A DNA stretch of 64,000 bases from Actinomyces slackii (GTDB lineage Bacteria; Actinomycetota; Actinomycetes; Actinomycetales; Actinomycetaceae): positions 2,170,001 to 2,234,000 of the forward strand of contig NZ_LR134363.1 in NCBI RefSeq assembly GCF_900637295.1, written 5' to 3'. Positions 1-64,000 of the stretch are shown here, in pieces; positions within the stretch are counted from its first letter, which is position 1, and each line of letters begins with the position of its first letter. The notes under the pieces were generated by a model. The model saw only the letters and a list, made by a program, of their open reading frames with translations, did no database searches and had not been told where the DNA came from. A program made the position numbers and the translations under genes.

Positions 1-870
1 GTGAACGACTCCAAGCAGCCCGGCCTGATCGACTCGTCCGCCTCCAATCCGGAGGAGAAGGTCTTCCCTGTCCCCGCACCACTGGAGTCCCACGGGCCCG
101 CGCGGGTGATATCGATGTGCAACCAGAAGGGCGGGGTGGGCAAGACCACCACCACCATCAATCTGGGGGCTGCCCTGGCCGAGTACGGCCGCAGGGTCCT
201 CATCGTGGACTTCGACCCCCAGGGCGCGGCCTCCGCGGGCCTGGGCATCAACGCCCACGAGCTGGACTCGACGATCTACGACCAGCTGGTCGCCAACAAG
301 CCCGATGTGGGCACGATCATCCACGGCACCACGGTTCACGGCCTGGACATCGTGCCGGCCAACATCGACCTGTCCGCCGCCGAGGTCCAGCTGGTCAACG
401 AGGTCGCCCGGGAGCAGGCCCTCAAGCGCGTGCTGCGCCCGGTCATGGACGTCTACGACGTCATCCTCGTGGACTGCCAGCCCTCCCTGGGGCTGCTGAC
501 CATCAACGCCCTGACCGCCTCCCACGGCGTCATCATCCCCCTGGAGACCGAGTTCTTCGCCCTGCGCGGCGTGGCCCTCCTGGTGGAGACCGTCGAGCGG
601 GTCACCGACCGCCTCAACGGCAGCCTCGAGATCGATGGGATCCTGGCCACCATGGTCGACACCCGCACCCTGCACTCGCGCGAGGTGCTCGAGCGCCTGG
701 AGCAGGCCTTCGGGGACAAGCTCTTCGACACCCGGATCCGGCGCACCGTGAAGTTCCCGGACGCCTCAGTGGCCAGCGAGCCCATCACCAGCTACGCCCC
801 CACCCACCCGGGGGCCGAGGCCTACCGCCGCCTGGCACGGGAGATCATCGCGCGCGGCGATGTCGCCTGA
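1..870 (+). CDS. parA: ParA/Soj-type chromosome-partitioning ATPase
   Basis: This is a ParA/MinD-family ATPase of about 289 residues that would act on the nucleoid in chromosome segregation. The deviant Walker A motif KGGVGKTT lies at residues 43-50, after an N-terminal extension of about 35 residues. The segment VDFDPQG follows near residue 65 and VDCQPSLG near residue 157, as in Walker A' and B of this family. It starts with GTG at base 1, so the true start could lie upstream of the window. It overlaps scpA by 11 bases, and parA-scpA-scpB-rluB is a standard actinobacterial operon. Because parB is not adjacent, this is probably the scpAB-linked ParA-like paralogue rather than the origin-proximal ParA. 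That last point is inference. Confidence 0.9.
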   Translation: MNDSKQPGLIDSSASNPEEKVFPVPAPLESHGPARVISMCNQKGGVGKTTTTINLGAALAEYGRRVLIVDFDPQGAASAGLGINAHELDSTIYDQLVANKPDVGTIIHGTTVHGLDIVPANIDLSAAEVQLVNEVAREQALKRVLRPVMDVYDVILVDCQPSLGLLTINALTASHGVIIPLETEFFALRGVALLVETVERVTDRLNGSLEIDGILATMVDTRTLHSREVLERLEQAFGDKLFDTRIRRTVKFPDASVASEPITSYAPTHPGAEAYRRLAREIIARGDVA

Positions 871-1735
871 GCCCGGCGAACCCCCACTGGAGGTCCCCCT
901 CCCGCAGGAGCCGCCCGCCGCATCTGCCGCCGCATCGGCCCAGGAGCAGGGGCCGGTGCGCGTGGCCGGCTTCAACGTGGCGCTGCCCCAGTTCGAGGGG
1001 CCCTTCGACCTGCTGCTCAGCCTCATCGCGCGCAGGCGCCTGGATGTCACCGAGCTGGCGCTGGCCGAGGTCACCGACGAGTTCATCGCGCATATGCGCG
1101 CCGACTGGGACCTGGGGCGGGCCAGCGAGTTCCTCGTGGTCGCCTCCACGCTCCTGGCGCTCAAGGCCCACCGCCTCCTGCCCCAGGAGGAGGGCGAGGA
1201 GGCCCCGGACCTAGAGCTGCTGGAGGCCCGCGACCTGCTCTTCGCCCGCTTGCTCCAGTACCGCGCCTACAAGGAGGCGGCCGCCGGCTTCCGGGATCTG
1301 GCCGAGGGCGCCTCGCGAAGCCACCCCCGCGTCGTCGGCCTGGAGCCCCACCTGGCCGCCCTCCTGCCCCGGCTGGTGGCCACCATCAGCCCCGAGGACC
1401 TCGCCCGCCTGGCGGTGGCCGCCCTCACCCGACCCGACCACCCCGGCGTCCGGACCGTCCATCTTCATGAGGCCGTGCCCGTGGGCGAGCAACTGGGGCT
1501 CATCGTCACCAGACTCCGGAGCCACGGCACCCTGACCTTCGCGCAGATCATCGAGGATGCCGAGCGCACGGCCGTCGTCGTCGCCCGGTTCCTGGCGATT
1601 CTGCTCCTGCACCGCCAGGGAGGCGCGGAGCTGGACCAGGAGGAGGCCATGGGTGAGATCACGGTGCGGTGGTGCGGCGACCAGGACGGCATCATGGGCA
1701 TCATGGAGGCCGATGTCGAGGAGGAGTTCGCATGA
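860..1735 (+). CDS. scpA: Segregation and condensation protein ScpA
   Basis: This is the kleisin subunit that bridges SMC heads and binds ScpB in the bacterial condensin complex. The family signature FEGPFDLLLSLI lies near residues 45-57, followed by the typical helical stretch FLVVASTLLALKAHRLLP. The C-terminal winged-helix part ends in the acidic tail EADVEEEFA. The N-terminal 35 residues are Pro/Ala/Glu rich and low complexity. The ATG at 860 overlaps the parA stop by 11 bases and the gene overlaps scpB by 4 bases (ATGA), so translation is probably coupled. At 291 residues it is within the usual size range. Confidence 0.93.
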   Translation: MSPEPGEPPLEVPLPQEPPAASAAASAQEQGPVRVAGFNVALPQFEGPFDLLLSLIARRRLDVTELALAEVTDEFIAHMRADWDLGRASEFLVVASTLLALKAHRLLPQEEGEEAPDLELLEARDLLFARLLQYRAYKEAAAGFRDLAEGASRSHPRVVGLEPHLAALLPRLVATISPEDLARLAVAALTRPDHPGVRTVHLHEAVPVGEQLGLIVTRLRSHGTLTFAQIIEDAERTAVVVARFLAILLLHRQGGAELDQEEAMGEITVRWCGDQDGIMGIMEADVEEEFA

Positions 1736-2415
1736 GCCAGGCGCCAGCGCACACTGACCAGGCCTCCCATTCCCCGCGGGGCACTGCTCAGCAGGCCCCC
1801 CAGCAGGCCCCCCAGCAGGCCATGGTCAGCGCCGTGGCCGCCCCCCAGCTGCGCAGCGCGGCCGAGGCGATCCTCATCGTCGCCGATGAGCCGGTGACCA
1901 CCGCGGCGATGGCGGAGGCCCTGGGGCTGCAGGACAGCGCCGCCGACCAGCTCCTGGAGGAGCTGGCCGCTGAGTACCGGGGCGAGGACTCGGGCTCTCG
2001 GCCGCGAGGATTCGTGCTGCGGCGCGCAGCCGGCGGCTGGCGGCTGGCCTCGGCGCCCGAGCACGCCGACCTGGTGGAGGCCTTCGTCATCGGAGGAGCC
2101 ACGGCCCGCCTGTCCCAGGCCGCCCTGGAGACCCTGGCCGTCATCGCCTACCGCCAGCCGGTGACGCGCGGACGAGTCGCCGCGATCCGGGGGGTCAATG
2201 TGGACGGCGTGGTGCGCACCCTGCACGCCCGGGGCCTGATCGAGGAGACCGGCACCGAGCCCTCGGGCGCCATCCTCTACCGCACCACCGCGGAGTTCCT
2301 GGAGTATCTGGGAATCGACTCGCTGGAGGACCTGCCTCCCCTGGCCCCCTACCTGCCCGGCCCCGAGGCCCTGGGCGACCTCCATGAGGAGCTGACCGAC
2401 AGGAGCATGCGATGA
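1732..2415 (+). CDS. scpB: Segregation and condensation protein ScpB
   Basis: This is the winged-helix partner of ScpA in the SMC-ScpAB condensin (227 residues). Family-typical segments are AAEAILIVADEPVTTAAMAEAL and LSQAALETLAVIAYRQPVTR, with RGVNVDGVVRTLHARGLI after them. The frame stays open upstream inside scpA, but the ATG at 1732 forms an ATGA overlap with the scpA stop and gives the expected length. Residues 20-31 contain a threefold APQQ-type repeat encoded by near-identical 12-base units at 1791-1823, in an N-terminal tail that looks disordered. It overlaps the next gene by 4 bases. Confidence 0.93.
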   Translation: MSQAPAHTDQASHSPRGTAQQAPQQAPQQAMVSAVAAPQLRSAAEAILIVADEPVTTAAMAEALGLQDSAADQLLEELAAEYRGEDSGSRPRGFVLRRAAGGWRLASAPEHADLVEAFVIGGATARLSQAALETLAVIAYRQPVTRGRVAAIRGVNVDGVVRTLHARGLIEETGTEPSGAILYRTTAEFLEYLGIDSLEDLPPLAPYLPGPEALGDLHEELTDRSMR

Positions 2416-3380
2416 GAGCACGAGCACGCGGGGCTCAGCCGATCCCCCCGGGGGACTTCGGCGGTGAGGAGTTCTACGACGACGACGATCTCGAGGAGCT
2501 CGACGAGGGCGCTGATGCCGCCGAGCTCGCGGCCTTCGACGCCGAGGCCATGGGCGAGGACGAGGAGGAGCGGGCCTGGCAGGACCGTGAGCGCGCCGGG
2601 CGGGGCGGGGAGCGGGACCCGCATGTGGCCGGGGGCCAGCGCCTCCAGAAGGTGCTCGCCCACGCCGGGGTCGCCTCCCGGCGCGCCAGTGAGCAGATGA
2701 TCTCCCAGGGGCGCGTGACCGTCGACGGCGTCACCGTCTGGGAGCCGGGCCTGCGCGTGGACCCCGCCGCCCAGGAGATCCGCGTGGACGGCACGCGGAT
2801 CCTGACCAACCCGGATCATGTCACCGTGCTCCTGCACAAGCCCGCCGGCGTGGTCACCACCATGGAGGACCCTCAGGGCCGTGAGACGGTCGCCCAGTAC
2901 GGTCAGCGCTTCCTGGAGGAGCATCCGGAGCTTTCCCAGGCCATCCGCCTCATCCACGTCGGGCGGCTGGACACCGAGACCGAGGGGCTGCTGCTGCTGT
3001 CCAATGACGGCGAACTCGCCCATCGGCTCATGCATCCCAGCTATGAGATCGCCAAGACCTATGTGGCCATTGTCGAGGGGCAGGTCGAGCCGTGGGTGCC
3101 GCGCAAGCTGCGCCGCGGCATCGAGCTGGAGGACGGCCCGGCCCAGGCCGACCGGGTCACCGTCAAGGACTCCGGGCCTGGCGGCTCCATCGTGGAGATC
3201 ACCCTGCACTCGGGGCGCAACCGGATCGTGCGGCGCATGCTGGCCGAGGTGGGTCACCCGGTCAGGCGCCTGGCGCGCACCCGGCTCGGCCCCCTGGGGG
3301 TGGCGGGCCTGGCGCCGGGGCAGATGCGGCGGCTCAGCCGTGAGGAGATCATGGCGCTGCAGAAGGAGGTCGGGCTGTGA
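2412..3380 (+). CDS. rluB: 23S rRNA pseudouridine synthase, RluB/RsuA family
   Basis: This is a pseudouridine synthase of the RsuA/RluB/E/F family, expected to isomerise a uridine in the large-subunit rRNA. An S4 RNA-binding domain (QRLQKVLAHAGVASRR) lies at about residues 76-125, and the catalytic motif GRLD at residues 184-187 makes Asp187 the predicted nucleophile. The block SGRNRIVRRMLAEVGHPV near the C terminus is also typical. An acidic extension of about 70 residues rich in Glu/Asp precedes the S4 domain and is common in actinobacterial versions. The ATG overlaps the scpB stop. Assignment to RluB rather than another RsuA-family member rests on the scpB neighbourhood. Confidence 0.88.
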   Translation: MRARARGAQPIPPGDFGGEEFYDDDDLEELDEGADAAELAAFDAEAMGEDEEERAWQDRERAGRGGERDPHVAGGQRLQKVLAHAGVASRRASEQMISQGRVTVDGVTVWEPGLRVDPAAQEIRVDGTRILTNPDHVTVLLHKPAGVVTTMEDPQGRETVAQYGQRFLEEHPELSQAIRLIHVGRLDTETEGLLLLSNDGELAHRLMHPSYEIAKTYVAIVEGQVEPWVPRKLRRGIELEDGPAQADRVTVKDSGPGGSIVEITLHSGRNRIVRRMLAEVGHPVRRLARTRLGPLGVAGLAPGQMRRLSREEIMALQKEVGL

Positions 3381-4558
3381 GCGGGATCGATGACCTGCAC
3401 GGCATGGGCGATTCCCGTGGGCGCGCCTCGACGCAGGGGCCGGTCCTCGTGGTGGGCACCGGGCTGCTGGGCACCTCCCTGGCACTGGCGCTGACCGCCG
3501 CCGGCGTGGAGGTCCAGCTCAGCGACACCTCGCCCACCTCCCTGGCCCTGGCCCGGGACATGGGCGCGGGCAGGCCCCGCCAGGACGGTGACCCCCAACC
3601 GCGCATCGTCGTGGTGGCCACGCCACCGGATGTGGCGGCCGCCGTTGTCCTGCGCGCCCTGGAGGAGCACCCCTCGGCCGTGGTCACCGATGTCGCCTCG
3701 GTCAAGAACCGGGTGGCCGCCGAGGTGCGGGCGCACGCTGGCAGCGGCGTGAGCCGCTATGTGGGCAGCCATCCCATGGCCGGACGGGAGCGCTCGGGCG
3801 CGGTGGCCGCCGACTCCGACCTGTTCGCCGGGCGCCCCTGGGTGATCGTGGGGGAGGGGGCCGACCCCGACGCGGAGCTGGCCATCAGGAACCTGGCCGT
3901 GGACGCTGGCGCCACCCCCGTGCGCATGGGCGCCGCCGAGCACGATCAGGCCGTGGCGGCCGTCTCGCATATGCCCCAGCTCGTCTCCTCCCTGGTGGCG
4001 GCCCGCCTCGAGGGCCTGGGCGAGCCCGCCCTGTCCCTGGCCGGCCAGGGCCTGCGCGATGTCACGCGGATCGCGGCCTCCGATGCGCGCCTGTGGTCGG
4101 CGATCGTCGTGGGCAACGCGGGGCCGGTGGCCGAGCTCCTTCGGGAGCTGCGCGAGGACCTCGACGCCCTCCTGGCCGGGATCGAGCCGGCCGCCCTGGA
4201 CCCCGACAGCCCCGAGTACGCCGCCTCGGGCAGGGCGGAGACCATCGCCCCCGGCGCGGTGGGAGCGATCACGGATGTCATGATCCGCGGCCATGCCGGA
4301 CAGGCCCGCATCCCGGGCAAGCACGGCGGGGCGCCGCGCCGCTACGCCGAGGTCCAGGTGCTCGTGCCCGACTCCGCGGGCCAGCTGGGACGGCTCTTCG
4401 GCGATATCGGCCAGGCTGGGGTCTCCGTCGAGGACTTCGCCCTGGAGCACTCGGCGGGCCAGAGCGCCGGCATCGCCATGGTCTCCGTGCTCCCCGCCGC
4501 CGCCCAGGGCCTGGAGGAGGCGCTGGACGCCAAGGGCTGGCGCGTCGTCGGCTCCTGA
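3377..4558 (+). CDS. tyrA: Prephenate dehydrogenase with C-terminal ACT domain
   Basis: This is an NAD(P)-dependent prephenate (or arogenate) dehydrogenase of tyrosine biosynthesis, 393 residues. The Rossmann motif VVGTGLLGTSLA lies at residues 24-35. The substrate-binding segment GSHPMAGRERSG sits near residue 130 and carries the usual SHPMAG motif. The C-terminal 75 residues (AEVQVLVPDSAGQLGRLFGD) look like an ACT domain, which would allow feedback by tyrosine. The GTG start at 3377 overlaps the rluB stop by four bases and follows a strong ribosome-binding site (AAGGAGGT), so it belongs to the parA-scp operon. The aromatic product specificity cannot be read from the sequence. Confidence 0.88.
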   Translation: MSGIDDLHGMGDSRGRASTQGPVLVVGTGLLGTSLALALTAAGVEVQLSDTSPTSLALARDMGAGRPRQDGDPQPRIVVVATPPDVAAAVVLRALEEHPSAVVTDVASVKNRVAAEVRAHAGSGVSRYVGSHPMAGRERSGAVAADSDLFAGRPWVIVGEGADPDAELAIRNLAVDAGATPVRMGAAEHDQAVAAVSHMPQLVSSLVAARLEGLGEPALSLAGQGLRDVTRIAASDARLWSAIVVGNAGPVAELLRELREDLDALLAGIEPAALDPDSPEYAASGRAETIAPGAVGAITDVMIRGHAGQARIPGKHGGAPRRYAEVQVLVPDSAGQLGRLFGDIGQAGVSVEDFALEHSAGQSAGIAMVSVLPAAAQGLEEALDAKGWRVVGS

Positions 4559-4581
4559 GCGAGGGCGGCGGGCAGAGCGCG

Positions 4582-4611
4582 CCGGGCGGCCTCATGGGCC
4601 TCAGCGCCCGG
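4582..4611 (+). terminator. GC-rich hairpin after tyrA
   Basis: A perfect 7-base outer stem (CCGGGCG paired with CGCCCGG) encloses a second GGCC/GGCC stem. It lies 24 bases after the tyrA stop and about 100 bases before cmk-der. There is no T-tract, so this is at best a factor-assisted terminator or a messenger-stabilising hairpin. Confidence 0.35.
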
Positions 4612-4710
4612 GTCCTGTGTGCGGACTCATCCGGCCCAATCCGCGTCGATGCGCCCGATTGTGGGACGCTTGGCCCCGTTGACGCCAATCACTGACGCCT
4701 GGAGGGCACC

Positions 4711-6873
4711 ATGGGAATCGTCGTCGCCATCGACGGGCCGAGCGGATCGGGCAAGTCCACGGTCTCCAAGGCTGTCGCCGCCGAGCTGGGCCTGGCCTAC
4801 CTCGACACCGGCGCCATGTACCGGGCCGCCGCCTGGTGGTGCGAGCATGAGGGCATCGACCTGGCCGATGCCCAGGCGGTGGCCGCAGCAGTGGAGGCCA
4901 TGCCCCTGAGCGTTGGCCTGGACCCCGCCCGGCCCGTCTTCACCTGCGCCGGCCAGGACATCACCGAGGCCATCCGCGAGCCGCATATCGCCGCCGTGGT
5001 CTCCGCCGTGGCCACCAATCTGGCGGTGCGCGCCGAGCTCGCCCGGCGCCAGCGCGAGATCATCAGCGCCGAGCGCCAGGGCCATGACTCCTCCTTCTCC
5101 GGCGGCGCGGGAATCGTCGCCGAGGGGCGCGACATCACCACCGTCATCGCCCCGGATGCCGACGCCCGCCTCCTGGTGACCGCCTCCCAGGAGGCGCGCC
5201 TGGCCCGCCGCGCCGATGAGCTCGAGCGCGCCGGCAAGGCGGTCGAGGCGGCCGACCTGCGCGACCAGGTGCTGCGCCGCGACCGCGACGACTCCACCGT
5301 CTCCCAGTTCCTCACCGCGCTCGAGGGCGTGACCCTCGTGGACACCTCCGAGCTGAGCCTGGATGAGTCCATCGCCCGCGTCCTGGACCTGGTGGAGCAG
5401 GCCGTCGATGAGGCGGCCGCCCAGGACGCTGAGGAGGACCTGCGCGCCCAGGCCATGCGCCTGGGCCTGGAGGACTACGAGCTCGACGAGGAGGACCGCG
5501 CCCTCCTGGAGGCCGACGGCGATGCCCCGGCCGCCGAGCGAGTCGAGCCCGGCCTGCCGGTGCTGGCCGTCGTCGGCCGCCCCAACGTGGGCAAGTCCAC
5601 TCTGGTCAACAGGGTGCTGGGACGCAGGGTCGCCGTCGTCCAGGACACTCCGGGAGTGACCCGTGACCGCGTCTCCTACCCGGCTGAGTGGGCGGGGCGG
5701 CGCTTCACCATCGTGGACACCGGGGGCTGGGAGGTCGACGTCAAGGGCCTGGAGGCCTCGGTGGCGGCCCAGGCGGAGGTCGCCGTGGAGATGGCCGACG
5801 CCGTCCTGCTCGTGGTCGACGCCCAGGTGGGCATCACCGAGACCGACGCGCGTGTGGTCTCCATGCTGCGCCGCAGCGGCAAGCCCGTGGTCCTGGCCGC
5901 CAACAAGGTGGACTCCCCGGCCCAGGAGGGGGACGCGGCGGCCCTGTGGAACCTGGGGCTGGGGGAGCCCTTCCCGGTCTCGGCCCTGCACGGCCGGGGA
6001 AGTGGCGAGGTGCTCGACGCCGTCATGGAGGCGCTGCCTGAGGTCTCCGCCGTGGCCGGGGCGGCGCCCGAGGGCGACCTGCACCGCATCGCCCTGGTGG
6101 GGCGCCCCAACGTGGGCAAGTCCTCCCTGCTCAACGCCATCGCCGGCGCCGAGCGGGTGGTGGTCAACGAGACCGCGGGGACCACGCGCGACCCGGTTGA
6201 CGAGATCATCGAGCTCGAGGGCCGCAAGTGGGTGTTCGTGGACACCGCCGGCATCAGGCGGCGCGTCAAGCAGTCGCGGGGGGCGGACTACTACGCCGTG
6301 CTGCGCACCCAGGGGGCCATCGAGAAGGCCGAGGTGGCCGTGGTATTGCTGGACGCCTCTGAGACGATCACCGAGCAGGACGTGCGCGTCATCCAGCAGG
6401 CCGTGGACGCCGGCCGGGCCCTGGTGCTGGTCAACAACAAGTGGGACCTGGTCGATGAGGAGCGCCGCGGCATGCTCGACTGGGAGGTCGAGCACGACCT
6501 GGCCCATGTCTCCTGGGCGCCGCATATCAACCTGGCCGCCCGCACCGGGTGGCACACCAACCGCCTGGTGCGCGCCTTGGACGCCGCCCTGGAGGGGTGG
6601 AGAACGCGCGTGCCCACGGGGCGGCTCAACGGGTTCCTTGGAGAGCTGCAGTCGGCCACGCCCCACCCGGTGCGCGGCGGCAAGCAGCCGCGCATCCTGT
6701 TCGCCACCCAGGCGCAGGTGGCCCCTCCGCGGATCGTCATCTTCACCACCGGCTTCCTGGACGCCGGCTACCGGCGCTTCATCGAGCGGCGCCTGCGCGA
6801 GGAGTTCGGCTTCGTGGGCACGCCCATCCAGATCGGGGTGCGCGTGCGCGAGAAGCGCAAGCGGGGTCGGTGA
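4711..6873 (+). CDS. cmk-der: Fused cytidylate kinase and GTPase Der
   Basis: This is a bifunctional protein of 720 residues. The N-terminal 230 residues are CMP kinase (CMP + ATP to CDP + ADP), with the P-loop GPSGSGKS at residues 9-16, [10 protein letters not shown] and [11 protein letters not shown]. The rest is Der (EngA), a ribosome-assembly GTPase with two G domains, each with a GRPNVGKS P-loop (near residues 289 and 464), and a C-terminal KH-like domain ending in basic residues. An acidic linker of about 50 residues joins the halves. Such fusions are known in Actinomyces and Bifidobacterium relatives. The start ATG follows GGAGGG. A 151-base gap separates it from tyrA. Confidence 0.93.
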
Positions 6874-6978
6874 TGAGCGAGGGCTCGACGGCCAATCGGC
6901 GCGATTCGGGTGCGGCAGGCCCAGGTGTGGGGGTACCGTGTGACCCACACTGCACTGGCACTGACGGAAGGCATCGCG

Positions 6979-7737
6979 ATGCGCACGGCATGCGGCATTG
7001 ACATCGGAGGATCGGGGATCAAAGGTGCGCTGGTGGATCTGGACACCGGCGAGTTCATCGGCGACAGGGTGCGCATCGAGACGCCCCAGCCCGCACTTCC
7101 CGATTCGGTCGCCCAGGTCTGCCGGCAGATCGTCGATGCCCTTGAGGTTGGCCAGGACGTGCCCGTGGGCGTCACTCTGCCCGCTCCGATCGTCCACGGC
7201 GTCGTGCCCTTCATGGCCAACCTGGACCAGACATGGACCGGCATCAATGTCGATGAGCTGATGACCAAGCACCTTGGCCGCCCCTCGCACGCGCTCAACG
7301 ACGCGGACGCCGCAGGCCTGGCGGAGGTGGCCTATGGCGCCGCCAAGGACGTCAAGGGGACGGTCATCGTCACCACTCTTGGCACGGGCATCGGCTCGGC
7401 GGTCGTCGTGGATGGGACCCTGGTCCCTAATACGGAGCTCGGCCACCTGGAGATCGATGGCCATGACGCCGAGACCCGTGCCTCCTCCGCGCAGAAGGAG
7501 CTGCAGGACCTGGGCTGGAAGCGGTGGGCCAAGCGCCTCCAGCGCTACTACAGCCACGTCGAGATGCTCTTCTCCCCGGATCTGCTGGTCGTGGGCGGCG
7601 GCGTGTCCAAGAAGCATGAGAAGTTCCTGCCCCTGCTCGACCTGCGAGCGCCGATCGTCCCGGCCGCCCTGCTCAACACCGCGGGCATCGTCGGTGCCGC
7701 CTACGAGGCCGCTCGCGCCGTCGAGCGCCAGGGGTAG
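6979..7737 (+). CDS. ppgK: Polyphosphate/ATP-dependent glucokinase
   Basis: This is a ROK-family sugar kinase of 252 residues that phosphorylates glucose to glucose-6-phosphate, using polyphosphate and/or ATP in the actinobacterial family. Visible motifs are the phosphate loop [12 protein letters not shown] near residue 6, [10 protein letters not shown] near residue 105 with the catalytic Asp, and [10 protein letters not shown] near residue 133. The frame is open to 6910, but the ATG at 6979 has a GGAAGG site just upstream and begins with the family N terminus. It sits immediately before pgi, so glucose phosphorylation and isomerisation are neighbours. Polyphosphate use is inferred from family and phylum. 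Confidence 0.85.
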
Positions 7738-7838
7738 CGCCGCTCGCTCCCTGAGGGTGAGGCGATCCGGTAAGTCAGCGGGGCGGGCGCAGGGCCGCTG
7801 AGCGCGGCGGGGACGGCCCATGGAGCCGGGGCAGCCCG

Positions 7839-7844
7839 TAGACT
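7839..7844 (+). promoter_or_regulatory. Candidate -10 box for a leaderless pgi transcript
   Basis: The hexamer TAGACT fits the actinobacterial TANNNT consensus. It ends seven bases before the pgi ATG, and no purine-rich ribosome-binding site lies between them. This spacing would place the transcription start at or next to the start codon. Confidence 0.45.
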
Positions 7845-7851
7845 GGGGCGC

Positions 7852-9507
7852 ATGCTCAAGCCTGTTGATGCCACCACCACCGACGCCTGGACCACCCTCA
7901 CCGAGCTCCGCTCCACCCTCTCCCCGGATCTGCGCTCCTGGTTCGCCGAGGACCCTGAGCGCGCCCAGCGCTACTGCCTCGAGCTCGGCGACCTGTTCGT
8001 CGACCTGTCGAAGAACTATCTCACCGACGAGGTCCGCGACGCCCTGGCGGCCCTGGCCATCGAGGTCGATGTCCCCGGGCGCCGCGACGCCATGTATGCC
8101 GGCGAGCGCATCAACGTCACCGAGGACCGGGCGGTCCTGCACACGGCGCTGCGCCGCCCCGCCACGGACTCCCTGAGCGTGGACGGCCAGGACGTCGTCG
8201 CCGATGTTCATGAGGTGCTGGAGAGGGTCTACGACTTCGCCCGCCGCGTGCGCTCGGGGGAGTGGACCGGGGTGACCGGCAAGCGCATCGAGACGGTCGT
8301 CAACATCGGCATCGGGGGCAGCGACCTGGGGCCCGTCATGGTCTACGAGGCGCTCAAGCCCTACGTCCAGGAGGGCCTGGAGTGCCGCTTCATCTCCAAT
8401 ATCGACCCGGCCGACTGCGCGGAGAAGGTCAAGGGCCTGGACCCGGAGACCACCCTGTTCATCGTGGCCTCCAAGACCTTCACCACCCTGGAGACCCTCA
8501 CCAACGCCCGCATGGCCCGCGACTGGTTCCTGGAGGCCCTGGCCGCCAAGGGCGTGGAGACTGAGGGGGCGATCGCCAAGCACTTCGTGGCCGTGTCCAC
8601 CGCGCTGGACAAGGTCGCCGAGTTCGGCATCGACCCGGCCAACGCCTTCGGCTTCTGGAACTGGGTAGGCGGGCGCTACTCGGTGGACTCCGCCGTGGGC
8701 ACGGTCCTGGCCGTGGCGATCGGCCCCGAGCGCTTCGCCGAGTTCCTGGCCGGCTTCCACACCGTGGATGAGCACTTCGCCACCAAGGAGCCGGCCGAGA
8801 ACGTCCCCATGCTCATGGGCCTGCTCAACGTCTGGTACGTCAACTTCTTCCAGGCCGGCTCCCACGCCATCCTGCCCTACGCCCAGTACCTCCACCGCTT
8901 CGCCGCCTACCTCCAGCAGCTGACCATGGAGTCCAACGGCAAGTCGGTGCGCTGGGACGGCAGCCCCGTGACCACGCAGACCGGAGAGGTGTTCTGGGGC
9001 GAGCCCGGCACCAACGGCCAGCACGCCTTCTACCAGCTCATCCACCAGGGCACCCAGCTCATCCCGGCCGACTTCATCGCCGTGGCCACGCCCGCCCACC
9101 CCACCAAGGATGGGGGAGTGGATGTCCACGAGCTGTTCCTGTCCAACTACCTGGCCCAGACGGCCGCCCTGGCCTTCGGCAAGACCGCCGAGGAGGTGCG
9201 CGCCGAGGGCACGCCCGAGGAGATCGTGCCCGCCCGTGTGTTCACCGGCAACAAGCCGACGACCTCGATCCTCGCCCCCGCGCTCACCCCGAGCGTCGTG
9301 GGCCAGCTCATCGCCCTGTATGAGCACATCACCTTCACCCAGGGCATCGTGTGGGGGATCGACTCCTTCGACCAGTGGGGCGTGGAGCTGGGCAAGAAGC
9401 TCGCCCTGGAGATCGCCCCGGCCGTCCAGGGCGACGCCGCGGCCCTGGAGGCACAGGACGCCTCCACCCAGGGCCTCATCGCCCGCTACCGCCAGTGGAG
9501 GCAGTGA
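7852..9507 (+). CDS. pgi: Glucose-6-phosphate isomerase
   Basis: This cytoplasmic enzyme interconverts glucose-6-phosphate and fructose-6-phosphate. At 551 residues it has full family length. It contains [13 protein letters not shown] near residue 148, [12 protein letters not shown] near 183, [13 protein letters not shown] near 206, the conserved MESNGKSV near 360, the catalytic-region [18 protein letters not shown] near 385, and the C-terminal signature [10 protein letters not shown] near 505. The start is the ATG at 7852; no Shine-Dalgarno is visible and translation may be leaderless. Located after ppgK and convergent with the LacI gene. Confidence 0.95.
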
Positions 9508-9655
9508 CGCCAGTGACGTCAGGGCGGTGTGCCCGCACCGGCTGGCGAAGGACGGGTCCGAGGCCTCTCGGGAACTTCCCTGCGGGAGTGACTGACCGAG
9601 ATCTCACGGTGCTTGCCGTCCGCCCCGAGATTTCCGCGTCTCGATCCCGTGCGCC

Positions 9656-10702
9656 CTACGCCCGGGAGCGAGGCGCGGTGACGGAGGATCGCCGCACGAG
9701 AGGGCAGGGCAGCACAGCCGAGTCCGGAATGCTCGTCTGCCCGTCGTCCCCGCCGGGGAGCATCGTGATGAGTTTCCGGGTCGCCCATTGACCCATGTCG
9801 TAGTGCGGCAGCGCAACGGTCGTCAGCGCGGGGAACAGGCCGTCGGCGATGATCTCCTGGTTGTCGAAGCCGACGATCGACAGGTCCTCGGGTATGCGCA
9901 GCCCCAACTCCGCCGCTGCGCGATAGGCGCCCATCGCCATGCGGTCGTTGTAGCAGAACAGCGCCGTGACCTCCTGGTTGCGGCTCAGCAGCTCGATGGC
10001 CGCCTGGTACCCGCCGGGCGTCTCTGACGGGCGGGCGACGACGAGCATGTCGTCGTCAGTCAGACCCACGCTCCTCAATCCGGCGCGGTACCCCTCGAGC
10101 CGGCCGTGGGTGGCGGGCACATCGTCCGTGTTGGTGATGAATCCGATACGGCGATGCCCGTGCTCGGTGAGCTCCTCGACCGCTGCCCGGGCACCGGACG
10201 TCTCGTCGGGAACGGTCCAGGGCACACGTGACTCTTTGTCCTGCGCGTCGATGAGGACCGTCGGCACGCCCGCCAGGGCCTGAGGAACCTTGACGGTGCG
10301 GTGGTACATCGTCGCGTAGAGGACCCCGTCCACGGACTGGCGCAGCAGGATGTCGGTATCCCGGTCGGCCGCGGTGGGCTCCTGCGTGGTGTTGACCAGC
10401 ACGATCGTCAGCCCGGCCTCACGCGCTGCCGCCTGAGCGCCCAGGATGATCTGGCCGGCGTGGGGGGTGGTCGCGATGTCCTCGCTGAGCAGGCCGATCA
10501 TCTCCGACCTCTGGGTGCGCAGGCCACGGGCCATGCGGTTGGGCTCGTAGCCGAGCTGAGCCGCAACCGCATGCACCCGTTGCCGTGTCGCGTCACTGGC
10601 GCGCGCGTAGGGGACCTGATTGAGGATGTGAGACACGGTGGTCACCGAGACCCCGGCCTCACGCGCGACGTCACGGATCCCCACACTCTTGCGCCCTGCC
10701 AT
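9656..10702 (-). CDS. LacI-family regulator of the fructan locus
   Basis: This is a DNA-binding repressor of 348 residues. The N-terminal helix-turn-helix and hinge (GIRDVAREAGVSVTTVSHIL, then GYEPNRMARGLRTQRS) are followed by a periplasmic-binding-protein-like sensor domain with MIGLLSEDIATTPHAG. An alternative in-frame GTG at 10720 exists, but the ATG at 10702 is preceded by GAGAAGGCAGG and begins like other LacI proteins, so I prefer it. It is the last gene of the minus-strand set importer-GH91-LacI. The likely target is the palindrome ACGTTTTGCCAAAACGT at 15432-15448. The inducer is unknown but is presumably a fructan fragment. Confidence 0.88.
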   Translation of the reverse strand: MAGRKSVGIRDVAREAGVSVTTVSHILNQVPYARASDATRQRVHAVAAQLGYEPNRMARGLRTQRSEMIGLLSEDIATTPHAGQIILGAQAAAREAGLTIVLVNTTQEPTAADRDTDILLRQSVDGVLYATMYHRTVKVPQALAGVPTVLIDAQDKESRVPWTVPDETSGARAAVEELTEHGHRRIGFITNTDDVPATHGRLEGYRAGLRSVGLTDDDMLVVARPSETPGGYQAAIELLSRNQEVTALFCYNDRMAMGAYRAAAELGLRIPEDLSIVGFDNQEIIADGLFPALTTVALPHYDMGQWATRKLITMLPGGDDGQTSIPDSAVLPCPLVRRSSVTAPRSRA

Positions 10703-10862
10703 GTGACCTGCCTTCTCCACGTATCCGGGACCGCGACAGCACTATTTGTACCCTCTTGTCCCGCTGCGCGGTAGCCGTCTGCGATGGCGGCGCGTCCGGA
10801 ATGGCCGGCTGGCCGATGCCCTACCCACCGCACCGCCGCATCGGCCAGTCGACCTGCCCCTC

Positions 10863-12206
10863 CTAGAGCGCACCCAGGCGCGGGGTGGGGCGGAACGCGT
10901 TGGCGGTGCGATCAATCGCCACCTCCTCCTCGGTGCCCGAGTCCATGACCGTGTTCGCGGTCGATGCGGCGTCCACCTGAACCGTTACAACGTCCAGCGC
11001 CCCCAGGTCAGCGCTCGACAGCAGTGCGCTGACCTGCGCCTCGAAGGCCGACTCCCCGCTGTTGCGGGCGACGTCTCGCGCCACGACGTGCGTGGTCGAG
11101 ACATAGTTGCCCCTGCCTGAGGCCAGACGCACACCGACGATCCCCTCGTCGGCTGTCGCGAGGGTGGTCGAGTCCACGCAGATCGACACGTGGTTGCTGG
11201 CGATCGTGTTGTGGCTTCCCTCCACGTGGATGATCCCGTAGGAGTCGCCTCGCCCGTTGGACACCTCCAGGAAGGGAGCCCAGGGCTCCTGGTCCCGCAG
11301 GAGATGGTTGCCCTCGACGAGGTTCTCGGCGCTGTCATCGGTGAGGATGACAACCCCCGGGTAGAAGGAGTGGAGTCGGTTGGCGCTCACCAGGGACCGT
11401 GTCACGCCCGAGAGGCGAATACTGCTTTCACCCCGGGGAAAGACGTTGTTCGTGGCGATGAGCAGACCGCCGTGGTTCTCGGCGTAGATGGAGTGGCCGT
11501 ACGGCCCGGCGCCGATGAGGTTGTCGGTGACTTTGGAGGCCTGCCCCCAGTCGAGAAGCTCGATGCAACTGCCGCACTCCGCGATGAAGTTGTCGTGGAT
11601 CGATAGCGCGTCGGCCTTCCGGATCGTCACGGCGTGCTCAAGGTAGACCATTCCCATCTGGGAGATCCTGAACGAGTCGTTCGGGTCCTCGACGTAGATG
11701 CCGGTCCGCCCGTTCCGGTAGGAGTTCTCCGGGTTCTCGCTCACGCCGTCGGGCTCGAAATGGAGCCCGTCAATGCAGAAACCGGAGAACTCGACCGAGC
11801 TGATTCGAGGATCGCCCTGGCGCGCGACGAGGAAGGCTGCCGCGCTCGCCTCGTCCCCGTGATCGGCCGGAGGCAGGTCCACCAGGATCCGGCTGCCTCC
11901 CGGCCACAGCTCGTGCAGCTCGCTCCACTGCGACTGCGGGACGTTGTAGCGGATGCTCGAGGAGGTGAAGCCGTGCCCGGCGCCCTCGATCCGCAGGTAG
12001 CTGACATCGATGACTGCCTGCGTGCGCAAACGGTAGTCGCCGGGCGGGATGATGATGACGGCTCCTGGCCGTCCGCCGTCATCCTCGTCCTTCGAGCGCT
12101 GACGGTGCTTGATGTCCGCGACGATGCTGTTGATCACCGCGCCGATGTCGTCATGGGGGTCACCCCCGGGCCACTCGGTCACGTCGTACCTGTTGGGTGC
12201 GGTCAT
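10863..12206 (-). CDS. GH91 inulin fructotransferase / difructose dianhydride enzyme
   Basis: This is a 447-residue right-handed beta-helix protein that resembles inulin fructotransferases (GH91). Those enzymes cleave terminal difructose units from inulin as DFA I or DFA III, or hydrolyse DFA III. The characteristic N terminus NRYDVTEWPGGDPHDDIGAV is followed by many short beta-helix repeats rich in N and G, and by the block SIYAENHGG that resembles the family's active-site region. No signal peptide is visible, whereas the classical inulin-degrading enzymes are secreted. Together with the upstream sugar importer and divergent GH32, this suggests intracellular processing of imported difructose dianhydride or short fructans. 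The substrate direction (lyase or hydrolase) cannot be decided here. Confidence 0.75.
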   Translation of the reverse strand: MTAPNRYDVTEWPGGDPHDDIGAVINSIVADIKHRQRSKDEDDGGRPGAVIIIPPGDYRLRTQAVIDVSYLRIEGAGHGFTSSSIRYNVPQSQWSELHELWPGGSRILVDLPPADHGDEASAAAFLVARQGDPRISSVEFSGFCIDGLHFEPDGVSENPENSYRNGRTGIYVEDPNDSFRISQMGMVYLEHAVTIRKADALSIHDNFIAECGSCIELLDWGQASKVTDNLIGAGPYGHSIYAENHGGLLIATNNVFPRGESSIRLSGVTRSLVSANRLHSFYPGVVILTDDSAENLVEGNHLLRDQEPWAPFLEVSNGRGDSYGIIHVEGSHNTIASNHVSICVDSTTLATADEGIVGVRLASGRGNYVSTTHVVARDVARNSGESAFEAQVSALLSSADLGALDVVTVQVDAASTANTVMDSGTEEEVAIDRTANAFRPTPRLGAL

Positions 12207-12250
12207 GGCCTTCTCACTCCTCTCGTAGGCTCTGATGGCTCACGCCTCGG

Positions 12251-13090
12251 TCAGCCCTTGACGGCGCCGAGCGTCATGCCGGCGACGATGTGACGCTGCA
12301 TGAGCATCGTCAGGACGATCACCGGAAGCGAGTACAGGACGGCGAGCGCCGTCATGGCGCCCCAGTCCAGGCCGAACTGCGTCTGGAAGTTCGCGATGAC
12401 AATCGGCGTGGTCTGAGAGCGGAAGGCGGTCAGGAGCAGCGAGAAGAGGAACTCGTTCCACGAGGCGAGGAACGCGAAGATCGCTGTCACCGCGATGCCC
12501 CCTGAGGCCACTGGCAGGACGACCCGCCACAAGGCGCCGAGTCGGCTCGCGCCGTCGATCTTGGCCGCCTCCTCCAGCTCGACTGGCACGGCCTCGAAGA
12601 AGCTGGACATGAGCCACACGGACAGCGGCAGGGAGATGGTCACGTGCGCCAGCGCCAGGGCGAAGGTCGTGTCGTACAGGCCGACCGACTGGAAGATCTG
12701 GACCATCGGCACTCCGATGGCGATCGGCGGCACCATCCTCATGACCAGTGCGAGAACGATGAAGATCCGGCCGTACTGGGTTCGGAACCTGGTGACGGCG
12801 TAGGCCGCCGGAACGGCGAGGAGCAGGGACACTGCCGTGCTCAGCGCGGCGGTCATCATCCCGTTGACGAAGGAGGCCAGCACGCCCTCACGCGAGACCG
12901 CGGTCGTGTAGTTCTCGATCGTCCAGTGACTCGGGAAGATCCTGGGCGGAACCGCGATCGTCTCCAGCGGCGCCTTGAATGAGGTCAGCAGCATGTAGAG
13001 GAACGGGAACGCATAGATCAGGACCGTCACGACCAGCAGGACCCACAGGACGATCCTGGTCGGCTTGCGTCTTACCTGGAGGCCTTCCAT
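12251..13090 (-). CDS. Sugar ABC transporter permease (MalG type)
   Basis: This is the second membrane subunit of a CUT1-type importer, 279 residues with about six hydrophobic segments, the first at residues 13-35. The EAA loop that contacts the ATPase reads EEAAKIDGASRLGALWRVVL near residue 190. It abuts the first permease by one base and precedes the GH91 gene by 44 bases, so the three are probably one transcript. No ATP-binding subunit is encoded in the locus, so a shared MsmK-like ATPase elsewhere must serve it. Confidence 0.9.
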   Translation of the reverse strand: MEGLQVRRKPTRIVLWVLLVVTVLIYAFPFLYMLLTSFKAPLETIAVPPRIFPSHWTIENYTTAVSREGVLASFVNGMMTAALSTAVSLLLAVPAAYAVTRFRTQYGRIFIVLALVMRMVPPIAIGVPMVQIFQSVGLYDTTFALALAHVTISLPLSVWLMSSFFEAVPVELEEAAKIDGASRLGALWRVVLPVASGGIAVTAIFAFLASWNEFLFSLLLTAFRSQTTPIVIANFQTQFGLDWGAMTALAVLYSLPVIVLTMLMQRHIVAGMTLGAVKG

Positions 13091-14055
13091 CAGTTGTCCT
13101 CGCTTCCGGGCTTCCAGATGGCGAGCACCGCGATCGAGGCGACCACCATCATGACAATGAGGTACAGGGTGCTCATCGCGCTTGCGAGTCCGGGATCACC
13201 GAATCTCACCATGGTGCGGTAGATGAGCATGGACATGACCTCCGAGCTGTTCTGGGGGCCACCGTTGGTCTGGATGAGGATGACATCGAAGGCGCGGGCG
13301 GCGTCGATGCCACGGATGATGAGCGCGACGGCGATGACCGGGCGCAGGAGCGGGATGATGATCCGGAACAGGATCGTCGGGGCCCGTGCGCCGTCGATCC
13401 GCGCCGCCTCGATGACGTCGCCGGGGATGTTCTGCAGTCCGGCGAACAGGACCAGGGTCATGAAGGACGTCGTCAGCCAGATGTCGGGGATCGCCACTGA
13501 GAACAGGGCGATATCCGGGTCGCTCAGCCAGGCGATGTCGCTGGCGGAGTCCAGGATCCCGACTCGGGAGAGGAGCTCGTTGACGATTCCGAAGTTGTCG
13601 ATGAGCAGGAATCGCCACAGCAAACCGGCCACGACCGGGGCGATCATGAGCGGGTAGAGGAAGATGGTCCGGAAGACGCGCGAGGAGTTCCCGATCAGTG
13701 AGAACAGCAGCGCGACAGCCAGACCCAGGCAGAACTCGAAGAAGACGACGATGGCGGTGTAGACGGCGGTCCGCCACGCGGCGTCGCGGAACGCTGAGCC
13801 GCCGATCGCCTTGCTGTAGTTCTCCAGGGCGACGAAGGTGCGCTCACCGGTGACCGGGTCGATGTCGAAGAAGGAGTCCCGAATGAAGGACAGGAGCGGC
13901 AGTCCGACGAAGGCGATGAGGAAGACGGTGGCCGGCACCATGAGGAGCGTGGCGAACTGGCGGTCGGTGAGCTGGAGGCCTCGCCCGCGCGAGCGCGTGG
14001 GGCGGGCGGGTGCGGAGATGTCAGGCGACAATGTTCTCAACCTCCTTGCGAGCAT
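13090..14055 (-). CDS. Sugar ABC transporter permease (MalF type)
   Basis: This is the first membrane subunit of the CUT1 importer, up to 321 residues. Hydrophobic segments begin near residue 35, and the EAA motif is EAARIDGARAPTILFRIIIP near residue 215. The ATG at 14055 overlaps the binding-protein gene by 35 bases. An in-frame TTG at 14031 lies nine bases after a clear AGGAGG and is a strong alternative start. It acts with the adjacent permease and the lipoprotein. Confidence 0.9.
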   Translation of the reverse strand: MLARRLRTLSPDISAPARPTRSRGRGLQLTDRQFATLLMVPATVFLIAFVGLPLLSFIRDSFFDIDPVTGERTFVALENYSKAIGGSAFRDAAWRTAVYTAIVVFFEFCLGLAVALLFSLIGNSSRVFRTIFLYPLMIAPVVAGLLWRFLLIDNFGIVNELLSRVGILDSASDIAWLSDPDIALFSVAIPDIWLTTSFMTLVLFAGLQNIPGDVIEAARIDGARAPTILFRIIIPLLRPVIAVALIIRGIDAARAFDVILIQTNGGPQNSSEVMSMLIYRTMVRFGDPGLASAMSTLYLIVMMVVASIAVLAIWKPGSEDN

Positions 14056-15352
14056 CGCTTAGGAGCGTGGCGTTGTCCGCGCCAGACTCCATCGCCTTTT
14101 GGATCATGGGGGTCAGCGCCGTGTCGACGATCTCCTGCCACTGCGGCACTGCCGGGCGCGGCAGGGTGGCCGGCGCGTTGAGCGTCTCCAGCAGGGGCGC
14201 GACGTACTCGAAGCCGGCCTTGTCGGCCTGCGCCTCCAGGGCTGAGACGCGCGCGGCCAGGCCCAGGCTGGTCTCGATGCTCAGCTCGTTGTGGTCGTAG
14301 GCGTACTGGACGAACTTGCGCGCCAGGTCCTGCTTCCGGCTGCCCTTGGCGATCGAGAGGTACCACGCCCCGGGGATGGCTGCCGGGCCCGCCGCGCCAC
14401 CGATCATCGGCGCCACGCCGACGTTCCCGGCGACGGGGGAGTCCTCGGGGATCTGCCGGTAGCCGTGGGCCCAGAAGCGCATGAGGGCGAGCTGGCCCTG
14501 GTTGAAGAGGTTCTGGGCCCCGGCCCAGTCCAGCTGGGCGGCGCCGGAGGGGGCGTACGGCAGGAGGCTGGTGTAGAAGTTCAGGGCCGCGAGACTGTTC
14601 TTGTTGCCCAGGGACACGGTGCCGTCCGGGTCGACGACCAGGTTCTTCTCACCGGTCTGGGCGAGCGTGGCGAGCCACTCGGTCTCGACGGCCCCCTTGA
14701 CGTCCGTGCCGTACACCTTGCCGTCCATGGCCTCACTGAAGTACTTGGCGACGTCGCGGTACTGCTCCCAGGTCGTTGGCGGGGCGAGGTCGTAGCCGTA
14801 GGCCTTGACGAAGGAGGACTTGTGCGCCGGGTCCTCCAGCAGGTCGGTGCGGTAGTAGACGATCTCGGCGTTGGTCCACGCGGGCATGCCGATGAACGTC
14901 CCGTCGGGAGCCGCCTCCTTGACCAGGGAGGGGAACAGGTCGCTCTTGACCTCCTTGGTGAACAGGTCATCCAGCGGGAGGAGGGCGCCGCGGAACGCGG
15001 ACAACCAGATGGCGTCCAGAGCGGCGATGTCGAAGGACACGGCGTTGCCGTTGAGCTCACTGCTCAGGCGGTTGTAGAGGCCGTCGTAGGGCAGCTCGAC
15101 GAAGGAGACGGTGGTGCCCGTCTCCGCCTGGAACTTGTCCGCGATGGGCTGGAGCTCGCCGTGCCCCCCTGCTTCAACCAGGAGCGTCAGGGCGTTGCTG
15201 GAGGCGGACGACCCGCCCCCGCCAACCCCGCATGCGGCCAGCGTGGCTGCCGTTGCGAGGCCGAGGCCTCCCGTCAGGAGGCTGCGCCTGGTCGGGCGTG
15301 CGCCCGACCAGGCGCCCCCCGAGGGGGGATGTGAAGGACTGTTGCGAAGCAT
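14021..15352 (-). CDS. Sugar ABC transporter substrate-binding lipoprotein
   Basis: This is an extracellular solute-binding protein (family 1) of 443 residues. The N terminus has a twin-arginine-like segment (TRRSLLTGG) and a lipobox LAAC at about residues 38-41, so it is likely exported, lipidated and membrane-anchored. The mature part resembles sugar-binding proteins (LVEAGGHGELQPIADKFQAE, PDGTFIGMPAWTNAEIVYY). The frame stays open upstream, but the ATG at 15352 follows GGAGGCG and begins the signal peptide. It is first in the minus-strand fructan operon and about 80 bases from the operator and its promoter. Confidence 0.9.
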   Translation of the reverse strand: MLRNSPSHPPSGGAWSGARPTRRSLLTGGLGLATAATLAACGVGGGGSSASSNALTLLVEAGGHGELQPIADKFQAETGTTVSFVELPYDGLYNRLSSELNGNAVSFDIAALDAIWLSAFRGALLPLDDLFTKEVKSDLFPSLVKEAAPDGTFIGMPAWTNAEIVYYRTDLLEDPAHKSSFVKAYGYDLAPPTTWEQYRDVAKYFSEAMDGKVYGTDVKGAVETEWLATLAQTGEKNLVVDPDGTVSLGNKNSLAALNFYTSLLPYAPSGAAQLDWAGAQNLFNQGQLALMRFWAHGYRQIPEDSPVAGNVGVAPMIGGAAGPAAIPGAWYLSIAKGSRKQDLARKFVQYAYDHNELSIETSLGLAARVSALEAQADKAGFEYVAPLLETLNAPATLPRPAVPQWQEIVDTALTPMIQKAMESGADNATLLSDARKEVENIVA

Positions 15353-15423
15353 CGTTACTTCGCCTCCGATCTTCGTGCGGCGGTGCAGATGAGAACCGGG
15401 GTCAGCGAGGCGGCCCCATGCGG

Positions 15424-15465
15424 TTGACAATACGTTTTGCCAAAACGTCGTGTCAACCCCATACT
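15424..15465. promoter_or_regulatory. Divergent promoters overlapping a LacI-type operator
   Basis: The 17-base palindrome ACGTTTTGCCAAAACGT (15432-15448) has perfect 8-base arms around one central base. On the minus strand a consensus -35 TTGACA (15451-15456) is followed after 18 bases by TATTGT (15427-15432), so the operator fills the spacer of the importer promoter. On the plus strand TTGCCA (15437-15442) and CATACT (15460-15465), 17 bases apart, could serve GH32. One repressor bound here would block both directions. Confidence 0.7.
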
Positions 15466-15512
15466 GGAACCAGCGCCACCGGAGGCGCCCCGCCACATCG
15501 AGGAGGATGGCC

Positions 15513-16745
15513 ATGACCTCACGCCCACGCATCCACTTCACCGCCGCGTCCGGCTGGATCAACGACCCCCACGGACTGAGCGTCGTCGACGACCGCTACC
15601 ACCTGTTCTTCCAGCACGTGCCGGGCAGCACGACCTGGGCGCCGCAGTGCAGGTGGGGTCACGCGGTCAGCGACGACCTCGTCCACTGGAGCGAGCACCC
15701 GATCGCCCTGGAGCCCGGCGACGGCGACGACGGCGTGTGGTCCGGCTCGATAGCCCGTGATGACGACCAGGGTGCGCGCGCCTACTACACCTCGGTTCAG
15801 GTGCCGGACTTCGGCATCGGCCGCGTTCGCGTCGCACGTCCCGCGGATCCCCAGTGGAGGCGCTGGGTCAAGGAGGAGATCGTCGTCGGTCTGCCACCGG
15901 AGCTCGACGCGATCGCGTTCCGCGACCCCTTCGTCTTCCGGGATGCCGGCTGCTGGCGCATGCTGATCGGCGTCGCCCTGAGCAACGGGACGGCGGCCGC
16001 GACCTCGTTCTCCTCACCGGATGGCCATGCGTGGACCTATGACGGCATCGCCGCCTCCCGGTCGAGTGCGCTCACGGAGCCGGTGTGGACAGGGAGCCTG
16101 TGGGAGTGCCCGCAACTGTTCACGGTGGATGGGCAGGACGTACTGGTGACCTCGATATGGGACAACGATGTGCTCCACTACGTGGCCTACGCCACTGGGC
16201 GCTGGGAGAACGGGCGCTTCCGCCCTGACACGTGGCGCCGGCTGACCTACGGCGAGAGCTACTACGCCCCCTCCTTCTTCCGTGACCGCCTGGGCAGGCC
16301 GTGCCTCATCTTCTGGCTGCGAGGCGCGCTCGACGAGCAGGCCGGCTGGGCCGGGGCGCACAGCGTCCCCTACCTCCTGTCGATGGTCGATGGCGAGCTG
16401 GTCATGCGCGTCCATCCCGGGGTCGAAACCCAGGTCAAGGCGTGGGAGCCGGACGGGGACGGGATCGCACCGCTGCTCACGCAGTGGCGTCCGGCCGACG
16501 GCGACCTGCGCATCAGCGACGGAACCGGCGCGACGACGCTGCTTCACCGCGACTCCGGGGGCATCCGGGTCCAGCAGGGCGACCAGGCGCCTGTCACTGT
16601 GCCTGTGGCTCCCGGCGCGGCCGTCACGCTCATCGTGGACGGCCCCATCGTCGAGGTGTGCTGCGGGAGCTGCGGGTACGCACTCGCCAGCGGTGCGGAC
16701 CTCGACGTCCAGGTCCTGGACCCGGAGACCCCTGCCGCGCCCTGA
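15513..16745 (+). CDS. GH32 beta-fructosidase
   Basis: This is a glycoside hydrolase family 32 protein of 410 residues that would release fructose from sucrose, inulin-type oligosaccharides or inulobiose. The three catalytic motifs are present: WINDPHG with nucleophile Asp18, FRDPF with Asp138 as transition-state stabiliser, and WECPQLF with acid/base Glu198. A C-terminal beta-sandwich follows. There is no signal peptide, so it acts in the cytoplasm. Two ATGs lie close together; the one at 15513 has proper spacing (six bases) from AGGAGG. It diverges from the importer operon and shares its operator. Confidence 0.9.
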   Translation: MTSRPRIHFTAASGWINDPHGLSVVDDRYHLFFQHVPGSTTWAPQCRWGHAVSDDLVHWSEHPIALEPGDGDDGVWSGSIARDDDQGARAYYTSVQVPDFGIGRVRVARPADPQWRRWVKEEIVVGLPPELDAIAFRDPFVFRDAGCWRMLIGVALSNGTAAATSFSSPDGHAWTYDGIAASRSSALTEPVWTGSLWECPQLFTVDGQDVLVTSIWDNDVLHYVAYATGRWENGRFRPDTWRRLTYGESYYAPSFFRDRLGRPCLIFWLRGALDEQAGWAGAHSVPYLLSMVDGELVMRVHPGVETQVKAWEPDGDGIAPLLTQWRPADGDLRISDGTGATTLLHRDSGGIRVQQGDQAPVTVPVAPGAAVTLIVDGPIVEVCCGSCGYALASGADLDVQVLDPETPAAP

Positions 16746-16755
16746 CGGGCCTGCG

Positions 16756-17082
16756 TCAGCGGAGACTGTAGGGGCAGGCCCGGTCGCCCGGGTCGGAGAG
16801 GGCCGCGGTGACCGTGGCGAGCGCTTGAGCCAGCTCGCGCTGCGCCGACTCCAGGGACCGGCCGTGCTCGCGGAGCAGTGCCTCGCGATCGCGCTCGTCG
16901 CCGCGCAGGTCGGCATCGCCGTAGCGGCGGCGTCCCAGGGCGTCTCGGGCGGGGACGAGGACCCCGACGTCCTCCCAATGCCGCAAGACGTGCACGGAGA
17001 CACCCAGTTCCGCCGCTGCCGCGCCGATGAGCTTGCCTTCGGGTCGACCCGAAGGGTCAGAGTTGAGTTCATGGGAATCCAT
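16756..17082 (-). CDS. Short MerR-like regulator
   Basis: This is a 108-residue protein with a MerR-type helix-turn-helix and wing (LIGAAAAELGVSVHVLRHWE, then ALGRRRYGDADL), followed at once by a coiled-coil-like helix and a CPY near the C terminus. Compared with ordinary MerR proteins, about 35-40 residues between the wing and the dimerisation helix seem to be missing. It may be an internally deleted copy or a compact variant. It is convergent with GH32 and head-to-head with the MBL-fold gene. The two start codons overlap by 12 bases, so at least one transcript must be leaderless or start inside the other gene. Confidence 0.7.
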   Translation of the reverse strand: MDSHELNSDPSGRPEGKLIGAAAAELGVSVHVLRHWEDVGVLVPARDALGRRRYGDADLRGDERDREALLREHGRSLESAQRELAQALATVTAALSDPGDRACPYSLR

Positions 17083-17865
17083 CACCTCAACTGTGGCACA
17101 CTCCGCCCTGCATCCGCGCGGCTCGTCAATGGGCGAGGCGGCCTGCTCGAGCGCGCTCGCCTGGCCTGCAACTGCCTCCTGGTGGAGCATGCGGCCGGGG
17201 AGTACACGCTGATCGACACCGGACTGGGCACGTTGGACCTGGCCGATCCAGTCGGGCGCCTGGGCCAGGAGTTCGTCCGTCGCTGCGGCCCCGCGCTGGA
17301 TCCTGCCGAGCCGGCGGTGGCGCAGGTGGCGGCGCTCGGCATTGATCCGCGCCGGGTGACGAGCATCGTCCTGACCCACCACGACCTCGACCATGCCGGT
17401 GGGCTGGCGGACTTCCCCTGGGCCGAGGTGCATCTCTCCAGCGCGCATCTGAGCCTGATCGCCCCGGCCCTCGACGCCCGACTGGCTGGTCGGCTGCGCC
17501 CTCAGCAGTGGCGGCACGGGCCGCTGTGGAGGCCGGCGCAGCTGCGGGGGAGGGGCCTTGGCAGACCCAGTGCGCAGGTCAACGATCGCATTCATCTTGT
17601 GGCGCTGGATGGTCACATCGAGGGCCACTGCGGGGTGATGATCACAAGGCCCGGTCTTGGGCCCCTTCTTCACGTGGGCGACGCTGTCTACGACACTCGC
17701 GTCCTTCGCGGCGGCCGCACCCCGCTCGGGCTGGCCGTCTTCGAGCGGCTGATGAGAACCGACCGCCGTGCCTGGCGGGAGAGCCGGGCCTGGTTGTACC
17801 GTCAGGTGGCAGAAGGTGTCGATGTGCTCTGCGCCCATGAGCGCGACGTCTCCTTCAGCCACTGA
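17071..17865 (+). CDS. MBL-fold metallo-hydrolase
   Basis: This is a metallo-beta-lactamase-fold hydrolase of 264 residues. It begins with the family N terminus HHLNCGTLRP and carries the metal-binding variant HHDLDHAGG (HxDxDH rather than HxHxDH) near residues 108-116, then GHIEGHCGV and VGDAVYD with further metal ligands. Related proteins include lactonase-like and other small-molecule hydrolases; the substrate is unknown. The start ATG lacks a good ribosome-binding site and overlaps the divergent MerR-like start. The pairing suggests regulation by that MerR protein. Confidence 0.8.
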   Translation: MGIHHLNCGTLRPASARLVNGRGGLLERARLACNCLLVEHAAGEYTLIDTGLGTLDLADPVGRLGQEFVRRCGPALDPAEPAVAQVAALGIDPRRVTSIVLTHHDLDHAGGLADFPWAEVHLSSAHLSLIAPALDARLAGRLRPQQWRHGPLWRPAQLRGRGLGRPSAQVNDRIHLVALDGHIEGHCGVMITRPGLGPLLHVGDAVYDTRVLRGGRTPLGLAVFERLMRTDRRAWRESRAWLYRQVAEGVDVLCAHERDVSFSH

Positions 17866-17965
17866 CCGGGGAAGGTCCGGTCCGTGCCGACACCGGGCCT
17901 GGTGCGAGCGCCCTGCTCAGTCGATGCGGCGCGTACCCGCCCACAGGATGAGCCCAGGAGGATGG

Positions 17966-19117
17966 ATGACGAGTGCTGAGAACCTGGTGGCGCTGCGGCG
18001 CCGCTCCAGCGAGAAGTGGACGACCTACCCCGATCATGTCCTACCGATGTTCGTCGCCGAGATGGACTTCGGCCTGGCCCCGGGGATCGCGTCGGCCCTG
18101 CACCAGGCGATCGAGATCGGCGACACCGGGTACGTCAACCCTCATGACACCGGCGCCGCCCGGGCTTTCGCCTCCTACGCGCGCGAGGCCTGGGATTGGG
18201 AGGTCGATCCCGCTGCCATTGGCTACACCACTGATGTGAGCGTCGTCATCGTCGAATCGCTGCGTCGACTCATCGCCCCCGGTGAGGGGGTCATCATCAA
18301 CTCACCGGTCTACCCGCCGTTCTTCGATCTGGTCCCCGAGGCGGGAGGGACCGTCGTCGATGTCCCCCTGCTCGACGACGGCGAGTCCTACGCCCTGGAT
18401 TTGGCGGGAATCGACCGTGCACTGGCCGATGGCGCCCGCGCCGTGCTGCTGTGCAGCCCCCACAACCCGGTGGGGCTCGTGCACTCGCGCCAGCAACTCG
18501 ATGACCTGTCCAGGATCGTCGCCCACCATGGTGCGGTGGTCGTCTCCGATGAGATCCACGCCCCGCTGACTCACCGGGGGCGCGCCTTCACCCCTTACCT
18601 CGCCGTCAGTGATGAGGCGCGCGAGCATGGCATCTCGGCGCAGTCGGCGAGCAAGGCCTTCAATCTCGCAGGGCTCAAATGCGCCATGTTCGTCGCCGCA
18701 TCCGAGCGCATGAACGGCCTCATCGCCTCCCTGCCCGAAGAGGTGAGCTTCAGGACTGGTCTGCTCGGACTTATCGCTACTCGTGAAGGCTTCGCCGGCT
18801 CACGCCCCTGGCTGGAGTCGACGGTCCGCACCATCGAGGACAACATCGCCCTGCTCGATGAGCACCTGGCCGACAAACTGCCGCAGGTGCGACGGCGGTC
18901 CTCGAACGCCACCTACTTGGCCTGGCTCGACATGAGCGCCCTGGGCTGGGGAGAGGACCCGGCCGCCCACATTCTTGAGCATGCGCATGTGGCGCTGGGC
19001 AGCGGCCCCGCCTTCGGTCCCCCTGGGCATGGGTATGCGCGGATGAACCTGGCCTGCGCGTCCGAGATCATCATTGAGGCGGTCGACAGGATCGCTCGTT
19101 GCGCCGATCAGCGGTGA
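17966..19117 (+). CDS. patB: PatB/MalY-type aminotransferase (C-S lyase)
   Basis: This is a PLP-dependent fold-type I enzyme of 383 residues of the MalY/PatB group, typically cystathionine beta-lyases. Visible motifs are FVAEMDFGLAPGI at the N terminus, SPHNPVG near residue 168, SDEIHAPL near 193 and the PLP lysine motif SASKAFNLAG with Lys230. The ATG at 17966 follows AGGAGG by four bases. The gene is monocistronic on the plus strand and convergent with the next aminotransferase. Role in methionine or sulfur metabolism is inferred from the family. Confidence 0.85.
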   Translation: MTSAENLVALRRRSSEKWTTYPDHVLPMFVAEMDFGLAPGIASALHQAIEIGDTGYVNPHDTGAARAFASYAREAWDWEVDPAAIGYTTDVSVVIVESLRRLIAPGEGVIINSPVYPPFFDLVPEAGGTVVDVPLLDDGESYALDLAGIDRALADGARAVLLCSPHNPVGLVHSRQQLDDLSRIVAHHGAVVVSDEIHAPLTHRGRAFTPYLAVSDEAREHGISAQSASKAFNLAGLKCAMFVAASERMNGLIASLPEEVSFRTGLLGLIATREGFAGSRPWLESTVRTIEDNIALLDEHLADKLPQVRRRSSNATYLAWLDMSALGWGEDPAAHILEHAHVALGSGPAFGPPGHGYARMNLACASEIIIEAVDRIARCADQR

Positions 19118-19173
19118 GCCTGAACTCCCGGCCCATGCGTCGGGCGAGTCGTGAGTCTCAGCGGCCTGCCGGG

Positions 19174-20352
19174 CTAGGAGCCGCTGCGGTTCAAGAACGC
19201 GCCCAGGCGCTCCAGGCCCTCGGTGATCTCCTCGCGGGAGGCCGCGTAGGACAGGCGCACGTGGGTCTCGCCGGTGGCCGTCCCGAAGTCGCGTCCCGGC
19301 GTGAGAGCCACATGCGCCTCATCGAGTGCGCGCATGCAGAACTCCCAGGAGGACATGCCGGTGGAGGAGACATCGAAGTAGATGTAGAAGGCGCCGTCGG
19401 GCAGCACCGGAACCTCAAGGCCCAGGCGCTTAAGTCCGGTCAGGGCGATGTTCCGGCGGGCCAACAGCTCGATGCGCCGCTGCTCGCACACCTCCAAAGA
19501 CTCCGCGGTAAAGGCGGCCTGCGCCGCCAATTGCGTGGGCGTGGAGGCGCACAGGAAGAAGTTGACCGCCAGGTTCTGCGCGGCCTCGACCAGGGCGTCG
19601 GGCAGGACCACCCAGCCCAGGCGCCATCCCGTCATGCCGAACTGCTTGGAGAAGGAGGACACGACGATGGCCTCGGGATCGGCCTCCAGCGCCGTGCGCG
19701 CTGGCCGGCCCTCGACATCCGGGTCGGCCAGCGCCAAGTAGATCTCGTCGACGATCCGCCACGCCTGGCGGTCGCGGGCGGTCTGGCACAGGCGAGTCAG
19801 CTCATCGAAGGGGATCGTGGTCCCCGTTGGATTGGAGGGCGTGGCCAGCATGACCGAGCGCGTCGCCGGGGTCCATGCCCGCTCCATGATCCGCACATCG
19901 AGCTGATAGCGCGATGCCGCCGTGGTCGGGGCGAGCACAGCGCGCCCGCCGAAGGTCTCGATGAGCGCACGGTTGCAGGGGTAGCACGGGTCGGCGAGGA
20001 CGACGTCGTCCCCCGGCTCGGTGGTCAGGGCGGTGACCAGCAGCAGGCCGGCAGATGCCCCCGAGGTCACCAGCACGCGATCCGGGGTGACCTCCACGCC
20101 CAGGTGGTCGCGGTAGTAGCTCGCGATGTCCTGGCGCAGGTCGGGAAGTCCCGCCGCGGGCGTGTAGGGCAGGTCGCGTCCGTCCATGACGGCCCGCTCG
20201 GCCTCCCGCACGGCCGGGGGAGCCCCGAAGGAGGGCTCGCCCAGGCTCAACTTGGCCACATGATGGCCCTGGGCCTCGATCTCCCGGGCGCGAGCGCCGA
20301 TGCTCATGGCGTGGAAGGGCTGGGCGGACAGGGCGCGCTGGGCGATCTTCAT
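19174..20352 (-). CDS. Class I aminotransferase
   Basis: This is a PLP-dependent aspartate/aromatic-type aminotransferase of 392 residues. It has LSLGEPSFGAPPAV, PYTPAAGLPDLR, ATPSNPTGT, VDEIYLAL and the PLP-lysine motif SFSKQFGMTGWRLG. The frame stays open about 22 codons upstream, but the ATG at 20352 gives the usual length and follows GGAAG. The amino acid substrate is not clear. It is the last core-type gene before the mobile-element region. Confidence 0.85.
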   Translation of the reverse strand: MKIAQRALSAQPFHAMSIGARAREIEAQGHHVAKLSLGEPSFGAPPAVREAERAVMDGRDLPYTPAAGLPDLRQDIASYYRDHLGVEVTPDRVLVTSGASAGLLLVTALTTEPGDDVVLADPCYPCNRALIETFGGRAVLAPTTAASRYQLDVRIMERAWTPATRSVMLATPSNPTGTTIPFDELTRLCQTARDRQAWRIVDEIYLALADPDVEGRPARTALEADPEAIVVSSFSKQFGMTGWRLGWVVLPDALVEAAQNLAVNFFLCASTPTQLAAQAAFTAESLEVCEQRRIELLARRNIALTGLKRLGLEVPVLPDGAFYIYFDVSSTGMSSWEFCMRALDEAHVALTPGRDFGTATGETHVRLSYAASREEITEGLERLGAFLNRSGS

Positions 20353-20474
20353 GACACTGCTTCCATGGAGGAGGACCGGGAGCCTGGTGGCGCCCTCGAC
20401 CACAGGGTAGATCCACAATGAGCCTTTTCCATTAGGCTGTGCTCCCGGAGTAGATGGTGGCCAGGCGTCACAGC

Positions 20475-20893
20475 GCCTGGACGCTCAGGCACGGGGCGTG
20501 GTGCTCGCCTGAGTAGTTGGACTTGGTCATGGCGTTCCCGTTGCCGGGCCTGTTGCTGGCGGAGATCGGGGTGCCGTCGGTGAGCAGCAGGCTGCCTTGG
20601 GCTACGGCCTGGGTAAGGCTGGTACCGCTCATGGACAGCACATGGCTCAGCAGGGGTACCATGCGACGCTAGATCCCCGAGCCGGTGGACTCCCGGGAGG
20701 CGAGCACCGAGCATGCCCTGGATCCCGCCGATAGGTTCATCGAAGTCATCTCCAGACAGCCCCGTAGTAGACTGGTAACGCATCGGCCGCCTCCGCGAGA
20801 GAATCGAGTGTGGTAACCCAATTCTCTCGTCAGACGACCGACGCGTCCCTAATAACACACCAAAAACTTAACTCCCCATAGATAACCATCCTT
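20475..20893 (-). pseudogene. Decayed IS5-like transposase and right end
   Basis: This is a remnant of the same element found intact at 25061-25967. The N-terminal residues (YQSTTGL) and a central part (AVAQGSLLLTDGTPI, NYSGEHH) remain in different frames. The helix-turn-helix section and the whole C terminus are deleted. The right-end sequence near 20870-20893 still resembles the inverted repeat of the intact copy. It lies between the aminotransferase and the lipoprotein gene and fills what would otherwise be a 550-base gap. Confidence 0.75.
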
Positions 20894-20905
20894 AGAGGAG
20901 AAGTC

Positions 20906-21793
20906 ATGTTCTCTCGTTCGCAATTGCGCGACAACATCGTCGTTGGAATGCTGGCAACTGCGCTCATCGTTTTTCCTGTGAGTGCGTGCGGCAAAAGTGA
21001 AGCAGTGCCGCAGGTGCAGCCGCCGCTGTCATCATCTAAGTTTGACGATCATGACTATTTAGAGGTTGCTGCCCTGTTTCAGGAGGCCGGCTTCACCAAT
21101 GTGAAGATGGAGCCTATTCCCGATCTAGTTCTCGGCTGGTTGGTAGAGGATGGAGAGGTAGAGGAGATCTCAATCGGAGGGGATACCGAATTCACTACCG
21201 GAGAGCGTTTCGACCCTTCTGTTCCGGTGATCATTCGCTATCACACCTTCCCCGAGGACGCAAGTCCTTCGCCCATGCCTGAGGGATCTGCGACTGCGTC
21301 GCCTCTGCCAGCGACCGTGTCGCCTACTCCCATGACAGTATCACCAAGTGTTTCCCCTGTCCCGAAGGCGCCTCAGACCACCGGTCCCGCTCCGACAACA
21401 ACGACCGCGACTTTGACCGCGGAGAACAACGAAGACCTCGCTGTTCTTCTAATGCTAAAGGACCCGTTCGATCCGTCGGTGGCCAGTTTTGCGGCAACAT
21501 ACAAGAACCAGGTCATCGAGTTTGATGGATGCGTGGTCGCGGTAGCTCAACATGGCTCTACCAAGACTCGCTTTGACTACCTGCTCTCTGCGGGAGACTA
21601 CGATCCAGACAGCGCCTCGGGTCCATCATTCCAGTTCTCCGACATCAACTATTACGATTTTCGTTTTCCTTCAGAGACTGCTCCTGAGTCCGTTCCCGTT
21701 GGCGCCAATCTGCACTTCGTCGCTAAAGTTGGTCAATACGATCCGGCGACTGGCCTATTCCAACTTGATCCGATCGCAACGACTGTGCGGTGA
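20906..21793 (+). CDS. DUF4839-type lipoprotein
   Basis: This is a predicted surface lipoprotein of 295 residues. The signal peptide ends in a lipobox VSAC (Cys28). A PASTA-like region (LFQEAGFTNVKMEPI ... GWLVEDGEVEEISIGGD) spans about residues 45-112. A Ser/Thr/Pro-rich linker follows at about 115-165, then a C-terminal domain (MLKDPFDPSVASFAATYKNQ) resembling DUF4839. The start follows GAGGAG. Codon use is clearly more AT-rich than the upstream core genes, which fits transfer with the surrounding mobile elements. The function is unknown. Confidence 0.7.
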   Translation: MFSRSQLRDNIVVGMLATALIVFPVSACGKSEAVPQVQPPLSSSKFDDHDYLEVAALFQEAGFTNVKMEPIPDLVLGWLVEDGEVEEISIGGDTEFTTGERFDPSVPVIIRYHTFPEDASPSPMPEGSATASPLPATVSPTPMTVSPSVSPVPKAPQTTGPAPTTTTATLTAENNEDLAVLLMLKDPFDPSVASFAATYKNQVIEFDGCVVAVAQHGSTKTRFDYLLSAGDYDPDSASGPSFQFSDINYYDFRFPSETAPESVPVGANLHFVAKVGQYDPATGLFQLDPIATTVR

Positions 21794-21878
21794 TTCGATT
21801 TCTGTAGTTGATGGCAGCGACAATTTTGTGTTCTTCGCGCTGAGGGGGATGGGAGTTTTCCTGGATTTTCCGGTGTGA

Positions 21879-22131
21879 ATGAAGCAGCCCGAGTGCACGT
21901 TCCGTGCCACCCTGACCGAGATGGTCGAGGAAGAAGTGGAGGCGCTGTATCGGCGGATTCGGCTGCATCCTGGCTGTCGTGGGGAGCTGGAGCAGGCCCT
22001 GCGCCACCGGCTCGAGCTCATGGTTCAGGACACCCAGCAGCAGTTGGCTCAGTTGACCGCTACCCGGCAGAGGCTGGTTCATCAGTGGGACAAGCTCCTC
22101 CAGGCCCATTACGAGGATGCCATCCCGCTCG
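21879..22131 (+). pseudogene. C-terminal fragment of a large serine recombinase
   Basis: About 84 residues (VEEEVEALYRRIRL ... LLQAHYEDAIPL) resemble the coiled-coil C-terminal region of large serine recombinases. The catalytic domain is absent upstream, and the frame is cut at 22132 by the end of an inserted IS3-type sequence. It is probably the remains of the integrase of a mobile element. Confidence 0.6.
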
Positions 22132-22401
22132 TGGTTTGCTTCAGCGTTCGTGTCCGGTTTTGGGTCTGGGATCAAGCAACATCGGTACGGTCTTGATGAG
22201 GCCTTCAGGAGGGGGCGCGATGAGCAACAACGGGAGCTCGGTACCGAGGAAGCGGCGACCGAAGAAGGTGCTGTCGCCATCGGCGAAGTACGAGATCTGG
22301 CTACGGCTGGTCCGCGGTGAGGTCACGATCTCACAGGCCGCGAGCCAGGCCGAGGTGGACCGGTCTACGATCATTCGCCTGCGACAGGTCGCCAAGGACG
22401 G
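22132..22401 (+). mobile_element. Left-end fragment of IS3-type element
   Basis: This carries the left terminal repeat and the first part of orfA (from the ATG at 22220) of the element that is intact at 22983-24552. It breaks after the codons for AKDG and joins the inverted right end of a second copy. Confidence 0.85.
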
Positions 22402-22982
22402 GGTGAGGTGTTTCAGCGTTAATGTCCGCTTTGGGCGGTTGGATCAGACCACATCGGGGTGGTCGTGGTTGGGTTGATTGTCTCGTTGGTTGCGGTGGTA
22501 GGCAAGCCGGTCTTGGGCGGCTCGTCTCAGGCCGTCCTGGCGGGCCTGGCGGATGGCCTGGCCGCGACCGGTGTGCTCGTCGTGGGGTGTGACGTAGCCG
22601 ATGCCGGAGTGCAGACGGGCGGTGTTGTACTCGGTGCGCACAGTGTCGAGCTCGGCTCGAAGGATGGCGGGATCGGTGATGGCCAGCAGGTGAGGCCACT
22701 CGTGCTTGAGCGTGCCGTTGAGAGACTCGATCCACGCTTGGTCACTCGGGGTGGCCGGGCGGCCGAAATGCTGGGCGATAGCGACCATGGCCATGAACTT
22801 GCGGGTGTTCGCCGAGATCATCTGCGAGCCGTTGTCCGACACCGCCAGCAGGATCGGGGTCAGTTCCTCGTCCCCGTCAGGGTCTGTGGCCTCATCCAGC
22901 GCGTCGGCCCGCTCCAGGGCGGCCTCCAGCAGTCCCTCGGCATCCAAGGCCTGTTCAAAAGCCAGCCGGACCTGGGTGTGGG
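22402..22982 (-). mobile_element. Inverted right-end fragment of IS3-type element
   Basis: This holds the right terminal repeat and the C-terminal half of orfB in reverse orientation, from the end back to the codons for THTQVRLAFEQ. It still reads the second catalytic Asp (VSDNGSQM) and the Glu (AWIESLNGTLKHE) but lacks the N-terminal half. It abuts the left end of the intact copy at 22983. Confidence 0.85.
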
Positions 22983-23070
22983 TGGTTTGCTTCAGCGTTC
23001 GTGTCCGGTTTTGGGTCTGGGATCAAGCAACATCGGTACGGTCTTGATGAGGCCTTCAGGAGGGGGCGCG

Positions 23071-23415
23071 ATGAGCAACAACGGGAGCTCGGTACCGAGG
23101 AAGCGGCGACCGAAGAAGGTGCTGTCGCCATCGGCGAAGTACGAGATCTGGCTACGGCTGGTCCGCGGTGAGGTCACGATCTCACAGGCCGCGAGCCAGG
23201 CCGAGGTGGACCGGTCTACGATCATTCGCCTGCGACAGGTCGCCAAGGACGGGGCGTTGACGGCCTTGGCGGCCTCGAAGCCCGGGGCTCGGGGCAAGCC
23301 GGCCCGGGACGTGGAACTGGAGCAGGCTCACGCCGAGATCGAACGTCTGAGCGAAGCGGTTAAGGAACTAGCGGTCAAGCTGACGGTGCTGGAGAAAAAA
23401 GGGGGCTCGGAATGA
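23071..23415 (+). CDS. IS3-type OrfA (helix-turn-helix)
   Basis: This is a 114-residue DNA-binding subunit of the transposase. The helix-turn-helix region reads VTISQAASQAEVDRSTIIRL at about residues 35-55, and a C-terminal leucine-rich coiled coil (VELEQAHAEIERLSEAVKEL) follows. The start ATG is preceded by AGGAGGGGG. It overlaps orfB by four bases. Confidence 0.85.
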   Translation: MSNNGSSVPRKRRPKKVLSPSAKYEIWLRLVRGEVTISQAASQAEVDRSTIIRLRQVAKDGALTALAASKPGARGKPARDVELEQAHAEIERLSEAVKELAVKLTVLEKKGGSE

Positions 23416-24512
23416 GTGTCGGGGCCCCGGTCCCCGCCCGGGTCGACGCGCGCGTCAAGCAGGGACTGCTGGAGGCGGTGGACTACGCCACCGGCCAGGG
23501 ATGGGCTGTATCCAAGACCTGCGAGGTCCTGGGATTGGATGTGCGCCGGGCCCGCCGATGGAGGCGCCGGTGGCGGGTCAACACCGAGACCGGGCTGGTC
23601 GATGCCCGTCCCGGCGCATCGGTCAACGCGCTGACGCCCTGTGAGGTCGAGGCGATCTTGGAGGCCTTCGAAGCCTTCGGGGACAAGGATTTCTCCCACC
23701 GCCGGCTGACTCACCGAGGCTCCTATAACGGGCTGTTCTGGGTTGGCCCCTCCACGGTGCGCCGGGTGCTCAACGACCACGGCCTGAGGTTTCGTCACCC
23801 GCCGAGACCGTCGGGATCCAGGCGTCGTCCGTTCCCCGATTGGGCGACCTACACCCCCAACTCGATCTGGATCTACGACTCCACCCATTTCACCGCCTGC
23901 GGCATGACCGTGCTGATTATCGAGGACCTGGTGTCACGCAAGTGGATCACCCACGTCGTCTCATCTGAGGAGACCCACACCCAGGTCCGGCTGGCTTTTG
24001 AACAGGCCTTGGATGCCGAGGGACTGCTGGAGGCCGCCCTGGAGCGGGCCGACGCGCTGGATGAGGCCACAGACCCTGACGGGGACGAGGAACTGACCCC
24101 GATCCTGCTGGCGGTGTCGGACAACGGCTCGCAGATGATCTCGGCGAACACCCGCAAGTTCATGGCCATGGTCGCTATCGCCCAGCATTTCGGCCGCCCG
24201 GCCACCCCGAGTGACCAAGCGTGGATCGAGTCTCTCAACGGCACGCTCAAGCACGAGTGGCCTCACCTGCTGGCCATCACCGATCCCGCCATCCTTCGAG
24301 CCGAGCTCGACACTGTGCGCACCGAGTACAACACCGCCCGTCTGCACTCCGGCATCGGCTACGTCACACCCCACGACGAGCACACCGGTCGCGGCCAGGC
24401 CATCCGCCAGGCCCGCCAGGACGGCCTGAGACGAGCCGCCCAAGACCGGCTTGCCTACCACCGCAACCAACGAGACAATCAACCCAACCACGACCACCCC
24501 GATGTGGTCTGA
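23412..24512 (+). CDS. IS3-type OrfB (DDE transposase)
   Basis: This is the catalytic integrase-core subunit of 366 residues. The DDE triad is visible as IYDSTHF, VSDNGSQM and AWIESLNGTLKHE. An HTH-like N-terminal region (GWAVSKTCEVLGLDVRRARR) precedes it. It appears complete and could still be active. Its C-terminal half is duplicated in reverse at 22402-22982. Confidence 0.88.
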   Translation: MSVGAPVPARVDARVKQGLLEAVDYATGQGWAVSKTCEVLGLDVRRARRWRRRWRVNTETGLVDARPGASVNALTPCEVEAILEAFEAFGDKDFSHRRLTHRGSYNGLFWVGPSTVRRVLNDHGLRFRHPPRPSGSRRRPFPDWATYTPNSIWIYDSTHFTACGMTVLIIEDLVSRKWITHVVSSEETHTQVRLAFEQALDAEGLLEAALERADALDEATDPDGDEELTPILLAVSDNGSQMISANTRKFMAMVAIAQHFGRPATPSDQAWIESLNGTLKHEWPHLLAITDPAILRAELDTVRTEYNTARLHSGIGYVTPHDEHTGRGQAIRQARQDGLRRAAQDRLAYHRNQRDNQPNHDHPDVV

Positions 24513-24824
24513 TCCAACCGCCCAAAGCGGACATTAACGCTGAAACACCTCACCCCGTCCTTGGCGACCTGTCGCAGGCGAATGATCGTAGACCGGTCCA
24601 CCTCGGCCTGGCTCGCGGCCTGTGAGATCGTGACCTCACCGCGGACCAGCCGTAGCCAGATCTCGTACTTCGCCGATGGCGACAGCACCTTCTTCGGTCG
24701 CCGCTTCCTCGGTACCGAGCTCCCGTTGTTGCTCATCGCGCCCCCTCCTGAAGGCCTCATCAAGACCGTACCGATGTTGCTTGATCCCAGACCCAAAACC
24801 GGACACGAACGCTGAAGCAAACCA
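23974..24824. repeat. Right arm of the 851-bp inverted repeat
   Basis: This is the reverse complement of 22132-22982. It contains the end of orfB, the right terminal repeat of the intact element, and the inverted left-end fragment that follows. Confidence 0.85.
24553..24824 (-). mobile_element. Inverted left-end fragment of IS3-type element
   Basis: This is the reverse of the left terminal repeat and orfA N terminus, broken at the same AKDG codons as the fragment at 22132-22401. The identical junction on both sides argues for an inverted duplication rather than two separate insertions. Confidence 0.85.
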
Positions 24825-24862
24825 AACTCGCCAAGGAGGTCGGATCATGAGAGGGGTTAAGC

Positions 24863-25051
24863 ATGTCGGACGGTGGCGGGATGCACTCGCTCGCGGTGAG
24901 GTTCTGGAGGAGTCGCCTGTACCTGTTCGGCGGCGTCGTGCTGCTGGTCTGGACGGTGGAGCTGGCCTGGCGCTACCGGTGGGCGGTCGCGGTGGCAGGC
25001 GTTGTCGCCGGCGCCGTGGCCGGGGCGCGCTGGTGCCTGCGGCGCTGGTGA
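24863..25051 (+). CDS. Small two-helix membrane protein
   Basis: This 62-residue protein has a basic N terminus and two hydrophobic segments (LYLFGGVVLLVWTVELAW and AVAVAGVVAGAVAGA) and ends in RRW. Upstream lies AAGGAGGTCGG, although an out-of-frame ATG at 24847 is closer to it. Its stop falls exactly where the IS5-like element is inserted. Together with the next small gene it looks like cargo of a conjugative or integrative element. The function is unknown. Confidence 0.45.
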   Translation: MSDGGGMHSLAVRFWRSRLYLFGGVVLLVWTVELAWRYRWAVAVAGVVAGAVAGARWCLRRW

Positions 25052-25060
25052 AGCGGAGTA

Positions 25061-25967
25061 AGGGTGTTATTCATGTGGGTGTTACCAGCCTGTTCTGTAG
25101 AGTTCGAGTTTGGTGATCAGGGTGATGATGCTGGGGAGCTCTGCCAGGCGGTGGCGGTAGCCGGTGGATAGGATTTTCCATTTCTTCAGCGTGGCGATGG
25201 TGTGCTCGATGGCGGCGCGCGTGGATGACACGGCTGTGTTGAACTCTTTCTCCCATTCCAGACGTTCCCTGCCCGGTGTCTTCTTGATGGGGGTCAGTGC
25301 GCCATGAGCGGTGTAGGCGGTATCGGCGATCCAATCGGCGCCGGTGAGGATCGTGTCCCAGCCGCACAGGCTCAAGGCGGCGCTGTCGTGGCGTGAGCCG
25401 GGCACCGGGTCCGAGACCGCCACGAGGGTGGCGTCGGTGGTGGCGGCGACCTGGACATTCAGGCACTGGGCGTGGTGCTTGCCCGAGTAGTTGGCCTTTT
25501 CGACTTGCTTGTCGGCTGCGGGCCTGTTGCCAGTGGGGATCGGCGTGCCATCAACGAGCAGCAGGCTGCCCTGGGCCACTGCCTGGGACAGGCAGATCCC
25601 ACTCATGGCCAGCACGTGGGTGGCCAGGGGGACAATGCGTCTCCAGATCCTGGAGACGGTGGGCTGGGAGATGCCGCACATGTCGGCGGCCAGGGCCTGG
25701 GAGATGTTATGGCGCGCCAGAATCAAGGTCAGCTCCACCTGCTGCCTGAGTCCCAGGCGGTAGCCCAATAGACTCTGGCCCCGAGATTCGAGCACCTCAC
25801 CGATGCGCCCGACAAGCTCATCGATATCCTCATCGCACAGCCCCGTGGTAGACTCGTAATGCATCGGCCGCCTCCCCAAGAGAATCGAGTGTGGTAACCC
25901 AACTCTCTCCCCGAGACGGCCGATGCACCAACTAACGACACGAACCAATCCCCATGAATAACACCCT
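25061..25967 (-). mobile_element. IS5-like insertion sequence
   Basis: A perfect 15-base inverted repeat (AGGGTGTTATTCATG at 25061-25075, reverse complement at 25953-25967) encloses one transposase gene. The 8-base direct repeat AAGCGGAG flanks the element at 25051-25058 and 25968-25975, with two extra bases on the left, and looks like a target-site duplication. Confidence 0.8.
25082..25864 (-). CDS. IS5-like DDE transposase
   Basis: This is a 260-residue transposase. The HTH region (ISQALAADMCGISQPTVSRI) lies near residues 50-70. The catalytic triad is probably LLVDGTPI, VSDPVPGSRHDSAAL and AAIEHTIATLKKW. The ATG at 25864 is chosen because the decayed copy at 20475-20893 starts at the equivalent codon. 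It fills nearly all of the element. Confidence 0.85.
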   Translation of the reverse strand: MHYESTTGLCDEDIDELVGRIGEVLESRGQSLLGYRLGLRQQVELTLILARHNISQALAADMCGISQPTVSRIWRRIVPLATHVLAMSGICLSQAVAQGSLLLVDGTPIPTGNRPAADKQVEKANYSGKHHAQCLNVQVAATTDATLVAVSDPVPGSRHDSAALSLCGWDTILTGADWIADTAYTAHGALTPIKKTPGRERLEWEKEFNTAVSSTRAAIEHTIATLKKWKILSTGYRHRLAELPSIITLITKLELYRTGW

Positions 25968-25984
25968 AAGCGGAGGCGAGTGTC

Positions 25985-26193
25985 ATGAGGTACAGGAATC
26001 GAGGCGCTTGTCGGCCGCGTTACCGAGCGGTGGCGTCATGGCGCCAGAAGATCGATGCTGAGGCGCTGGCTCGGGTGCTGCTGATGCTGGCGCTGCACCG
26101 AGCCGGACAGGCTGCCGGTACAGCGAGGTCCGGTCAGATCAACAAGACCGCCAAGTCGGCGAACGACGGCTCTATCGAGTCGGCTTGGACTGC
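25985..26193 (+). pseudogene. Small basic protein truncated by IS3 insertion
   Basis: About 70 residues (start MRYRNRGACRPRYR) follow a good ribosome-binding site (AGCGGAGGCGAG). The frame runs into the IS3 element at 26194, so the original C terminus is lost. Without the IS5-like insertion it would follow the small membrane-protein gene by only a few bases. No family was recognised. Confidence 0.4.
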
Positions 26194-26224
26194 TGGGTGT
26201 TTTTCGGACTGTGTGTTGTGTTGG

Positions 26225-27052
26225 TCAGGCTGCCTTCTTGTGGTCCAGGAGCTCGCGTTCCACCTCGTTAGGGGTGCGATATCCCAGAGAGGAATGCAGT
26301 CGGGTGTGATTGTAGACCAGCTCGATCCATGAGGCAATATCATTCATGGCCTTGCTCCGTGTGGGGTACACCATCCGGTGAACCCTCTCGTTCTTGAGTG
26401 TGGCATTGAAGGACTCCGCCCATGCATTGTCCCAGCACACCCCGGTCCTGCCCACCGACAGGCGAATACCGTAGGCGCCCAGGTGCTCAGCGAATTTCTC
26501 GGAGGTGTACTGCGACCCGCGGTCGGAGTGGAAGATCGTTGTTCCTCTCGTCGGCGGGCAGTTGCGCACCGCCATATCAATCGCCTGGCAGACAAGCTCA
26601 GTGCGCATGTGATCAGCCATGGCATAGCCAACAACCTTCTTCGTGGCGCAGTCCAGAACAGTGGCCAGGTAGACGAATCCCACCCAGGTGCGAATATAGG
26701 TGATGTCCCCGACCCACTTGGTTCCTGGCGTTGTGGCGGTGAAGTCCCGCTCCACCAGATCCGGGCGCCCCTCCAGGTCAGCCGCCGGGGTGGTGGTGCG
26801 GACCTTTCGGCGAGGTTGCGCGGCCACCAGACCGGCCTGACGCATGAGGCAGCGCACGGTGCCATGGTGCGTCACCACGCCCCGACGCCCCAGACGGGCA
26901 GTAATACGCCGGTAGCCGTAAGTGCCATCCGAGGCCTCGAACTCGGCCTTGATCATCGATGTCAGCTCTTCCCTTCTCATCGAGGTCGCCGATTGCGGCC
27001 GGTCCCGCCAGAAGTAGTAACCCGATCGGGAGACCCTCGACCAGCGGCACAT
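26225..27052 (-). CDS. IS3-family OrfB transposase
   Basis: This integrase-core transposase has 275 residues from the ATG at 27052. The DDE residues are all present in WVGDITYI, FHSDRGSQYTS and AESFNATLKNE. Codons for the usual upstream residues (EGNYPISS) continue in frame before this ATG but connect to the preceding segment only after a frame change, so the natural N terminus is probably damaged. Confidence 0.82.
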   Translation of the reverse strand: MCRWSRVSRSGYYFWRDRPQSATSMRREELTSMIKAEFEASDGTYGYRRITARLGRRGVVTHHGTVRCLMRQAGLVAAQPRRKVRTTTPAADLEGRPDLVERDFTATTPGTKWVGDITYIRTWVGFVYLATVLDCATKKVVGYAMADHMRTELVCQAIDMAVRNCPPTRGTTIFHSDRGSQYTSEKFAEHLGAYGIRLSVGRTGVCWDNAWAESFNATLKNERVHRMVYPTRSKAMNDIASWIELVYNHTRLHSSLGYRTPNEVERELLDHKKAA

Positions 27053-27104
27053 CGAGGAGATCGGGTAGTTGCCTTCCTCGCGGCCCCGAGCTCGTAGCGC
27101 TGGC

Positions 27105-27399
27105 TCACCGGTCGTTCTTCGCGAAGAAGGCTGCCGCTTTTTCCCAGGAACTCGTTCTCCTGACGCAACTCGCGGACCTCACGCCGAAGCCGAGTGATCT
27201 CAGCCGCCTCCGCTGCCGCTTCCTTCTCCTGATCCGTGGCGTGCTCCATCCTGTGCCTCGCGACCCAGTTACCCACCGTCTGAGCCACCAGACCATAGGA
27301 GGCCGCCACCGACGCGATCGACCGCTCCTTGTCGATCACCTCGCGCACCACCTGTTCCTTGAACCCCTCACAGTCACCTCGCCCTTGACATGGTCCCAT
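27105..27399 (-). pseudogene. IS3-family OrfA, frameshifted
   Basis: The HTH subunit begins at the ATG at 27399 (FKEQVVREVIDKERSIASVA) and its coiled coil reads RQENEFL. The expected ending KAAAFFAKNDR is then found in another frame, across the run CTGGGAAAAAGC near 27144. One extra G would explain it. It could be a real mutation or a sequencing error. Confidence 0.65.
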
Positions 27400-27449
27400 C
27401 CTATCGAATCAAAGGAAGACGAAAATCCTCCCCTGTCCGAAAAACACCA

Positions 27450-27685
27450 CTCACCCCAACCACACCCGCGACGCCATTGAGGCCCACCTGACCATCGTTG
27501 TCGCCGCCCTGGCCATAGCCCATCACCGCCAACAGACGACCGGGATAAGCATTAAAACAATCATCCAAGAACTCAAACCACCACAAGAAGTCATCATCAG
27601 CGTTAACGGGCATCACATTATTGCCCAACCCCAAATCGCAACAACAGCACAAAAAATCATCAACGAACTAACCTCGGGGCACTAA
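27450..27685 (+). pseudogene. C-terminal tail of an IS1634-like transposase
   Basis: About 75 residues in one frame (AIEAHLTIVVAALAIAHHRQ, then TTGISIKTIIQELKP) match the C-terminal pattern of IS1634/IS4-type transposases and end at TAA 27683-27685. The rest of the gene is missing, cut off by the IS3 element. Codon use is AT-rich. Confidence 0.6.
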
Positions 27686-27776
27686 GTTGAGACAACTCAG
27701 GTGCCAGTACGCCACCGGCGTTCGGCGCGACTCGGGCAGCATACGTGTAGTCCGTGAAGCTTGGTGGGGCCAGCCA

Positions 27777-27806
27777 TTGACACCCCAGTGGAGGCGCTGT
27801 TATCAT
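27777..27806 (+). promoter_or_regulatory. Strong sigma-70-type promoter before the PKS cluster
   Basis: A consensus -35 TTGACA (27777-27782) is followed after 18 bases by TATCAT (27801-27806), five of six bases of the -10 consensus. The transcript would carry a leader of about 215 bases before the ABC ATPase gene. The rest of the gene-free stretch 27686-28029 holds a weaker second candidate (TTGCCA with TACACT, around 27893-27920) and no other recognisable feature. Confidence 0.55.
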
Positions 27807-28029
27807 CGAGATGCGTTTCTATAACGTGGGCAACAATCCTTGAATTGATGCCCCCACCCACCCTTACAAGTTGAGAGCACATCCGTCGGTCTTGCCATCG
27901 TCCGCTCGTCTTGTACACTTGCGGCGTGGTGCCCCGTCGGATGGGTCAAGGTATACGCATGACTATGTGTCAGACCGCCACAACCCGTCGCACGGCCACG
28001 TCCCCCATTCGGTGTAAAGGGGGTGACTC

Positions 28030-28932
28030 ATGTCGCTGGTCATTGAGACGCGTTCACTAACCAAGAGTTACGGAAAATCCCGTGGTGTCGAGGATGTCAA
28101 TCTCGCCGTCGAGAGGGGTGAGGTCTTCGGCTTCATCGGCCCAAATGGCGCGGGAAAGAGCACGACTATCCGAACACTTCTCGGCTTCCTGAAGCCCACG
28201 AGTGGGAGCGCTAAGGTTTTGGGTTACGACGTGGTCGAGGAGTCTCGCGAAATCCACAAGAGAATCGGCTATCTCCCTGCAGACGTCAGCCTCTACGATG
28301 ACATGACGGCGGGTGAGTTGCTTGATTTGTCTGCGAGGTTCCACGATGTCGATGGGTCTGAGAAGATAAAGGAACTCAGTTCACGGCTGGATCTCAACCT
28401 GTCGAAGAAGTTCCGTTCGCTGTCGACAGGAAACAAGAAGAAGGTCGGGATCATCCAGACCATTCTTCACGATCCCGACTTGCTCATCTTCGACGAACCC
28501 ACCAGTGGCTTGGACCCTTTGGTCCAAAACACCTTCTACGAGATTCTTCGCAACGAACAAGGCGCTGGCAAGACCGTCTTCTTCTCGTCCCACGTTCTCA
28601 GCGAGGTGCAGCGACTCTGCAACAGGGTCGCGATCATCAGGGAGGGCAGGCTCGTCGCGGTCGAGGAATTGTCCGAGCCCGGCGCTGCCCAGTACAAGTC
28701 GGTTCGAGTCCGGTTCCGCGACCCTGACGTGAAACCGGAGTTCGCGGGGGCCAATTCCATGGAGAAGACAGAACTTGGGTACAAGTTTATGATCCAGGGT
28801 GATGTCAATCGACTGCTCGGCTGGCTCGCCGGGCATGAGGTCGAGGAACTGACAATCGAAGACCCGCCTCTCGAGGAAGTCTTCTTGAACTTCTATTCGG
28901 GCGATGACAAGACTCAAGGGAGGGGGGTCTGA
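28030..28932 (+). CDS. ABC transporter ATP-binding protein
   Basis: This is a DrrA-like ATPase of 300 residues, probably energising export of the cluster's product or self-protection. It has Walker A GPNGAGKST near residue 39, the signature-like LSTGNKKK (the usual Gln and Arg of LSGGQ/R altered), Walker B LLIFDEPTSGLD and the switch His in FFSSHVLSEV. The C-terminal 80 residues form an accessory domain. The start follows AAGGGGGTGA. The permease gene follows after one base, so the two form a transporter. Codon use is less GC-extreme than in the core genes. Confidence 0.9.
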   Translation: MSLVIETRSLTKSYGKSRGVEDVNLAVERGEVFGFIGPNGAGKSTTIRTLLGFLKPTSGSAKVLGYDVVEESREIHKRIGYLPADVSLYDDMTAGELLDLSARFHDVDGSEKIKELSSRLDLNLSKKFRSLSTGNKKKVGIIQTILHDPDLLIFDEPTSGLDPLVQNTFYEILRNEQGAGKTVFFSSHVLSEVQRLCNRVAIIREGRLVAVEELSEPGAAQYKSVRVRFRDPDVKPEFAGANSMEKTELGYKFMIQGDVNRLLGWLAGHEVEELTIEDPPLEEVFLNFYSGDDKTQGRGV

Positions 28933-28933
28933 C

Positions 28934-29743
28934 GTGCATGGGGTCCTTTTCCGCACGGACGTTCGTCGTCACCGCACCTCGTTCATCGTCTGGGCGTTGA
29001 TCTTGCCACTCATGAGTATTTTCCGCATGGCGGGATACCCTGAGTTCTACGAAAAGTACGGTTTTGCCAAGGAGGCTCTGCAGGAGTTTTCGCCGGCGGA
29101 AGTGGCAATGTTCGGCCTTGCCGGCGTCGACATGACCAGCATCACCGGGTACTATGGGGCTCGTGTCTTCTCGGTCCTAGTACTCTTGGGCGCGGTTTAC
29201 TTGATCATGCTGGGCGCAACGATCTTATCCAAGGAAGAAGACGACAACACAATCGAGTACCTGTTGGTGCAGCCACTGAGTCGTACCGCGATCGTGGTGA
29301 CGAAGGTCGCAGTGGTCATTTTCTATGCTGTCGCCCTCAACATCGTTCTGTTTCTTGCGTCCTGGGCGATGTGTGTCGCTTTCCAGCAGGACGGGTATTC
29401 CCTGCAGGCGCTCCTCCAACTGGCTCTCGGGTCGTTTCTCGTGCACTTGATATTTGCTGCGATCGGATTCCTTCTGTCGGTCTTCGTAGTGCGTTCCCGG
29501 GTCATTTACCCGCTCACCATCGGAATCTCTCTCGGCGCTTATTTTCTTCAGATGCTTGCGAACTCCAGCGATTCGGCCCAGTGGTTATCGTGGTTCTCGT
29601 TCTTCTCCTACGTCCGAGTCGACGAAGCGACCAAGGGGAGTGCCACGATGGATCTTGCCCATCTACTGGTGTCATTGTTCGTGATCGTCGGATGTTTTGC
29701 CGTTGCAGTATTCGTGTATCGGCGCAAGGACATCTCGGCCTAA
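28934..29743 (+). CDS. ABC transporter permease
   Basis: This is an ABC-2-type membrane protein of 269 residues with about six hydrophobic segments (ALILPLMSIF, LVLLGAVYLIMLGATIL, VVIFYAVALNIVLFLASWAM and others). The loop SKEEDDNTIEYLLVQPLSR is typical of these permeases. The frame is open to 28904, but the GTG at 28934 has AGGGAGGGG upstream and starts two bases after the ATPase stop. It pairs with the ATPase to form an exporter. Confidence 0.88.
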   Translation: MHGVLFRTDVRRHRTSFIVWALILPLMSIFRMAGYPEFYEKYGFAKEALQEFSPAEVAMFGLAGVDMTSITGYYGARVFSVLVLLGAVYLIMLGATILSKEEDDNTIEYLLVQPLSRTAIVVTKVAVVIFYAVALNIVLFLASWAMCVAFQQDGYSLQALLQLALGSFLVHLIFAAIGFLLSVFVVRSRVIYPLTIGISLGAYFLQMLANSSDSAQWLSWFSFFSYVRVDEATKGSATMDLAHLLVSLFVIVGCFAVAVFVYRRKDISA

Positions 29744-29814
29744 CTTGCGAAAGACCCCACGGGCATCATCCGCCAGCGGGGCGGTATAGCGCACCGACAG
29801 CGCTGCGGTCAACC

Positions 29815-29841
29815 GCCGCGTGCTATCTGCGCGGCTTTTTT
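29815..29841 (+). terminator. Intrinsic terminator or attenuator before the PPTase gene
   Basis: GCCGCG pairs with CGCGGC around a 9-base loop and is followed directly by six T residues. It lies 71 bases after the permease stop and only 35 bases before the PPTase ATG. A GCGG/CCGC hairpin just upstream overlaps its 5' arm, so the pair could act as alternative structures. Confidence 0.6.
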
Positions 29842-29876
29842 GGGACCTGTACACGGACCGGAGGTGAGGCACGACT

Positions 29877-30614
29877 ATGTTCGAGAGCACGAGGCGGTTG
29901 CGTTTGTCGCGCTCGGGCCGTCAGTCGGAAGCGACCATTAGTTGCGTTCTCGTCGGCGACTGGTCGTCTTTTGTGGAGTCATTGCACCCCTACGAGTGGG
30001 AGCAGTTGGGGCGCGCGAGGTCCGACAAGAGGCGGTCGGATTTCGTGGCTGGGCACCATGCAGCTAAATTGGCGATCTGCGCGCAGCTCGCGACGTGGCT
30101 TCGTCCTTCTTCAATCCTCATCGAGCCTGGTGTGTTCGGACAGCCGATCGTCCGCTGCCCTGAGTCGGCGAGGGTCGGGGTCAGCATCGCTCACAGCGGC
30201 GGATGCGCCGTGGCGATCGCTTTCGACGTCGGGCATCCCATGGGAATCGACATTGAGTTGATCAATCGGAGGCGGGAGGCCACCCTGCGATCCCAAGTGG
30301 TCGACAGCGAGGTCAGTTTGTGCCTCGCACACCGGGTGTCGATGCTCGAGATGAGTACCCATCTGTGGTGCGCCAAGGAGGCGGTGGGTAAGGCGATGCT
30401 CACGGGACTGACCGTGCCGTCCTCGCTGCTCGAGGTGTCGTCCGTGGTCGCAGATCATGATGGGTACCGCATCCGGTTCCGGAATCTCATCCAGTACGGG
30501 GCCAGGGCGGTTCGAATCAGAAACTACGCGGTGGCTCTGGGCCATCCGCGCGACACGGAGCTCCAAGGACTCGACTCAACGAAGGCACTCGTCGCGGGGG
30601 TGGCCCATGCGTGA
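29877..30614 (+). CDS. Sfp-type 4'-phosphopantetheinyl transferase
   Basis: This enzyme, 245 residues, would convert apo-ACP domains of the PKS to the holo form using coenzyme A. The family motifs are GVSIAHSGG near residue 101, GIDIELI near 122 with the Mg-binding acidic residues, and WCAKEAVGKAM near 163. It starts after GGAGGTGAGG. Its last eight bases overlap the next gene, so translation with the trans-AT protein is probably coupled. Its presence inside the cluster supports a dedicated activation step. Confidence 0.9.
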   Translation: MFESTRRLRLSRSGRQSEATISCVLVGDWSSFVESLHPYEWEQLGRARSDKRRSDFVAGHHAAKLAICAQLATWLRPSSILIEPGVFGQPIVRCPESARVGVSIAHSGGCAVAIAFDVGHPMGIDIELINRRREATLRSQVVDSEVSLCLAHRVSMLEMSTHLWCAKEAVGKAMLTGLTVPSSLLEVSSVVADHDGYRIRFRNLIQYGARAVRIRNYAVALGHPRDTELQGLDSTKALVAGVAHA

Positions 30615-33600
30615 CTGGGCATTCATCTTTCCCGGGCAGGGTTCCCAGTTCCCCGGCATGGGGCACGACCTTTGGCTTCGGTTTCCCGAGTTCAGAAGGG
30701 ACATGCAGCAGATCGACACCGTGGTGCGGGATTACCGCGGCGACGGGTTCTTGGACGCGCTGTATGGTGATGAGTGGGCCAACGCCGTGACGGATCTTCG
30801 CGTGAGCCATCCGGCGATCTTCTCGCTCCAGTACTCCGTATCGCAACTCCTGATCCGACGCGGGGTGCAGCCGACCTGCTTGGTGGGGGCCAGCCTGGGA
30901 GAGGTGGCAGCGGCCACGTTCGCCGGCGGGTTCGGGGCCGAGACGGCAGTCAGAATGATCTGTGAACAATCCGATCGAATTGTCGAGCAGTGTTCCCCGG
31001 GCGGGATGATGGCCGTGTTTGCCCGTCCGGAGGTATGGCACGATGGCATCGCCCCCCGACACGAGTGCGACCTCGTGTCGGTGAACGGGCCGGAGCACTT
31101 CGTCGTGACGGGAGGGCTGGACAACCTCAAGTCATTGCAGGCCGAACTGGATGCCGCCGCCGTCAACTACGTCGCGCTGCCGGTGAGGTATCCGTTCCAC
31201 TCAAGACGGCTTGACTCCCTGAAGCCTCCAACCCGCACGGAAGCGAGTGCGGGATCGTCACTGCGAGTGCCCTTCTATTCGTGTGCCGCTGGTGGACGAG
31301 TAGACTCGCTCGAGCCCGGCCACTGGTGGCGCGTCTTCCGAGAACCGATCAGGGCAGCGACCGCCTTGCGGGCAATGGCCCAGTCGGGGCGGTATCGCTG
31401 TGTCGAGATCGGACCGGGAACCTCGATGTCCGCGATCCTGCGCCAGCACTCCATTCCCACCGAGTCCAGTCACGCCCTGGTGACGCCATTCATGAACAGC
31501 AGCCACATGGTCGAGAAGTTGTCCACGTTGTCCGACCAATACCCCACGGGGAGGGACCGACGCGCCTCCACCGCCCCCCAATCCGTCGACACCACTACAG
31601 AGGAGCTCCGTCTCATGTCACCACAACCGTCCGGGAAACCCGATGGCAATGAATTGCTCGCCTACGTCTTCCCAGGCCAGGGTTCACAGTCCATCGGTAT
31701 GGGCCATGAGCTCTTTGACCAGCACTCGGAAGAGCTCGCCCAGGCCGATCGGATCCTCGGCTGGTCGGTGAAGGAGTTGTGCCTCGCCGGTCCGAAGGAT
31801 CGCCTAGACAACACGGAGTTCACGCAGCCAGCCCTCTACGTCGTCAATGCGTTGAGCTATCTCAGTAAGATAGCGAACGGTGCGCCCCTTCCCGACTTCG
31901 TCGCGGGACACAGCTTGGGTGAGTACAACGCGCTCCATGCGGCAGGGATTGTGGACTTCGCCACGGGGCTGTCCCTCGTGAAGATCCGAGGTCAGTTGAT
32001 GGCTCGGGCCCGTGGCGGAGGAATGGCCGTGGTTCTGGGACTTGGCGAAGACGCTGTGGCCGCAGTCCTCGCCAAGGGCAGCCAGCAGGGCGTCGACATC
32101 GCCAACCTCAACTCGCCCGAGCAAGTCGTCATCTCCGGAATGCGTGAAGAGGTGCTGGGTTGCGAGCAGCTCTTCACGGCGGCGGGCGCACGCTTCGTGC
32201 CGCTCAACGTCAGCGGTGCGTTCCACTCCCGCTACATGCGCGATGCGCGGGAGCAGTTCGAGCAACAGCTGAAGGGTATTTCCTTTGGGAGGCCTTGTTG
32301 CCCAGTCATCTCAAACGTCACCGCTCGCCCCTATGACGCGGACACGGCACGCCTTCTTGCCGAGCAGATCACCTCTCCCGTGCAGTGGGTTGATACGGTG
32401 CGCTACTTGATGCGCGCCGGAGCGACCCTTGAGCAAGTTGGTCCCGGCAACGTGCTGACCGGCCTGACACACGCGATCGTGCGCAGCGACGCGAAGGCTC
32501 AGAACGAGAAGACGACCCGCGCCGAGGGGGTACGTCGATCGGTCAGTTCGGGACAACCAGAGCCGCGCGTCGAGTCCGCCCCCGTGCCAGCGCCCGGAAA
32601 TGAGACGCTCTGCTCGGCATACGGGCTCAAGCATCCCTATGTCACCGGCTCGATGTATCGCGGGATTGCGTCCAAGGAACTCGTTGAGCGTATCGCGCTG
32701 GCCGGCATGCTTGGGTTTGTCGGCACTGGGGGAATGCCGCTGTCCGAGGTCGGCGTTTCAATCGACTACCTCCAGCGGCGGCTTCCGGCGGGGACGCCGT
32801 TTGGGTTCAACCTTCTGCACAGCCACGGTGATCCTCGACGCGAGGACGAGTTGGTCGATCTGCTGCTCTCGCGAGGCGTGAACGTGATCGAGGCATCCGC
32901 CTTCGTTGATGTGAGTCCGGCCCTGGTCCGGTTCCGACTCAACGGCGCGCACAGGGGTGCGGACGGGCGGATCATCACACCGCACCGGGTCATGGCCAAA
33001 CTCTCCCGCCCCGAGGTCGCCGCCGCGTTCATGAGCCCGCCGCCGGAATCGATCGTCTCGCAGCTCAAGGATGCGGCGGTCATCACGGCCGAGGAGGCGA
33101 GCCTCGCGCGTGACGTGCGCATGGCAGACGATGTCACGGCCGAGGCTGATTCGGGTGGACACACGGACGCTGCGGTCGCCCTCACCCTGATCCCCACCAT
33201 TGCCCGTCTGCGGGACCGCATGCAGGAGGAGTCTCCCCAGTTGCCTCGGGTGCGAGTCGGGGGTGCCGGTGGTATCGGAACTCCTGAGTCTGCGGCTGCC
33301 GCCTACCTGCTCGGCGCCGAATACATCGTCACCGGTTCGATCAACCAGTGCACCGTCGAGTCTGGGGCCAGCGAGGTGATGAAGGACCTTCTCCAGGACA
33401 TCAACGTCCAGGATACCGACTACGCTCCGGCGGGGGACATGTTCGAGCTGGGAAGCCGTGTGCAGGTGTTGCGACGAGGAGTGTTCTTCCCGGCTCGCGC
33501 GAACAAGCTCTACTCCCTGTACCGCCAGTTCGACTCCTGGGAGACGATCGATGTGGACACGCGCCACCAGCTCGAGCAGCGGTACTTCCGTCGCTCCTTC

Positions 33601-33921
33601 GACGGCATCTGGGATGAGGTGAAGTCGCGCGTCAGCATCAACTGCGGGGGAGCGCCCACCGATCGGCAGAAGATGCTGGCGGTCTTCAAGTGGTACCTCG
33701 CCCATTCGACGCAGCTCGCCCTAGCCGGAGACAAGACTCGAGTGGTCGACTTCCAAGTCCACTGCGGACCGGCGTTGGGGGCGTTCAACCAGTGGGTCAA
33801 GGGCACCGAGTTCGAGAGCTGGCGGAACCGTCATGTTGATGACATCGGGATCAAGCTGATTACCGAAATGGGCCGGTTGTTGGATTCGAGGTCACGGGAC
33901 TTCGCAGATTTTGCGAGTTGA
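30607..33921 (+). CDS. Trans-acting acylhydrolase-AT-enoylreductase fusion
   Basis: This 1104-residue protein serves the AT-less PKS in trans. Residues 1 to about 310 form an AT-fold domain with GASLGE (Ser96) in place of GHSLGE and no clear RGxLM arginine, as expected for a proofreading acylhydrolase like PedC. Residues 350-640 are a canonical malonyl-type AT: GHSLGE with Ser436, IRGQLM and GAFHS. Residues 665-1104 are a PfaD-type FMN enoylreductase (GGAGGIGTPESAAAAYLLGA). The order AH-AT-ER is known from other trans-AT pathways. The ATG at 30607 overlaps the PPTase stop; the frame is open further upstream, but the AT domain begins here. Confidence 0.9.
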   Translation: MRDWAFIFPGQGSQFPGMGHDLWLRFPEFRRDMQQIDTVVRDYRGDGFLDALYGDEWANAVTDLRVSHPAIFSLQYSVSQLLIRRGVQPTCLVGASLGEVAAATFAGGFGAETAVRMICEQSDRIVEQCSPGGMMAVFARPEVWHDGIAPRHECDLVSVNGPEHFVVTGGLDNLKSLQAELDAAAVNYVALPVRYPFHSRRLDSLKPPTRTEASAGSSLRVPFYSCAAGGRVDSLEPGHWWRVFREPIRAATALRAMAQSGRYRCVEIGPGTSMSAILRQHSIPTESSHALVTPFMNSSHMVEKLSTLSDQYPTGRDRRASTAPQSVDTTTEELRLMSPQPSGKPDGNELLAYVFPGQGSQSIGMGHELFDQHSEELAQADRILGWSVKELCLAGPKDRLDNTEFTQPALYVVNALSYLSKIANGAPLPDFVAGHSLGEYNALHAAGIVDFATGLSLVKIRGQLMARARGGGMAVVLGLGEDAVAAVLAKGSQQGVDIANLNSPEQVVISGMREEVLGCEQLFTAAGARFVPLNVSGAFHSRYMRDAREQFEQQLKGISFGRPCCPVISNVTARPYDADTARLLAEQITSPVQWVDTVRYLMRAGATLEQVGPGNVLTGLTHAIVRSDAKAQNEKTTRAEGVRRSVSSGQPEPRVESAPVPAPGNETLCSAYGLKHPYVTGSMYRGIASKELVERIALAGMLGFVGTGGMPLSEVGVSIDYLQRRLPAGTPFGFNLLHSHGDPRREDELVDLLLSRGVNVIEASAFVDVSPALVRFRLNGAHRGADGRIITPHRVMAKLSRPEVAAAFMSPPPESIVSQLKDAAVITAEEASLARDVRMADDVTAEADSGGHTDAAVALTLIPTIARLRDRMQEESPQLPRVRVGGAGGIGTPESAAAAYLLGAEYIVTGSINQCTVESGASEVMKDLLQDINVQDTDYAPAGDMFELGSRVQVLRRGVFFPARANKLYSLYRQFDSWETIDVDTRHQLEQRYFRRSFDGIWDEVKSRVSINCGGAPTDRQKMLAVFKWYLAHSTQLALAGDKTRVVDFQVHCGPALGAFNQWVKGTEFESWRNRHVDDIGIKLITEMGRLLDSRSRDFADFAS

Positions 33922-34027
33922 CTGACCACGCTGACGCATGGCATCTGATCGGTTACGCGCCTGGATGACGCAGACGGACTGGATGACTTACTCGAAACCG
34001 ATGATGCAGACCTATAGGAGAAACGTG

Positions 34028-34840
34028 ATGCTGGACTTGGAGACGATTCGGGTGAAACCGACGAGGGAGGGGCGTGGCACCACCGTCCTTTTCGTCCACG
34101 GCGGGTACTTCGCGGCATGGTGCTGGGAGAAGTTCCAGCCGTATCTGGCGGACCGGGGCTACGGCTCGTGGGCGGTCAGTCTGCGGGGACACGGCGCAAG
34201 CCGCACGACGCAGCCGCTCAGATCGCTGAGGCTCGAGCAGTACGTCGAGGACGTCGTTGAGACGTTGAAGGCCATGCCGACGAGACCGGTCGTTGTCGGG
34301 CACTCGATGGGTGGTGGCATCGTTCAGAAGGTCCTTGGCGCTGACGAGGACCTTGTGTCCGGCGTCGTGCTGTTGTCCTCGGTGCCCCCGTCCGGCGTCG
34401 GGGGGAAGGAGGCGCTGGCGTGGACAAAGCTCGGCATGGGGGCCATGGTCAAGCTGTGGAAGCTGCACAGCGGCAAGCTCGGTCCCGAGGATGCTGCTGA
34501 TCGGACGGCCTTCCCCTACGGGATGTTCTTCGCCGGTGATCTCGACAAGGACACGCTCGTCTCGTACGGCAGCCGGATGCAGGGAGAATCACAGCGTGCC
34601 GGAAAGCAACTGTCACGGACGGTTCTGCGGGACCCCAAGTCGGTGGGCGTGCCGGTGGCGGTCATCGGGGGGGAAGAGGACCTGTTCTTCGCCCCGCAGG
34701 TGAATCACGCGACTGCCGATGTCTATGGCGTGGACGCCACCATCGTGTCCGGCGTAGGTCATGCGGCCATGCTCGATTCGAACTGGGTCGCGGTCGCGGA
34801 CCGACTGATCGACTTCCTCGAATCGTTGGAGGAGCGCTGA
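34028..34840 (+). CDS. Alpha/beta-fold hydrolase
   Basis: This is a 270-residue alpha/beta hydrolase with the oxyanion region FVHGGYFAAW near residue 23, the nucleophile elbow GHSMGGG near residue 92 and the catalytic His in GHAAMLD near residue 238. The ATG at 34028 follows AGGAG; a GTG three bases earlier is also possible. It lies after a 106-base gap and is coupled to the next gene (TGATG). It could act in release, editing or tailoring of the polyketide, but the substrate is unknown. It is not the short type II thioesterase form usual in PKS clusters. Confidence 0.82.
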   Translation: MLDLETIRVKPTREGRGTTVLFVHGGYFAAWCWEKFQPYLADRGYGSWAVSLRGHGASRTTQPLRSLRLEQYVEDVVETLKAMPTRPVVVGHSMGGGIVQKVLGADEDLVSGVVLLSSVPPSGVGGKEALAWTKLGMGAMVKLWKLHSGKLGPEDAADRTAFPYGMFFAGDLDKDTLVSYGSRMQGESQRAGKQLSRTVLRDPKSVGVPVAVIGGEEDLFFAPQVNHATADVYGVDATIVSGVGHAAMLDSNWVAVADRLIDFLESLEER

Positions 34841-35694
34841 TGCCGCAGCAAGGAGCTCCTATCTTCGCGTCCCGCACCCGTGCCAGTTCATATGATGCCT
34901 GCTCAATCGGCGCCGGCATCGACGCCGAGACGGCGCGGCTCTCGGCCCAGGTCGACCTCTTCTGGGAGAAGGAGAGAAGGCTCTACGAGTCCTACGGGCT
35001 CGGCGCCGCCCGTCGGGTCGTCGAGTTGGGGTGTGGTCCCGGCTTCGTTCTGCGCCACATGGCCCACGAGTTTCCCGGTCTCGAACTGCACGGGCTTGAA
35101 CTCGATCCCGACCTGGTGGTGCGCGCTCGGGAAATGTTCGCCGAGGAGTCGTTGGACGTGACCGTTCGAGAGGCGAGCATTCTGGACACTGGCTACGAAG
35201 AGAGGGCATTCGACTTCGTGCTCGTGCGACTCGTCCTCGAGCACCTGCCCGATCCCGAGAGGGCGCTGCACGAGATCCTTCGGATCACCAAGCCTGGCGG
35301 ACGTGCAGTCGTAGTGGACAACGACTTCGAGATGCATCTCATGGCGAGCCCGCCAGTGCCGGAGTTGCGCGAGGTGTACTCGGCCTATTGCAGGGCGCGC
35401 GAGGACGAGGGCGGTAACCCACTGATCGGCCGAGACCTTCCGCTGCTCCTGCGCGAGACCGGGTTCGTCGACGTTGACTACGACATCGTGGCGGCGCACA
35501 GTGCGGTGCTGGGTGACGAGATCTTCTCGCGCTCCGAGGGCATCAGCATCCCGTCGCGACTCGTTCAGGACGGCTACCTGAGCAGTTCGACCATGGGCCA
35601 CCTTTCACGACGCTGGCGTGACGTTGTGCGAAGTCCCCGACATGCCCAGATCCGACAACTTCATGTGAGCGCCGCCAGACGACCGACAATCTGA
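34840..35694 (+). CDS. SAM-dependent methyltransferase
   Basis: This is a class I methyltransferase of 284 residues. The SAM-binding motif VELGCGPGFVL is at about residues 61-71, the acidic strand end is LELDPDLV, and post-motifs include LVRLVLEHLPDPE and LRITKPGGRAVVVD. It is stand-alone, unlike the two methyltransferase domains inside the PKS, so it may methylate an oxygen or carboxylate of the product. It overlaps the hydrolase stop by one base. Confidence 0.85.
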   Translation: MPQQGAPIFASRTRASSYDACSIGAGIDAETARLSAQVDLFWEKERRLYESYGLGAARRVVELGCGPGFVLRHMAHEFPGLELHGLELDPDLVVRAREMFAEESLDVTVREASILDTGYEERAFDFVLVRLVLEHLPDPERALHEILRITKPGGRAVVVDNDFEMHLMASPPVPELREVYSAYCRAREDEGGNPLIGRDLPLLLRETGFVDVDYDIVAAHSAVLGDEIFSRSEGISIPSRLVQDGYLSSSTMGHLSRRWRDVVRSPRHAQIRQLHVSAARRPTI

Positions 35695-35708
35695 CAGGAG
35701 ATTGACAA

Positions 35709-38700
35709 GTGACTCCCACCCCCGTCCTTGCTCGATTGCTTTCCCTCTTTGCTGACATCACCAACGGCGACGAGGCCGAGATCGACCCGTCGCTACCCAT
35801 GGCAGAACAGGGGTTGACGTCGGTCCTTGGTGTTGATCTCGTAGACGAGATCAACGCCGAGTACGGCCTCACCCTCGGTGCCGAGGCGATCTACGACCAT
35901 CCGACCTTGGCTGGGCTGTCCATGGCCGCCGAGGAGCTGCTTTCGGCTGACCGCATGACGATGTCCCCCGTCCGTGATTCCCTGTTTGACGTCGTCGAAC
36001 GACTGGCCAAGGTGCATTTGAGGCAGGATGTCGGCCCTTGGGACCCGGCCCGAACATGGACGGACTTGGGGCTAAATTCGGTGTACTCCGCCGACTTGGT
36101 CGATGCGCTCAACGACGAGTTGGGGATCAGCCTCAGCGCCGAGGCAATCTCTGACTTCGTCACTCCCGGGCAACTCGCGGGGCACATCGAGTCGTTGCTC
36201 TCCATGCCCGCGCCTGACGACCGACTCGTCGACTTCACATCCGATTCGACGCCAGCTGAGGAAGCCACGGTGCCCGTGGCGATCGTCGGTCAGTCCATGA
36301 GATTCGCGGATCTCGACAACGTCGACGCGCTCGAGGCGGCCTTGTGGGGGGCTGACGCCAGGAATGAGGGCTCGATCACCTGGCGTTGCGACCAGGCTCC
36401 GTCCGGGTTCATCTCCACCCCAGACCGGTTCGATGCGCCGTTCTTCGGCATCAGCGCTCGTGAGGCGCGCAGGATGGATCCCCAGCAGCGTCTGCTGCTC
36501 GAAGAGGCCTATCACGCAATCGAGGACTACGGGCATGATCCGGCCTCCTTGGCAGGTGACCGTGTGGGGGTCTTCGTCGGAGCGAAGGTAGGCGGCTACG
36601 AGGATCAGGTCGTTGGGGTGGACGGGCCTTCTTCCCAGGCGTTGCTCGGCAACGAGATGTCCGTCTTGTCCGGTCGGCTCGCCCACTGGTTCGACACGAG
36701 GGGCCCCTGCGTGACGGTGGACGACTCATGCACCTCGTCCTTGGCGGTGCTCCACATGGCCTCGGAAAGCATTCGGCGTGGAGAGTGCGAGCTCGCCATC
36801 GTTGCCGGAGTGTTCGTGACCTCGCCGCGGTTCCAGGCGCTTGCTGCAGAGGCGGGTTTGCTGTCCACCAGCGGACGGTGTCGTCCCTTCCGCGAAGACG
36901 CCGACGGAATGGTGCTCGGGGATGGTGTGGGAGTGCTCGTCCTGAAGCCCTTGCCGTCAGCGCTGGCCGACGGCGATCACGTCTACGCGATCGTCCGAGC
37001 CAGCGCAATGAGCCATAACGGACGCGCACCGTCCATCATGGCGCCAGTCACCCGATCCATGCGTGACATGATCGTCGAACTATACCGCGACAGCGAGACC
37101 GATGTGCGTAGCGTACGCCTCATGGAAGCGCAAGGCACCGGGTCGCCTGTGGGCGACAGCGCGGAGCTCTCTGCCCTCACGGCGGCGTTGACCGAGCTGG
37201 GAGCTACGCCTCACAGTTGCGTTCTCGGGTCCACCAAGAGCGTCCTGGGGCATGCGGTGGCTGCCTCGGGCATGGCCGCAGTGGCCAAGGTGCTCGCCTC
37301 CTTCCGTCGCGGCGAGGCCCCCGGATGGGTCGGGGGCGAGGCTGATCATCGGCACCTGTCATCGCATGATTCGCCGTTCGTCCTCGGAGCGACCCCGACG
37401 CGGTTGGCGTCCGACGGCGAGTTGCCGACGCGAGCGGGAGTGAACGCCTACGCCTTCAATGGCACGAATGTGCATGTGATCCTCGAGCAGTTCAAACCAG
37501 CTCGTCGCTCGATCGGTCGTGAGCGTCCGCAGCTGATCCCTGTCTCGGGGAGGACTGACGAGGCGTTGAGGGGGAACCTCGCTGCCTTGGCGGAATGGCT
37601 CGCGACCCATGACGCCGCGCTGGGCGACGTCGCCTATACTTTGCAGGTCGGTCGCCAGCACCATGCTCGTCGGCGCGCTTTTGTTGTGGACGACTGTCGC
37701 ACGCTCCGCCTCCAGATCGAGCAGGCGCTGTCCCAGGAGGGCGGGATGGCGCCATTCTGGTCGAGCGGTGACCGCCGGCTGGATGGCGAACGACAGGGGG
37801 GCAGTGACCCAGGCAACCCCGACATCTCGGCGGACGAGTTGACCGACGTCTTCCGTGGCTATTGCGGTGGTGCGACAGTCGACTTCGAACGACTGCACGT
37901 CAGCGACCACTGGCAACGACTGTCATTGCCCGGTTATCGGTTCGACGACCATCGTTACTGGATCGGCGGTCCTACGGATATGGAATCGGCCTCGTCAGCG
38001 CCCCACGATGCGGGGCCCGAGCGATCATCGGTCGCGCCGGAGCTGTCGGCCCGGGAACTCGACGAGCATGAGCGTGCCCACAGCGCGTTGACCGCGTGGG
38101 CCATGCAAACGTTGTTCGCGGTCCTGGCGGACGCGGCCGGTGATTGGGCGCGGGGAAGTACGCACACCGTGGACGCCCTAGCAGACAGCGTCCAGGTGAT
38201 TGATCGTCATCGACAGCATTTCGAGCATCTCGTCAGCATGTTCGTTCGCGAGGGGTTCATGCGCACCGCTGGCGATCACCTGCAGATCACCGCCAGCGCT
38301 CAGCCGATGGCAGCCCTGGACGAGCGACGGCAGGACATCGAGAGAGAGTTCGTTGAAGCGGCCATCTACACGCCGCTGTTGGCGTTGTGCTTCGAGCATT
38401 ATCCGGACATTCTTGCTGGCACCCGAACCTCGGTCGAGGTGCTGTTCCCCAAGGTCAGTGACACGCCGATGAGCCGTCTCTACACGGGCAACCAGATGGC
38501 GGATCTGTGCAATGACTTGGTCGCTTGGCAGTGCGTTCAGCACATCCTCGACAAGGTCCCCGCTGGCCGCACCATCAAGATGATCGAGGTGGGGGCGGGC
38601 ACCGGGGGCACCACGCGGCCGGTGCTGGAGGCGTTGAACCGGTGGAAGGACCGCATCGACTACGCCTACACGGATCTCTCGTTGGCCTTCAGTACATGGG

Positions 38701-41700
38701 GAGCCAAAAAGTTTCAAAAGGATTTTCCGAGCGTCCACTTCGCCCGGCTGGACATCTCGGTCGATCCCGGTGAGCAGGGATTCGCCTACGACGACGCCGA
38801 CATCGTCATCGCCACCAACGTCATCCATGCCACGCCTGACATTCGTGAATCGACGCGCAATCTGCACTCGTTGTTGCGGCCAGGGGGAGTCCTCGTCCTC
38901 AACGAGCTGACCGGCTGTCCCGACGTGTATGCGATGGCGGCGGGGCTTCTCGACGGCTGGTGGCTGTTCCGCGACCCGGAGGTGCGAATCCCCGAATCCC
39001 CCTTGCTGGACGCCACCCACTGGAGTTCCGTCCTGTCGGACGGGGGGTTCGGCCCCACGACCGTTCTGGGGCCGACGGTGGGCAGGTACGGCGTGTCCCA
39101 GAACGTCATGGTCGCCGCCAAGCTGGCGTCGATCCGACAAGAGCTGCGGCGGACACCAGGGCGAGACGACGCGGGCCATCGCGTCGACTCGCCAGAGGCA
39201 GCGCAGAGTCGTCGGGACCATGGGCAGTCCGGTTCCGATGCGCTGCGTGCGACGGTTCTGCGCTCCGTGGTGGAAGCAGTTGAGGCGGACGTCGCCGGCG
39301 TCGATGCGGACACCGCCTTCGCGGAGCTCGGTGTCGACTCCCTCATCGCGCCGGAACTTGTTGCGACCCTGAACTCGGCGCTGGGGACCCAGTTGAGTGC
39401 CTCGGTTCTCTTCGAGCATTCGACGCCCAATCAGCTCATCGAGCATCTTCGCAATTCCGGCGTGGAGTGGGACCCTGGGAGTTGGGAAGTTCGTGAGGCA
39501 CCAACTCCAACTGTGGGACTGGTCACACCAGCGAGGCAGGTCCACGCGAGCCTGGAACCCCCGGCGGCCGACGATGACCCCATCGCCATCATCGGAATGT
39601 CGGGCACGTTCCCGGACGCTCGAGATCCAGAAGCCTATTGGAACAACATCGTGAAGGGTCGTTGTTCGGTGAGGCCGGTTCCCCGCGAGCGGTGGGATGT
39701 CCACGCCGTCTATGACCCGGATCCGGACCGGCTCGACCGCACCTACTGCAAGGTGGCTGGGCTCATCCCCGATGCGGACCTTTTCGACCCGCTCTTCTTC
39801 CGCATGTCGGGTCGCGATGCGCAGATCACAGATCCACAGCAGCGCGTCTTCCTCGAACATGCGTGGAAGGCCCTCGAGGATGCCGGCTATCCTCCGGTGT
39901 CCTTGGGGGGCACGAAGTGCGGCGTCTACGTCGGGTGTGTGGCAAATGAGACGCCTCTGCTCAACGAGCTGGAGGGCGCCTCCGCGGACCCTGGCGCAAC
40001 GGTGGGCTCCTACTCTTCGGTGCTGGCGGCCAGGATCTCCTACCTTCTGGATCTGCATGGTCCGAGCATCTCGATCGACACGGCCTGTTCGTCCTCGCTC
40101 GTCGCGCTCCACTTGGCGGTGCAGAGCCTGCGCTCGGGCGAGACCGACATGGCACTGGCGGGCGGCGTCTTCGTGATGCCTTCGGCGCGCTTCCACGTGG
40201 CTATGAGCAATATGTCACTGCTCTCGTCGGCAGGTGCCTGTCGTCCCTTCGACAGTCGCGCCGACGGATTCGTCCCCGGCGAGGGAGCCGGCGCCCTGGT
40301 CCTCAAGACGGTTGGCGCGGCTCGTCGGAGTGGCGACCGCATTCTCGCGGTGATCCGCGGTTCCGCGCTCAACCACGACGGGGCGTCCAACGGATTCACC
40401 GCGCCCAGCGCCCGAGCCCAGACTGACCTGGCGGAGGAGGTCTACCGTCAGGCGGGGATTGACGTCACGAGCATCGGATATGCGGAGGCGCATGGGACGG
40501 GAACGCGGCTCGGCGACGCCGTCGAGGCCGAATCCCTCACCGCAGCGCATCGGCGATTCACGGCCGCGCGCACCTACTGTGCGCTTGGGTCGGTGAAGGC
40601 CAGCATGGGCCATGCCGCGGCGGCAGCAGGCGTGGCCGGCGTGATCAAGGTCGTCCAAGCGCTTCGTCATGCAACCATTCCGCCGACGTGGCATGTCAAC
40701 ACGCCCAGCGATCTGATGGTCTGGGACGAGTCCCCATTCTACTTTCCCGAGCAAGCAACGCCGTGGAAGGTGCCCGAACAGGGTCCACGACGAGCCACGG
40801 TCAGCGCATTCGGGCTGAGCGGCACAAATGCGCATGTCCTACTCGAAGAGGCCCCGACTCCAGAGCACGCCGATCGCGATGGCAGCCTCGAACACGTCGT
40901 CGTCGTGTCAGGCCACACCGAGACGGCGTTGCGCCGCAATGAGGAGGCGCTTCTCGAATGGGTGGAACGAGGAGATTGCGATGCCGCCCCGCAGTTGGAG
41001 GCGATCGCCCGTACGACCCAGCTCAACCGCACCGCGCATGGGCACAGGGTCGCCGTGCTGGCGTCCAGCACTTCGGAGCTCGTCACCCGGCTTCGGGAGC
41101 ATCTGCAACGCGGCGAGTCCGAGGCAGTCTTCGCGGGTCAGACCATGGCGCAGCTGTCGTCGATTGCCTCGTTGTTCAGCGACCGGGCCGGGCACGACTT
41201 CCTGGCGGATCTCGCCCGGCGTCGACGCCTCGAGCCGCTGGCGCGGGCCTGGGTGGACGGACTGGACGTGCCGTGGGCCGAACTCCACGGCGAGCCTCTC
41301 GCGCCCCCCGTGAGCCTGCCGCCCTACCGCTTCGACCACATCAACTTCCAGCGACGGCCAAGCGAGCCCGCAGGGAGCGTCGTCTACTCGACTAGGCACT
41401 TCGAGGTGAAGGTGCCGGCGTGGCGGCCAGAACCTGCTCCATCATCCGTCGAGTCCCCTCGACGCTTGTTGCTGATGGGCGATGAAAGCGACATAGCTGC
41501 GGTCCGGCGACACTGGCCCTCGACGCCCATCATCCTGGTGGGTCAGGCTTCCGAGGATGAGCTCGTGCCCGTGGGAGAGAGCTGGCGAATCAGCCCCCGC
41601 AGCGCGGGCGACTTCGACAAGCTATTGGCCGCGCAGGCCGGAGACGTCCCCATCGATGTCCTGAACCTGTGGCCCCTGCACGCCGGTTCCGACGCATCCG

Positions 41701-44700
41701 TGGACCCCGCCTTCGGGGCCTCGCTCCACCTCGTCGGCGCGGCCGGACGGACCTCGGCGCGAGTGCGGCGCGTGGTGTGTGTGACTCGCCGAGGAAGCGT
41801 TCCCCAGCCCTTCGATGACGCTGCAGCGGCGGTGGGGCACTCCGCCGCTCTCGTGGCGCCTGAAATGACCTTCACCCTTCTCCGGGTCGATGGCGCCGCC
41901 TCTGTCGGTGAGTGCGTCGACCATGCCGTCAGCGAGTGGGCGGCCTCCGACCCCGAGGTCCTGCGTCGTGATGGCGCCCGTTTCGTGCCCGAATTGGCGG
42001 CACCGGCTGCCGCCGACGAGCCCATCGTCATCCGTCGGGGAGCGGTGTGCCTCGTCACCGGGGGAATGGGGGCCCTCGGCCGGATCGTGAGCCGGCACCT
42101 GGCATCCACCCTCGCGGCTCACCTGGTGCTGGTGGGGCGTTCGGCTCCCACGCTGGAAACGAGCGAACACTTGGAATCGCTGAAGTCGTCCGGTGCCGCC
42201 AGTGCTGTCTACCTGCAGGCCGATGTCAGCGACGTGATGGCCATGCGCGAGGTGGTGCGGTCCGTCAGACAGCAACGCGGGGGTGTGCATGCCGTCGTCC
42301 ACGCGGCCGGAGTCCTCGATTCCCGCCCCCTCAGTGCCATGGATGAACGGGCACTCGAAAGTGCCCTCAAGGCCAAGGTCGAAGGCGTCCAGGTGCTCGA
42401 CGAGGTCACTCGTGACGAGGACCTCGATTCGGTAATCTTGTTCTCGTCGGCGTCGGCGGTCTTGGGTGACTTCGGGCTTGGCGGCTACGGTGTCGCTAAT
42501 CGATTCCTCGACGCGTTCTGCGAGTACCGCAATCACCTGCGCGCCCAAGGCGCCCGACGGGGCGCGACCGTATCGATCGACTGGCCTTTCTGGGAGGACG
42601 GCGCTATGCGAGCGGGGGGACAGCGACTCCACCAGCAGGCGTCTGGCGTCGTGCCACTCGGTACGGCAGAGGGCCTTGCCATCTTCGACACCGTCCTCGC
42701 CCGCGGCATCTCAACGGCCGTGGTGATGCCGGCCGTTCACGACGGCGCGGCGCCTGCACCGCGAGCCGATGCCGACCACCTGCCCACTGTTGACACGACG
42801 GGTGGCGCTGCTGAGCCGGCCCGCCCGGAGACTGCCGGGTCCGAGTCGCTACGCGAGCAGGTTCTCAATGCGACTGCTCGGGCGCTCGGGATCGAGGTGG
42901 AGCGTATTGACCTCGAGGCGGACCTCGCGGACTACGGCTTTGATTCCGTCTCGCTCAAGACCCATGCGCGACGGCTGACAGAGGAGCTGGGGATTCCGGT
43001 CTCGCCAACCGTGTTCTTCGCGTGTGGAACGATGGGTGAGGTGCTACGTCTCCTCGTGGACCAGCACGGCGACCAGATCGAGGTACCCCCCGCCAGCCGG
43101 GCTCCCGAAAGGGATGCAGACCCCGCTGACGCGACCGACTCCTTGCTCGGTGATGCCCCCGCCCCTGTGTCAAACGGTCACAGTGACCTCCGGCCGGGAG
43201 ATCTCACCGACGGCTTGGCGAACGACGTGGCTGCCGTCAACCCGGTGATGGACGTCCGCGATGACGCGAGCATGCCCATCGCGGTGGTCGGCATGGCAGC
43301 CCGCTTCCCGGGCGCCGAGAACACAGAGGAGTACTGGCGGAACTTGGTCGGGGGAGTCGACTCCATCGTCGAGATTCCACGTGATCGGTGGGACTGGCGG
43401 GACTGGTACTCGCCTGACGGGGATCGGGAAGGGCGGTCGGTGAGCAAGTGGGGCGGGTTCATCGATGGAGTCGATGAGTTCGATTCACGCTTCTTCAAGA
43501 TCTCGCCGCTGGAGGCGGAGATGATGGATCCGCAACAGCGCTTGCTGCTCCAAACGGCTTGGGCGGCCATCGAGGACGCGGGATGGATGCCCGAGTCCAT
43601 CACGGGCCGTCGGCTGGGGGTCTTCGTGGGGGCACAGTTCCACGAGTATGCACAGTTGCTCGCTTCGGCTGGTCTCAGCCGAGCCCAGATTGGCACCGGA
43701 GTGGAACACTCCATGCTCGCGAACCGCATTTCGTACCTGTTGGACGCGCGTGGGCCGAGCGAGGTCGTGGACACCGCCTGTTCCGGCGCGCTGACGGCGG
43801 TCCACCGTGCCATGCGGTCGCTCCGATCGGGTGAGACGGAGATCGCGCTGGTCGGTGGGGTCAGCCTGATGCTGACGCCCCAATACCACGTGCTGACCAC
43901 CCAGATGGGCGTGGCGTCGCCCAGTGGGCGCTGCCACACCTTCGGCGCCAACGCGGACGGCTATGTGCGGGGAGAGGGCGTCGGCGTCCTGACCCTGAAG
44001 CCGTTGGCACAGGCGATACGGGACAACGACCATGTCTGGGGGGTGCTACGAGGCTCCGCAATCGGGCATGGTGGTCATGCCCACTCATTTAGTGCTCCGA
44101 ACCCCCGGGCGCAGGCTGACCTCCTGCTGGCGGCCTGGGATGATGCGGGCGTTGACGCCGCAGATATCGGTTACATCGAGGCTCACGGTACGGGAACGGA
44201 GCTCGGTGACCCCGTGGAGGTCGAGGGTCTGTCGACAGCGTTTGACGAGTCGGCCCGCCGTTCGGGAAGGGCCCCCGCGATCGGTGCCTGCGGATTGGGC
44301 TCCGTCAAAACACAGATCGGTCACCTGGAGCCGGCCGCTGGGATCGCGGGTCTGGTGAAGTTGATCCTTGCGCTGCGCCACCACATCATTCCGGGCACGC
44401 TCAATGCCCTGCCGCGAAATCCCTATTTGGAACTGGAGGGTAGCCCCTTCACCGTGGTTGATCGCTCCACGGTCTGGCCGGCGCCCATCATCGACGGCGA
44501 ACCGCGTCGCGGCGGCGTCAGCTCGTTTGGCTTCGGCGGGGCGAATGCGCATGTGGTCGTCGAGGAACACCGGCAGGAGCCACCGGCAGGCGAACCTGCG
44601 GGGGAAGTCGGGGATCCTCGAGTGGTCACGCTCTCCGCTCGCACGGATGCGCAGCTTCGCCGATCCGCGAGGCACCTGGCGGACTTCCTGTCGCGAGATT

Positions 44701-47700
44701 TCGACCGACGCCTGGAGAGGGTCAGGGTCGTGTTGGCCGAGTGTCTGGGAGTGCCTTTCTCCGAGTTGGACGGGGACACCGCCTTGGGCGACGTCGGGCT
44801 TGACGCGACGTCCATCGCGTCGGTGGTGTCGCGGCTGCGGTCCCAGTGTGGGGCAAGGCCGCACGGCCTTGTCGTGGGCCTTGACACCACGGTGGCCGAG
44901 CTCGCTGCGGGCTTGCCTGCCACGGTGGACCTCGGCGACGTCGCCTACACCTTGGCGGTGGGACGTGCAGCGCACCCACGCCGCTACGCGGTCGTGGTGG
45001 GTTCCATCGACGAGCTTGTGGAGCAGCTCGAGCAGTTTGCCGACGGGCGGGAAGCAGAGACCCTGGTTGGCGGGAGCGGGGACAGCGACGAAGAGGCCGC
45101 CGCGAGGGACTGGCTGCGTGGCGAGGACGTCGACTGGTCCACGTACATGTCCGGGCGGAAGGTGTCGCTGCCGACGTACTCGTTCGAACCCTCCCGCCAC
45201 TGGTTCAGCGGGCCGGAACCCGTTGCTGGGACAGTTCCGGACGCACCACCAACGCATCCCTTCGCGGGCAGCGTCAACGAAAGGGAAGGAGTTTGGACCC
45301 TCACAACCACCCTGCGAGGAGGTGAACTCTTCCTGCGAGACCACGTGGTTCATGGCTTCCGTACCCTCCCCGGGGTTGCCTTCCTCGAACTGGCCCGCTA
45401 CGCGGCGGGTCTCCACGTGGGGGGAACGATCAGCGTGGTGAAAGACCTCATCTGGGCCAAGCCCTTGGTAGTTGGTCCCTCGCCCGTGGAGCTGCGGTCC
45501 GCCGCGTCCGCGGGACCGGGCGGAACGGTGTCGATCGAGTTCACTTCGGACGAAGGGATCCACGCGCGGGCCAGATGCCTCGTGTCCGAGTCAGCGCAGC
45601 CCCAGCAGCCATTGCCGATTGCCGCCATCCGAGACCGTTTGACGCCATTCGCCTCCGGGGCCCAATGCTACGAACGGCTCCGGGGATCCGGGCTGGAGTA
45701 CGGTTCCTCATTCCAGTGTCTTGATGAGGTGTGGTCTGCGGCGGACGAGGCTCTCGCCCGGTGGACCCGAGCACCGCAGCCGGCGTCCGAGCAGCGAGGC
45801 TGGATACTGGACCCGGTCACCTTCGACGGGGCCCTGCACACACTGCTGGCGTTGGTCGACCAGTCGAGCGGCAATCCGTCCGTGCCCTTCAGCATGGGGG
45901 AGGTCCAGATCCACGCGCCGCTTCCGTCCAATGGCTGGGCCCATGCGACCAGGAGAGGCCAGGGCGCCGGTCACGTTCCCCGCTTCGACCTTCGGATCAC
46001 GGACGGTGACGGAGCCGTGTGTGTTGACGTCCATGACCTGGCGCTGCGCCAGATGGCACCCGTGACCGACGGTAGCTACGGGGACCCCGAGGTGGCGATC
46101 GGCGATCCCTCGACCACCGATGGGGTCCTCACCTTCGCCCCCTGTTGGGTGCCCCGGGATCTGGGGGAAGCTGCGCAAAAGGACCGCCCGGTACAGGTGT
46201 TGTGCGTCGGGGAGGCCTCTCGTTTGAGACACATGCTGGAAGCGGATATGAGTATGAGAACGGCCACAGTCGAGGATGTGTTCCACGCCTGCCGCGACCT
46301 GGTTGCCCAGAGAAATCCTGGACGGCTTGTGATCGTCACCGATCGGCGCGACCCGGTGAGTGAGGGATTGTCCGGACTTGCCCGCACCTCCCGACTCGAG
46401 AACCCGCAGCTGGCAGTCTCGGTGGTCCAGACGGACGGTCTCCCGGACGTGGAGCGGGTCCGTCACGAGGTCTCGCGAGGAGACGACGATGTCGTCGTCC
46501 TGCATGGGGCGGACGGCCGATTCCGTCAGTCCCTCCGCGAGATCGAGCTGCCTGCACCGTCCGGTCGGCCCTTCCGCGAAGGTGCGATCGCGGTGGTCAC
46601 GGGGGGTCGAGGCAGGATCGGTCGGTTGTTGGCCGAGCATTTGGTGGGGCGCGGCGTCGCTGGTGTGGTCTTGATCGGCCGCCATCCGGCCGACGCGGAA
46701 AGCGAGCGTTGGGCCCGCCAGCTCGGGGTGCCGGTGATGCTCGAGGACGCGAATGTGACGGATCGAGTGGCGACCGCCGCCGCCCTGGGGCGTGCCCGTG
46801 ACCGTTTTGGTGGTCTCCATGTCCTCGTCCATGCGGCTGGCGTGGTTCGCGATGGGGCACTGGCTCGAAAGAGCGATGCGGATTGGGTTGATGTTGTCGA
46901 GCCGAAGGTACGCGGGGCCGAGGTCCTAGATGAACTCACCGCACGCGACGACCTAGACCTGTTCGTCCTGTGTTCCTCGTGCTCCGGGGTGTTGGGCAAC
47001 GCAGGGCAGGCTGACTACTCCTACGCGAACTGCCGTCTCGACGCCTTCGCACGCCAACGGGAGGAACTGGTTGAGCTCCACCGACGCTCCGGTCACACCG
47101 TGTCCATCGCGTGGCCGCTGTGGCAGGAGGGTGGGATGACGGTGCCTGGTCACGTGGTGGATCGGCTCCGCCAGACCCTCGGGATGGCTCCGATGCCCAC
47201 CGCCGTCGGTCTGGAGGTCTTCGACGCGGCGACCCTGTCCAACCAGACCCGAGTGGGGGTGGCCTTCGGAGACGTGTCGACCCTTCGGGAAAAACTCCTG
47301 GTGGAAGACCAGCCGCGAGACCTACCGGATGCCTCGCTGGCTGCCGATGAGGACACCCTGATGCGCGTCGTCGCGAACTTCTTGAGGGTGGACGTCTCGG
47401 AGATGGACGTCGACGAGGACATCACCAACTATGGCGTGGACTCGATCATGATGATCTCCCTGATGAAGGCGATCGAGAGGGAACTGGGCGTCATCGTCGA
47501 ACCGGGCGTGCTCGCCGAGCAAGCCACGATCCGCGACATGGCTGGGGCGCTCAGCGGCATGGCCCATGAAGGGTCTGTCCCCGAGACGGAACGCTCGCTG
47601 TCGGACCCGTCCAGTTCTCCAGAGGCGGGACTATTGTCGTCGGCACCGTCCCGTTCATCAGAGCCGCGCCCCGCAGGCGTGGGGGGCCATGATGGTCGCC

Positions 47701-49169
47701 TGGCGGTGATCGGCATGGCGGGACGTTTCCCCGGCGCCGCCACCTTGGACGACTATTGGCGGAACCTGGTCGATGGCCGAGACGTCGTCACCGAGATCCC
47801 GTCCGATCGCTGGCCGCTGGATGGGTTCTTCAGCGCCGACAAGACCGCCGCCCAGCGGTCGTACTCACGCTGGGGTGGGTTCCTGGACGATATCTATGGC
47901 TTCGATGCGGCGCGATATCGAATCACCGAGGCCGACGCCCTTGCGATGGACCCCACGCATCGAATGCTCATGGAGTTGGCCGACGAACTGTGGGCCGATG
48001 CAGGTTACGACGCCGCCGAGCTGGCGGGATCCCGCACTGGGGTGTTCATCGGCGGTGGTGAAAGCAACTACGTGAATCGTACTGCCGACCGTCTCCTCCC
48101 CGAGTTCGAGAGGAAGATGGTGGTGAACACCATCCCGAACATGATGGCGGCTCGTTTGTGTGACGCGTTCGACGTGCATGGACCCGCCCAGGTGATCGAC
48201 ACGGCCTGCTCGTCGTCGCTGGTGGCTGTGCACAATGCCTGCCGCGCGGTGCTGGCAGGCGACTGTGAGCAGGCGATCGTCGGCGGCATCGAGTTGCTCG
48301 TCGACGGGTACCTGCACATCGCACTAAGCAAGGCCGAGGTGCTCGCCGACGACGGCATCTGCTACGTCTTCGACGAGCGTGCCAAGGGCATGGTTCTGGG
48401 CGAGGGAGCGGGCCTGTTGCTCATCAAGCCGTACGACACCGCGATTCGCGATGGTGACAACGTTCGTGCGGTCATCCTGGGCAGTGCCGTCAACAACGAT
48501 GGTCGGACGATGGGGCTGACCGTTCCGAGCGCCGAAGGTCAGGAAGAGGTGCTGCGCAGGGCATACGCGGCGGCGGGCGTGAGTCCCGCCAGTATCAGCT
48601 ACCTCGAGGCCCATGGCAGCGGAACCCTCCTCGGTGACCCGATCGAGATCCGCGCCGCGTCCAAGGTGCTCGGTGAACACGGCAGTGGAATCGGCCACTG
48701 CGGGGTAGGTTCGGTCAAGTCGAATGTCGGTCACCTGCTCAGGGCAGCGGCGATGCCGTCGGTGGTGAAGGTGGTCTTGTCGCTGCAGTATCGTCAGATC
48801 CCTCCCACCCTGCACTGTGAAAATCCGCATCCGCGTTTCCGCTTCTCCGAATCCCCGTTCCGTCCGGTGACGGAGTTGGAACCGTGGCACGTGCCGGGCG
48901 GAGGAGCCCGGCGGGCGGGCGTCTCGTCCTTTGGGTTCGGCGGGACCAACGCGCACCTCGTGCTCGAGGAGTTCAATGTGCCACCGGGGTTCGTGCTCCG
49001 CAGGCGCCCGCACCCCGCCCCGTCATTCTCCCGCAAGCAGTTCCGGCTGCGGGCCCATGACGAGAGCGTCGGTGCGGGCAAGGACGAGTTCGAGCGGTTG
49101 CTTGATGCCGTCAGGGACGGTCAGCTCACAGTGGACGAGGCGTTCGATAAGGTGGAGGGACTCCGATGA
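35709..49169 (+). CDS. Trans-AT polyketide synthase, first protein
   Basis: This 4486-residue AT-less modular PKS has domains in this order. ACP (Ser38) and ACP (Ser124) are tandem at the N terminus. KS1 (190-596) keeps Cys341 and His515 but has Gln475 in place of the first catalytic His. A C-methyltransferase (GAGTGG near 961) and an ACP (Ser1211) follow. Then KS2 (Cys1460, His1595), KR (Tyr2260) and ACP (Ser2413); KS3 (Cys2691, His2826), an ACP-like insert (2997-3072, Ala3033 for Ser), DH (His3212, Asp3373), KR (Tyr3770) and ACP (Ser3912); and KS4 (Cys4167, His4302), ending in a helical docking tail (4455-4486). There is no AT domain, so extender units come from the trans AT upstream. The GTG start follows AGGAG. 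The last KS works with domains at the start of the next protein. Confidence 0.93.
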   Translation: MTPTPVLARLLSLFADITNGDEAEIDPSLPMAEQGLTSVLGVDLVDEINAEYGLTLGAEAIYDHPTLAGLSMAAEELLSADRMTMSPVRDSLFDVVERLAKVHLRQDVGPWDPARTWTDLGLNSVYSADLVDALNDELGISLSAEAISDFVTPGQLAGHIESLLSMPAPDDRLVDFTSDSTPAEEATVPVAIVGQSMRFADLDNVDALEAALWGADARNEGSITWRCDQAPSGFISTPDRFDAPFFGISAREARRMDPQQRLLLEEAYHAIEDYGHDPASLAGDRVGVFVGAKVGGYEDQVVGVDGPSSQALLGNEMSVLSGRLAHWFDTRGPCVTVDDSCTSSLAVLHMASESIRRGECELAIVAGVFVTSPRFQALAAEAGLLSTSGRCRPFREDADGMVLGDGVGVLVLKPLPSALADGDHVYAIVRASAMSHNGRAPSIMAPVTRSMRDMIVELYRDSETDVRSVRLMEAQGTGSPVGDSAELSALTAALTELGATPHSCVLGSTKSVLGHAVAASGMAAVAKVLASFRRGEAPGWVGGEADHRHLSSHDSPFVLGATPTRLASDGELPTRAGVNAYAFNGTNVHVILEQFKPARRSIGRERPQLIPVSGRTDEALRGNLAALAEWLATHDAALGDVAYTLQVGRQHHARRRAFVVDDCRTLRLQIEQALSQEGGMAPFWSSGDRRLDGERQGGSDPGNPDISADELTDVFRGYCGGATVDFERLHVSDHWQRLSLPGYRFDDHRYWIGGPTDMESASSAPHDAGPERSSVAPELSARELDEHERAHSALTAWAMQTLFAVLADAAGDWARGSTHTVDALADSVQVIDRHRQHFEHLVSMFVREGFMRTAGDHLQITASAQPMAALDERRQDIEREFVEAAIYTPLLALCFEHYPDILAGTRTSVEVLFPKVSDTPMSRLYTGNQMADLCNDLVAWQCVQHILDKVPAGRTIKMIEVGAGTGGTTRPVLEALNRWKDRIDYAYTDLSLAFSTWGAKKFQKDFPSVHFARLDISVDPGEQGFAYDDADIVIATNVIHATPDIRESTRNLHSLLRPGGVLVLNELTGCPDVYAMAAGLLDGWWLFRDPEVRIPESPLLDATHWSSVLSDGGFGPTTVLGPTVGRYGVSQNVMVAAKLASIRQELRRTPGRDDAGHRVDSPEAAQSRRDHGQSGSDALRATVLRSVVEAVEADVAGVDADTAFAELGVDSLIAPELVATLNSALGTQLSASVLFEHSTPNQLIEHLRNSGVEWDPGSWEVREAPTPTVGLVTPARQVHASLEPPAADDDPIAIIGMSGTFPDARDPEAYWNNIVKGRCSVRPVPRERWDVHAVYDPDPDRLDRTYCKVAGLIPDADLFDPLFFRMSGRDAQITDPQQRVFLEHAWKALEDAGYPPVSLGGTKCGVYVGCVANETPLLNELEGASADPGATVGSYSSVLAARISYLLDLHGPSISIDTACSSSLVALHLAVQSLRSGETDMALAGGVFVMPSARFHVAMSNMSLLSSAGACRPFDSRADGFVPGEGAGALVLKTVGAARRSGDRILAVIRGSALNHDGASNGFTAPSARAQTDLAEEVYRQAGIDVTSIGYAEAHGTGTRLGDAVEAESLTAAHRRFTAARTYCALGSVKASMGHAAAAAGVAGVIKVVQALRHATIPPTWHVNTPSDLMVWDESPFYFPEQATPWKVPEQGPRRATVSAFGLSGTNAHVLLEEAPTPEHADRDGSLEHVVVVSGHTETALRRNEEALLEWVERGDCDAAPQLEAIARTTQLNRTAHGHRVAVLASSTSELVTRLREHLQRGESEAVFAGQTMAQLSSIASLFSDRAGHDFLADLARRRRLEPLARAWVDGLDVPWAELHGEPLAPPVSLPPYRFDHINFQRRPSEPAGSVVYSTRHFEVKVPAWRPEPAPSSVESPRRLLLMGDESDIAAVRRHWPSTPIILVGQASEDELVPVGESWRISPRSAGDFDKLLAAQAGDVPIDVLNLWPLHAGSDASVDPAFGASLHLVGAAGRTSARVRRVVCVTRRGSVPQPFDDAAAAVGHSAALVAPEMTFTLLRVDGAASVGECVDHAVSEWAASDPEVLRRDGARFVPELAAPAAADEPIVIRRGAVCLVTGGMGALGRIVSRHLASTLAAHLVLVGRSAPTLETSEHLESLKSSGAASAVYLQADVSDVMAMREVVRSVRQQRGGVHAVVHAAGVLDSRPLSAMDERALESALKAKVEGVQVLDEVTRDEDLDSVILFSSASAVLGDFGLGGYGVANRFLDAFCEYRNHLRAQGARRGATVSIDWPFWEDGAMRAGGQRLHQQASGVVPLGTAEGLAIFDTVLARGISTAVVMPAVHDGAAPAPRADADHLPTVDTTGGAAEPARPETAGSESLREQVLNATARALGIEVERIDLEADLADYGFDSVSLKTHARRLTEELGIPVSPTVFFACGTMGEVLRLLVDQHGDQIEVPPASRAPERDADPADATDSLLGDAPAPVSNGHSDLRPGDLTDGLANDVAAVNPVMDVRDDASMPIAVVGMAARFPGAENTEEYWRNLVGGVDSIVEIPRDRWDWRDWYSPDGDREGRSVSKWGGFIDGVDEFDSRFFKISPLEAEMMDPQQRLLLQTAWAAIEDAGWMPESITGRRLGVFVGAQFHEYAQLLASAGLSRAQIGTGVEHSMLANRISYLLDARGPSEVVDTACSGALTAVHRAMRSLRSGETEIALVGGVSLMLTPQYHVLTTQMGVASPSGRCHTFGANADGYVRGEGVGVLTLKPLAQAIRDNDHVWGVLRGSAIGHGGHAHSFSAPNPRAQADLLLAAWDDAGVDAADIGYIEAHGTGTELGDPVEVEGLSTAFDESARRSGRAPAIGACGLGSVKTQIGHLEPAAGIAGLVKLILALRHHIIPGTLNALPRNPYLELEGSPFTVVDRSTVWPAPIIDGEPRRGGVSSFGFGGANAHVVVEEHRQEPPAGEPAGEVGDPRVVTLSARTDAQLRRSARHLADFLSRDFDRRLERVRVVLAECLGVPFSELDGDTALGDVGLDATSIASVVSRLRSQCGARPHGLVVGLDTTVAELAAGLPATVDLGDVAYTLAVGRAAHPRRYAVVVGSIDELVEQLEQFADGREAETLVGGSGDSDEEAAARDWLRGEDVDWSTYMSGRKVSLPTYSFEPSRHWFSGPEPVAGTVPDAPPTHPFAGSVNEREGVWTLTTTLRGGELFLRDHVVHGFRTLPGVAFLELARYAAGLHVGGTISVVKDLIWAKPLVVGPSPVELRSAASAGPGGTVSIEFTSDEGIHARARCLVSESAQPQQPLPIAAIRDRLTPFASGAQCYERLRGSGLEYGSSFQCLDEVWSAADEALARWTRAPQPASEQRGWILDPVTFDGALHTLLALVDQSSGNPSVPFSMGEVQIHAPLPSNGWAHATRRGQGAGHVPRFDLRITDGDGAVCVDVHDLALRQMAPVTDGSYGDPEVAIGDPSTTDGVLTFAPCWVPRDLGEAAQKDRPVQVLCVGEASRLRHMLEADMSMRTATVEDVFHACRDLVAQRNPGRLVIVTDRRDPVSEGLSGLARTSRLENPQLAVSVVQTDGLPDVERVRHEVSRGDDDVVVLHGADGRFRQSLREIELPAPSGRPFREGAIAVVTGGRGRIGRLLAEHLVGRGVAGVVLIGRHPADAESERWARQLGVPVMLEDANVTDRVATAAALGRARDRFGGLHVLVHAAGVVRDGALARKSDADWVDVVEPKVRGAEVLDELTARDDLDLFVLCSSCSGVLGNAGQADYSYANCRLDAFARQREELVELHRRSGHTVSIAWPLWQEGGMTVPGHVVDRLRQTLGMAPMPTAVGLEVFDAATLSNQTRVGVAFGDVSTLREKLLVEDQPRDLPDASLAADEDTLMRVVANFLRVDVSEMDVDEDITNYGVDSIMMISLMKAIERELGVIVEPGVLAEQATIRDMAGALSGMAHEGSVPETERSLSDPSSSPEAGLLSSAPSRSSEPRPAGVGGHDGRLAVIGMAGRFPGAATLDDYWRNLVDGRDVVTEIPSDRWPLDGFFSADKTAAQRSYSRWGGFLDDIYGFDAARYRITEADALAMDPTHRMLMELADELWADAGYDAAELAGSRTGVFIGGGESNYVNRTADRLLPEFERKMVVNTIPNMMAARLCDAFDVHGPAQVIDTACSSSLVAVHNACRAVLAGDCEQAIVGGIELLVDGYLHIALSKAEVLADDGICYVFDERAKGMVLGEGAGLLLIKPYDTAIRDGDNVRAVILGSAVNNDGRTMGLTVPSAEGQEEVLRRAYAAAGVSPASISYLEAHGSGTLLGDPIEIRAASKVLGEHGSGIGHCGVGSVKSNVGHLLRAAAMPSVVKVVLSLQYRQIPPTLHCENPHPRFRFSESPFRPVTELEPWHVPGGGARRAGVSSFGFGGTNAHLVLEEFNVPPGFVLRRRPHPAPSFSRKQFRLRAHDESVGAGKDEFERLLDAVRDGQLTVDEAFDKVEGLR

Positions 49170-52100
49170 ACACACGCCCGAGTGATTTCCGTTCCGAGGT
49201 TCTTCGACAGACCCTGCGGGAGGTCCGCGACGGGCGTATGTCGAATCGCGAGGCCAAGCGGATCCTGGAGTTCGGATCCGATTCACCGAGCGCGACCATC
49301 GGTTATGCGGCGCCCCGGGTGAGGGACCACAGGGGCCTCAATCCTTTCGACTCCAGGCCCGGCACCCGGGTGGTCCTCGGTCTGACGTGGTGCGCCATGG
49401 CGATCACGACGCTCATGCGAGCTCAAGGCGGTGCCGTGGGGCTGCGTTCGGTCAGTTTCGATCGTCCAGTCCTGCTAGACGGCGAAGACGCCGAGGTCAT
49501 CGCCCATGTCGAAACGCAACTCGCCACTGGCGTCGTGACGGTGGAAACCGTCGGCCCGAACGATCCAGTGGGGACGACCGTCGCGTCAGCCCGGCAGTGC
49601 GACGCCGGTGCGGCGGAGTCGGTGGACCTTGAGGCGGCCCGCGACGGCCTCCAGGAGGTGGACGCACACCGCCTTGCCACGCGGGTGGAGGGTCAACGAG
49701 GCCCTTCCCTCCAGTGCATCCGTCGGCTCTGGAGCGGACAGGGACGGGTGGTCGCCGAGTTGGAGATGAGCGACGAGCTCGAACTGGACGCCAGTTGCCT
49801 CGCCGTTGACCCCTCGTTGCTCGATGCTGGCTACGTGGCCAGTCTGGAGCTGGTCGATGGTGATGGGGAGCATGGGGATCTCGACGGGGCCACGGGGGTC
49901 TGGATCCCGTTCTCGATCGATCGGGTTGAGGCACATGCTTTGGTGGGTCGCAGTTCCACGTGCGTGGTTCGCAACGCACGCTCACGCGGCGACATCCACA
50001 CGTGTGACATCGCCCTGTGCGACGACGAGGGCCGGGTGCTGCTGTCGATCGTCGGCTTCACCTACCGCTTTGTGCGCTATGGGGCGGACTTCCCCAGCGT
50101 CGACACGTCGTCACCCGGCGTTCGAGATGCCGCCACTATGCCGCTGCGGAACCGCGTCCGCGACTTCTTGGCCGACAAACTGTGGCAGCGCAACGGCCAC
50201 GTCGATGTCCTGGATGACGAGACGTTCATGTCCAATGGCATGGAGTCCATGGAGTTGATCGAGTTGGCGCGCAGCATCGAGGACGACCTGGGTGTGGCGC
50301 TGTACCCGACCCTGTTCTTCGAGCACCAGACCTTGACCGAACTCGTCGAATGGTTCGCGGAGAACCATGCGAGTGCGTTCGAACAATTTGCAGACTCGGA
50401 CGCGCCCGCGCCCCAGGCCACTTCACGCCCGGCCGAGGCAGGGCCGCGCCCCGCGCCCGAACCGGCAGCGCACAGCGCGGACATCGCGATCATCGGGATG
50501 GCTGGCAGATTCGCCGGATCGCCGGATCTCGACTCGTTCTGGGAGAACCTGTCGGCGAGCAGGAATCTCATCAGCGAGGTTCCCTCCGACAGGTGGGACT
50601 GGCGGGATTGGTTCGACGAGGACCCAACCTCGGCAGGCCGGACCTATTCTCGCTGGGGCAGTTTCATCGACGTTGCGCAGTTCGACGCTCAACATTTCGG
50701 TGTGTCGCCCCGCGAGGCACGATGGATGGATCCGCAGTTGCGTCTGTTGCTCGAGGTCTGTCACCAGGCGGTCGAGGCGGCTGGCATGGGGGGACGTCTC
50801 AAGGGCACGACGACTGGGACCTTCGTCGGGAGCTGCTTCACGGACTACTGGGACGAGGTTGTCCGTGCTCGCGTTCCCATCCAGGACTACCAGGCCGCTT
50901 CGGGGCTGTTCTCCGCCCTGGCTGGTCGTTTGTCCTACACCTTTGACCTCCATGGTCCGAGCGTCACGGTTGACGCTGCTTGTGCCTCCTCCCTGACGGC
51001 CCTGCACCTCGCCATGGCGTCGCTGCGGTTGGGAGAGAGTGAGACGGCGCTTGTCGCCGGAGTCAACTTGGTTCTCAGTCCACTGCACCACGTCGCGGCT
51101 GCCAAGGCCATGGCGTTGTCTCCGAGTGGGCAGTGCCACACGTTCGACGCCCGCGCGGACGGATACGTGCCAGGTGAGGGCGTTGCGGCGGTCCTCCTCA
51201 AGCCCCTCGACGCAGCGATCCGCGACCACGACCCCATCCAAGGCGTGCTAAAGGGCAGCGCCACCAACCACAACGGGCGATCGAACAATCCCACCGCCCC
51301 GAGCGGCGACGCGCAGGTGGCCGTGCTGGAGGCGGCGTGGAAGGACGCGGGGGTGGACGCGGACGCCATCACCTATCTGGAGGCGCACGGTACGGGCACC
51401 CTCCTGGGTGATCCCGTGGAGCTCTCGGCCATCAAGCAGGCCTTCTTGCGCGCCGAGGTCACGTCGTCCGTCTGCCGGGTCGGCTCCGTGAAGCCCGCCA
51501 TCGGCCACCTGGAGGGGGCGGCGGGGCTGGCCAGCCTCATCAAGGTGGTGCTGTGCATGCACCACGGAACGTACGTCGGCATGTCCGGGTTCGAAGCACC
51601 GAATCCCTACTTGGCGCTCGACGACGCGCCGTTCGAACTCGATGTGGACCCGCAGCCCTGGACGACGCCTTACGGTGGTCCCCGGCGCGCGGGGATCAGT
51701 TCGTTCGGTCTCTCGGGCACGAACACGCACGTGGTTGTCGAGGAGGCCCCGATGCGTCCCGATCCTGCCCTCGAGCAGGAAGGGGCCTCCGTCCTGCTCT
51801 TGACCGCTCCCAGCGAGGATCAACTGCGCCGCTGGGCCGACTCGGTCGCGCACCACATCGAACTCGAGCGCCCGGCGCTGAGCGACGTGGCCTACACCCT
51901 GCGGCACGGACGGGAGACCCACCTAGTCCGGATGGCCGTCGTGGCGGATCGCCTTGACGTCGCCATCGGCTTGTTGCGAGAGACCGCGCCCGGCACCGTC
52001 GGCTGGGAAACCGACGACGAGACCGCGGACGTGCGGGCTGCTCGCGCTTGGCTCGAGGGAGCGCCCATGCCGAGAAGTGCCCCCGGGCGGATGATCTTGC

Positions 52101-55100
52101 TGCCGCCCCGCCCCTTCCGTCCGGATCGACACTGGTTTCCCATCTCTCCGACCGGACCCGACGCGGACGACGCCACTGCAGACCGCGAGGAGTCAACGAA
52201 GGACCGCCGCACGTCGGAGCTGTATGTGCCCGGATGGCGTGCAGTCGGCCCTGCGCAACGTGCGGTGGGGGGAGCCGTTGTCCTGCTCGGAGACCAGGAG
52301 GCGTTGGGGCAAGCCCGGACGGGTCTGCGCTGTGGCCAGGACGTTCGCGTCGCGGAGATCGCTCTGGCCGGGTCGGACGTCACCTTGGAGCCCTCCCTCG
52401 TCGATGGTGCGGACGTCATCATCCTATGGGGGCCCGCATGGTCGCTGCGCTTCGGTTTCCGACTGCTTGCCGAACTCAGACGGCGGGCTCCTCGCCGCGT
52501 CGTCATCGTCCACGGGCACGAGGCTGCTCAGCCGCCCCATCCCGCAGCGGTGGCCTTGGGTGCGGTGACGCTGACTCCAGCAGCAATTCGGTGCCCATTC
52601 ACCGTGGCTGAGGTGTCTGACAGCTGCGATCCAGCGTCCCTCGTGGAGGTGGCCTTAACCGAGCTGAGTGGTGAGGGAGGCGAGGTACGACTCGAGTCCG
52701 GCAACCGTTGGAAGAGACAACTGACACTCGCGCTGGCCAGGATCGGCGGTGTCGGCCCAGACTGTCCGCCGTTCGACGCCGACGGTCCGTGGATCGTGAC
52801 CGGTGGGCTGGGTGCGCTGGGGCGGCTACTGGCCCGCCACCTTGCCGAGAGGTTCCATGCAGGGCTTGTCCTGACTGGGCGTTCTGCCCCATCGCAGGAA
52901 TCCGAGCGGGTCGTAGCCGAGTTCCGATCGGCCGGGGCCGCACACTGCGAGTATTGCCAGCTCGACGTCACCGACGCCCAGGCAGTCGCGTCCCTGATGG
53001 GCGACGTCCGTGCGCGGCTGGGACGGATCGGTGGCGTCATCCATGCCGCTGGCGTCGCCGACGGTCGGCCATGGTTCGACAAGGCCGACGCGGACATCGA
53101 CTCCGTCCTGGCGCCCAAGGTACTTGGGGTCCGCGCTCTCGACGAGGCGACGAGCACCGACGACCTCGCCGCGTTCGTGGTCTTCTCATCGGCGTCATCG
53201 GCGCTGGGCGGAATGGGCCTGGACGACTACGCCGCCGCAAATCGATACCTGGACGCCTACGTGACCGAGCGCGAGTTGCGCCGTTCTGCTGGACAGCGGC
53301 GAGGCCGCAGCGTCAGCATCGCGTGGCCGCTGTGGCGCGACGGGGGCATGCACGTGACGAACGAGTCGCTCTACTTGGGCGCCTCGGGGCTCGACTACCT
53401 GGAAACCGACGATGCGCTCGCCGCCTTCGACGCCGTCATGGCGTCCGACCTGTCTCATGCCGTGGTCCTGTCGGGAACCCACGAGGCCCTCGTCCGTATC
53501 ACGACGCCGCAGGAGGGAAACGCCGAGATGTCCGAGGCAGCGCAGGACGCTGGCGAGCTGGAGACGGACCACGCCGAAAACACCGAAATCGTCAACGACG
53601 CCGACGTCCTCGTCCCGTGGGTGAGCGAGAGACTGGCGGCCATGGCTGCCGAGGTGTTGACTGTCCAGCCGGCAGACATCGATCCCCACGAGAACATTGG
53701 GTCATATGGCTTCGATTCCATCACTCTCAAGGAACTGACCCGAGCCGTCCAGAAGCAGCTCGGCGTAGTGGTGACGCCCACGGTCTTCTACACCTACCCG
53801 ACGCTGGACTCGGTGGCGGAATTCATCGTTCGCGATGACCCCGATGGCATCGGCGTCGCTCGTCAAGGACGGGAAACCTCCCCCCATCCGCCCGCGGCCG
53901 AGCGTGTCCTCGAGACCATCGGCGAACCGTCGTCCTCGTCCGCGTCGGCCGCTGTCGACCTGGGTGGGGAAGCGAACTACCCCGTGGCGGTGATCGGCAT
54001 GGCAGGCCGATTCCCGGGAGCAGACGATCCGCACTCATTCTGGCAGCGGCTGGTTGCCGGCGACGACCTGGTGACGGAGGTACCAACCAACCGATGGTGT
54101 TGGGAGGACATTTACAGCCCCGAGAGGATGACGCCGGGCAGGACGCAGTCGAAGTGGGGCGCCTTCCTTGAGGGACACGACATGTTCGACGCGGACTTCT
54201 TCGGCATCTCGCCCCGCGAGGCCGAGTTGATGGACCCGCAGCAGCGTCTCTTCCTTGAAACGTCGTGGGCGGCCCTGGAGGACGCGGGATGGCTGCCCGA
54301 CGCGGTGCGAGGACGCCCGATCGGCGTTTTCGCGGGCGTCCAATTCTCGGAATACCAGTCCCTCATGGACAAGGCGGGGATCCAACGAGTCCAGGTCGGC
54401 ACGGGCAATGCGCACACGATGATCCCCAACCGGGTTTCCTACTTCCTCGATCTCAGGGGCCCGAGCGAAAGCGTCGATACCGGGTGCTCGTCCTCCTTGG
54501 TCGCAATCCATCGGGCCATCAGGGCGCTGCGGACGGGGGACTGCGAGGCGGCTCTGGCCGGTGGCGTCAGCTTGGTGTTGAGTCCGTATTACCACGTGCT
54601 GTCGAACCAGGCGGGTGTGTTGTCCCCAACAGGACGCTGCAGGACCTTTGACTCGAGCGCCGACGGCTATGTCAGGGGCGAGGGTGTCGGAGTCCTGCTG
54701 CTGAAGCCCCTGCAATCCGCGCTCCGGGACAGTGATCACGTGTACGCGGTGTTGCGCGGCAGCGCCGTCAACCACGGGGGCAGGGCTAGTTCGCCCACGG
54801 CGCCGAACGCCATCGCGCAGGGCGAGGTGGTCCAGCGTGCCTTGGCGGACGCCCGTGTTGACCCGGCGAGCGTCACCTACGTGGAGGCGCACGGGACAGG
54901 GACCGAGCTGGGCGACCCGATCGAGGTGGAGGGGCTGGTGCGCGGTTTCACTGCCGCTCTTGAGAGCTATGGGGACGACCACGTCGCGGATCCGGGTTGC
55001 ACCTTGGGTTCGGTCAAGAATCAGATCGGCCACCTCGAGCCCGCGGCTGGCGTCGCCAGCTTGATCAAGGTCGTGCTGGCCATGAAGCATCGCACCCTTC

Positions 55101-58100
55101 CGGGGCTACTCCACTTCACCTTGCAGAACCCGTACCTGCCCTTGGATGGGTCCCGATTCCGTCTGGGGATCGAGACCGGCCCATGGCGGGCGGCGGTCGA
55201 CCACGGCGGCGTCGCGTTGCCTCTCCGAGCGGGTGTGTCATCGTTCGGCTTCGGAGGTGCCAATGCGCACGTCATCGTCGAGGAGGCGCCTCCGCAGGAG
55301 GTTCCGATCGGAGGCGGTTCTCGCCAGCTCGTGGTGTTGTCGGCGCGGACCGAGGATCGTCTGCGGGACTATGCGGCGCGCATGTCCGAAGCTCTCAGGA
55401 GCGCGAGATACGGAGGGGGGCCGGCCGGGGTCACCCTCGAGGACGTGGCCTTCACCCTGCAAGTGGGGCGGCACCAGATGGGCGAGCGGCTGGCCTTCGT
55501 AGCGTCGACCCTCGGGGAGGCGGCGGAGAAGCTGTCGACGTTTGCCGCAGGCACCACGCCGGCGATGGCCGTCACGAACTCGTCGGCTTCCGGAGAACTG
55601 GACTCTGTCAAAATCGACGTCAGCCGCGGGCAGGTCGCGTCGCTGTGGCGGACGCAGCGTGTGGAGGAGCTGGCCGACCTGTGGGTGCGGGGCCTCGGCA
55701 TCGACTGGGGCTCGTTGGATCGCACGAGTGAGCCTCGCCGCGTGCCGCTGCCCAGTTATCCCTTCGCGCGCACCCGGTACTGGTTCGAGAGCACCCCTTC
55801 CGCTCCCAGTTCGGCGTTGCCAGTGTCCGTTGACCCGCTGTTGTCGATCCTGCGCGAGCCGTGCTGGGTCGAAGCGGCGCGTTCCTCGCAAGGTGGGCAA
55901 CGACGTTCCGACAGAGCCTGGATTGTGAGCAGCGGTCAGGGAGCCGCGTTGGCCCAAGAGATCGCCGTCCGGTATACGTCCGCGACCTTCCACGACTACC
56001 TGGCGGGGGACACCCCCGGCCCCTCCGAGGACGTCTGGTTCCTGGGCGTCCATGAGGCGGACGAGGTACTCCCCGGCAGTGAGGAATCGGATTCGGCTTT
56101 GGGCTTGCTCAGGCTGATCAGGGGCATGGACGCGGCGGGCTTGTCCGAGACACCCGTCCGCCTCTGGGTGGTCACCCGTGATGTCCACCGCTCCATCGGC
56201 GGACCTGCCGCTCCCTACGCGGCCGCCTGTGTGGGACTCGCCCGATCGGCTGCGCGTGAACACCCTGCATGGGAAGTGGTGATCGCCGACATCGACGGCG
56301 CACAGCCTTCGCCGCGCAACGTCGACCTTCTGCTGGGACAACCCATTCCGTTCGGCGAGGAGGTCCGCATCGAAGGGACCAGGCTGCTCGTCAGGGCTTT
56401 GCGCCCCGTCACTGTCGAGGACGCTTACCGCAGTCCGTTCCGCTCGCAGGGCGTCTACCTCATCGTGGGGGGAGCCGGGGGCGTCGGCTCGCTTCTGGCG
56501 CGCCATCTGGCGAAGGCCTGTGGCGCCAAGGTCGCGCTGCTCGGCCGCGCCGCCGTGGGAGCAAGCCATCGTGAGCTGCTGGACACCATCCAGGCGGAGG
56601 GCGGCGAAGGGCTCTACATCCGTTGCGATGTCACCGACCGTGAGCAGGTGCGTCGAGCGATCGAGACCACCAAGAACGGGTTCGGCCGTCTGGACGGCGT
56701 GATCCACTCGGCCATGGTCCTGCGCGACCAGACGCTGAGGTCGATGACCGACGGCGATCTCCGTGACGTCTTTGCTCCAAAGGTCGCCGGACTGGTTGCC
56801 CTGGCCGACGCCCTTCGGGGGGAGTCGTTGGACTTCCTGCTCTTGATGTCCTCTGCCCAGACCTTCATCGGCGCCGCGGGACAGGGCAACTATGCTGCCG
56901 CGTCGCAGTTCGAGGACGGGTACGCTCAGTGGCTGCGCGTCGGGGCGCCGTGGCCGGTCAAGGTCGTGAACTGGGGGTACTGGGGTGCGGTGGGCGCAGT
57001 GTCCGCGCCGTCCTATGCGCGGCGGCTGGGCGAACAGGGAGCACAGCCAATCGAGCCGAGTTCTGGGCTGGAGGTCGTGACTCGACTGTTGGCCAGCGAC
57101 AGTGTCGACCAGGTCATGGCGGCCCAGGTCGACACGGAGAAACTGGGCCAGTATGTGCGCCTGACCGACGGCAAGTCGGAAGGTCCAGCCGACGACCCCG
57201 GCCCCGATCTTCGCACGGCCCTGGCAGATGCACCCAGGCTCGACGGGGAGACCCTTCGCGACGCCGAGGCGGCGTGGACTGGCCTGGCGGACCTTGCGCG
57301 CCGTTGGCTGCGCGTTGTGGCCACCTCCTTGTGCGTCCCAGCGGGAGATGTTGGTGGGTCGTTGTCTGCGCGCCTGCGCGAATGGCCAGACAGGGCAGCC
57401 GAGCATGATCGGCTGGTTGCGGCGATGGCCGCCATCTTGGACCGGGACGCCCAGGATCCGAGACCTGACGAGGACCTTCGCCTGACGGCGCTTCGAGAAG
57501 ACGGGCGTCGCCTCGCGGACGAGTATCCGGGGGTTCGGGCGCACGTCCGCCTTCTGGAGGCGTGTATGGACCGCTACCCGGAACTCCTCAAGGGCGAGGT
57601 CACCCCCACGGAGGTCATGTTCCCAGGCGGGCGAGGGGATCTGCTCGAGGAGGTCTATCGCGGGGACGCGATCACTCATCACTTCAACCGCCTGGTGTCC
57701 CACACCATCAGGGCCGCGGTACGCGACCGATTGGCCCGCGGTTGGGACTCGATCCGGATTCTCGAGGTCGGGGCGGGCACGGGTGCGACCACCGAGGTCA
57801 TCCTGGGAGGACTGGGGGAGGACCTCGCGCACGTCTCCTACGAGTTCACCGACATCTCTGCCCAGCTGGTGGCCCAGGCCAAGGCGCGGCTGGGCGCCAG
57901 GTACCCCCGAATGCAGTTCGGCATCCTCGACATCGAACGCGACCTCGCTGAGCAGGGCCGGGACGGGAGCGACTTCGACCTCGTGGTTGCGACGAACGTG
58001 CTCCATGCGACATCCGACGTTGCCGTATCGGTTGGCCGGGTGCGGGAATTCCTCCGCCCCGGGGGGTGGATCATCCTCAACGAGGGAACGCGCATCCACG

Positions 58101-61100
58101 ACTACGCGACGCTGACCTTTGGCCTCTTCCCCGGTTGGTGGAGCAGCAGGGATCAGCACCGCCGATTGCCCGCGTCCCCGATGATCGACCGCAATGGCTG
58201 GCTCGAGGTGCTTGCGTCCTCCGGCTTCGCTTCGTGCGAAGTCCTCGGTCTTGGGCCCGATGCGCCCAAGACGCTAGCGGACCAGCAAAGCGTCATCGTA
58301 GCGGTCGCGTCCGGCGAACCCGAGCTGGTCGCGGCGCAGCCGCAATCGTTGTTGTCCGGGCAGGGGGCGGAGACGACCGCCCCAGCTCCGGCGGTGCCCC
58401 CGCCGGACGATGGGGATGAGGCGCTCACGTCATGGGTCACGCAGACCGTCGTGGGAATCATTGCCGACATCCTCCATGTGGGCGAGGCCGACTTCGATCT
58501 CGACGCGCCACATGCCGATCGGGGGGTGGACTCGGTGATGGCGATCGAGATCACGAACGTCATCAACGAGACCATGAAGATCCGAATCAGGTCGACCGAC
58601 CTGTTCAACTACCCAAGTCCCCGCGAGCTCGTGGCCCACATCTGCCGAGAACACGGTGCGGCGCTGGCGTCGCGGGTTCCGCGGTCTGAGGGAACAGCCG
58701 CGCCCGCTCAACGTGAAGTCACGGCCGATGGGCCCGTATCCCCCGCGGGTCCGAAGGCGCTGGACATCGCGGTGGTCGGCATGTCCGGCCAATTCGCCGG
58801 TGCCCGCGCCCTAGACGAGTTGTGGGCCAACCTTTGCGCGGGGCGTTGTTCCGTGGGCGAGAGCATCCACTGGGGTTCCGACAACCCCTATGACCGTCAC
58901 CATCCGGGGATCTCGTACAGCAGGAGGGGCGGCTTCCTGGACAAGGTCGATCGGTTCGACCCGCTGTTCTTCAACATCTCACCGCGTGAAGCCGAGGTGA
59001 TGGATCCCCAGCATCGGCTGCTCCTCCAGGAGTCGTGGCGCGCGATCGAGGACTGGGGACACTCGCCGGACTCGTTGCGTGGAAGCTCGTGTGGCGTCTA
59101 CGTCGGCTTCAACGGCAGTGACTACTACCGTCTGGTCGACGATAGCGTGGAGCACCCCGATTCGCACGCCTTCGTCGGGAACAGTGAGGCGATCCTCGCT
59201 GCGCGGCTGTCGTACTGCTTGGACCTACGCGGTCCGAGCGTCACCGTCAACACCGCCTGCTCGTCATCCCTGGTAGCTGTTGACACGGCATGCCGGGCTC
59301 TCAGGGACGGCAGCATCGATTCGGCCCTGGCCGGCGGGGTCATGATCATGACGACGCCGTTCTTCCACCATCTCGCCAGCAGCGCCGGGATGATTTCGCC
59401 GTCGGGGTTGTGCCGGACGTTCTCCGATGATGCGGACGGATTCATCCCCGGCGAAGGCGTGGGCGTGGTCGTGCTCAGGCGGCTGGAGGATGCCGTCGCC
59501 GACGGTGACCACATCTACGGGGTCATCGTGGGGTCGGGAACGAATCAGGACGGTCAGACCAACGGGATCATGGCGCCCAGCGGGCCCTCGCAGACCCAGC
59601 TCGAACTCTCTGTCTACGAGCGGTATGGGATCGACGCGTCCGACATCACCTACGTGGAAGCGCACGGTACGGGCACGCGTCTGGGCGACCCGATCGAGGT
59701 GGACGCGCTGACGGATGCCTTCCGTGTGCACACCAAGGCCAACGGCTACTGCGAGATCGGTTCGATCAAATCGAACATCGGCCACACGCTGGCCGCCGCG
59801 GGAGTTGCGGCGCTCATCAAGACACTGATGTGTCTGGATCATCGCATGCTGGTCCCGACGGTGAATGTCACACGTGAGAACAGCCTCATCGACTTCGAGA
59901 ACTCGCCCTTCAGGGTGAACCAGCGCCTGCACGCGTGGGAGACGCCGAATGGGCGCCAGCGAATGGCCGCGATCAGTTCCTTCGGATTCTCCGGGACCAA
60001 CGCGCACCTGGTGGTGCGCGAAGCGCCTGGCACGCAGGAACAACGTCAGTCTCGACGTGCCGCCCACCCAGTTCCCGTCTCCGCGCGATCGCAGGGCGAT
60101 CTCCGGCACAAGTTGGTCGAGCTGGCCCAGTGGATCGACCAGAATCCGGACGCCGACCTGCGCGACCTCGCGTTCACCTTGGCGGTCGGACGGTCGCACT
60201 TCTCGTACCGGGCTGGATGGGTCGTTTCGAGCGTCGCGGAGCTGAGGAGCCTGGTCCTCGCGCGGGCCGAGGACGATTACCGCGAGGTGGACAGTTCGGC
60301 GGCCTCGACGGACGTGGAGGCCGCGATGCGCGACTTCCTGGCTGGCGGTGTGGTCGATTGGGAGGTCCTGTTCCGGGACGAGTCACCCCAGCGACTGTCA
60401 TTGCCGACGTATCCCTTTGGGGGGGACAGCTACTGGGCCCCCACGAACGTGTCCATCGCGGTGGGAACGGAGGGCCCCTCCGGGCGCCCGCAGCGTCTCC
60501 ATCCGCTGCTGCACGTGAACATGTCTACGTTCGATCACTGCGCCTTCATGACGCATCTGACGCGCGAGGAGGGCGTGGTGCGTGACCACATCGTCGCTGG
60601 CAACCCCACCGTTCCGGGCGTTGCTCAGATCGAGATGGTCCGGGCTGCCAGCGAGATCGCGACCGGTGCGCCAGTTCATGTGATTAGGGGGATCGTCTGG
60701 TCGCGGCCCATCGTCGTCCCCCGTGGGGGCATCACTGTCGAGACCACGATCTCAATGCGCCGTGGGGGATCCCTCGACTTCACACTCGCCAGCCAGGACG
60801 GACGCGTGGTTCACAGCCAGGGACGCGTGTTTGTGGACGACGCGGTGGTATCGGAACCCGCTCGCGTCGATCTGGAACGGCTGCTGTCGTCTGCAACGCG
60901 TCCGCCCACCGACGGCCAGAACATCTACGAGTCGTTTGGCCGGCACGGGTTGCACTATGGTCCTGCGCTGCAAGCGATCGAGACCCTGTACCACGTGGAT
61001 GGCGGCGTGCTGGTCCGGCTCCATGCGCCGTCGGATGAAGCCCTTGTCGACTGCGTGCTCAACCCCGCCGTGATGGACGGGGCGCTACAGGGCGGCATTG

Positions 61101-61450
61101 GGGTTCTCGACGAGGGCGAACTGGCCCACAGCTCGCGTCCCAGCGTGCCGTTCGATGTCGGACGCATTGACATACTGGCTGCCACCCCGGCCACTGGCTG
61201 GGCCCTGGTTCGACCGTCATCAACCCCTGCAAGCCAGGGCGGGCACCGGTTCGACGTGCGCATCGTGGATGATCAGGGGGCCACGAGGGTCGCCTTCCAC
61301 GACTTGACCATGAGGCAGCAATCCACGGCCACGAACCGCCTCGACGGGCAGCACGAGGAGCCGGATCCATTGGAGGATCTGCTCTCCAAACTGTCTAGGA
61401 GAAAGATCACTGTGACGGACGCCCGCAAACGAGTGGAGGAAATGGCATGA
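49166..61450 (+). CDS. Trans-AT polyketide synthase, second protein
   Basis: This 4094-residue PKS overlaps the previous gene by ATGA. It begins with a docking helix pair (1-45) and a degenerate DH-like domain (Asp220 kept, HRGLNPFDSRP in place of HxxxGxxxxP) completing the split module of KS4, then ACP (Ser361). Next come KS5 (Cys606, His741), KR (Tyr1355, Asn1359) and ACP (Ser1518); KS6 (Cys1774, His1909), KR (Tyr2576, Ser2580), C-methyltransferase (GAGTGA near 2869) and ACP (Ser3123); and KS7 (Cys3365, His3500) with DH (His3808, Asp3971). It ends in a docking tail (4066-4094). The ketoreductase of the last module sits on the next protein. Confidence 0.93.
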   Translation: MNTRPSDFRSEVLRQTLREVRDGRMSNREAKRILEFGSDSPSATIGYAAPRVRDHRGLNPFDSRPGTRVVLGLTWCAMAITTLMRAQGGAVGLRSVSFDRPVLLDGEDAEVIAHVETQLATGVVTVETVGPNDPVGTTVASARQCDAGAAESVDLEAARDGLQEVDAHRLATRVEGQRGPSLQCIRRLWSGQGRVVAELEMSDELELDASCLAVDPSLLDAGYVASLELVDGDGEHGDLDGATGVWIPFSIDRVEAHALVGRSSTCVVRNARSRGDIHTCDIALCDDEGRVLLSIVGFTYRFVRYGADFPSVDTSSPGVRDAATMPLRNRVRDFLADKLWQRNGHVDVLDDETFMSNGMESMELIELARSIEDDLGVALYPTLFFEHQTLTELVEWFAENHASAFEQFADSDAPAPQATSRPAEAGPRPAPEPAAHSADIAIIGMAGRFAGSPDLDSFWENLSASRNLISEVPSDRWDWRDWFDEDPTSAGRTYSRWGSFIDVAQFDAQHFGVSPREARWMDPQLRLLLEVCHQAVEAAGMGGRLKGTTTGTFVGSCFTDYWDEVVRARVPIQDYQAASGLFSALAGRLSYTFDLHGPSVTVDAACASSLTALHLAMASLRLGESETALVAGVNLVLSPLHHVAAAKAMALSPSGQCHTFDARADGYVPGEGVAAVLLKPLDAAIRDHDPIQGVLKGSATNHNGRSNNPTAPSGDAQVAVLEAAWKDAGVDADAITYLEAHGTGTLLGDPVELSAIKQAFLRAEVTSSVCRVGSVKPAIGHLEGAAGLASLIKVVLCMHHGTYVGMSGFEAPNPYLALDDAPFELDVDPQPWTTPYGGPRRAGISSFGLSGTNTHVVVEEAPMRPDPALEQEGASVLLLTAPSEDQLRRWADSVAHHIELERPALSDVAYTLRHGRETHLVRMAVVADRLDVAIGLLRETAPGTVGWETDDETADVRAARAWLEGAPMPRSAPGRMILLPPRPFRPDRHWFPISPTGPDADDATADREESTKDRRTSELYVPGWRAVGPAQRAVGGAVVLLGDQEALGQARTGLRCGQDVRVAEIALAGSDVTLEPSLVDGADVIILWGPAWSLRFGFRLLAELRRRAPRRVVIVHGHEAAQPPHPAAVALGAVTLTPAAIRCPFTVAEVSDSCDPASLVEVALTELSGEGGEVRLESGNRWKRQLTLALARIGGVGPDCPPFDADGPWIVTGGLGALGRLLARHLAERFHAGLVLTGRSAPSQESERVVAEFRSAGAAHCEYCQLDVTDAQAVASLMGDVRARLGRIGGVIHAAGVADGRPWFDKADADIDSVLAPKVLGVRALDEATSTDDLAAFVVFSSASSALGGMGLDDYAAANRYLDAYVTERELRRSAGQRRGRSVSIAWPLWRDGGMHVTNESLYLGASGLDYLETDDALAAFDAVMASDLSHAVVLSGTHEALVRITTPQEGNAEMSEAAQDAGELETDHAENTEIVNDADVLVPWVSERLAAMAAEVLTVQPADIDPHENIGSYGFDSITLKELTRAVQKQLGVVVTPTVFYTYPTLDSVAEFIVRDDPDGIGVARQGRETSPHPPAAERVLETIGEPSSSSASAAVDLGGEANYPVAVIGMAGRFPGADDPHSFWQRLVAGDDLVTEVPTNRWCWEDIYSPERMTPGRTQSKWGAFLEGHDMFDADFFGISPREAELMDPQQRLFLETSWAALEDAGWLPDAVRGRPIGVFAGVQFSEYQSLMDKAGIQRVQVGTGNAHTMIPNRVSYFLDLRGPSESVDTGCSSSLVAIHRAIRALRTGDCEAALAGGVSLVLSPYYHVLSNQAGVLSPTGRCRTFDSSADGYVRGEGVGVLLLKPLQSALRDSDHVYAVLRGSAVNHGGRASSPTAPNAIAQGEVVQRALADARVDPASVTYVEAHGTGTELGDPIEVEGLVRGFTAALESYGDDHVADPGCTLGSVKNQIGHLEPAAGVASLIKVVLAMKHRTLPGLLHFTLQNPYLPLDGSRFRLGIETGPWRAAVDHGGVALPLRAGVSSFGFGGANAHVIVEEAPPQEVPIGGGSRQLVVLSARTEDRLRDYAARMSEALRSARYGGGPAGVTLEDVAFTLQVGRHQMGERLAFVASTLGEAAEKLSTFAAGTTPAMAVTNSSASGELDSVKIDVSRGQVASLWRTQRVEELADLWVRGLGIDWGSLDRTSEPRRVPLPSYPFARTRYWFESTPSAPSSALPVSVDPLLSILREPCWVEAARSSQGGQRRSDRAWIVSSGQGAALAQEIAVRYTSATFHDYLAGDTPGPSEDVWFLGVHEADEVLPGSEESDSALGLLRLIRGMDAAGLSETPVRLWVVTRDVHRSIGGPAAPYAAACVGLARSAAREHPAWEVVIADIDGAQPSPRNVDLLLGQPIPFGEEVRIEGTRLLVRALRPVTVEDAYRSPFRSQGVYLIVGGAGGVGSLLARHLAKACGAKVALLGRAAVGASHRELLDTIQAEGGEGLYIRCDVTDREQVRRAIETTKNGFGRLDGVIHSAMVLRDQTLRSMTDGDLRDVFAPKVAGLVALADALRGESLDFLLLMSSAQTFIGAAGQGNYAAASQFEDGYAQWLRVGAPWPVKVVNWGYWGAVGAVSAPSYARRLGEQGAQPIEPSSGLEVVTRLLASDSVDQVMAAQVDTEKLGQYVRLTDGKSEGPADDPGPDLRTALADAPRLDGETLRDAEAAWTGLADLARRWLRVVATSLCVPAGDVGGSLSARLREWPDRAAEHDRLVAAMAAILDRDAQDPRPDEDLRLTALREDGRRLADEYPGVRAHVRLLEACMDRYPELLKGEVTPTEVMFPGGRGDLLEEVYRGDAITHHFNRLVSHTIRAAVRDRLARGWDSIRILEVGAGTGATTEVILGGLGEDLAHVSYEFTDISAQLVAQAKARLGARYPRMQFGILDIERDLAEQGRDGSDFDLVVATNVLHATSDVAVSVGRVREFLRPGGWIILNEGTRIHDYATLTFGLFPGWWSSRDQHRRLPASPMIDRNGWLEVLASSGFASCEVLGLGPDAPKTLADQQSVIVAVASGEPELVAAQPQSLLSGQGAETTAPAPAVPPPDDGDEALTSWVTQTVVGIIADILHVGEADFDLDAPHADRGVDSVMAIEITNVINETMKIRIRSTDLFNYPSPRELVAHICREHGAALASRVPRSEGTAAPAQREVTADGPVSPAGPKALDIAVVGMSGQFAGARALDELWANLCAGRCSVGESIHWGSDNPYDRHHPGISYSRRGGFLDKVDRFDPLFFNISPREAEVMDPQHRLLLQESWRAIEDWGHSPDSLRGSSCGVYVGFNGSDYYRLVDDSVEHPDSHAFVGNSEAILAARLSYCLDLRGPSVTVNTACSSSLVAVDTACRALRDGSIDSALAGGVMIMTTPFFHHLASSAGMISPSGLCRTFSDDADGFIPGEGVGVVVLRRLEDAVADGDHIYGVIVGSGTNQDGQTNGIMAPSGPSQTQLELSVYERYGIDASDITYVEAHGTGTRLGDPIEVDALTDAFRVHTKANGYCEIGSIKSNIGHTLAAAGVAALIKTLMCLDHRMLVPTVNVTRENSLIDFENSPFRVNQRLHAWETPNGRQRMAAISSFGFSGTNAHLVVREAPGTQEQRQSRRAAHPVPVSARSQGDLRHKLVELAQWIDQNPDADLRDLAFTLAVGRSHFSYRAGWVVSSVAELRSLVLARAEDDYREVDSSAASTDVEAAMRDFLAGGVVDWEVLFRDESPQRLSLPTYPFGGDSYWAPTNVSIAVGTEGPSGRPQRLHPLLHVNMSTFDHCAFMTHLTREEGVVRDHIVAGNPTVPGVAQIEMVRAASEIATGAPVHVIRGIVWSRPIVVPRGGITVETTISMRRGGSLDFTLASQDGRVVHSQGRVFVDDAVVSEPARVDLERLLSSATRPPTDGQNIYESFGRHGLHYGPALQAIETLYHVDGGVLVRLHAPSDEALVDCVLNPAVMDGALQGGIGVLDEGELAHSSRPSVPFDVGRIDILAATPATGWALVRPSSTPASQGGHRFDVRIVDDQGATRVAFHDLTMRQQSTATNRLDGQHEEPDPLEDLLSKLSRRKITVTDARKRVEEMA

Positions 61451-64000
61451 CGACCCCGCTGCCAGTCGACAACATTCTCGCCCGTATCGAGAGTGGCTCG
61501 CTGTCGCCCGCAGACGGCGCGAGCCTCATCCGCTCCCTCCGGGCGGACGGGGAGATCATGGCTCTTGTGGAGGACTGGGTCGACGATGCTCCCGTCGCGG
61601 GCACGGACGTGACCGGCTGGCACGTGCTGCTGGTTTGCGACGACGATGCGCCACAGTCGGATGCGCTCTTGTCGGACCGAGTGGGCGAGGTGACGCTCAC
61701 GAGCGCCAGCAAGGCGGCGGAGAAATTGACCCAGCTGGTGAGGCTGTCCCGAACGCCCGATGCCGTGGTCTGGCTCGGCACACACGGACCCCAGACGGTG
61801 GTCGACCTTACCAGCTTGGTGGGCACCGCCCACGAGGCCATGGACGAGCTCCGATTGGTGTTCGTCGGAGGAGAGGCGTCAACCGTCCAAGGCATCTGGG
61901 GTTGCGCCATCGGGGCATGGGCGCGGAGCGTCGCCCTTGAGTGGTCGGGATTCCATGCCCGTGTGACATGCGGTGGTGATCCGCAGCAAGTGATGGCGAC
62001 GGAGCTGGCCCTCGTGAAGGACACCTTGGGTGTGGAAGAGAGCCGTTGGAGCGGTAATGGCCGGTGCTCGCCTCGGCTGACCGAGATCCCCCTGACCCTG
62101 AACAGGCGCACTCCGCCCCTCGTCCCGGGGGGCGTCTATGTAATCACGGGTGGAACCGGGGGAGTCGGTCGGCACGTCACCGAGTGGGTGACTCGAGCAG
62201 GGGGTCTCGCCGTCGTTGTGTCCAGGTCGGGCGCGCCGACGGACTGGTTGTCCACATTTGGCGGGGCGGTGACGTCGGTGGTCGCCGACCTCGGTGATCG
62301 TGACGGCGTCGCGCGGGCCTTGGCGAAGGCGCGGGAGCTGGGGCCGGTGCGTGGTGTGATCCACGCGGCGGGCGTCCTGCACGATTCATTGGTCTGGGAG
62401 AAGTCCGCCGCCGACATCACCGAGGTGGTGACGACGAAGGCGTGTGCCGGGCTGTGGCTCGACGAGGCGACGGCCGACGACCCCCTCGACTTCTTCGTTG
62501 CCTTCTCGGCGGTGGCTGGATTGCGCGGCAACCTGGGCCAGTCCGACTATGCCTATGCGAATCGGGTGTTGGATGCGCTGATCCAATGGCGTGCCGACCA
62601 TTCAGGCCATCCTGGTGCCTCGCTCTCGATCGCTTGGCCGCTGTGGGCAGATGGCGGGATGCGTCCAGGGCCCGCCGCAGAGCAATACATGCGTCGTACG
62701 GGTGGGCTCTCGTCGCTTGAGACCGGCGAGGGGTTGGCCGTCCTCGGCAGCCTCCTCGACGCCGCGCCGAACCCCACCACCGCTATTCTCAAGGGCGATC
62801 GTCGCAAGATCTCCGATCGTTTCATGGAACCGCCGGGCGAAAACGCCCCCAAGCGACCGACGGCGGTACGGAGCGCTGGGTCTGCCACCATTGCCGAGTC
62901 GGTGGAGCATGACGTGGCTCGGGCGATCGTGACGACCATGCGCGTTCCGCTCGACCAGATCGACCGTTCTTCCGAGTTCGTGGAATTCGGTTTCGACTCG
63001 ATCACCTTCACCGAACTGGCGTCCTGGCTGAACGAACGCTGGGCCCTGGAACTGTTGCCGTCCGTATTCTACGACCACGCCACAGTCGGATCCTTCGTGG
63101 ACTTCGTCGGTGGATGCTTCGGTGACGAGATCGCCGACCACCGAGGCTGGCGGGGTGTCGAACCTGTCCACGCGGTCCAGACGAACGACCTGGTCCAGAC
63201 GAACGACCTGGTCCACACGAATGGAGAGACATTCGCCCAGCCCGTCCCGGCAGCGCTGGACGTGGCTTGCCCATCTGCGTCGGAGGCAGCTGCCGCCGAC
63301 GAGCCCATCGCCGTGGTGGGTTTGGCGGGACGATTCCCGGGCGGTGACATAGAGTCGTTCTGGGAATCGCTGCGCTCTAGGAGAGTCCTGACCAGTGAGG
63401 TCCCGGCTTGGCGCTGGGACTGGCGTGCTTGGCACGGCGCAACGGGTTCGGGACATCGGACCGACGTCCGCTTCGGTGGCTTCATCGAAGGAATCGAGAA
63501 CTTCGACTGTCAGTTCTTCGGCATATCGCCCGCCGAGGCGGACCTGATGGATCCCCAGCAGCGGCTGTTCCTCGAAGTGGTGTGGTCCGCCGTGGAGGAT
63601 TCTGGTCACCGAATCAGCGAGCTCGCGGGCACGAATACCAGTCTGTTCGTGGGCGTCGGAGGATCGGACTACGCCGAGCTCCTTCGGGCGGACGGGGTGG
63701 GCATGATGGCCCATGCGGCCACGGGCTCTGCGCATTCCGTCCTCGCGAACCGGGTGTCCTATCTGTTCGATCTTCGTGGGGTCTCCGAGCCGATCGACAC
63801 GGCTTGCTCCGCCTCGCTGGTGGCGATCCACCGGGCGGTGCAGGCGCTGCGCAACCGTGACTCGGATGTGGCAATCGCGGGCGGGGTCAACGTCTTGTGC
63901 TCCCCAACGGGATTCGTGGCGTTCTCCGAGGCGGGGATGTTGTCACCGGACGGGCTGTGCAAGGCGTTCGACGAGCACGCCGATGGCTACGTCCGTGGCG
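61447..64000 (+). CDS. Trans-AT polyketide synthase, third protein (partial)
   Basis: This is the first 851 residues of a third AT-less PKS, running off the window end. The ATG overlaps the previous stop by four bases. A docking segment (1-32) is followed by the KR that completes the split KS7-DH module. This KR has TGGTGGVG near 235 and Tyr368, but Ala355 stands where the catalytic Ser is expected, next to Ser354. An ACP (Ser518) follows, then a linker with a VQTNDL repeat, and the start of KS8 with Cys787 in DTACSASL. The remaining KS motifs, further modules and any thioesterase lie beyond the edge. Confidence 0.92.
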   Translation, partial: MTTPLPVDNILARIESGSLSPADGASLIRSLRADGEIMALVEDWVDDAPVAGTDVTGWHVLLVCDDDAPQSDALLSDRVGEVTLTSASKAAEKLTQLVRLSRTPDAVVWLGTHGPQTVVDLTSLVGTAHEAMDELRLVFVGGEASTVQGIWGCAIGAWARSVALEWSGFHARVTCGGDPQQVMATELALVKDTLGVEESRWSGNGRCSPRLTEIPLTLNRRTPPLVPGGVYVITGGTGGVGRHVTEWVTRAGGLAVVVSRSGAPTDWLSTFGGAVTSVVADLGDRDGVARALAKARELGPVRGVIHAAGVLHDSLVWEKSAADITEVVTTKACAGLWLDEATADDPLDFFVAFSAVAGLRGNLGQSDYAYANRVLDALIQWRADHSGHPGASLSIAWPLWADGGMRPGPAAEQYMRRTGGLSSLETGEGLAVLGSLLDAAPNPTTAILKGDRRKISDRFMEPPGENAPKRPTAVRSAGSATIAESVEHDVARAIVTTMRVPLDQIDRSSEFVEFGFDSITFTELASWLNERWALELLPSVFYDHATVGSFVDFVGGCFGDEIADHRGWRGVEPVHAVQTNDLVQTNDLVHTNGETFAQPVPAALDVACPSASEAAAADEPIAVVGLAGRFPGGDIESFWESLRSRRVLTSEVPAWRWDWRAWHGATGSGHRTDVRFGGFIEGIENFDCQFFGISPAEADLMDPQQRLFLEVVWSAVEDSGHRISELAGTNTSLFVGVGGSDYAELLRADGVGMMAHAATGSAHSVLANRVSYLFDLRGVSEPIDTACSASLVAIHRAVQALRNRDSDVAIAGGVNVLCSPTGFVAFSEAGMLSPDGLCKAFDEHADGYVRG
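63174..63209 (+). repeat. Tandem 18-base repeat in PKS linker
   Basis: Two exact copies of an 18-base unit (63174-63191 and 63192-63209) and a partial third copy encode VQTNDL twice plus a variant, in the linker between ACP and KS8. This looks like slippage in a flexible linker. Confidence 0.85.

Follow-up and report, generated by a model that had tools for sequence, protein, structure and literature searches.

A complete orphan trans-AT polyketide synthase cluster on an island probably acquired by horizontal transfer in Actinomyces slackii

The chromosome of Actinomyces slackii carries a complete orphan trans-AT modular type I polyketide synthase (PKS) cluster that has very probably been acquired as one block by horizontal transfer. 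The cluster lies on a sharply bounded island of 62 kb (27748-89728), of which two further copies were found, one in A. israelii DSM 43320 (NZ_JONS01000003.1; 97.3% identity over 61,992 bp), the other in Propionicimonas sp. D180_maxbin.014, a MAG of the only distantly related Propionibacteriaceae (NZ_JARKPQ010000005.1; 97.2% identity over 60,127 bp). The window, i.e. the whole stretch of 64,000 nt that was analysed, comprises bases 2170001-2234000 of the single-contig 3.22-Mb genome; all coordinates are given in its frame, and values above 64000 were read from the A. slackii genome beyond it. The original prediction had placed the start of the cluster at 27777, which has to be corrected to 27748, the beginning of the conserved block. 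It had rightly assumed that the cluster runs past the window, and the sequence to the right of 64000 completes the line to PksE. The assignment to an Actinomyces chromosome was borne out by comparison with 49 genomes of the genus, the nearest named cluster match being that of A. israelii.

The line consists of five consecutive, co-directional PKS genes (35709-89522) with 14 KS domains within 36273-85925 (Table 1). The eight KS domains predicted for the window were all recovered with PF00109, the matches starting at 36273, 39576, 43275, 47697, 50480, 53981, 58763, and 63301; each exceeds the curated threshold (E 1e-59 to 1e-93), and the last one crosses position 64000. The release step, which had been out of view, can be assigned to a C-terminal thioesterase (TE) on PksE. 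The PPTase and the exporter were found as predicted (Table 1), and so was a separate AH-AT-ER protein, which has two AT-like stretches and a PfaD-type ER (576 bits to TIGR02814). Its malonyl-AT, with the motif GHSLG, reaches 413 bits with the FabD model, above the cut-off. Its gene probably begins with the ATG at 30607, since the ORF start listed at 30457 falls within the PPTase gene. Genes for a discrete hydrolase and a discrete methyltransferase sit between AH-AT-ER and PksA.

Table 1. Features of the island and its left border (window coordinates)
Feature	Coordinates	Strand	Basis or domain content
IS genes and fragments directly left of the island, outside the cluster	25082..27747		mark the boundary
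Conserved block, probably horizontally acquired	27748..64000, on to 89728 (genome 2197748-2259728)	+	97% matches; flanks unaligned
ABC exporter ATPase	28030..28932	+	PF00005; TIGR01188 (drrA) best but under cut-off
ABC-2 type exporter permease	28904..29743	+	PF12679
4'-phosphopantetheinyl transferase (PPTase)	29877..30614	+	PF01648
AH-AT-ER	30607..33921 (listed ORF from 30457)	+	AH-like AT GASLG, malonyl-AT GHSLG, PfaD-type ER
Discrete alpha/beta hydrolase (candidate esterase)	33938..34840	+	PF12697; weak BioH match
Discrete SAM methyltransferase (UbiE/BioC-like; candidate O-methyltransferase)	34840..35694	+	PF08241; weak UbiE and BioC matches
PksA	35709..49169	+	ACP-ACP / KS1(His->Gln)-MT-ACP / KS2-KR-ACP / KS3-DH-KR-ACP / KS4
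PksB	49166..61450	+	DH(without catalytic His motif)-ACP / KS5-KR-ACP / KS6-KR-MT-ACP / KS7-DH
PksC	61447..73011	+	KR-ACP / KS8-KR-ACP / KS9-DH-KR-ACP / KS10
PksD	72987-85037		DH-ACP / KS11-DH-KR-ACP / KS12-ACP-ACP / KS13-ACP-KR
PksE	85092-89522		KS14-(dead AT)-DH-like-ACP-TE

The domain content points to a trans-AT modular type I PKS. None of the module slices of PksA, PksB, and PksC matched Acyl_transf_1, and a cis-AT profile, built from six cis-AT domains of one Streptomyces, found only linker motifs in PksA-D, in agreement with the earlier claim that the three PKS proteins of the window contain no AT domain. Over all 14 KS modules of PksA-E, Pfam searches revealed no AT core, and a remnant exists in PksE only; malonyl units would therefore come from the discrete AH-AT-ER. 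An apparent AT in module 1 was rejected, as the match comprised the KS end and the linker. In a tree of 79 KSs, which included bacillaene, macrolactin, thiomarinol, two leinamycin-type and other clusters but had few references and many weakly supported forks, KS2-KS13 group with trans-AT KSs, while KS1 forms a long branch of unsure placement. A special kinship of KS1 and KS3 with 7zma was also rejected, the high PDB score being the sum of two KSs in the chain.

KS14 is the exception. It clusters with cis-AT KSs (SH-aLRT 100), and its closest match in the PDB is CurL (487 bits), in contrast to values of at most 362 bits for single trans-AT KSs. The control, KS3, shows the opposite behaviour (PksJ 489 bits, CurL 392 bits). 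The cis-AT profile uncovered an AT remnant at residues 566-786 of PksE, of which the start and the end are recognisable, the middle is shortened, and AEGDG occupies the GHSxG position in all three island copies. The last module, that of PksE, is therefore of cis-AT origin and, its AT having been lost, would have to be loaded in trans. AT domains in downstream PKS genes had been named beforehand as evidence against a trans-AT system; this applies in part only, as what PksE contains is a shortened stretch of about 220 residues that has no GHSxG, and the line is therefore still expected to depend on a trans-acting AT. By sequence, the DH-like domain of PksE is a DH of the CurF/CurK kind with the odd motif HIGYY replacing HxxxGxxxxP; its predicted structure was too poor (mean pLDDT 44) and was set aside.

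In PksA, the starter position is marked by the N-terminal ACP pair and by the unusual KS1, which has EAQGTG where EAHGTG is expected, so that Gln replaces the first catalytic His; KS1 is probably non-elongating. KS4 and KS10 fall in a clade (100/100) of KSs that end one protein, with the next protein opening with a DH; the split-DH KSs of macrolactin and bacillaene are usually taken as non-elongating. These two KSs end their proteins, and the other 12 of the 14 are followed by a RhiE-like linker. KS8 and KS12 group with KSs following DH-KR modules, and KS7 lies near thiomarinol KSs that come after MT-containing modules. Colinearity of the line is plausible, because each placed KS (KS4, 7, 8, 10, and 12) fits its upstream module. 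The number of extensions may range from 11, if KS4 and KS10 are silent, to 13, because both retain the complete Cys-His-His set of catalytic residues.

According to the proposed scheme, the PPTase would arm the ACPs, the starter would be carried on the N-terminal ACP pair of PksA, and KS1 would hand it on without extension. KS2, 3, 5-9, and 11-14 would extend the chain (about 11 extensions), with alkenes predicted in modules 3, 7, 9, and 11, hydroxyls in modules 2, 5, 6, 8, and perhaps 13, and a methyl branch introduced by module 6. The TE would release an acid or a lactone, and the ABC-2 exporter would secrete the product. Two C-methyl branches had originally been predicted; the MT domains in modules 1 and 6 were found, but the branch from module 1 is uncertain, because KS1 probably does not elongate.

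The start of the chain recalls, by gene description and as a lead only, the aurantinin pathway, in which the Art28/Art9 pair acts on malonyl-ACP: methyl esterification starts the chain, and the ester is cleaved later (PMC8302727). Similar are a UbiE/BioC-like methyltransferase, a hydrolase, and an N-terminal ACP, all present as discrete genes or domains in the island; the methyltransferase and hydrolase genes are adjacent, and their matches to BioC and BioH are only weak. The island differs in having two N-terminal ACPs and the unusual KS1.

The cluster could be a decaying, non-functional one, i.e. foreign DNA with edges cut by insertion sequences and with its self-protection gene gone. In the MAG copy, PksE is followed by an intact gene for an ABC-F ATPase of 547 residues, of which a remnant of 211 residues is left in A. 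israelii and one of 30 residues in A. slackii, indicating that both Actinomyces copies lost most of ABC-F to insertion sequences; they would have to be protected by other means, e.g. by the exporter. The transposases on both sides of the island, as well as KS1 and the opening DH of PksB, both without the catalytic His, are also compatible with decay. In contrast, none of the five PKS frames is interrupted in any of the three copies, the altered residues of PksE are common to the three, and dN/dS values of 0.17-0.27 between copies, with 73 to 248 synonymous changes per gene, show purifying selection on the PKS genes. Decay thus appears improbable. The intact ABC-F reaches 264 bits with NF000355 (ARE-type ribosomal protection), so that a resemblance remains, but the curated cut-off is 380, and for this reason a ribosomal target of the product is put forward as a hypothesis only.

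The surroundings of the island are rich in insertion sequences. Transposase genes of several families are dense at 22459-27480 and 90381-98291, and many of them have further copies in the genome. A 1273-bp IS copy (26186-27458) recurs in inverted orientation at 97058-98330 with 100% identity, and the two copies flank the island on both sides, about 71 kb apart, in a composite-transposon-like arrangement.

It was also considered that the cluster is the line of a known compound in a new host, i.e. of bacillaene, macrolactin, thiomarinol/mupirocin, leinamycin, or another one. Single KSs indeed fall in clades of known lines, and the macrolactin, bacillaene, thiomarinol, and leinamycin-type clusters have the trans-AT logic, KS clades, and split KS/DH protein junctions in common with the island. 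However, the module order is unlike that of every one of these references, which represent a part of MIBiG, and their NRPS modules and HMGS cassette have no counterpart among the island genes in domain searches. In addition, the AT-ER is about 50% or less identical to anything besides those of the two other island copies. Judged by the MIBiG clusters compared, a known product is very unlikely. A literature search, of partial coverage so that absence is not proof, retrieved no description of the cluster, and the suggestion that the product may be undescribed agrees with the lack of a characterised match.

The distribution of related systems qualifies the original view that trans-AT PKSs are uncommon in actinobacteria. 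Strong AT-ER matches are present in only 4 of the 213 genomes of the Actinomyces family (two of them representing this cluster) and in 5 of the 198 genomes of the family of the MAG (one representing this cluster). The system is thus rare in the Actinomyces family, but not in actinobacteria at large, as 247 trans-AT regions have been reported for 1034 actinomycete genomes, with 17 MIBiG references (PMC11260486). Clusters homologous to those of bacillaene and pristinamycin have been reported in Propionibacterium propionicum and Actinomyces timonensis (PMC6469967); trans-AT PKSs are hence already known in actinobacteria, and one has been hinted at for another Actinomyces species.

Two other Actinomyces genomes contain a second, different trans-AT cluster (G042:C2:663000-713000, L082-L085; G006:C7 and C21), which may be the one indicated for A. 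timonensis. Its AT-ER is 47% identical to that of the island, and its line likewise ends with KS-ACP-KR, followed by cis-type KS-dead AT-DH-like-ACP-TE, but it differs in its module order, a separate AH gene, and a free-standing KS beside the AT-ER. The AT sites of PksE and of the terminal PKS of G042 (L082) are broken differently and are both dead, and both proteins have HIGYY in the DH-like domain. In the family of the MAG, one protein (G184:C105:9413-12718, L131) is 41% identical to the AH-AT-ER and has the same three-part layout, and may belong to a relative of the cluster.

Comparison of the three copies with their surroundings points to a recent transfer of the island between species. 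The identity to both other copies is even along the length of the island; outside of it, nothing above 80% was found between the window region and the compared A. israelii stretch. The A. israelii cluster is the same 62-kb block with all 14 KSs, but it adjoins tRNA-Val and aceE and has retained a part of ABC-F. The corresponding tRNA-Val/aceE site of A. slackii, about 250 kb to the right of its own copy, lacks the island, and the host DNA is 80% identical, a value for the host divergence that was measured at this one locus only. The GC content of the island is 64-67%, versus mostly 67-73% in the host DNA that was sampled. With 98.6% identity, the A. israelii and MAG copies are closer to each other than to the A. 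slackii copy, which conflicts with the species tree. Recent transfer is concluded from these island identities of 97.2-97.3% versus 80% for host DNA, and from the closeness of the A. israelii and MAG copies. No near copy of the island was present in plasmid and phage collections. An alternative, namely that the cluster was inherited vertically in Actinomyces and lost from the other species, for which the presence in two Actinomyces species could be quoted, can practically be dismissed, barring mislabelled genomes, because the island is far more similar than the host DNA, the chromosomal sites in the two species differ, and the A. israelii copy is nearer to that of the MAG than to that of A. 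slackii.

The MAG contig contains 60 kb of the block with all 14 KSs and begins inside the exporter gene; it differs in having the intact ABC-F as well as a transposase and a large serine recombinase at the right end. As it comprises only the island and the recombinase end, its host is assigned through binning and through the recombinase repeats. A second copy of the recombinase, 98% identical, is present in the same bin, copies of 65-66% identity occur in relatives of the family, and no copy was found in the A. slackii or A. israelii genomes; the copies in bin and family count against misbinned Actinomyces DNA. The tetranucleotide likeness of the island is 0.86 to the MAG versus 0.74-0.80 to the two Actinomyces, but it was set aside as proof of the host, because metagenome bins are commonly made on composition.

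The serine recombinase is found in the MAG copy only, the right ends of the Actinomyces copies have been lost to insertion sequences, and no attachment sites were established. The ABC-F gene was probably a part of the ancestral element, which would have moved among actinobacteria and would later have been trimmed by insertion sequences. The more far-reaching reading, i.e. a mobile element composed of the PKS, its own ABC-F, and the serine recombinase that crosses actinobacterial orders, has also entered a human pathogen, and specifies an undescribed ribosome-targeting polyketide, is conceivable but rather doubtful.

Compared with the original prediction, it is new that the cluster appears to be a recently transferred island, and the evolutionary story is better supported than the chemistry. 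Many antibiotics are polyketides, and inhibition of other bacteria is known for oral isolates of Actinomyces. Very few metabolites of Actinomyces have been characterised (one MIBiG cluster in 2021, PMC8549736), and the intact line shared by A. slackii and A. israelii offers a tangible starting point for tests. The three copies of the island represent a natural experiment on the movement of very large PKS clusters among actinobacteria and on the losses that occur afterwards.
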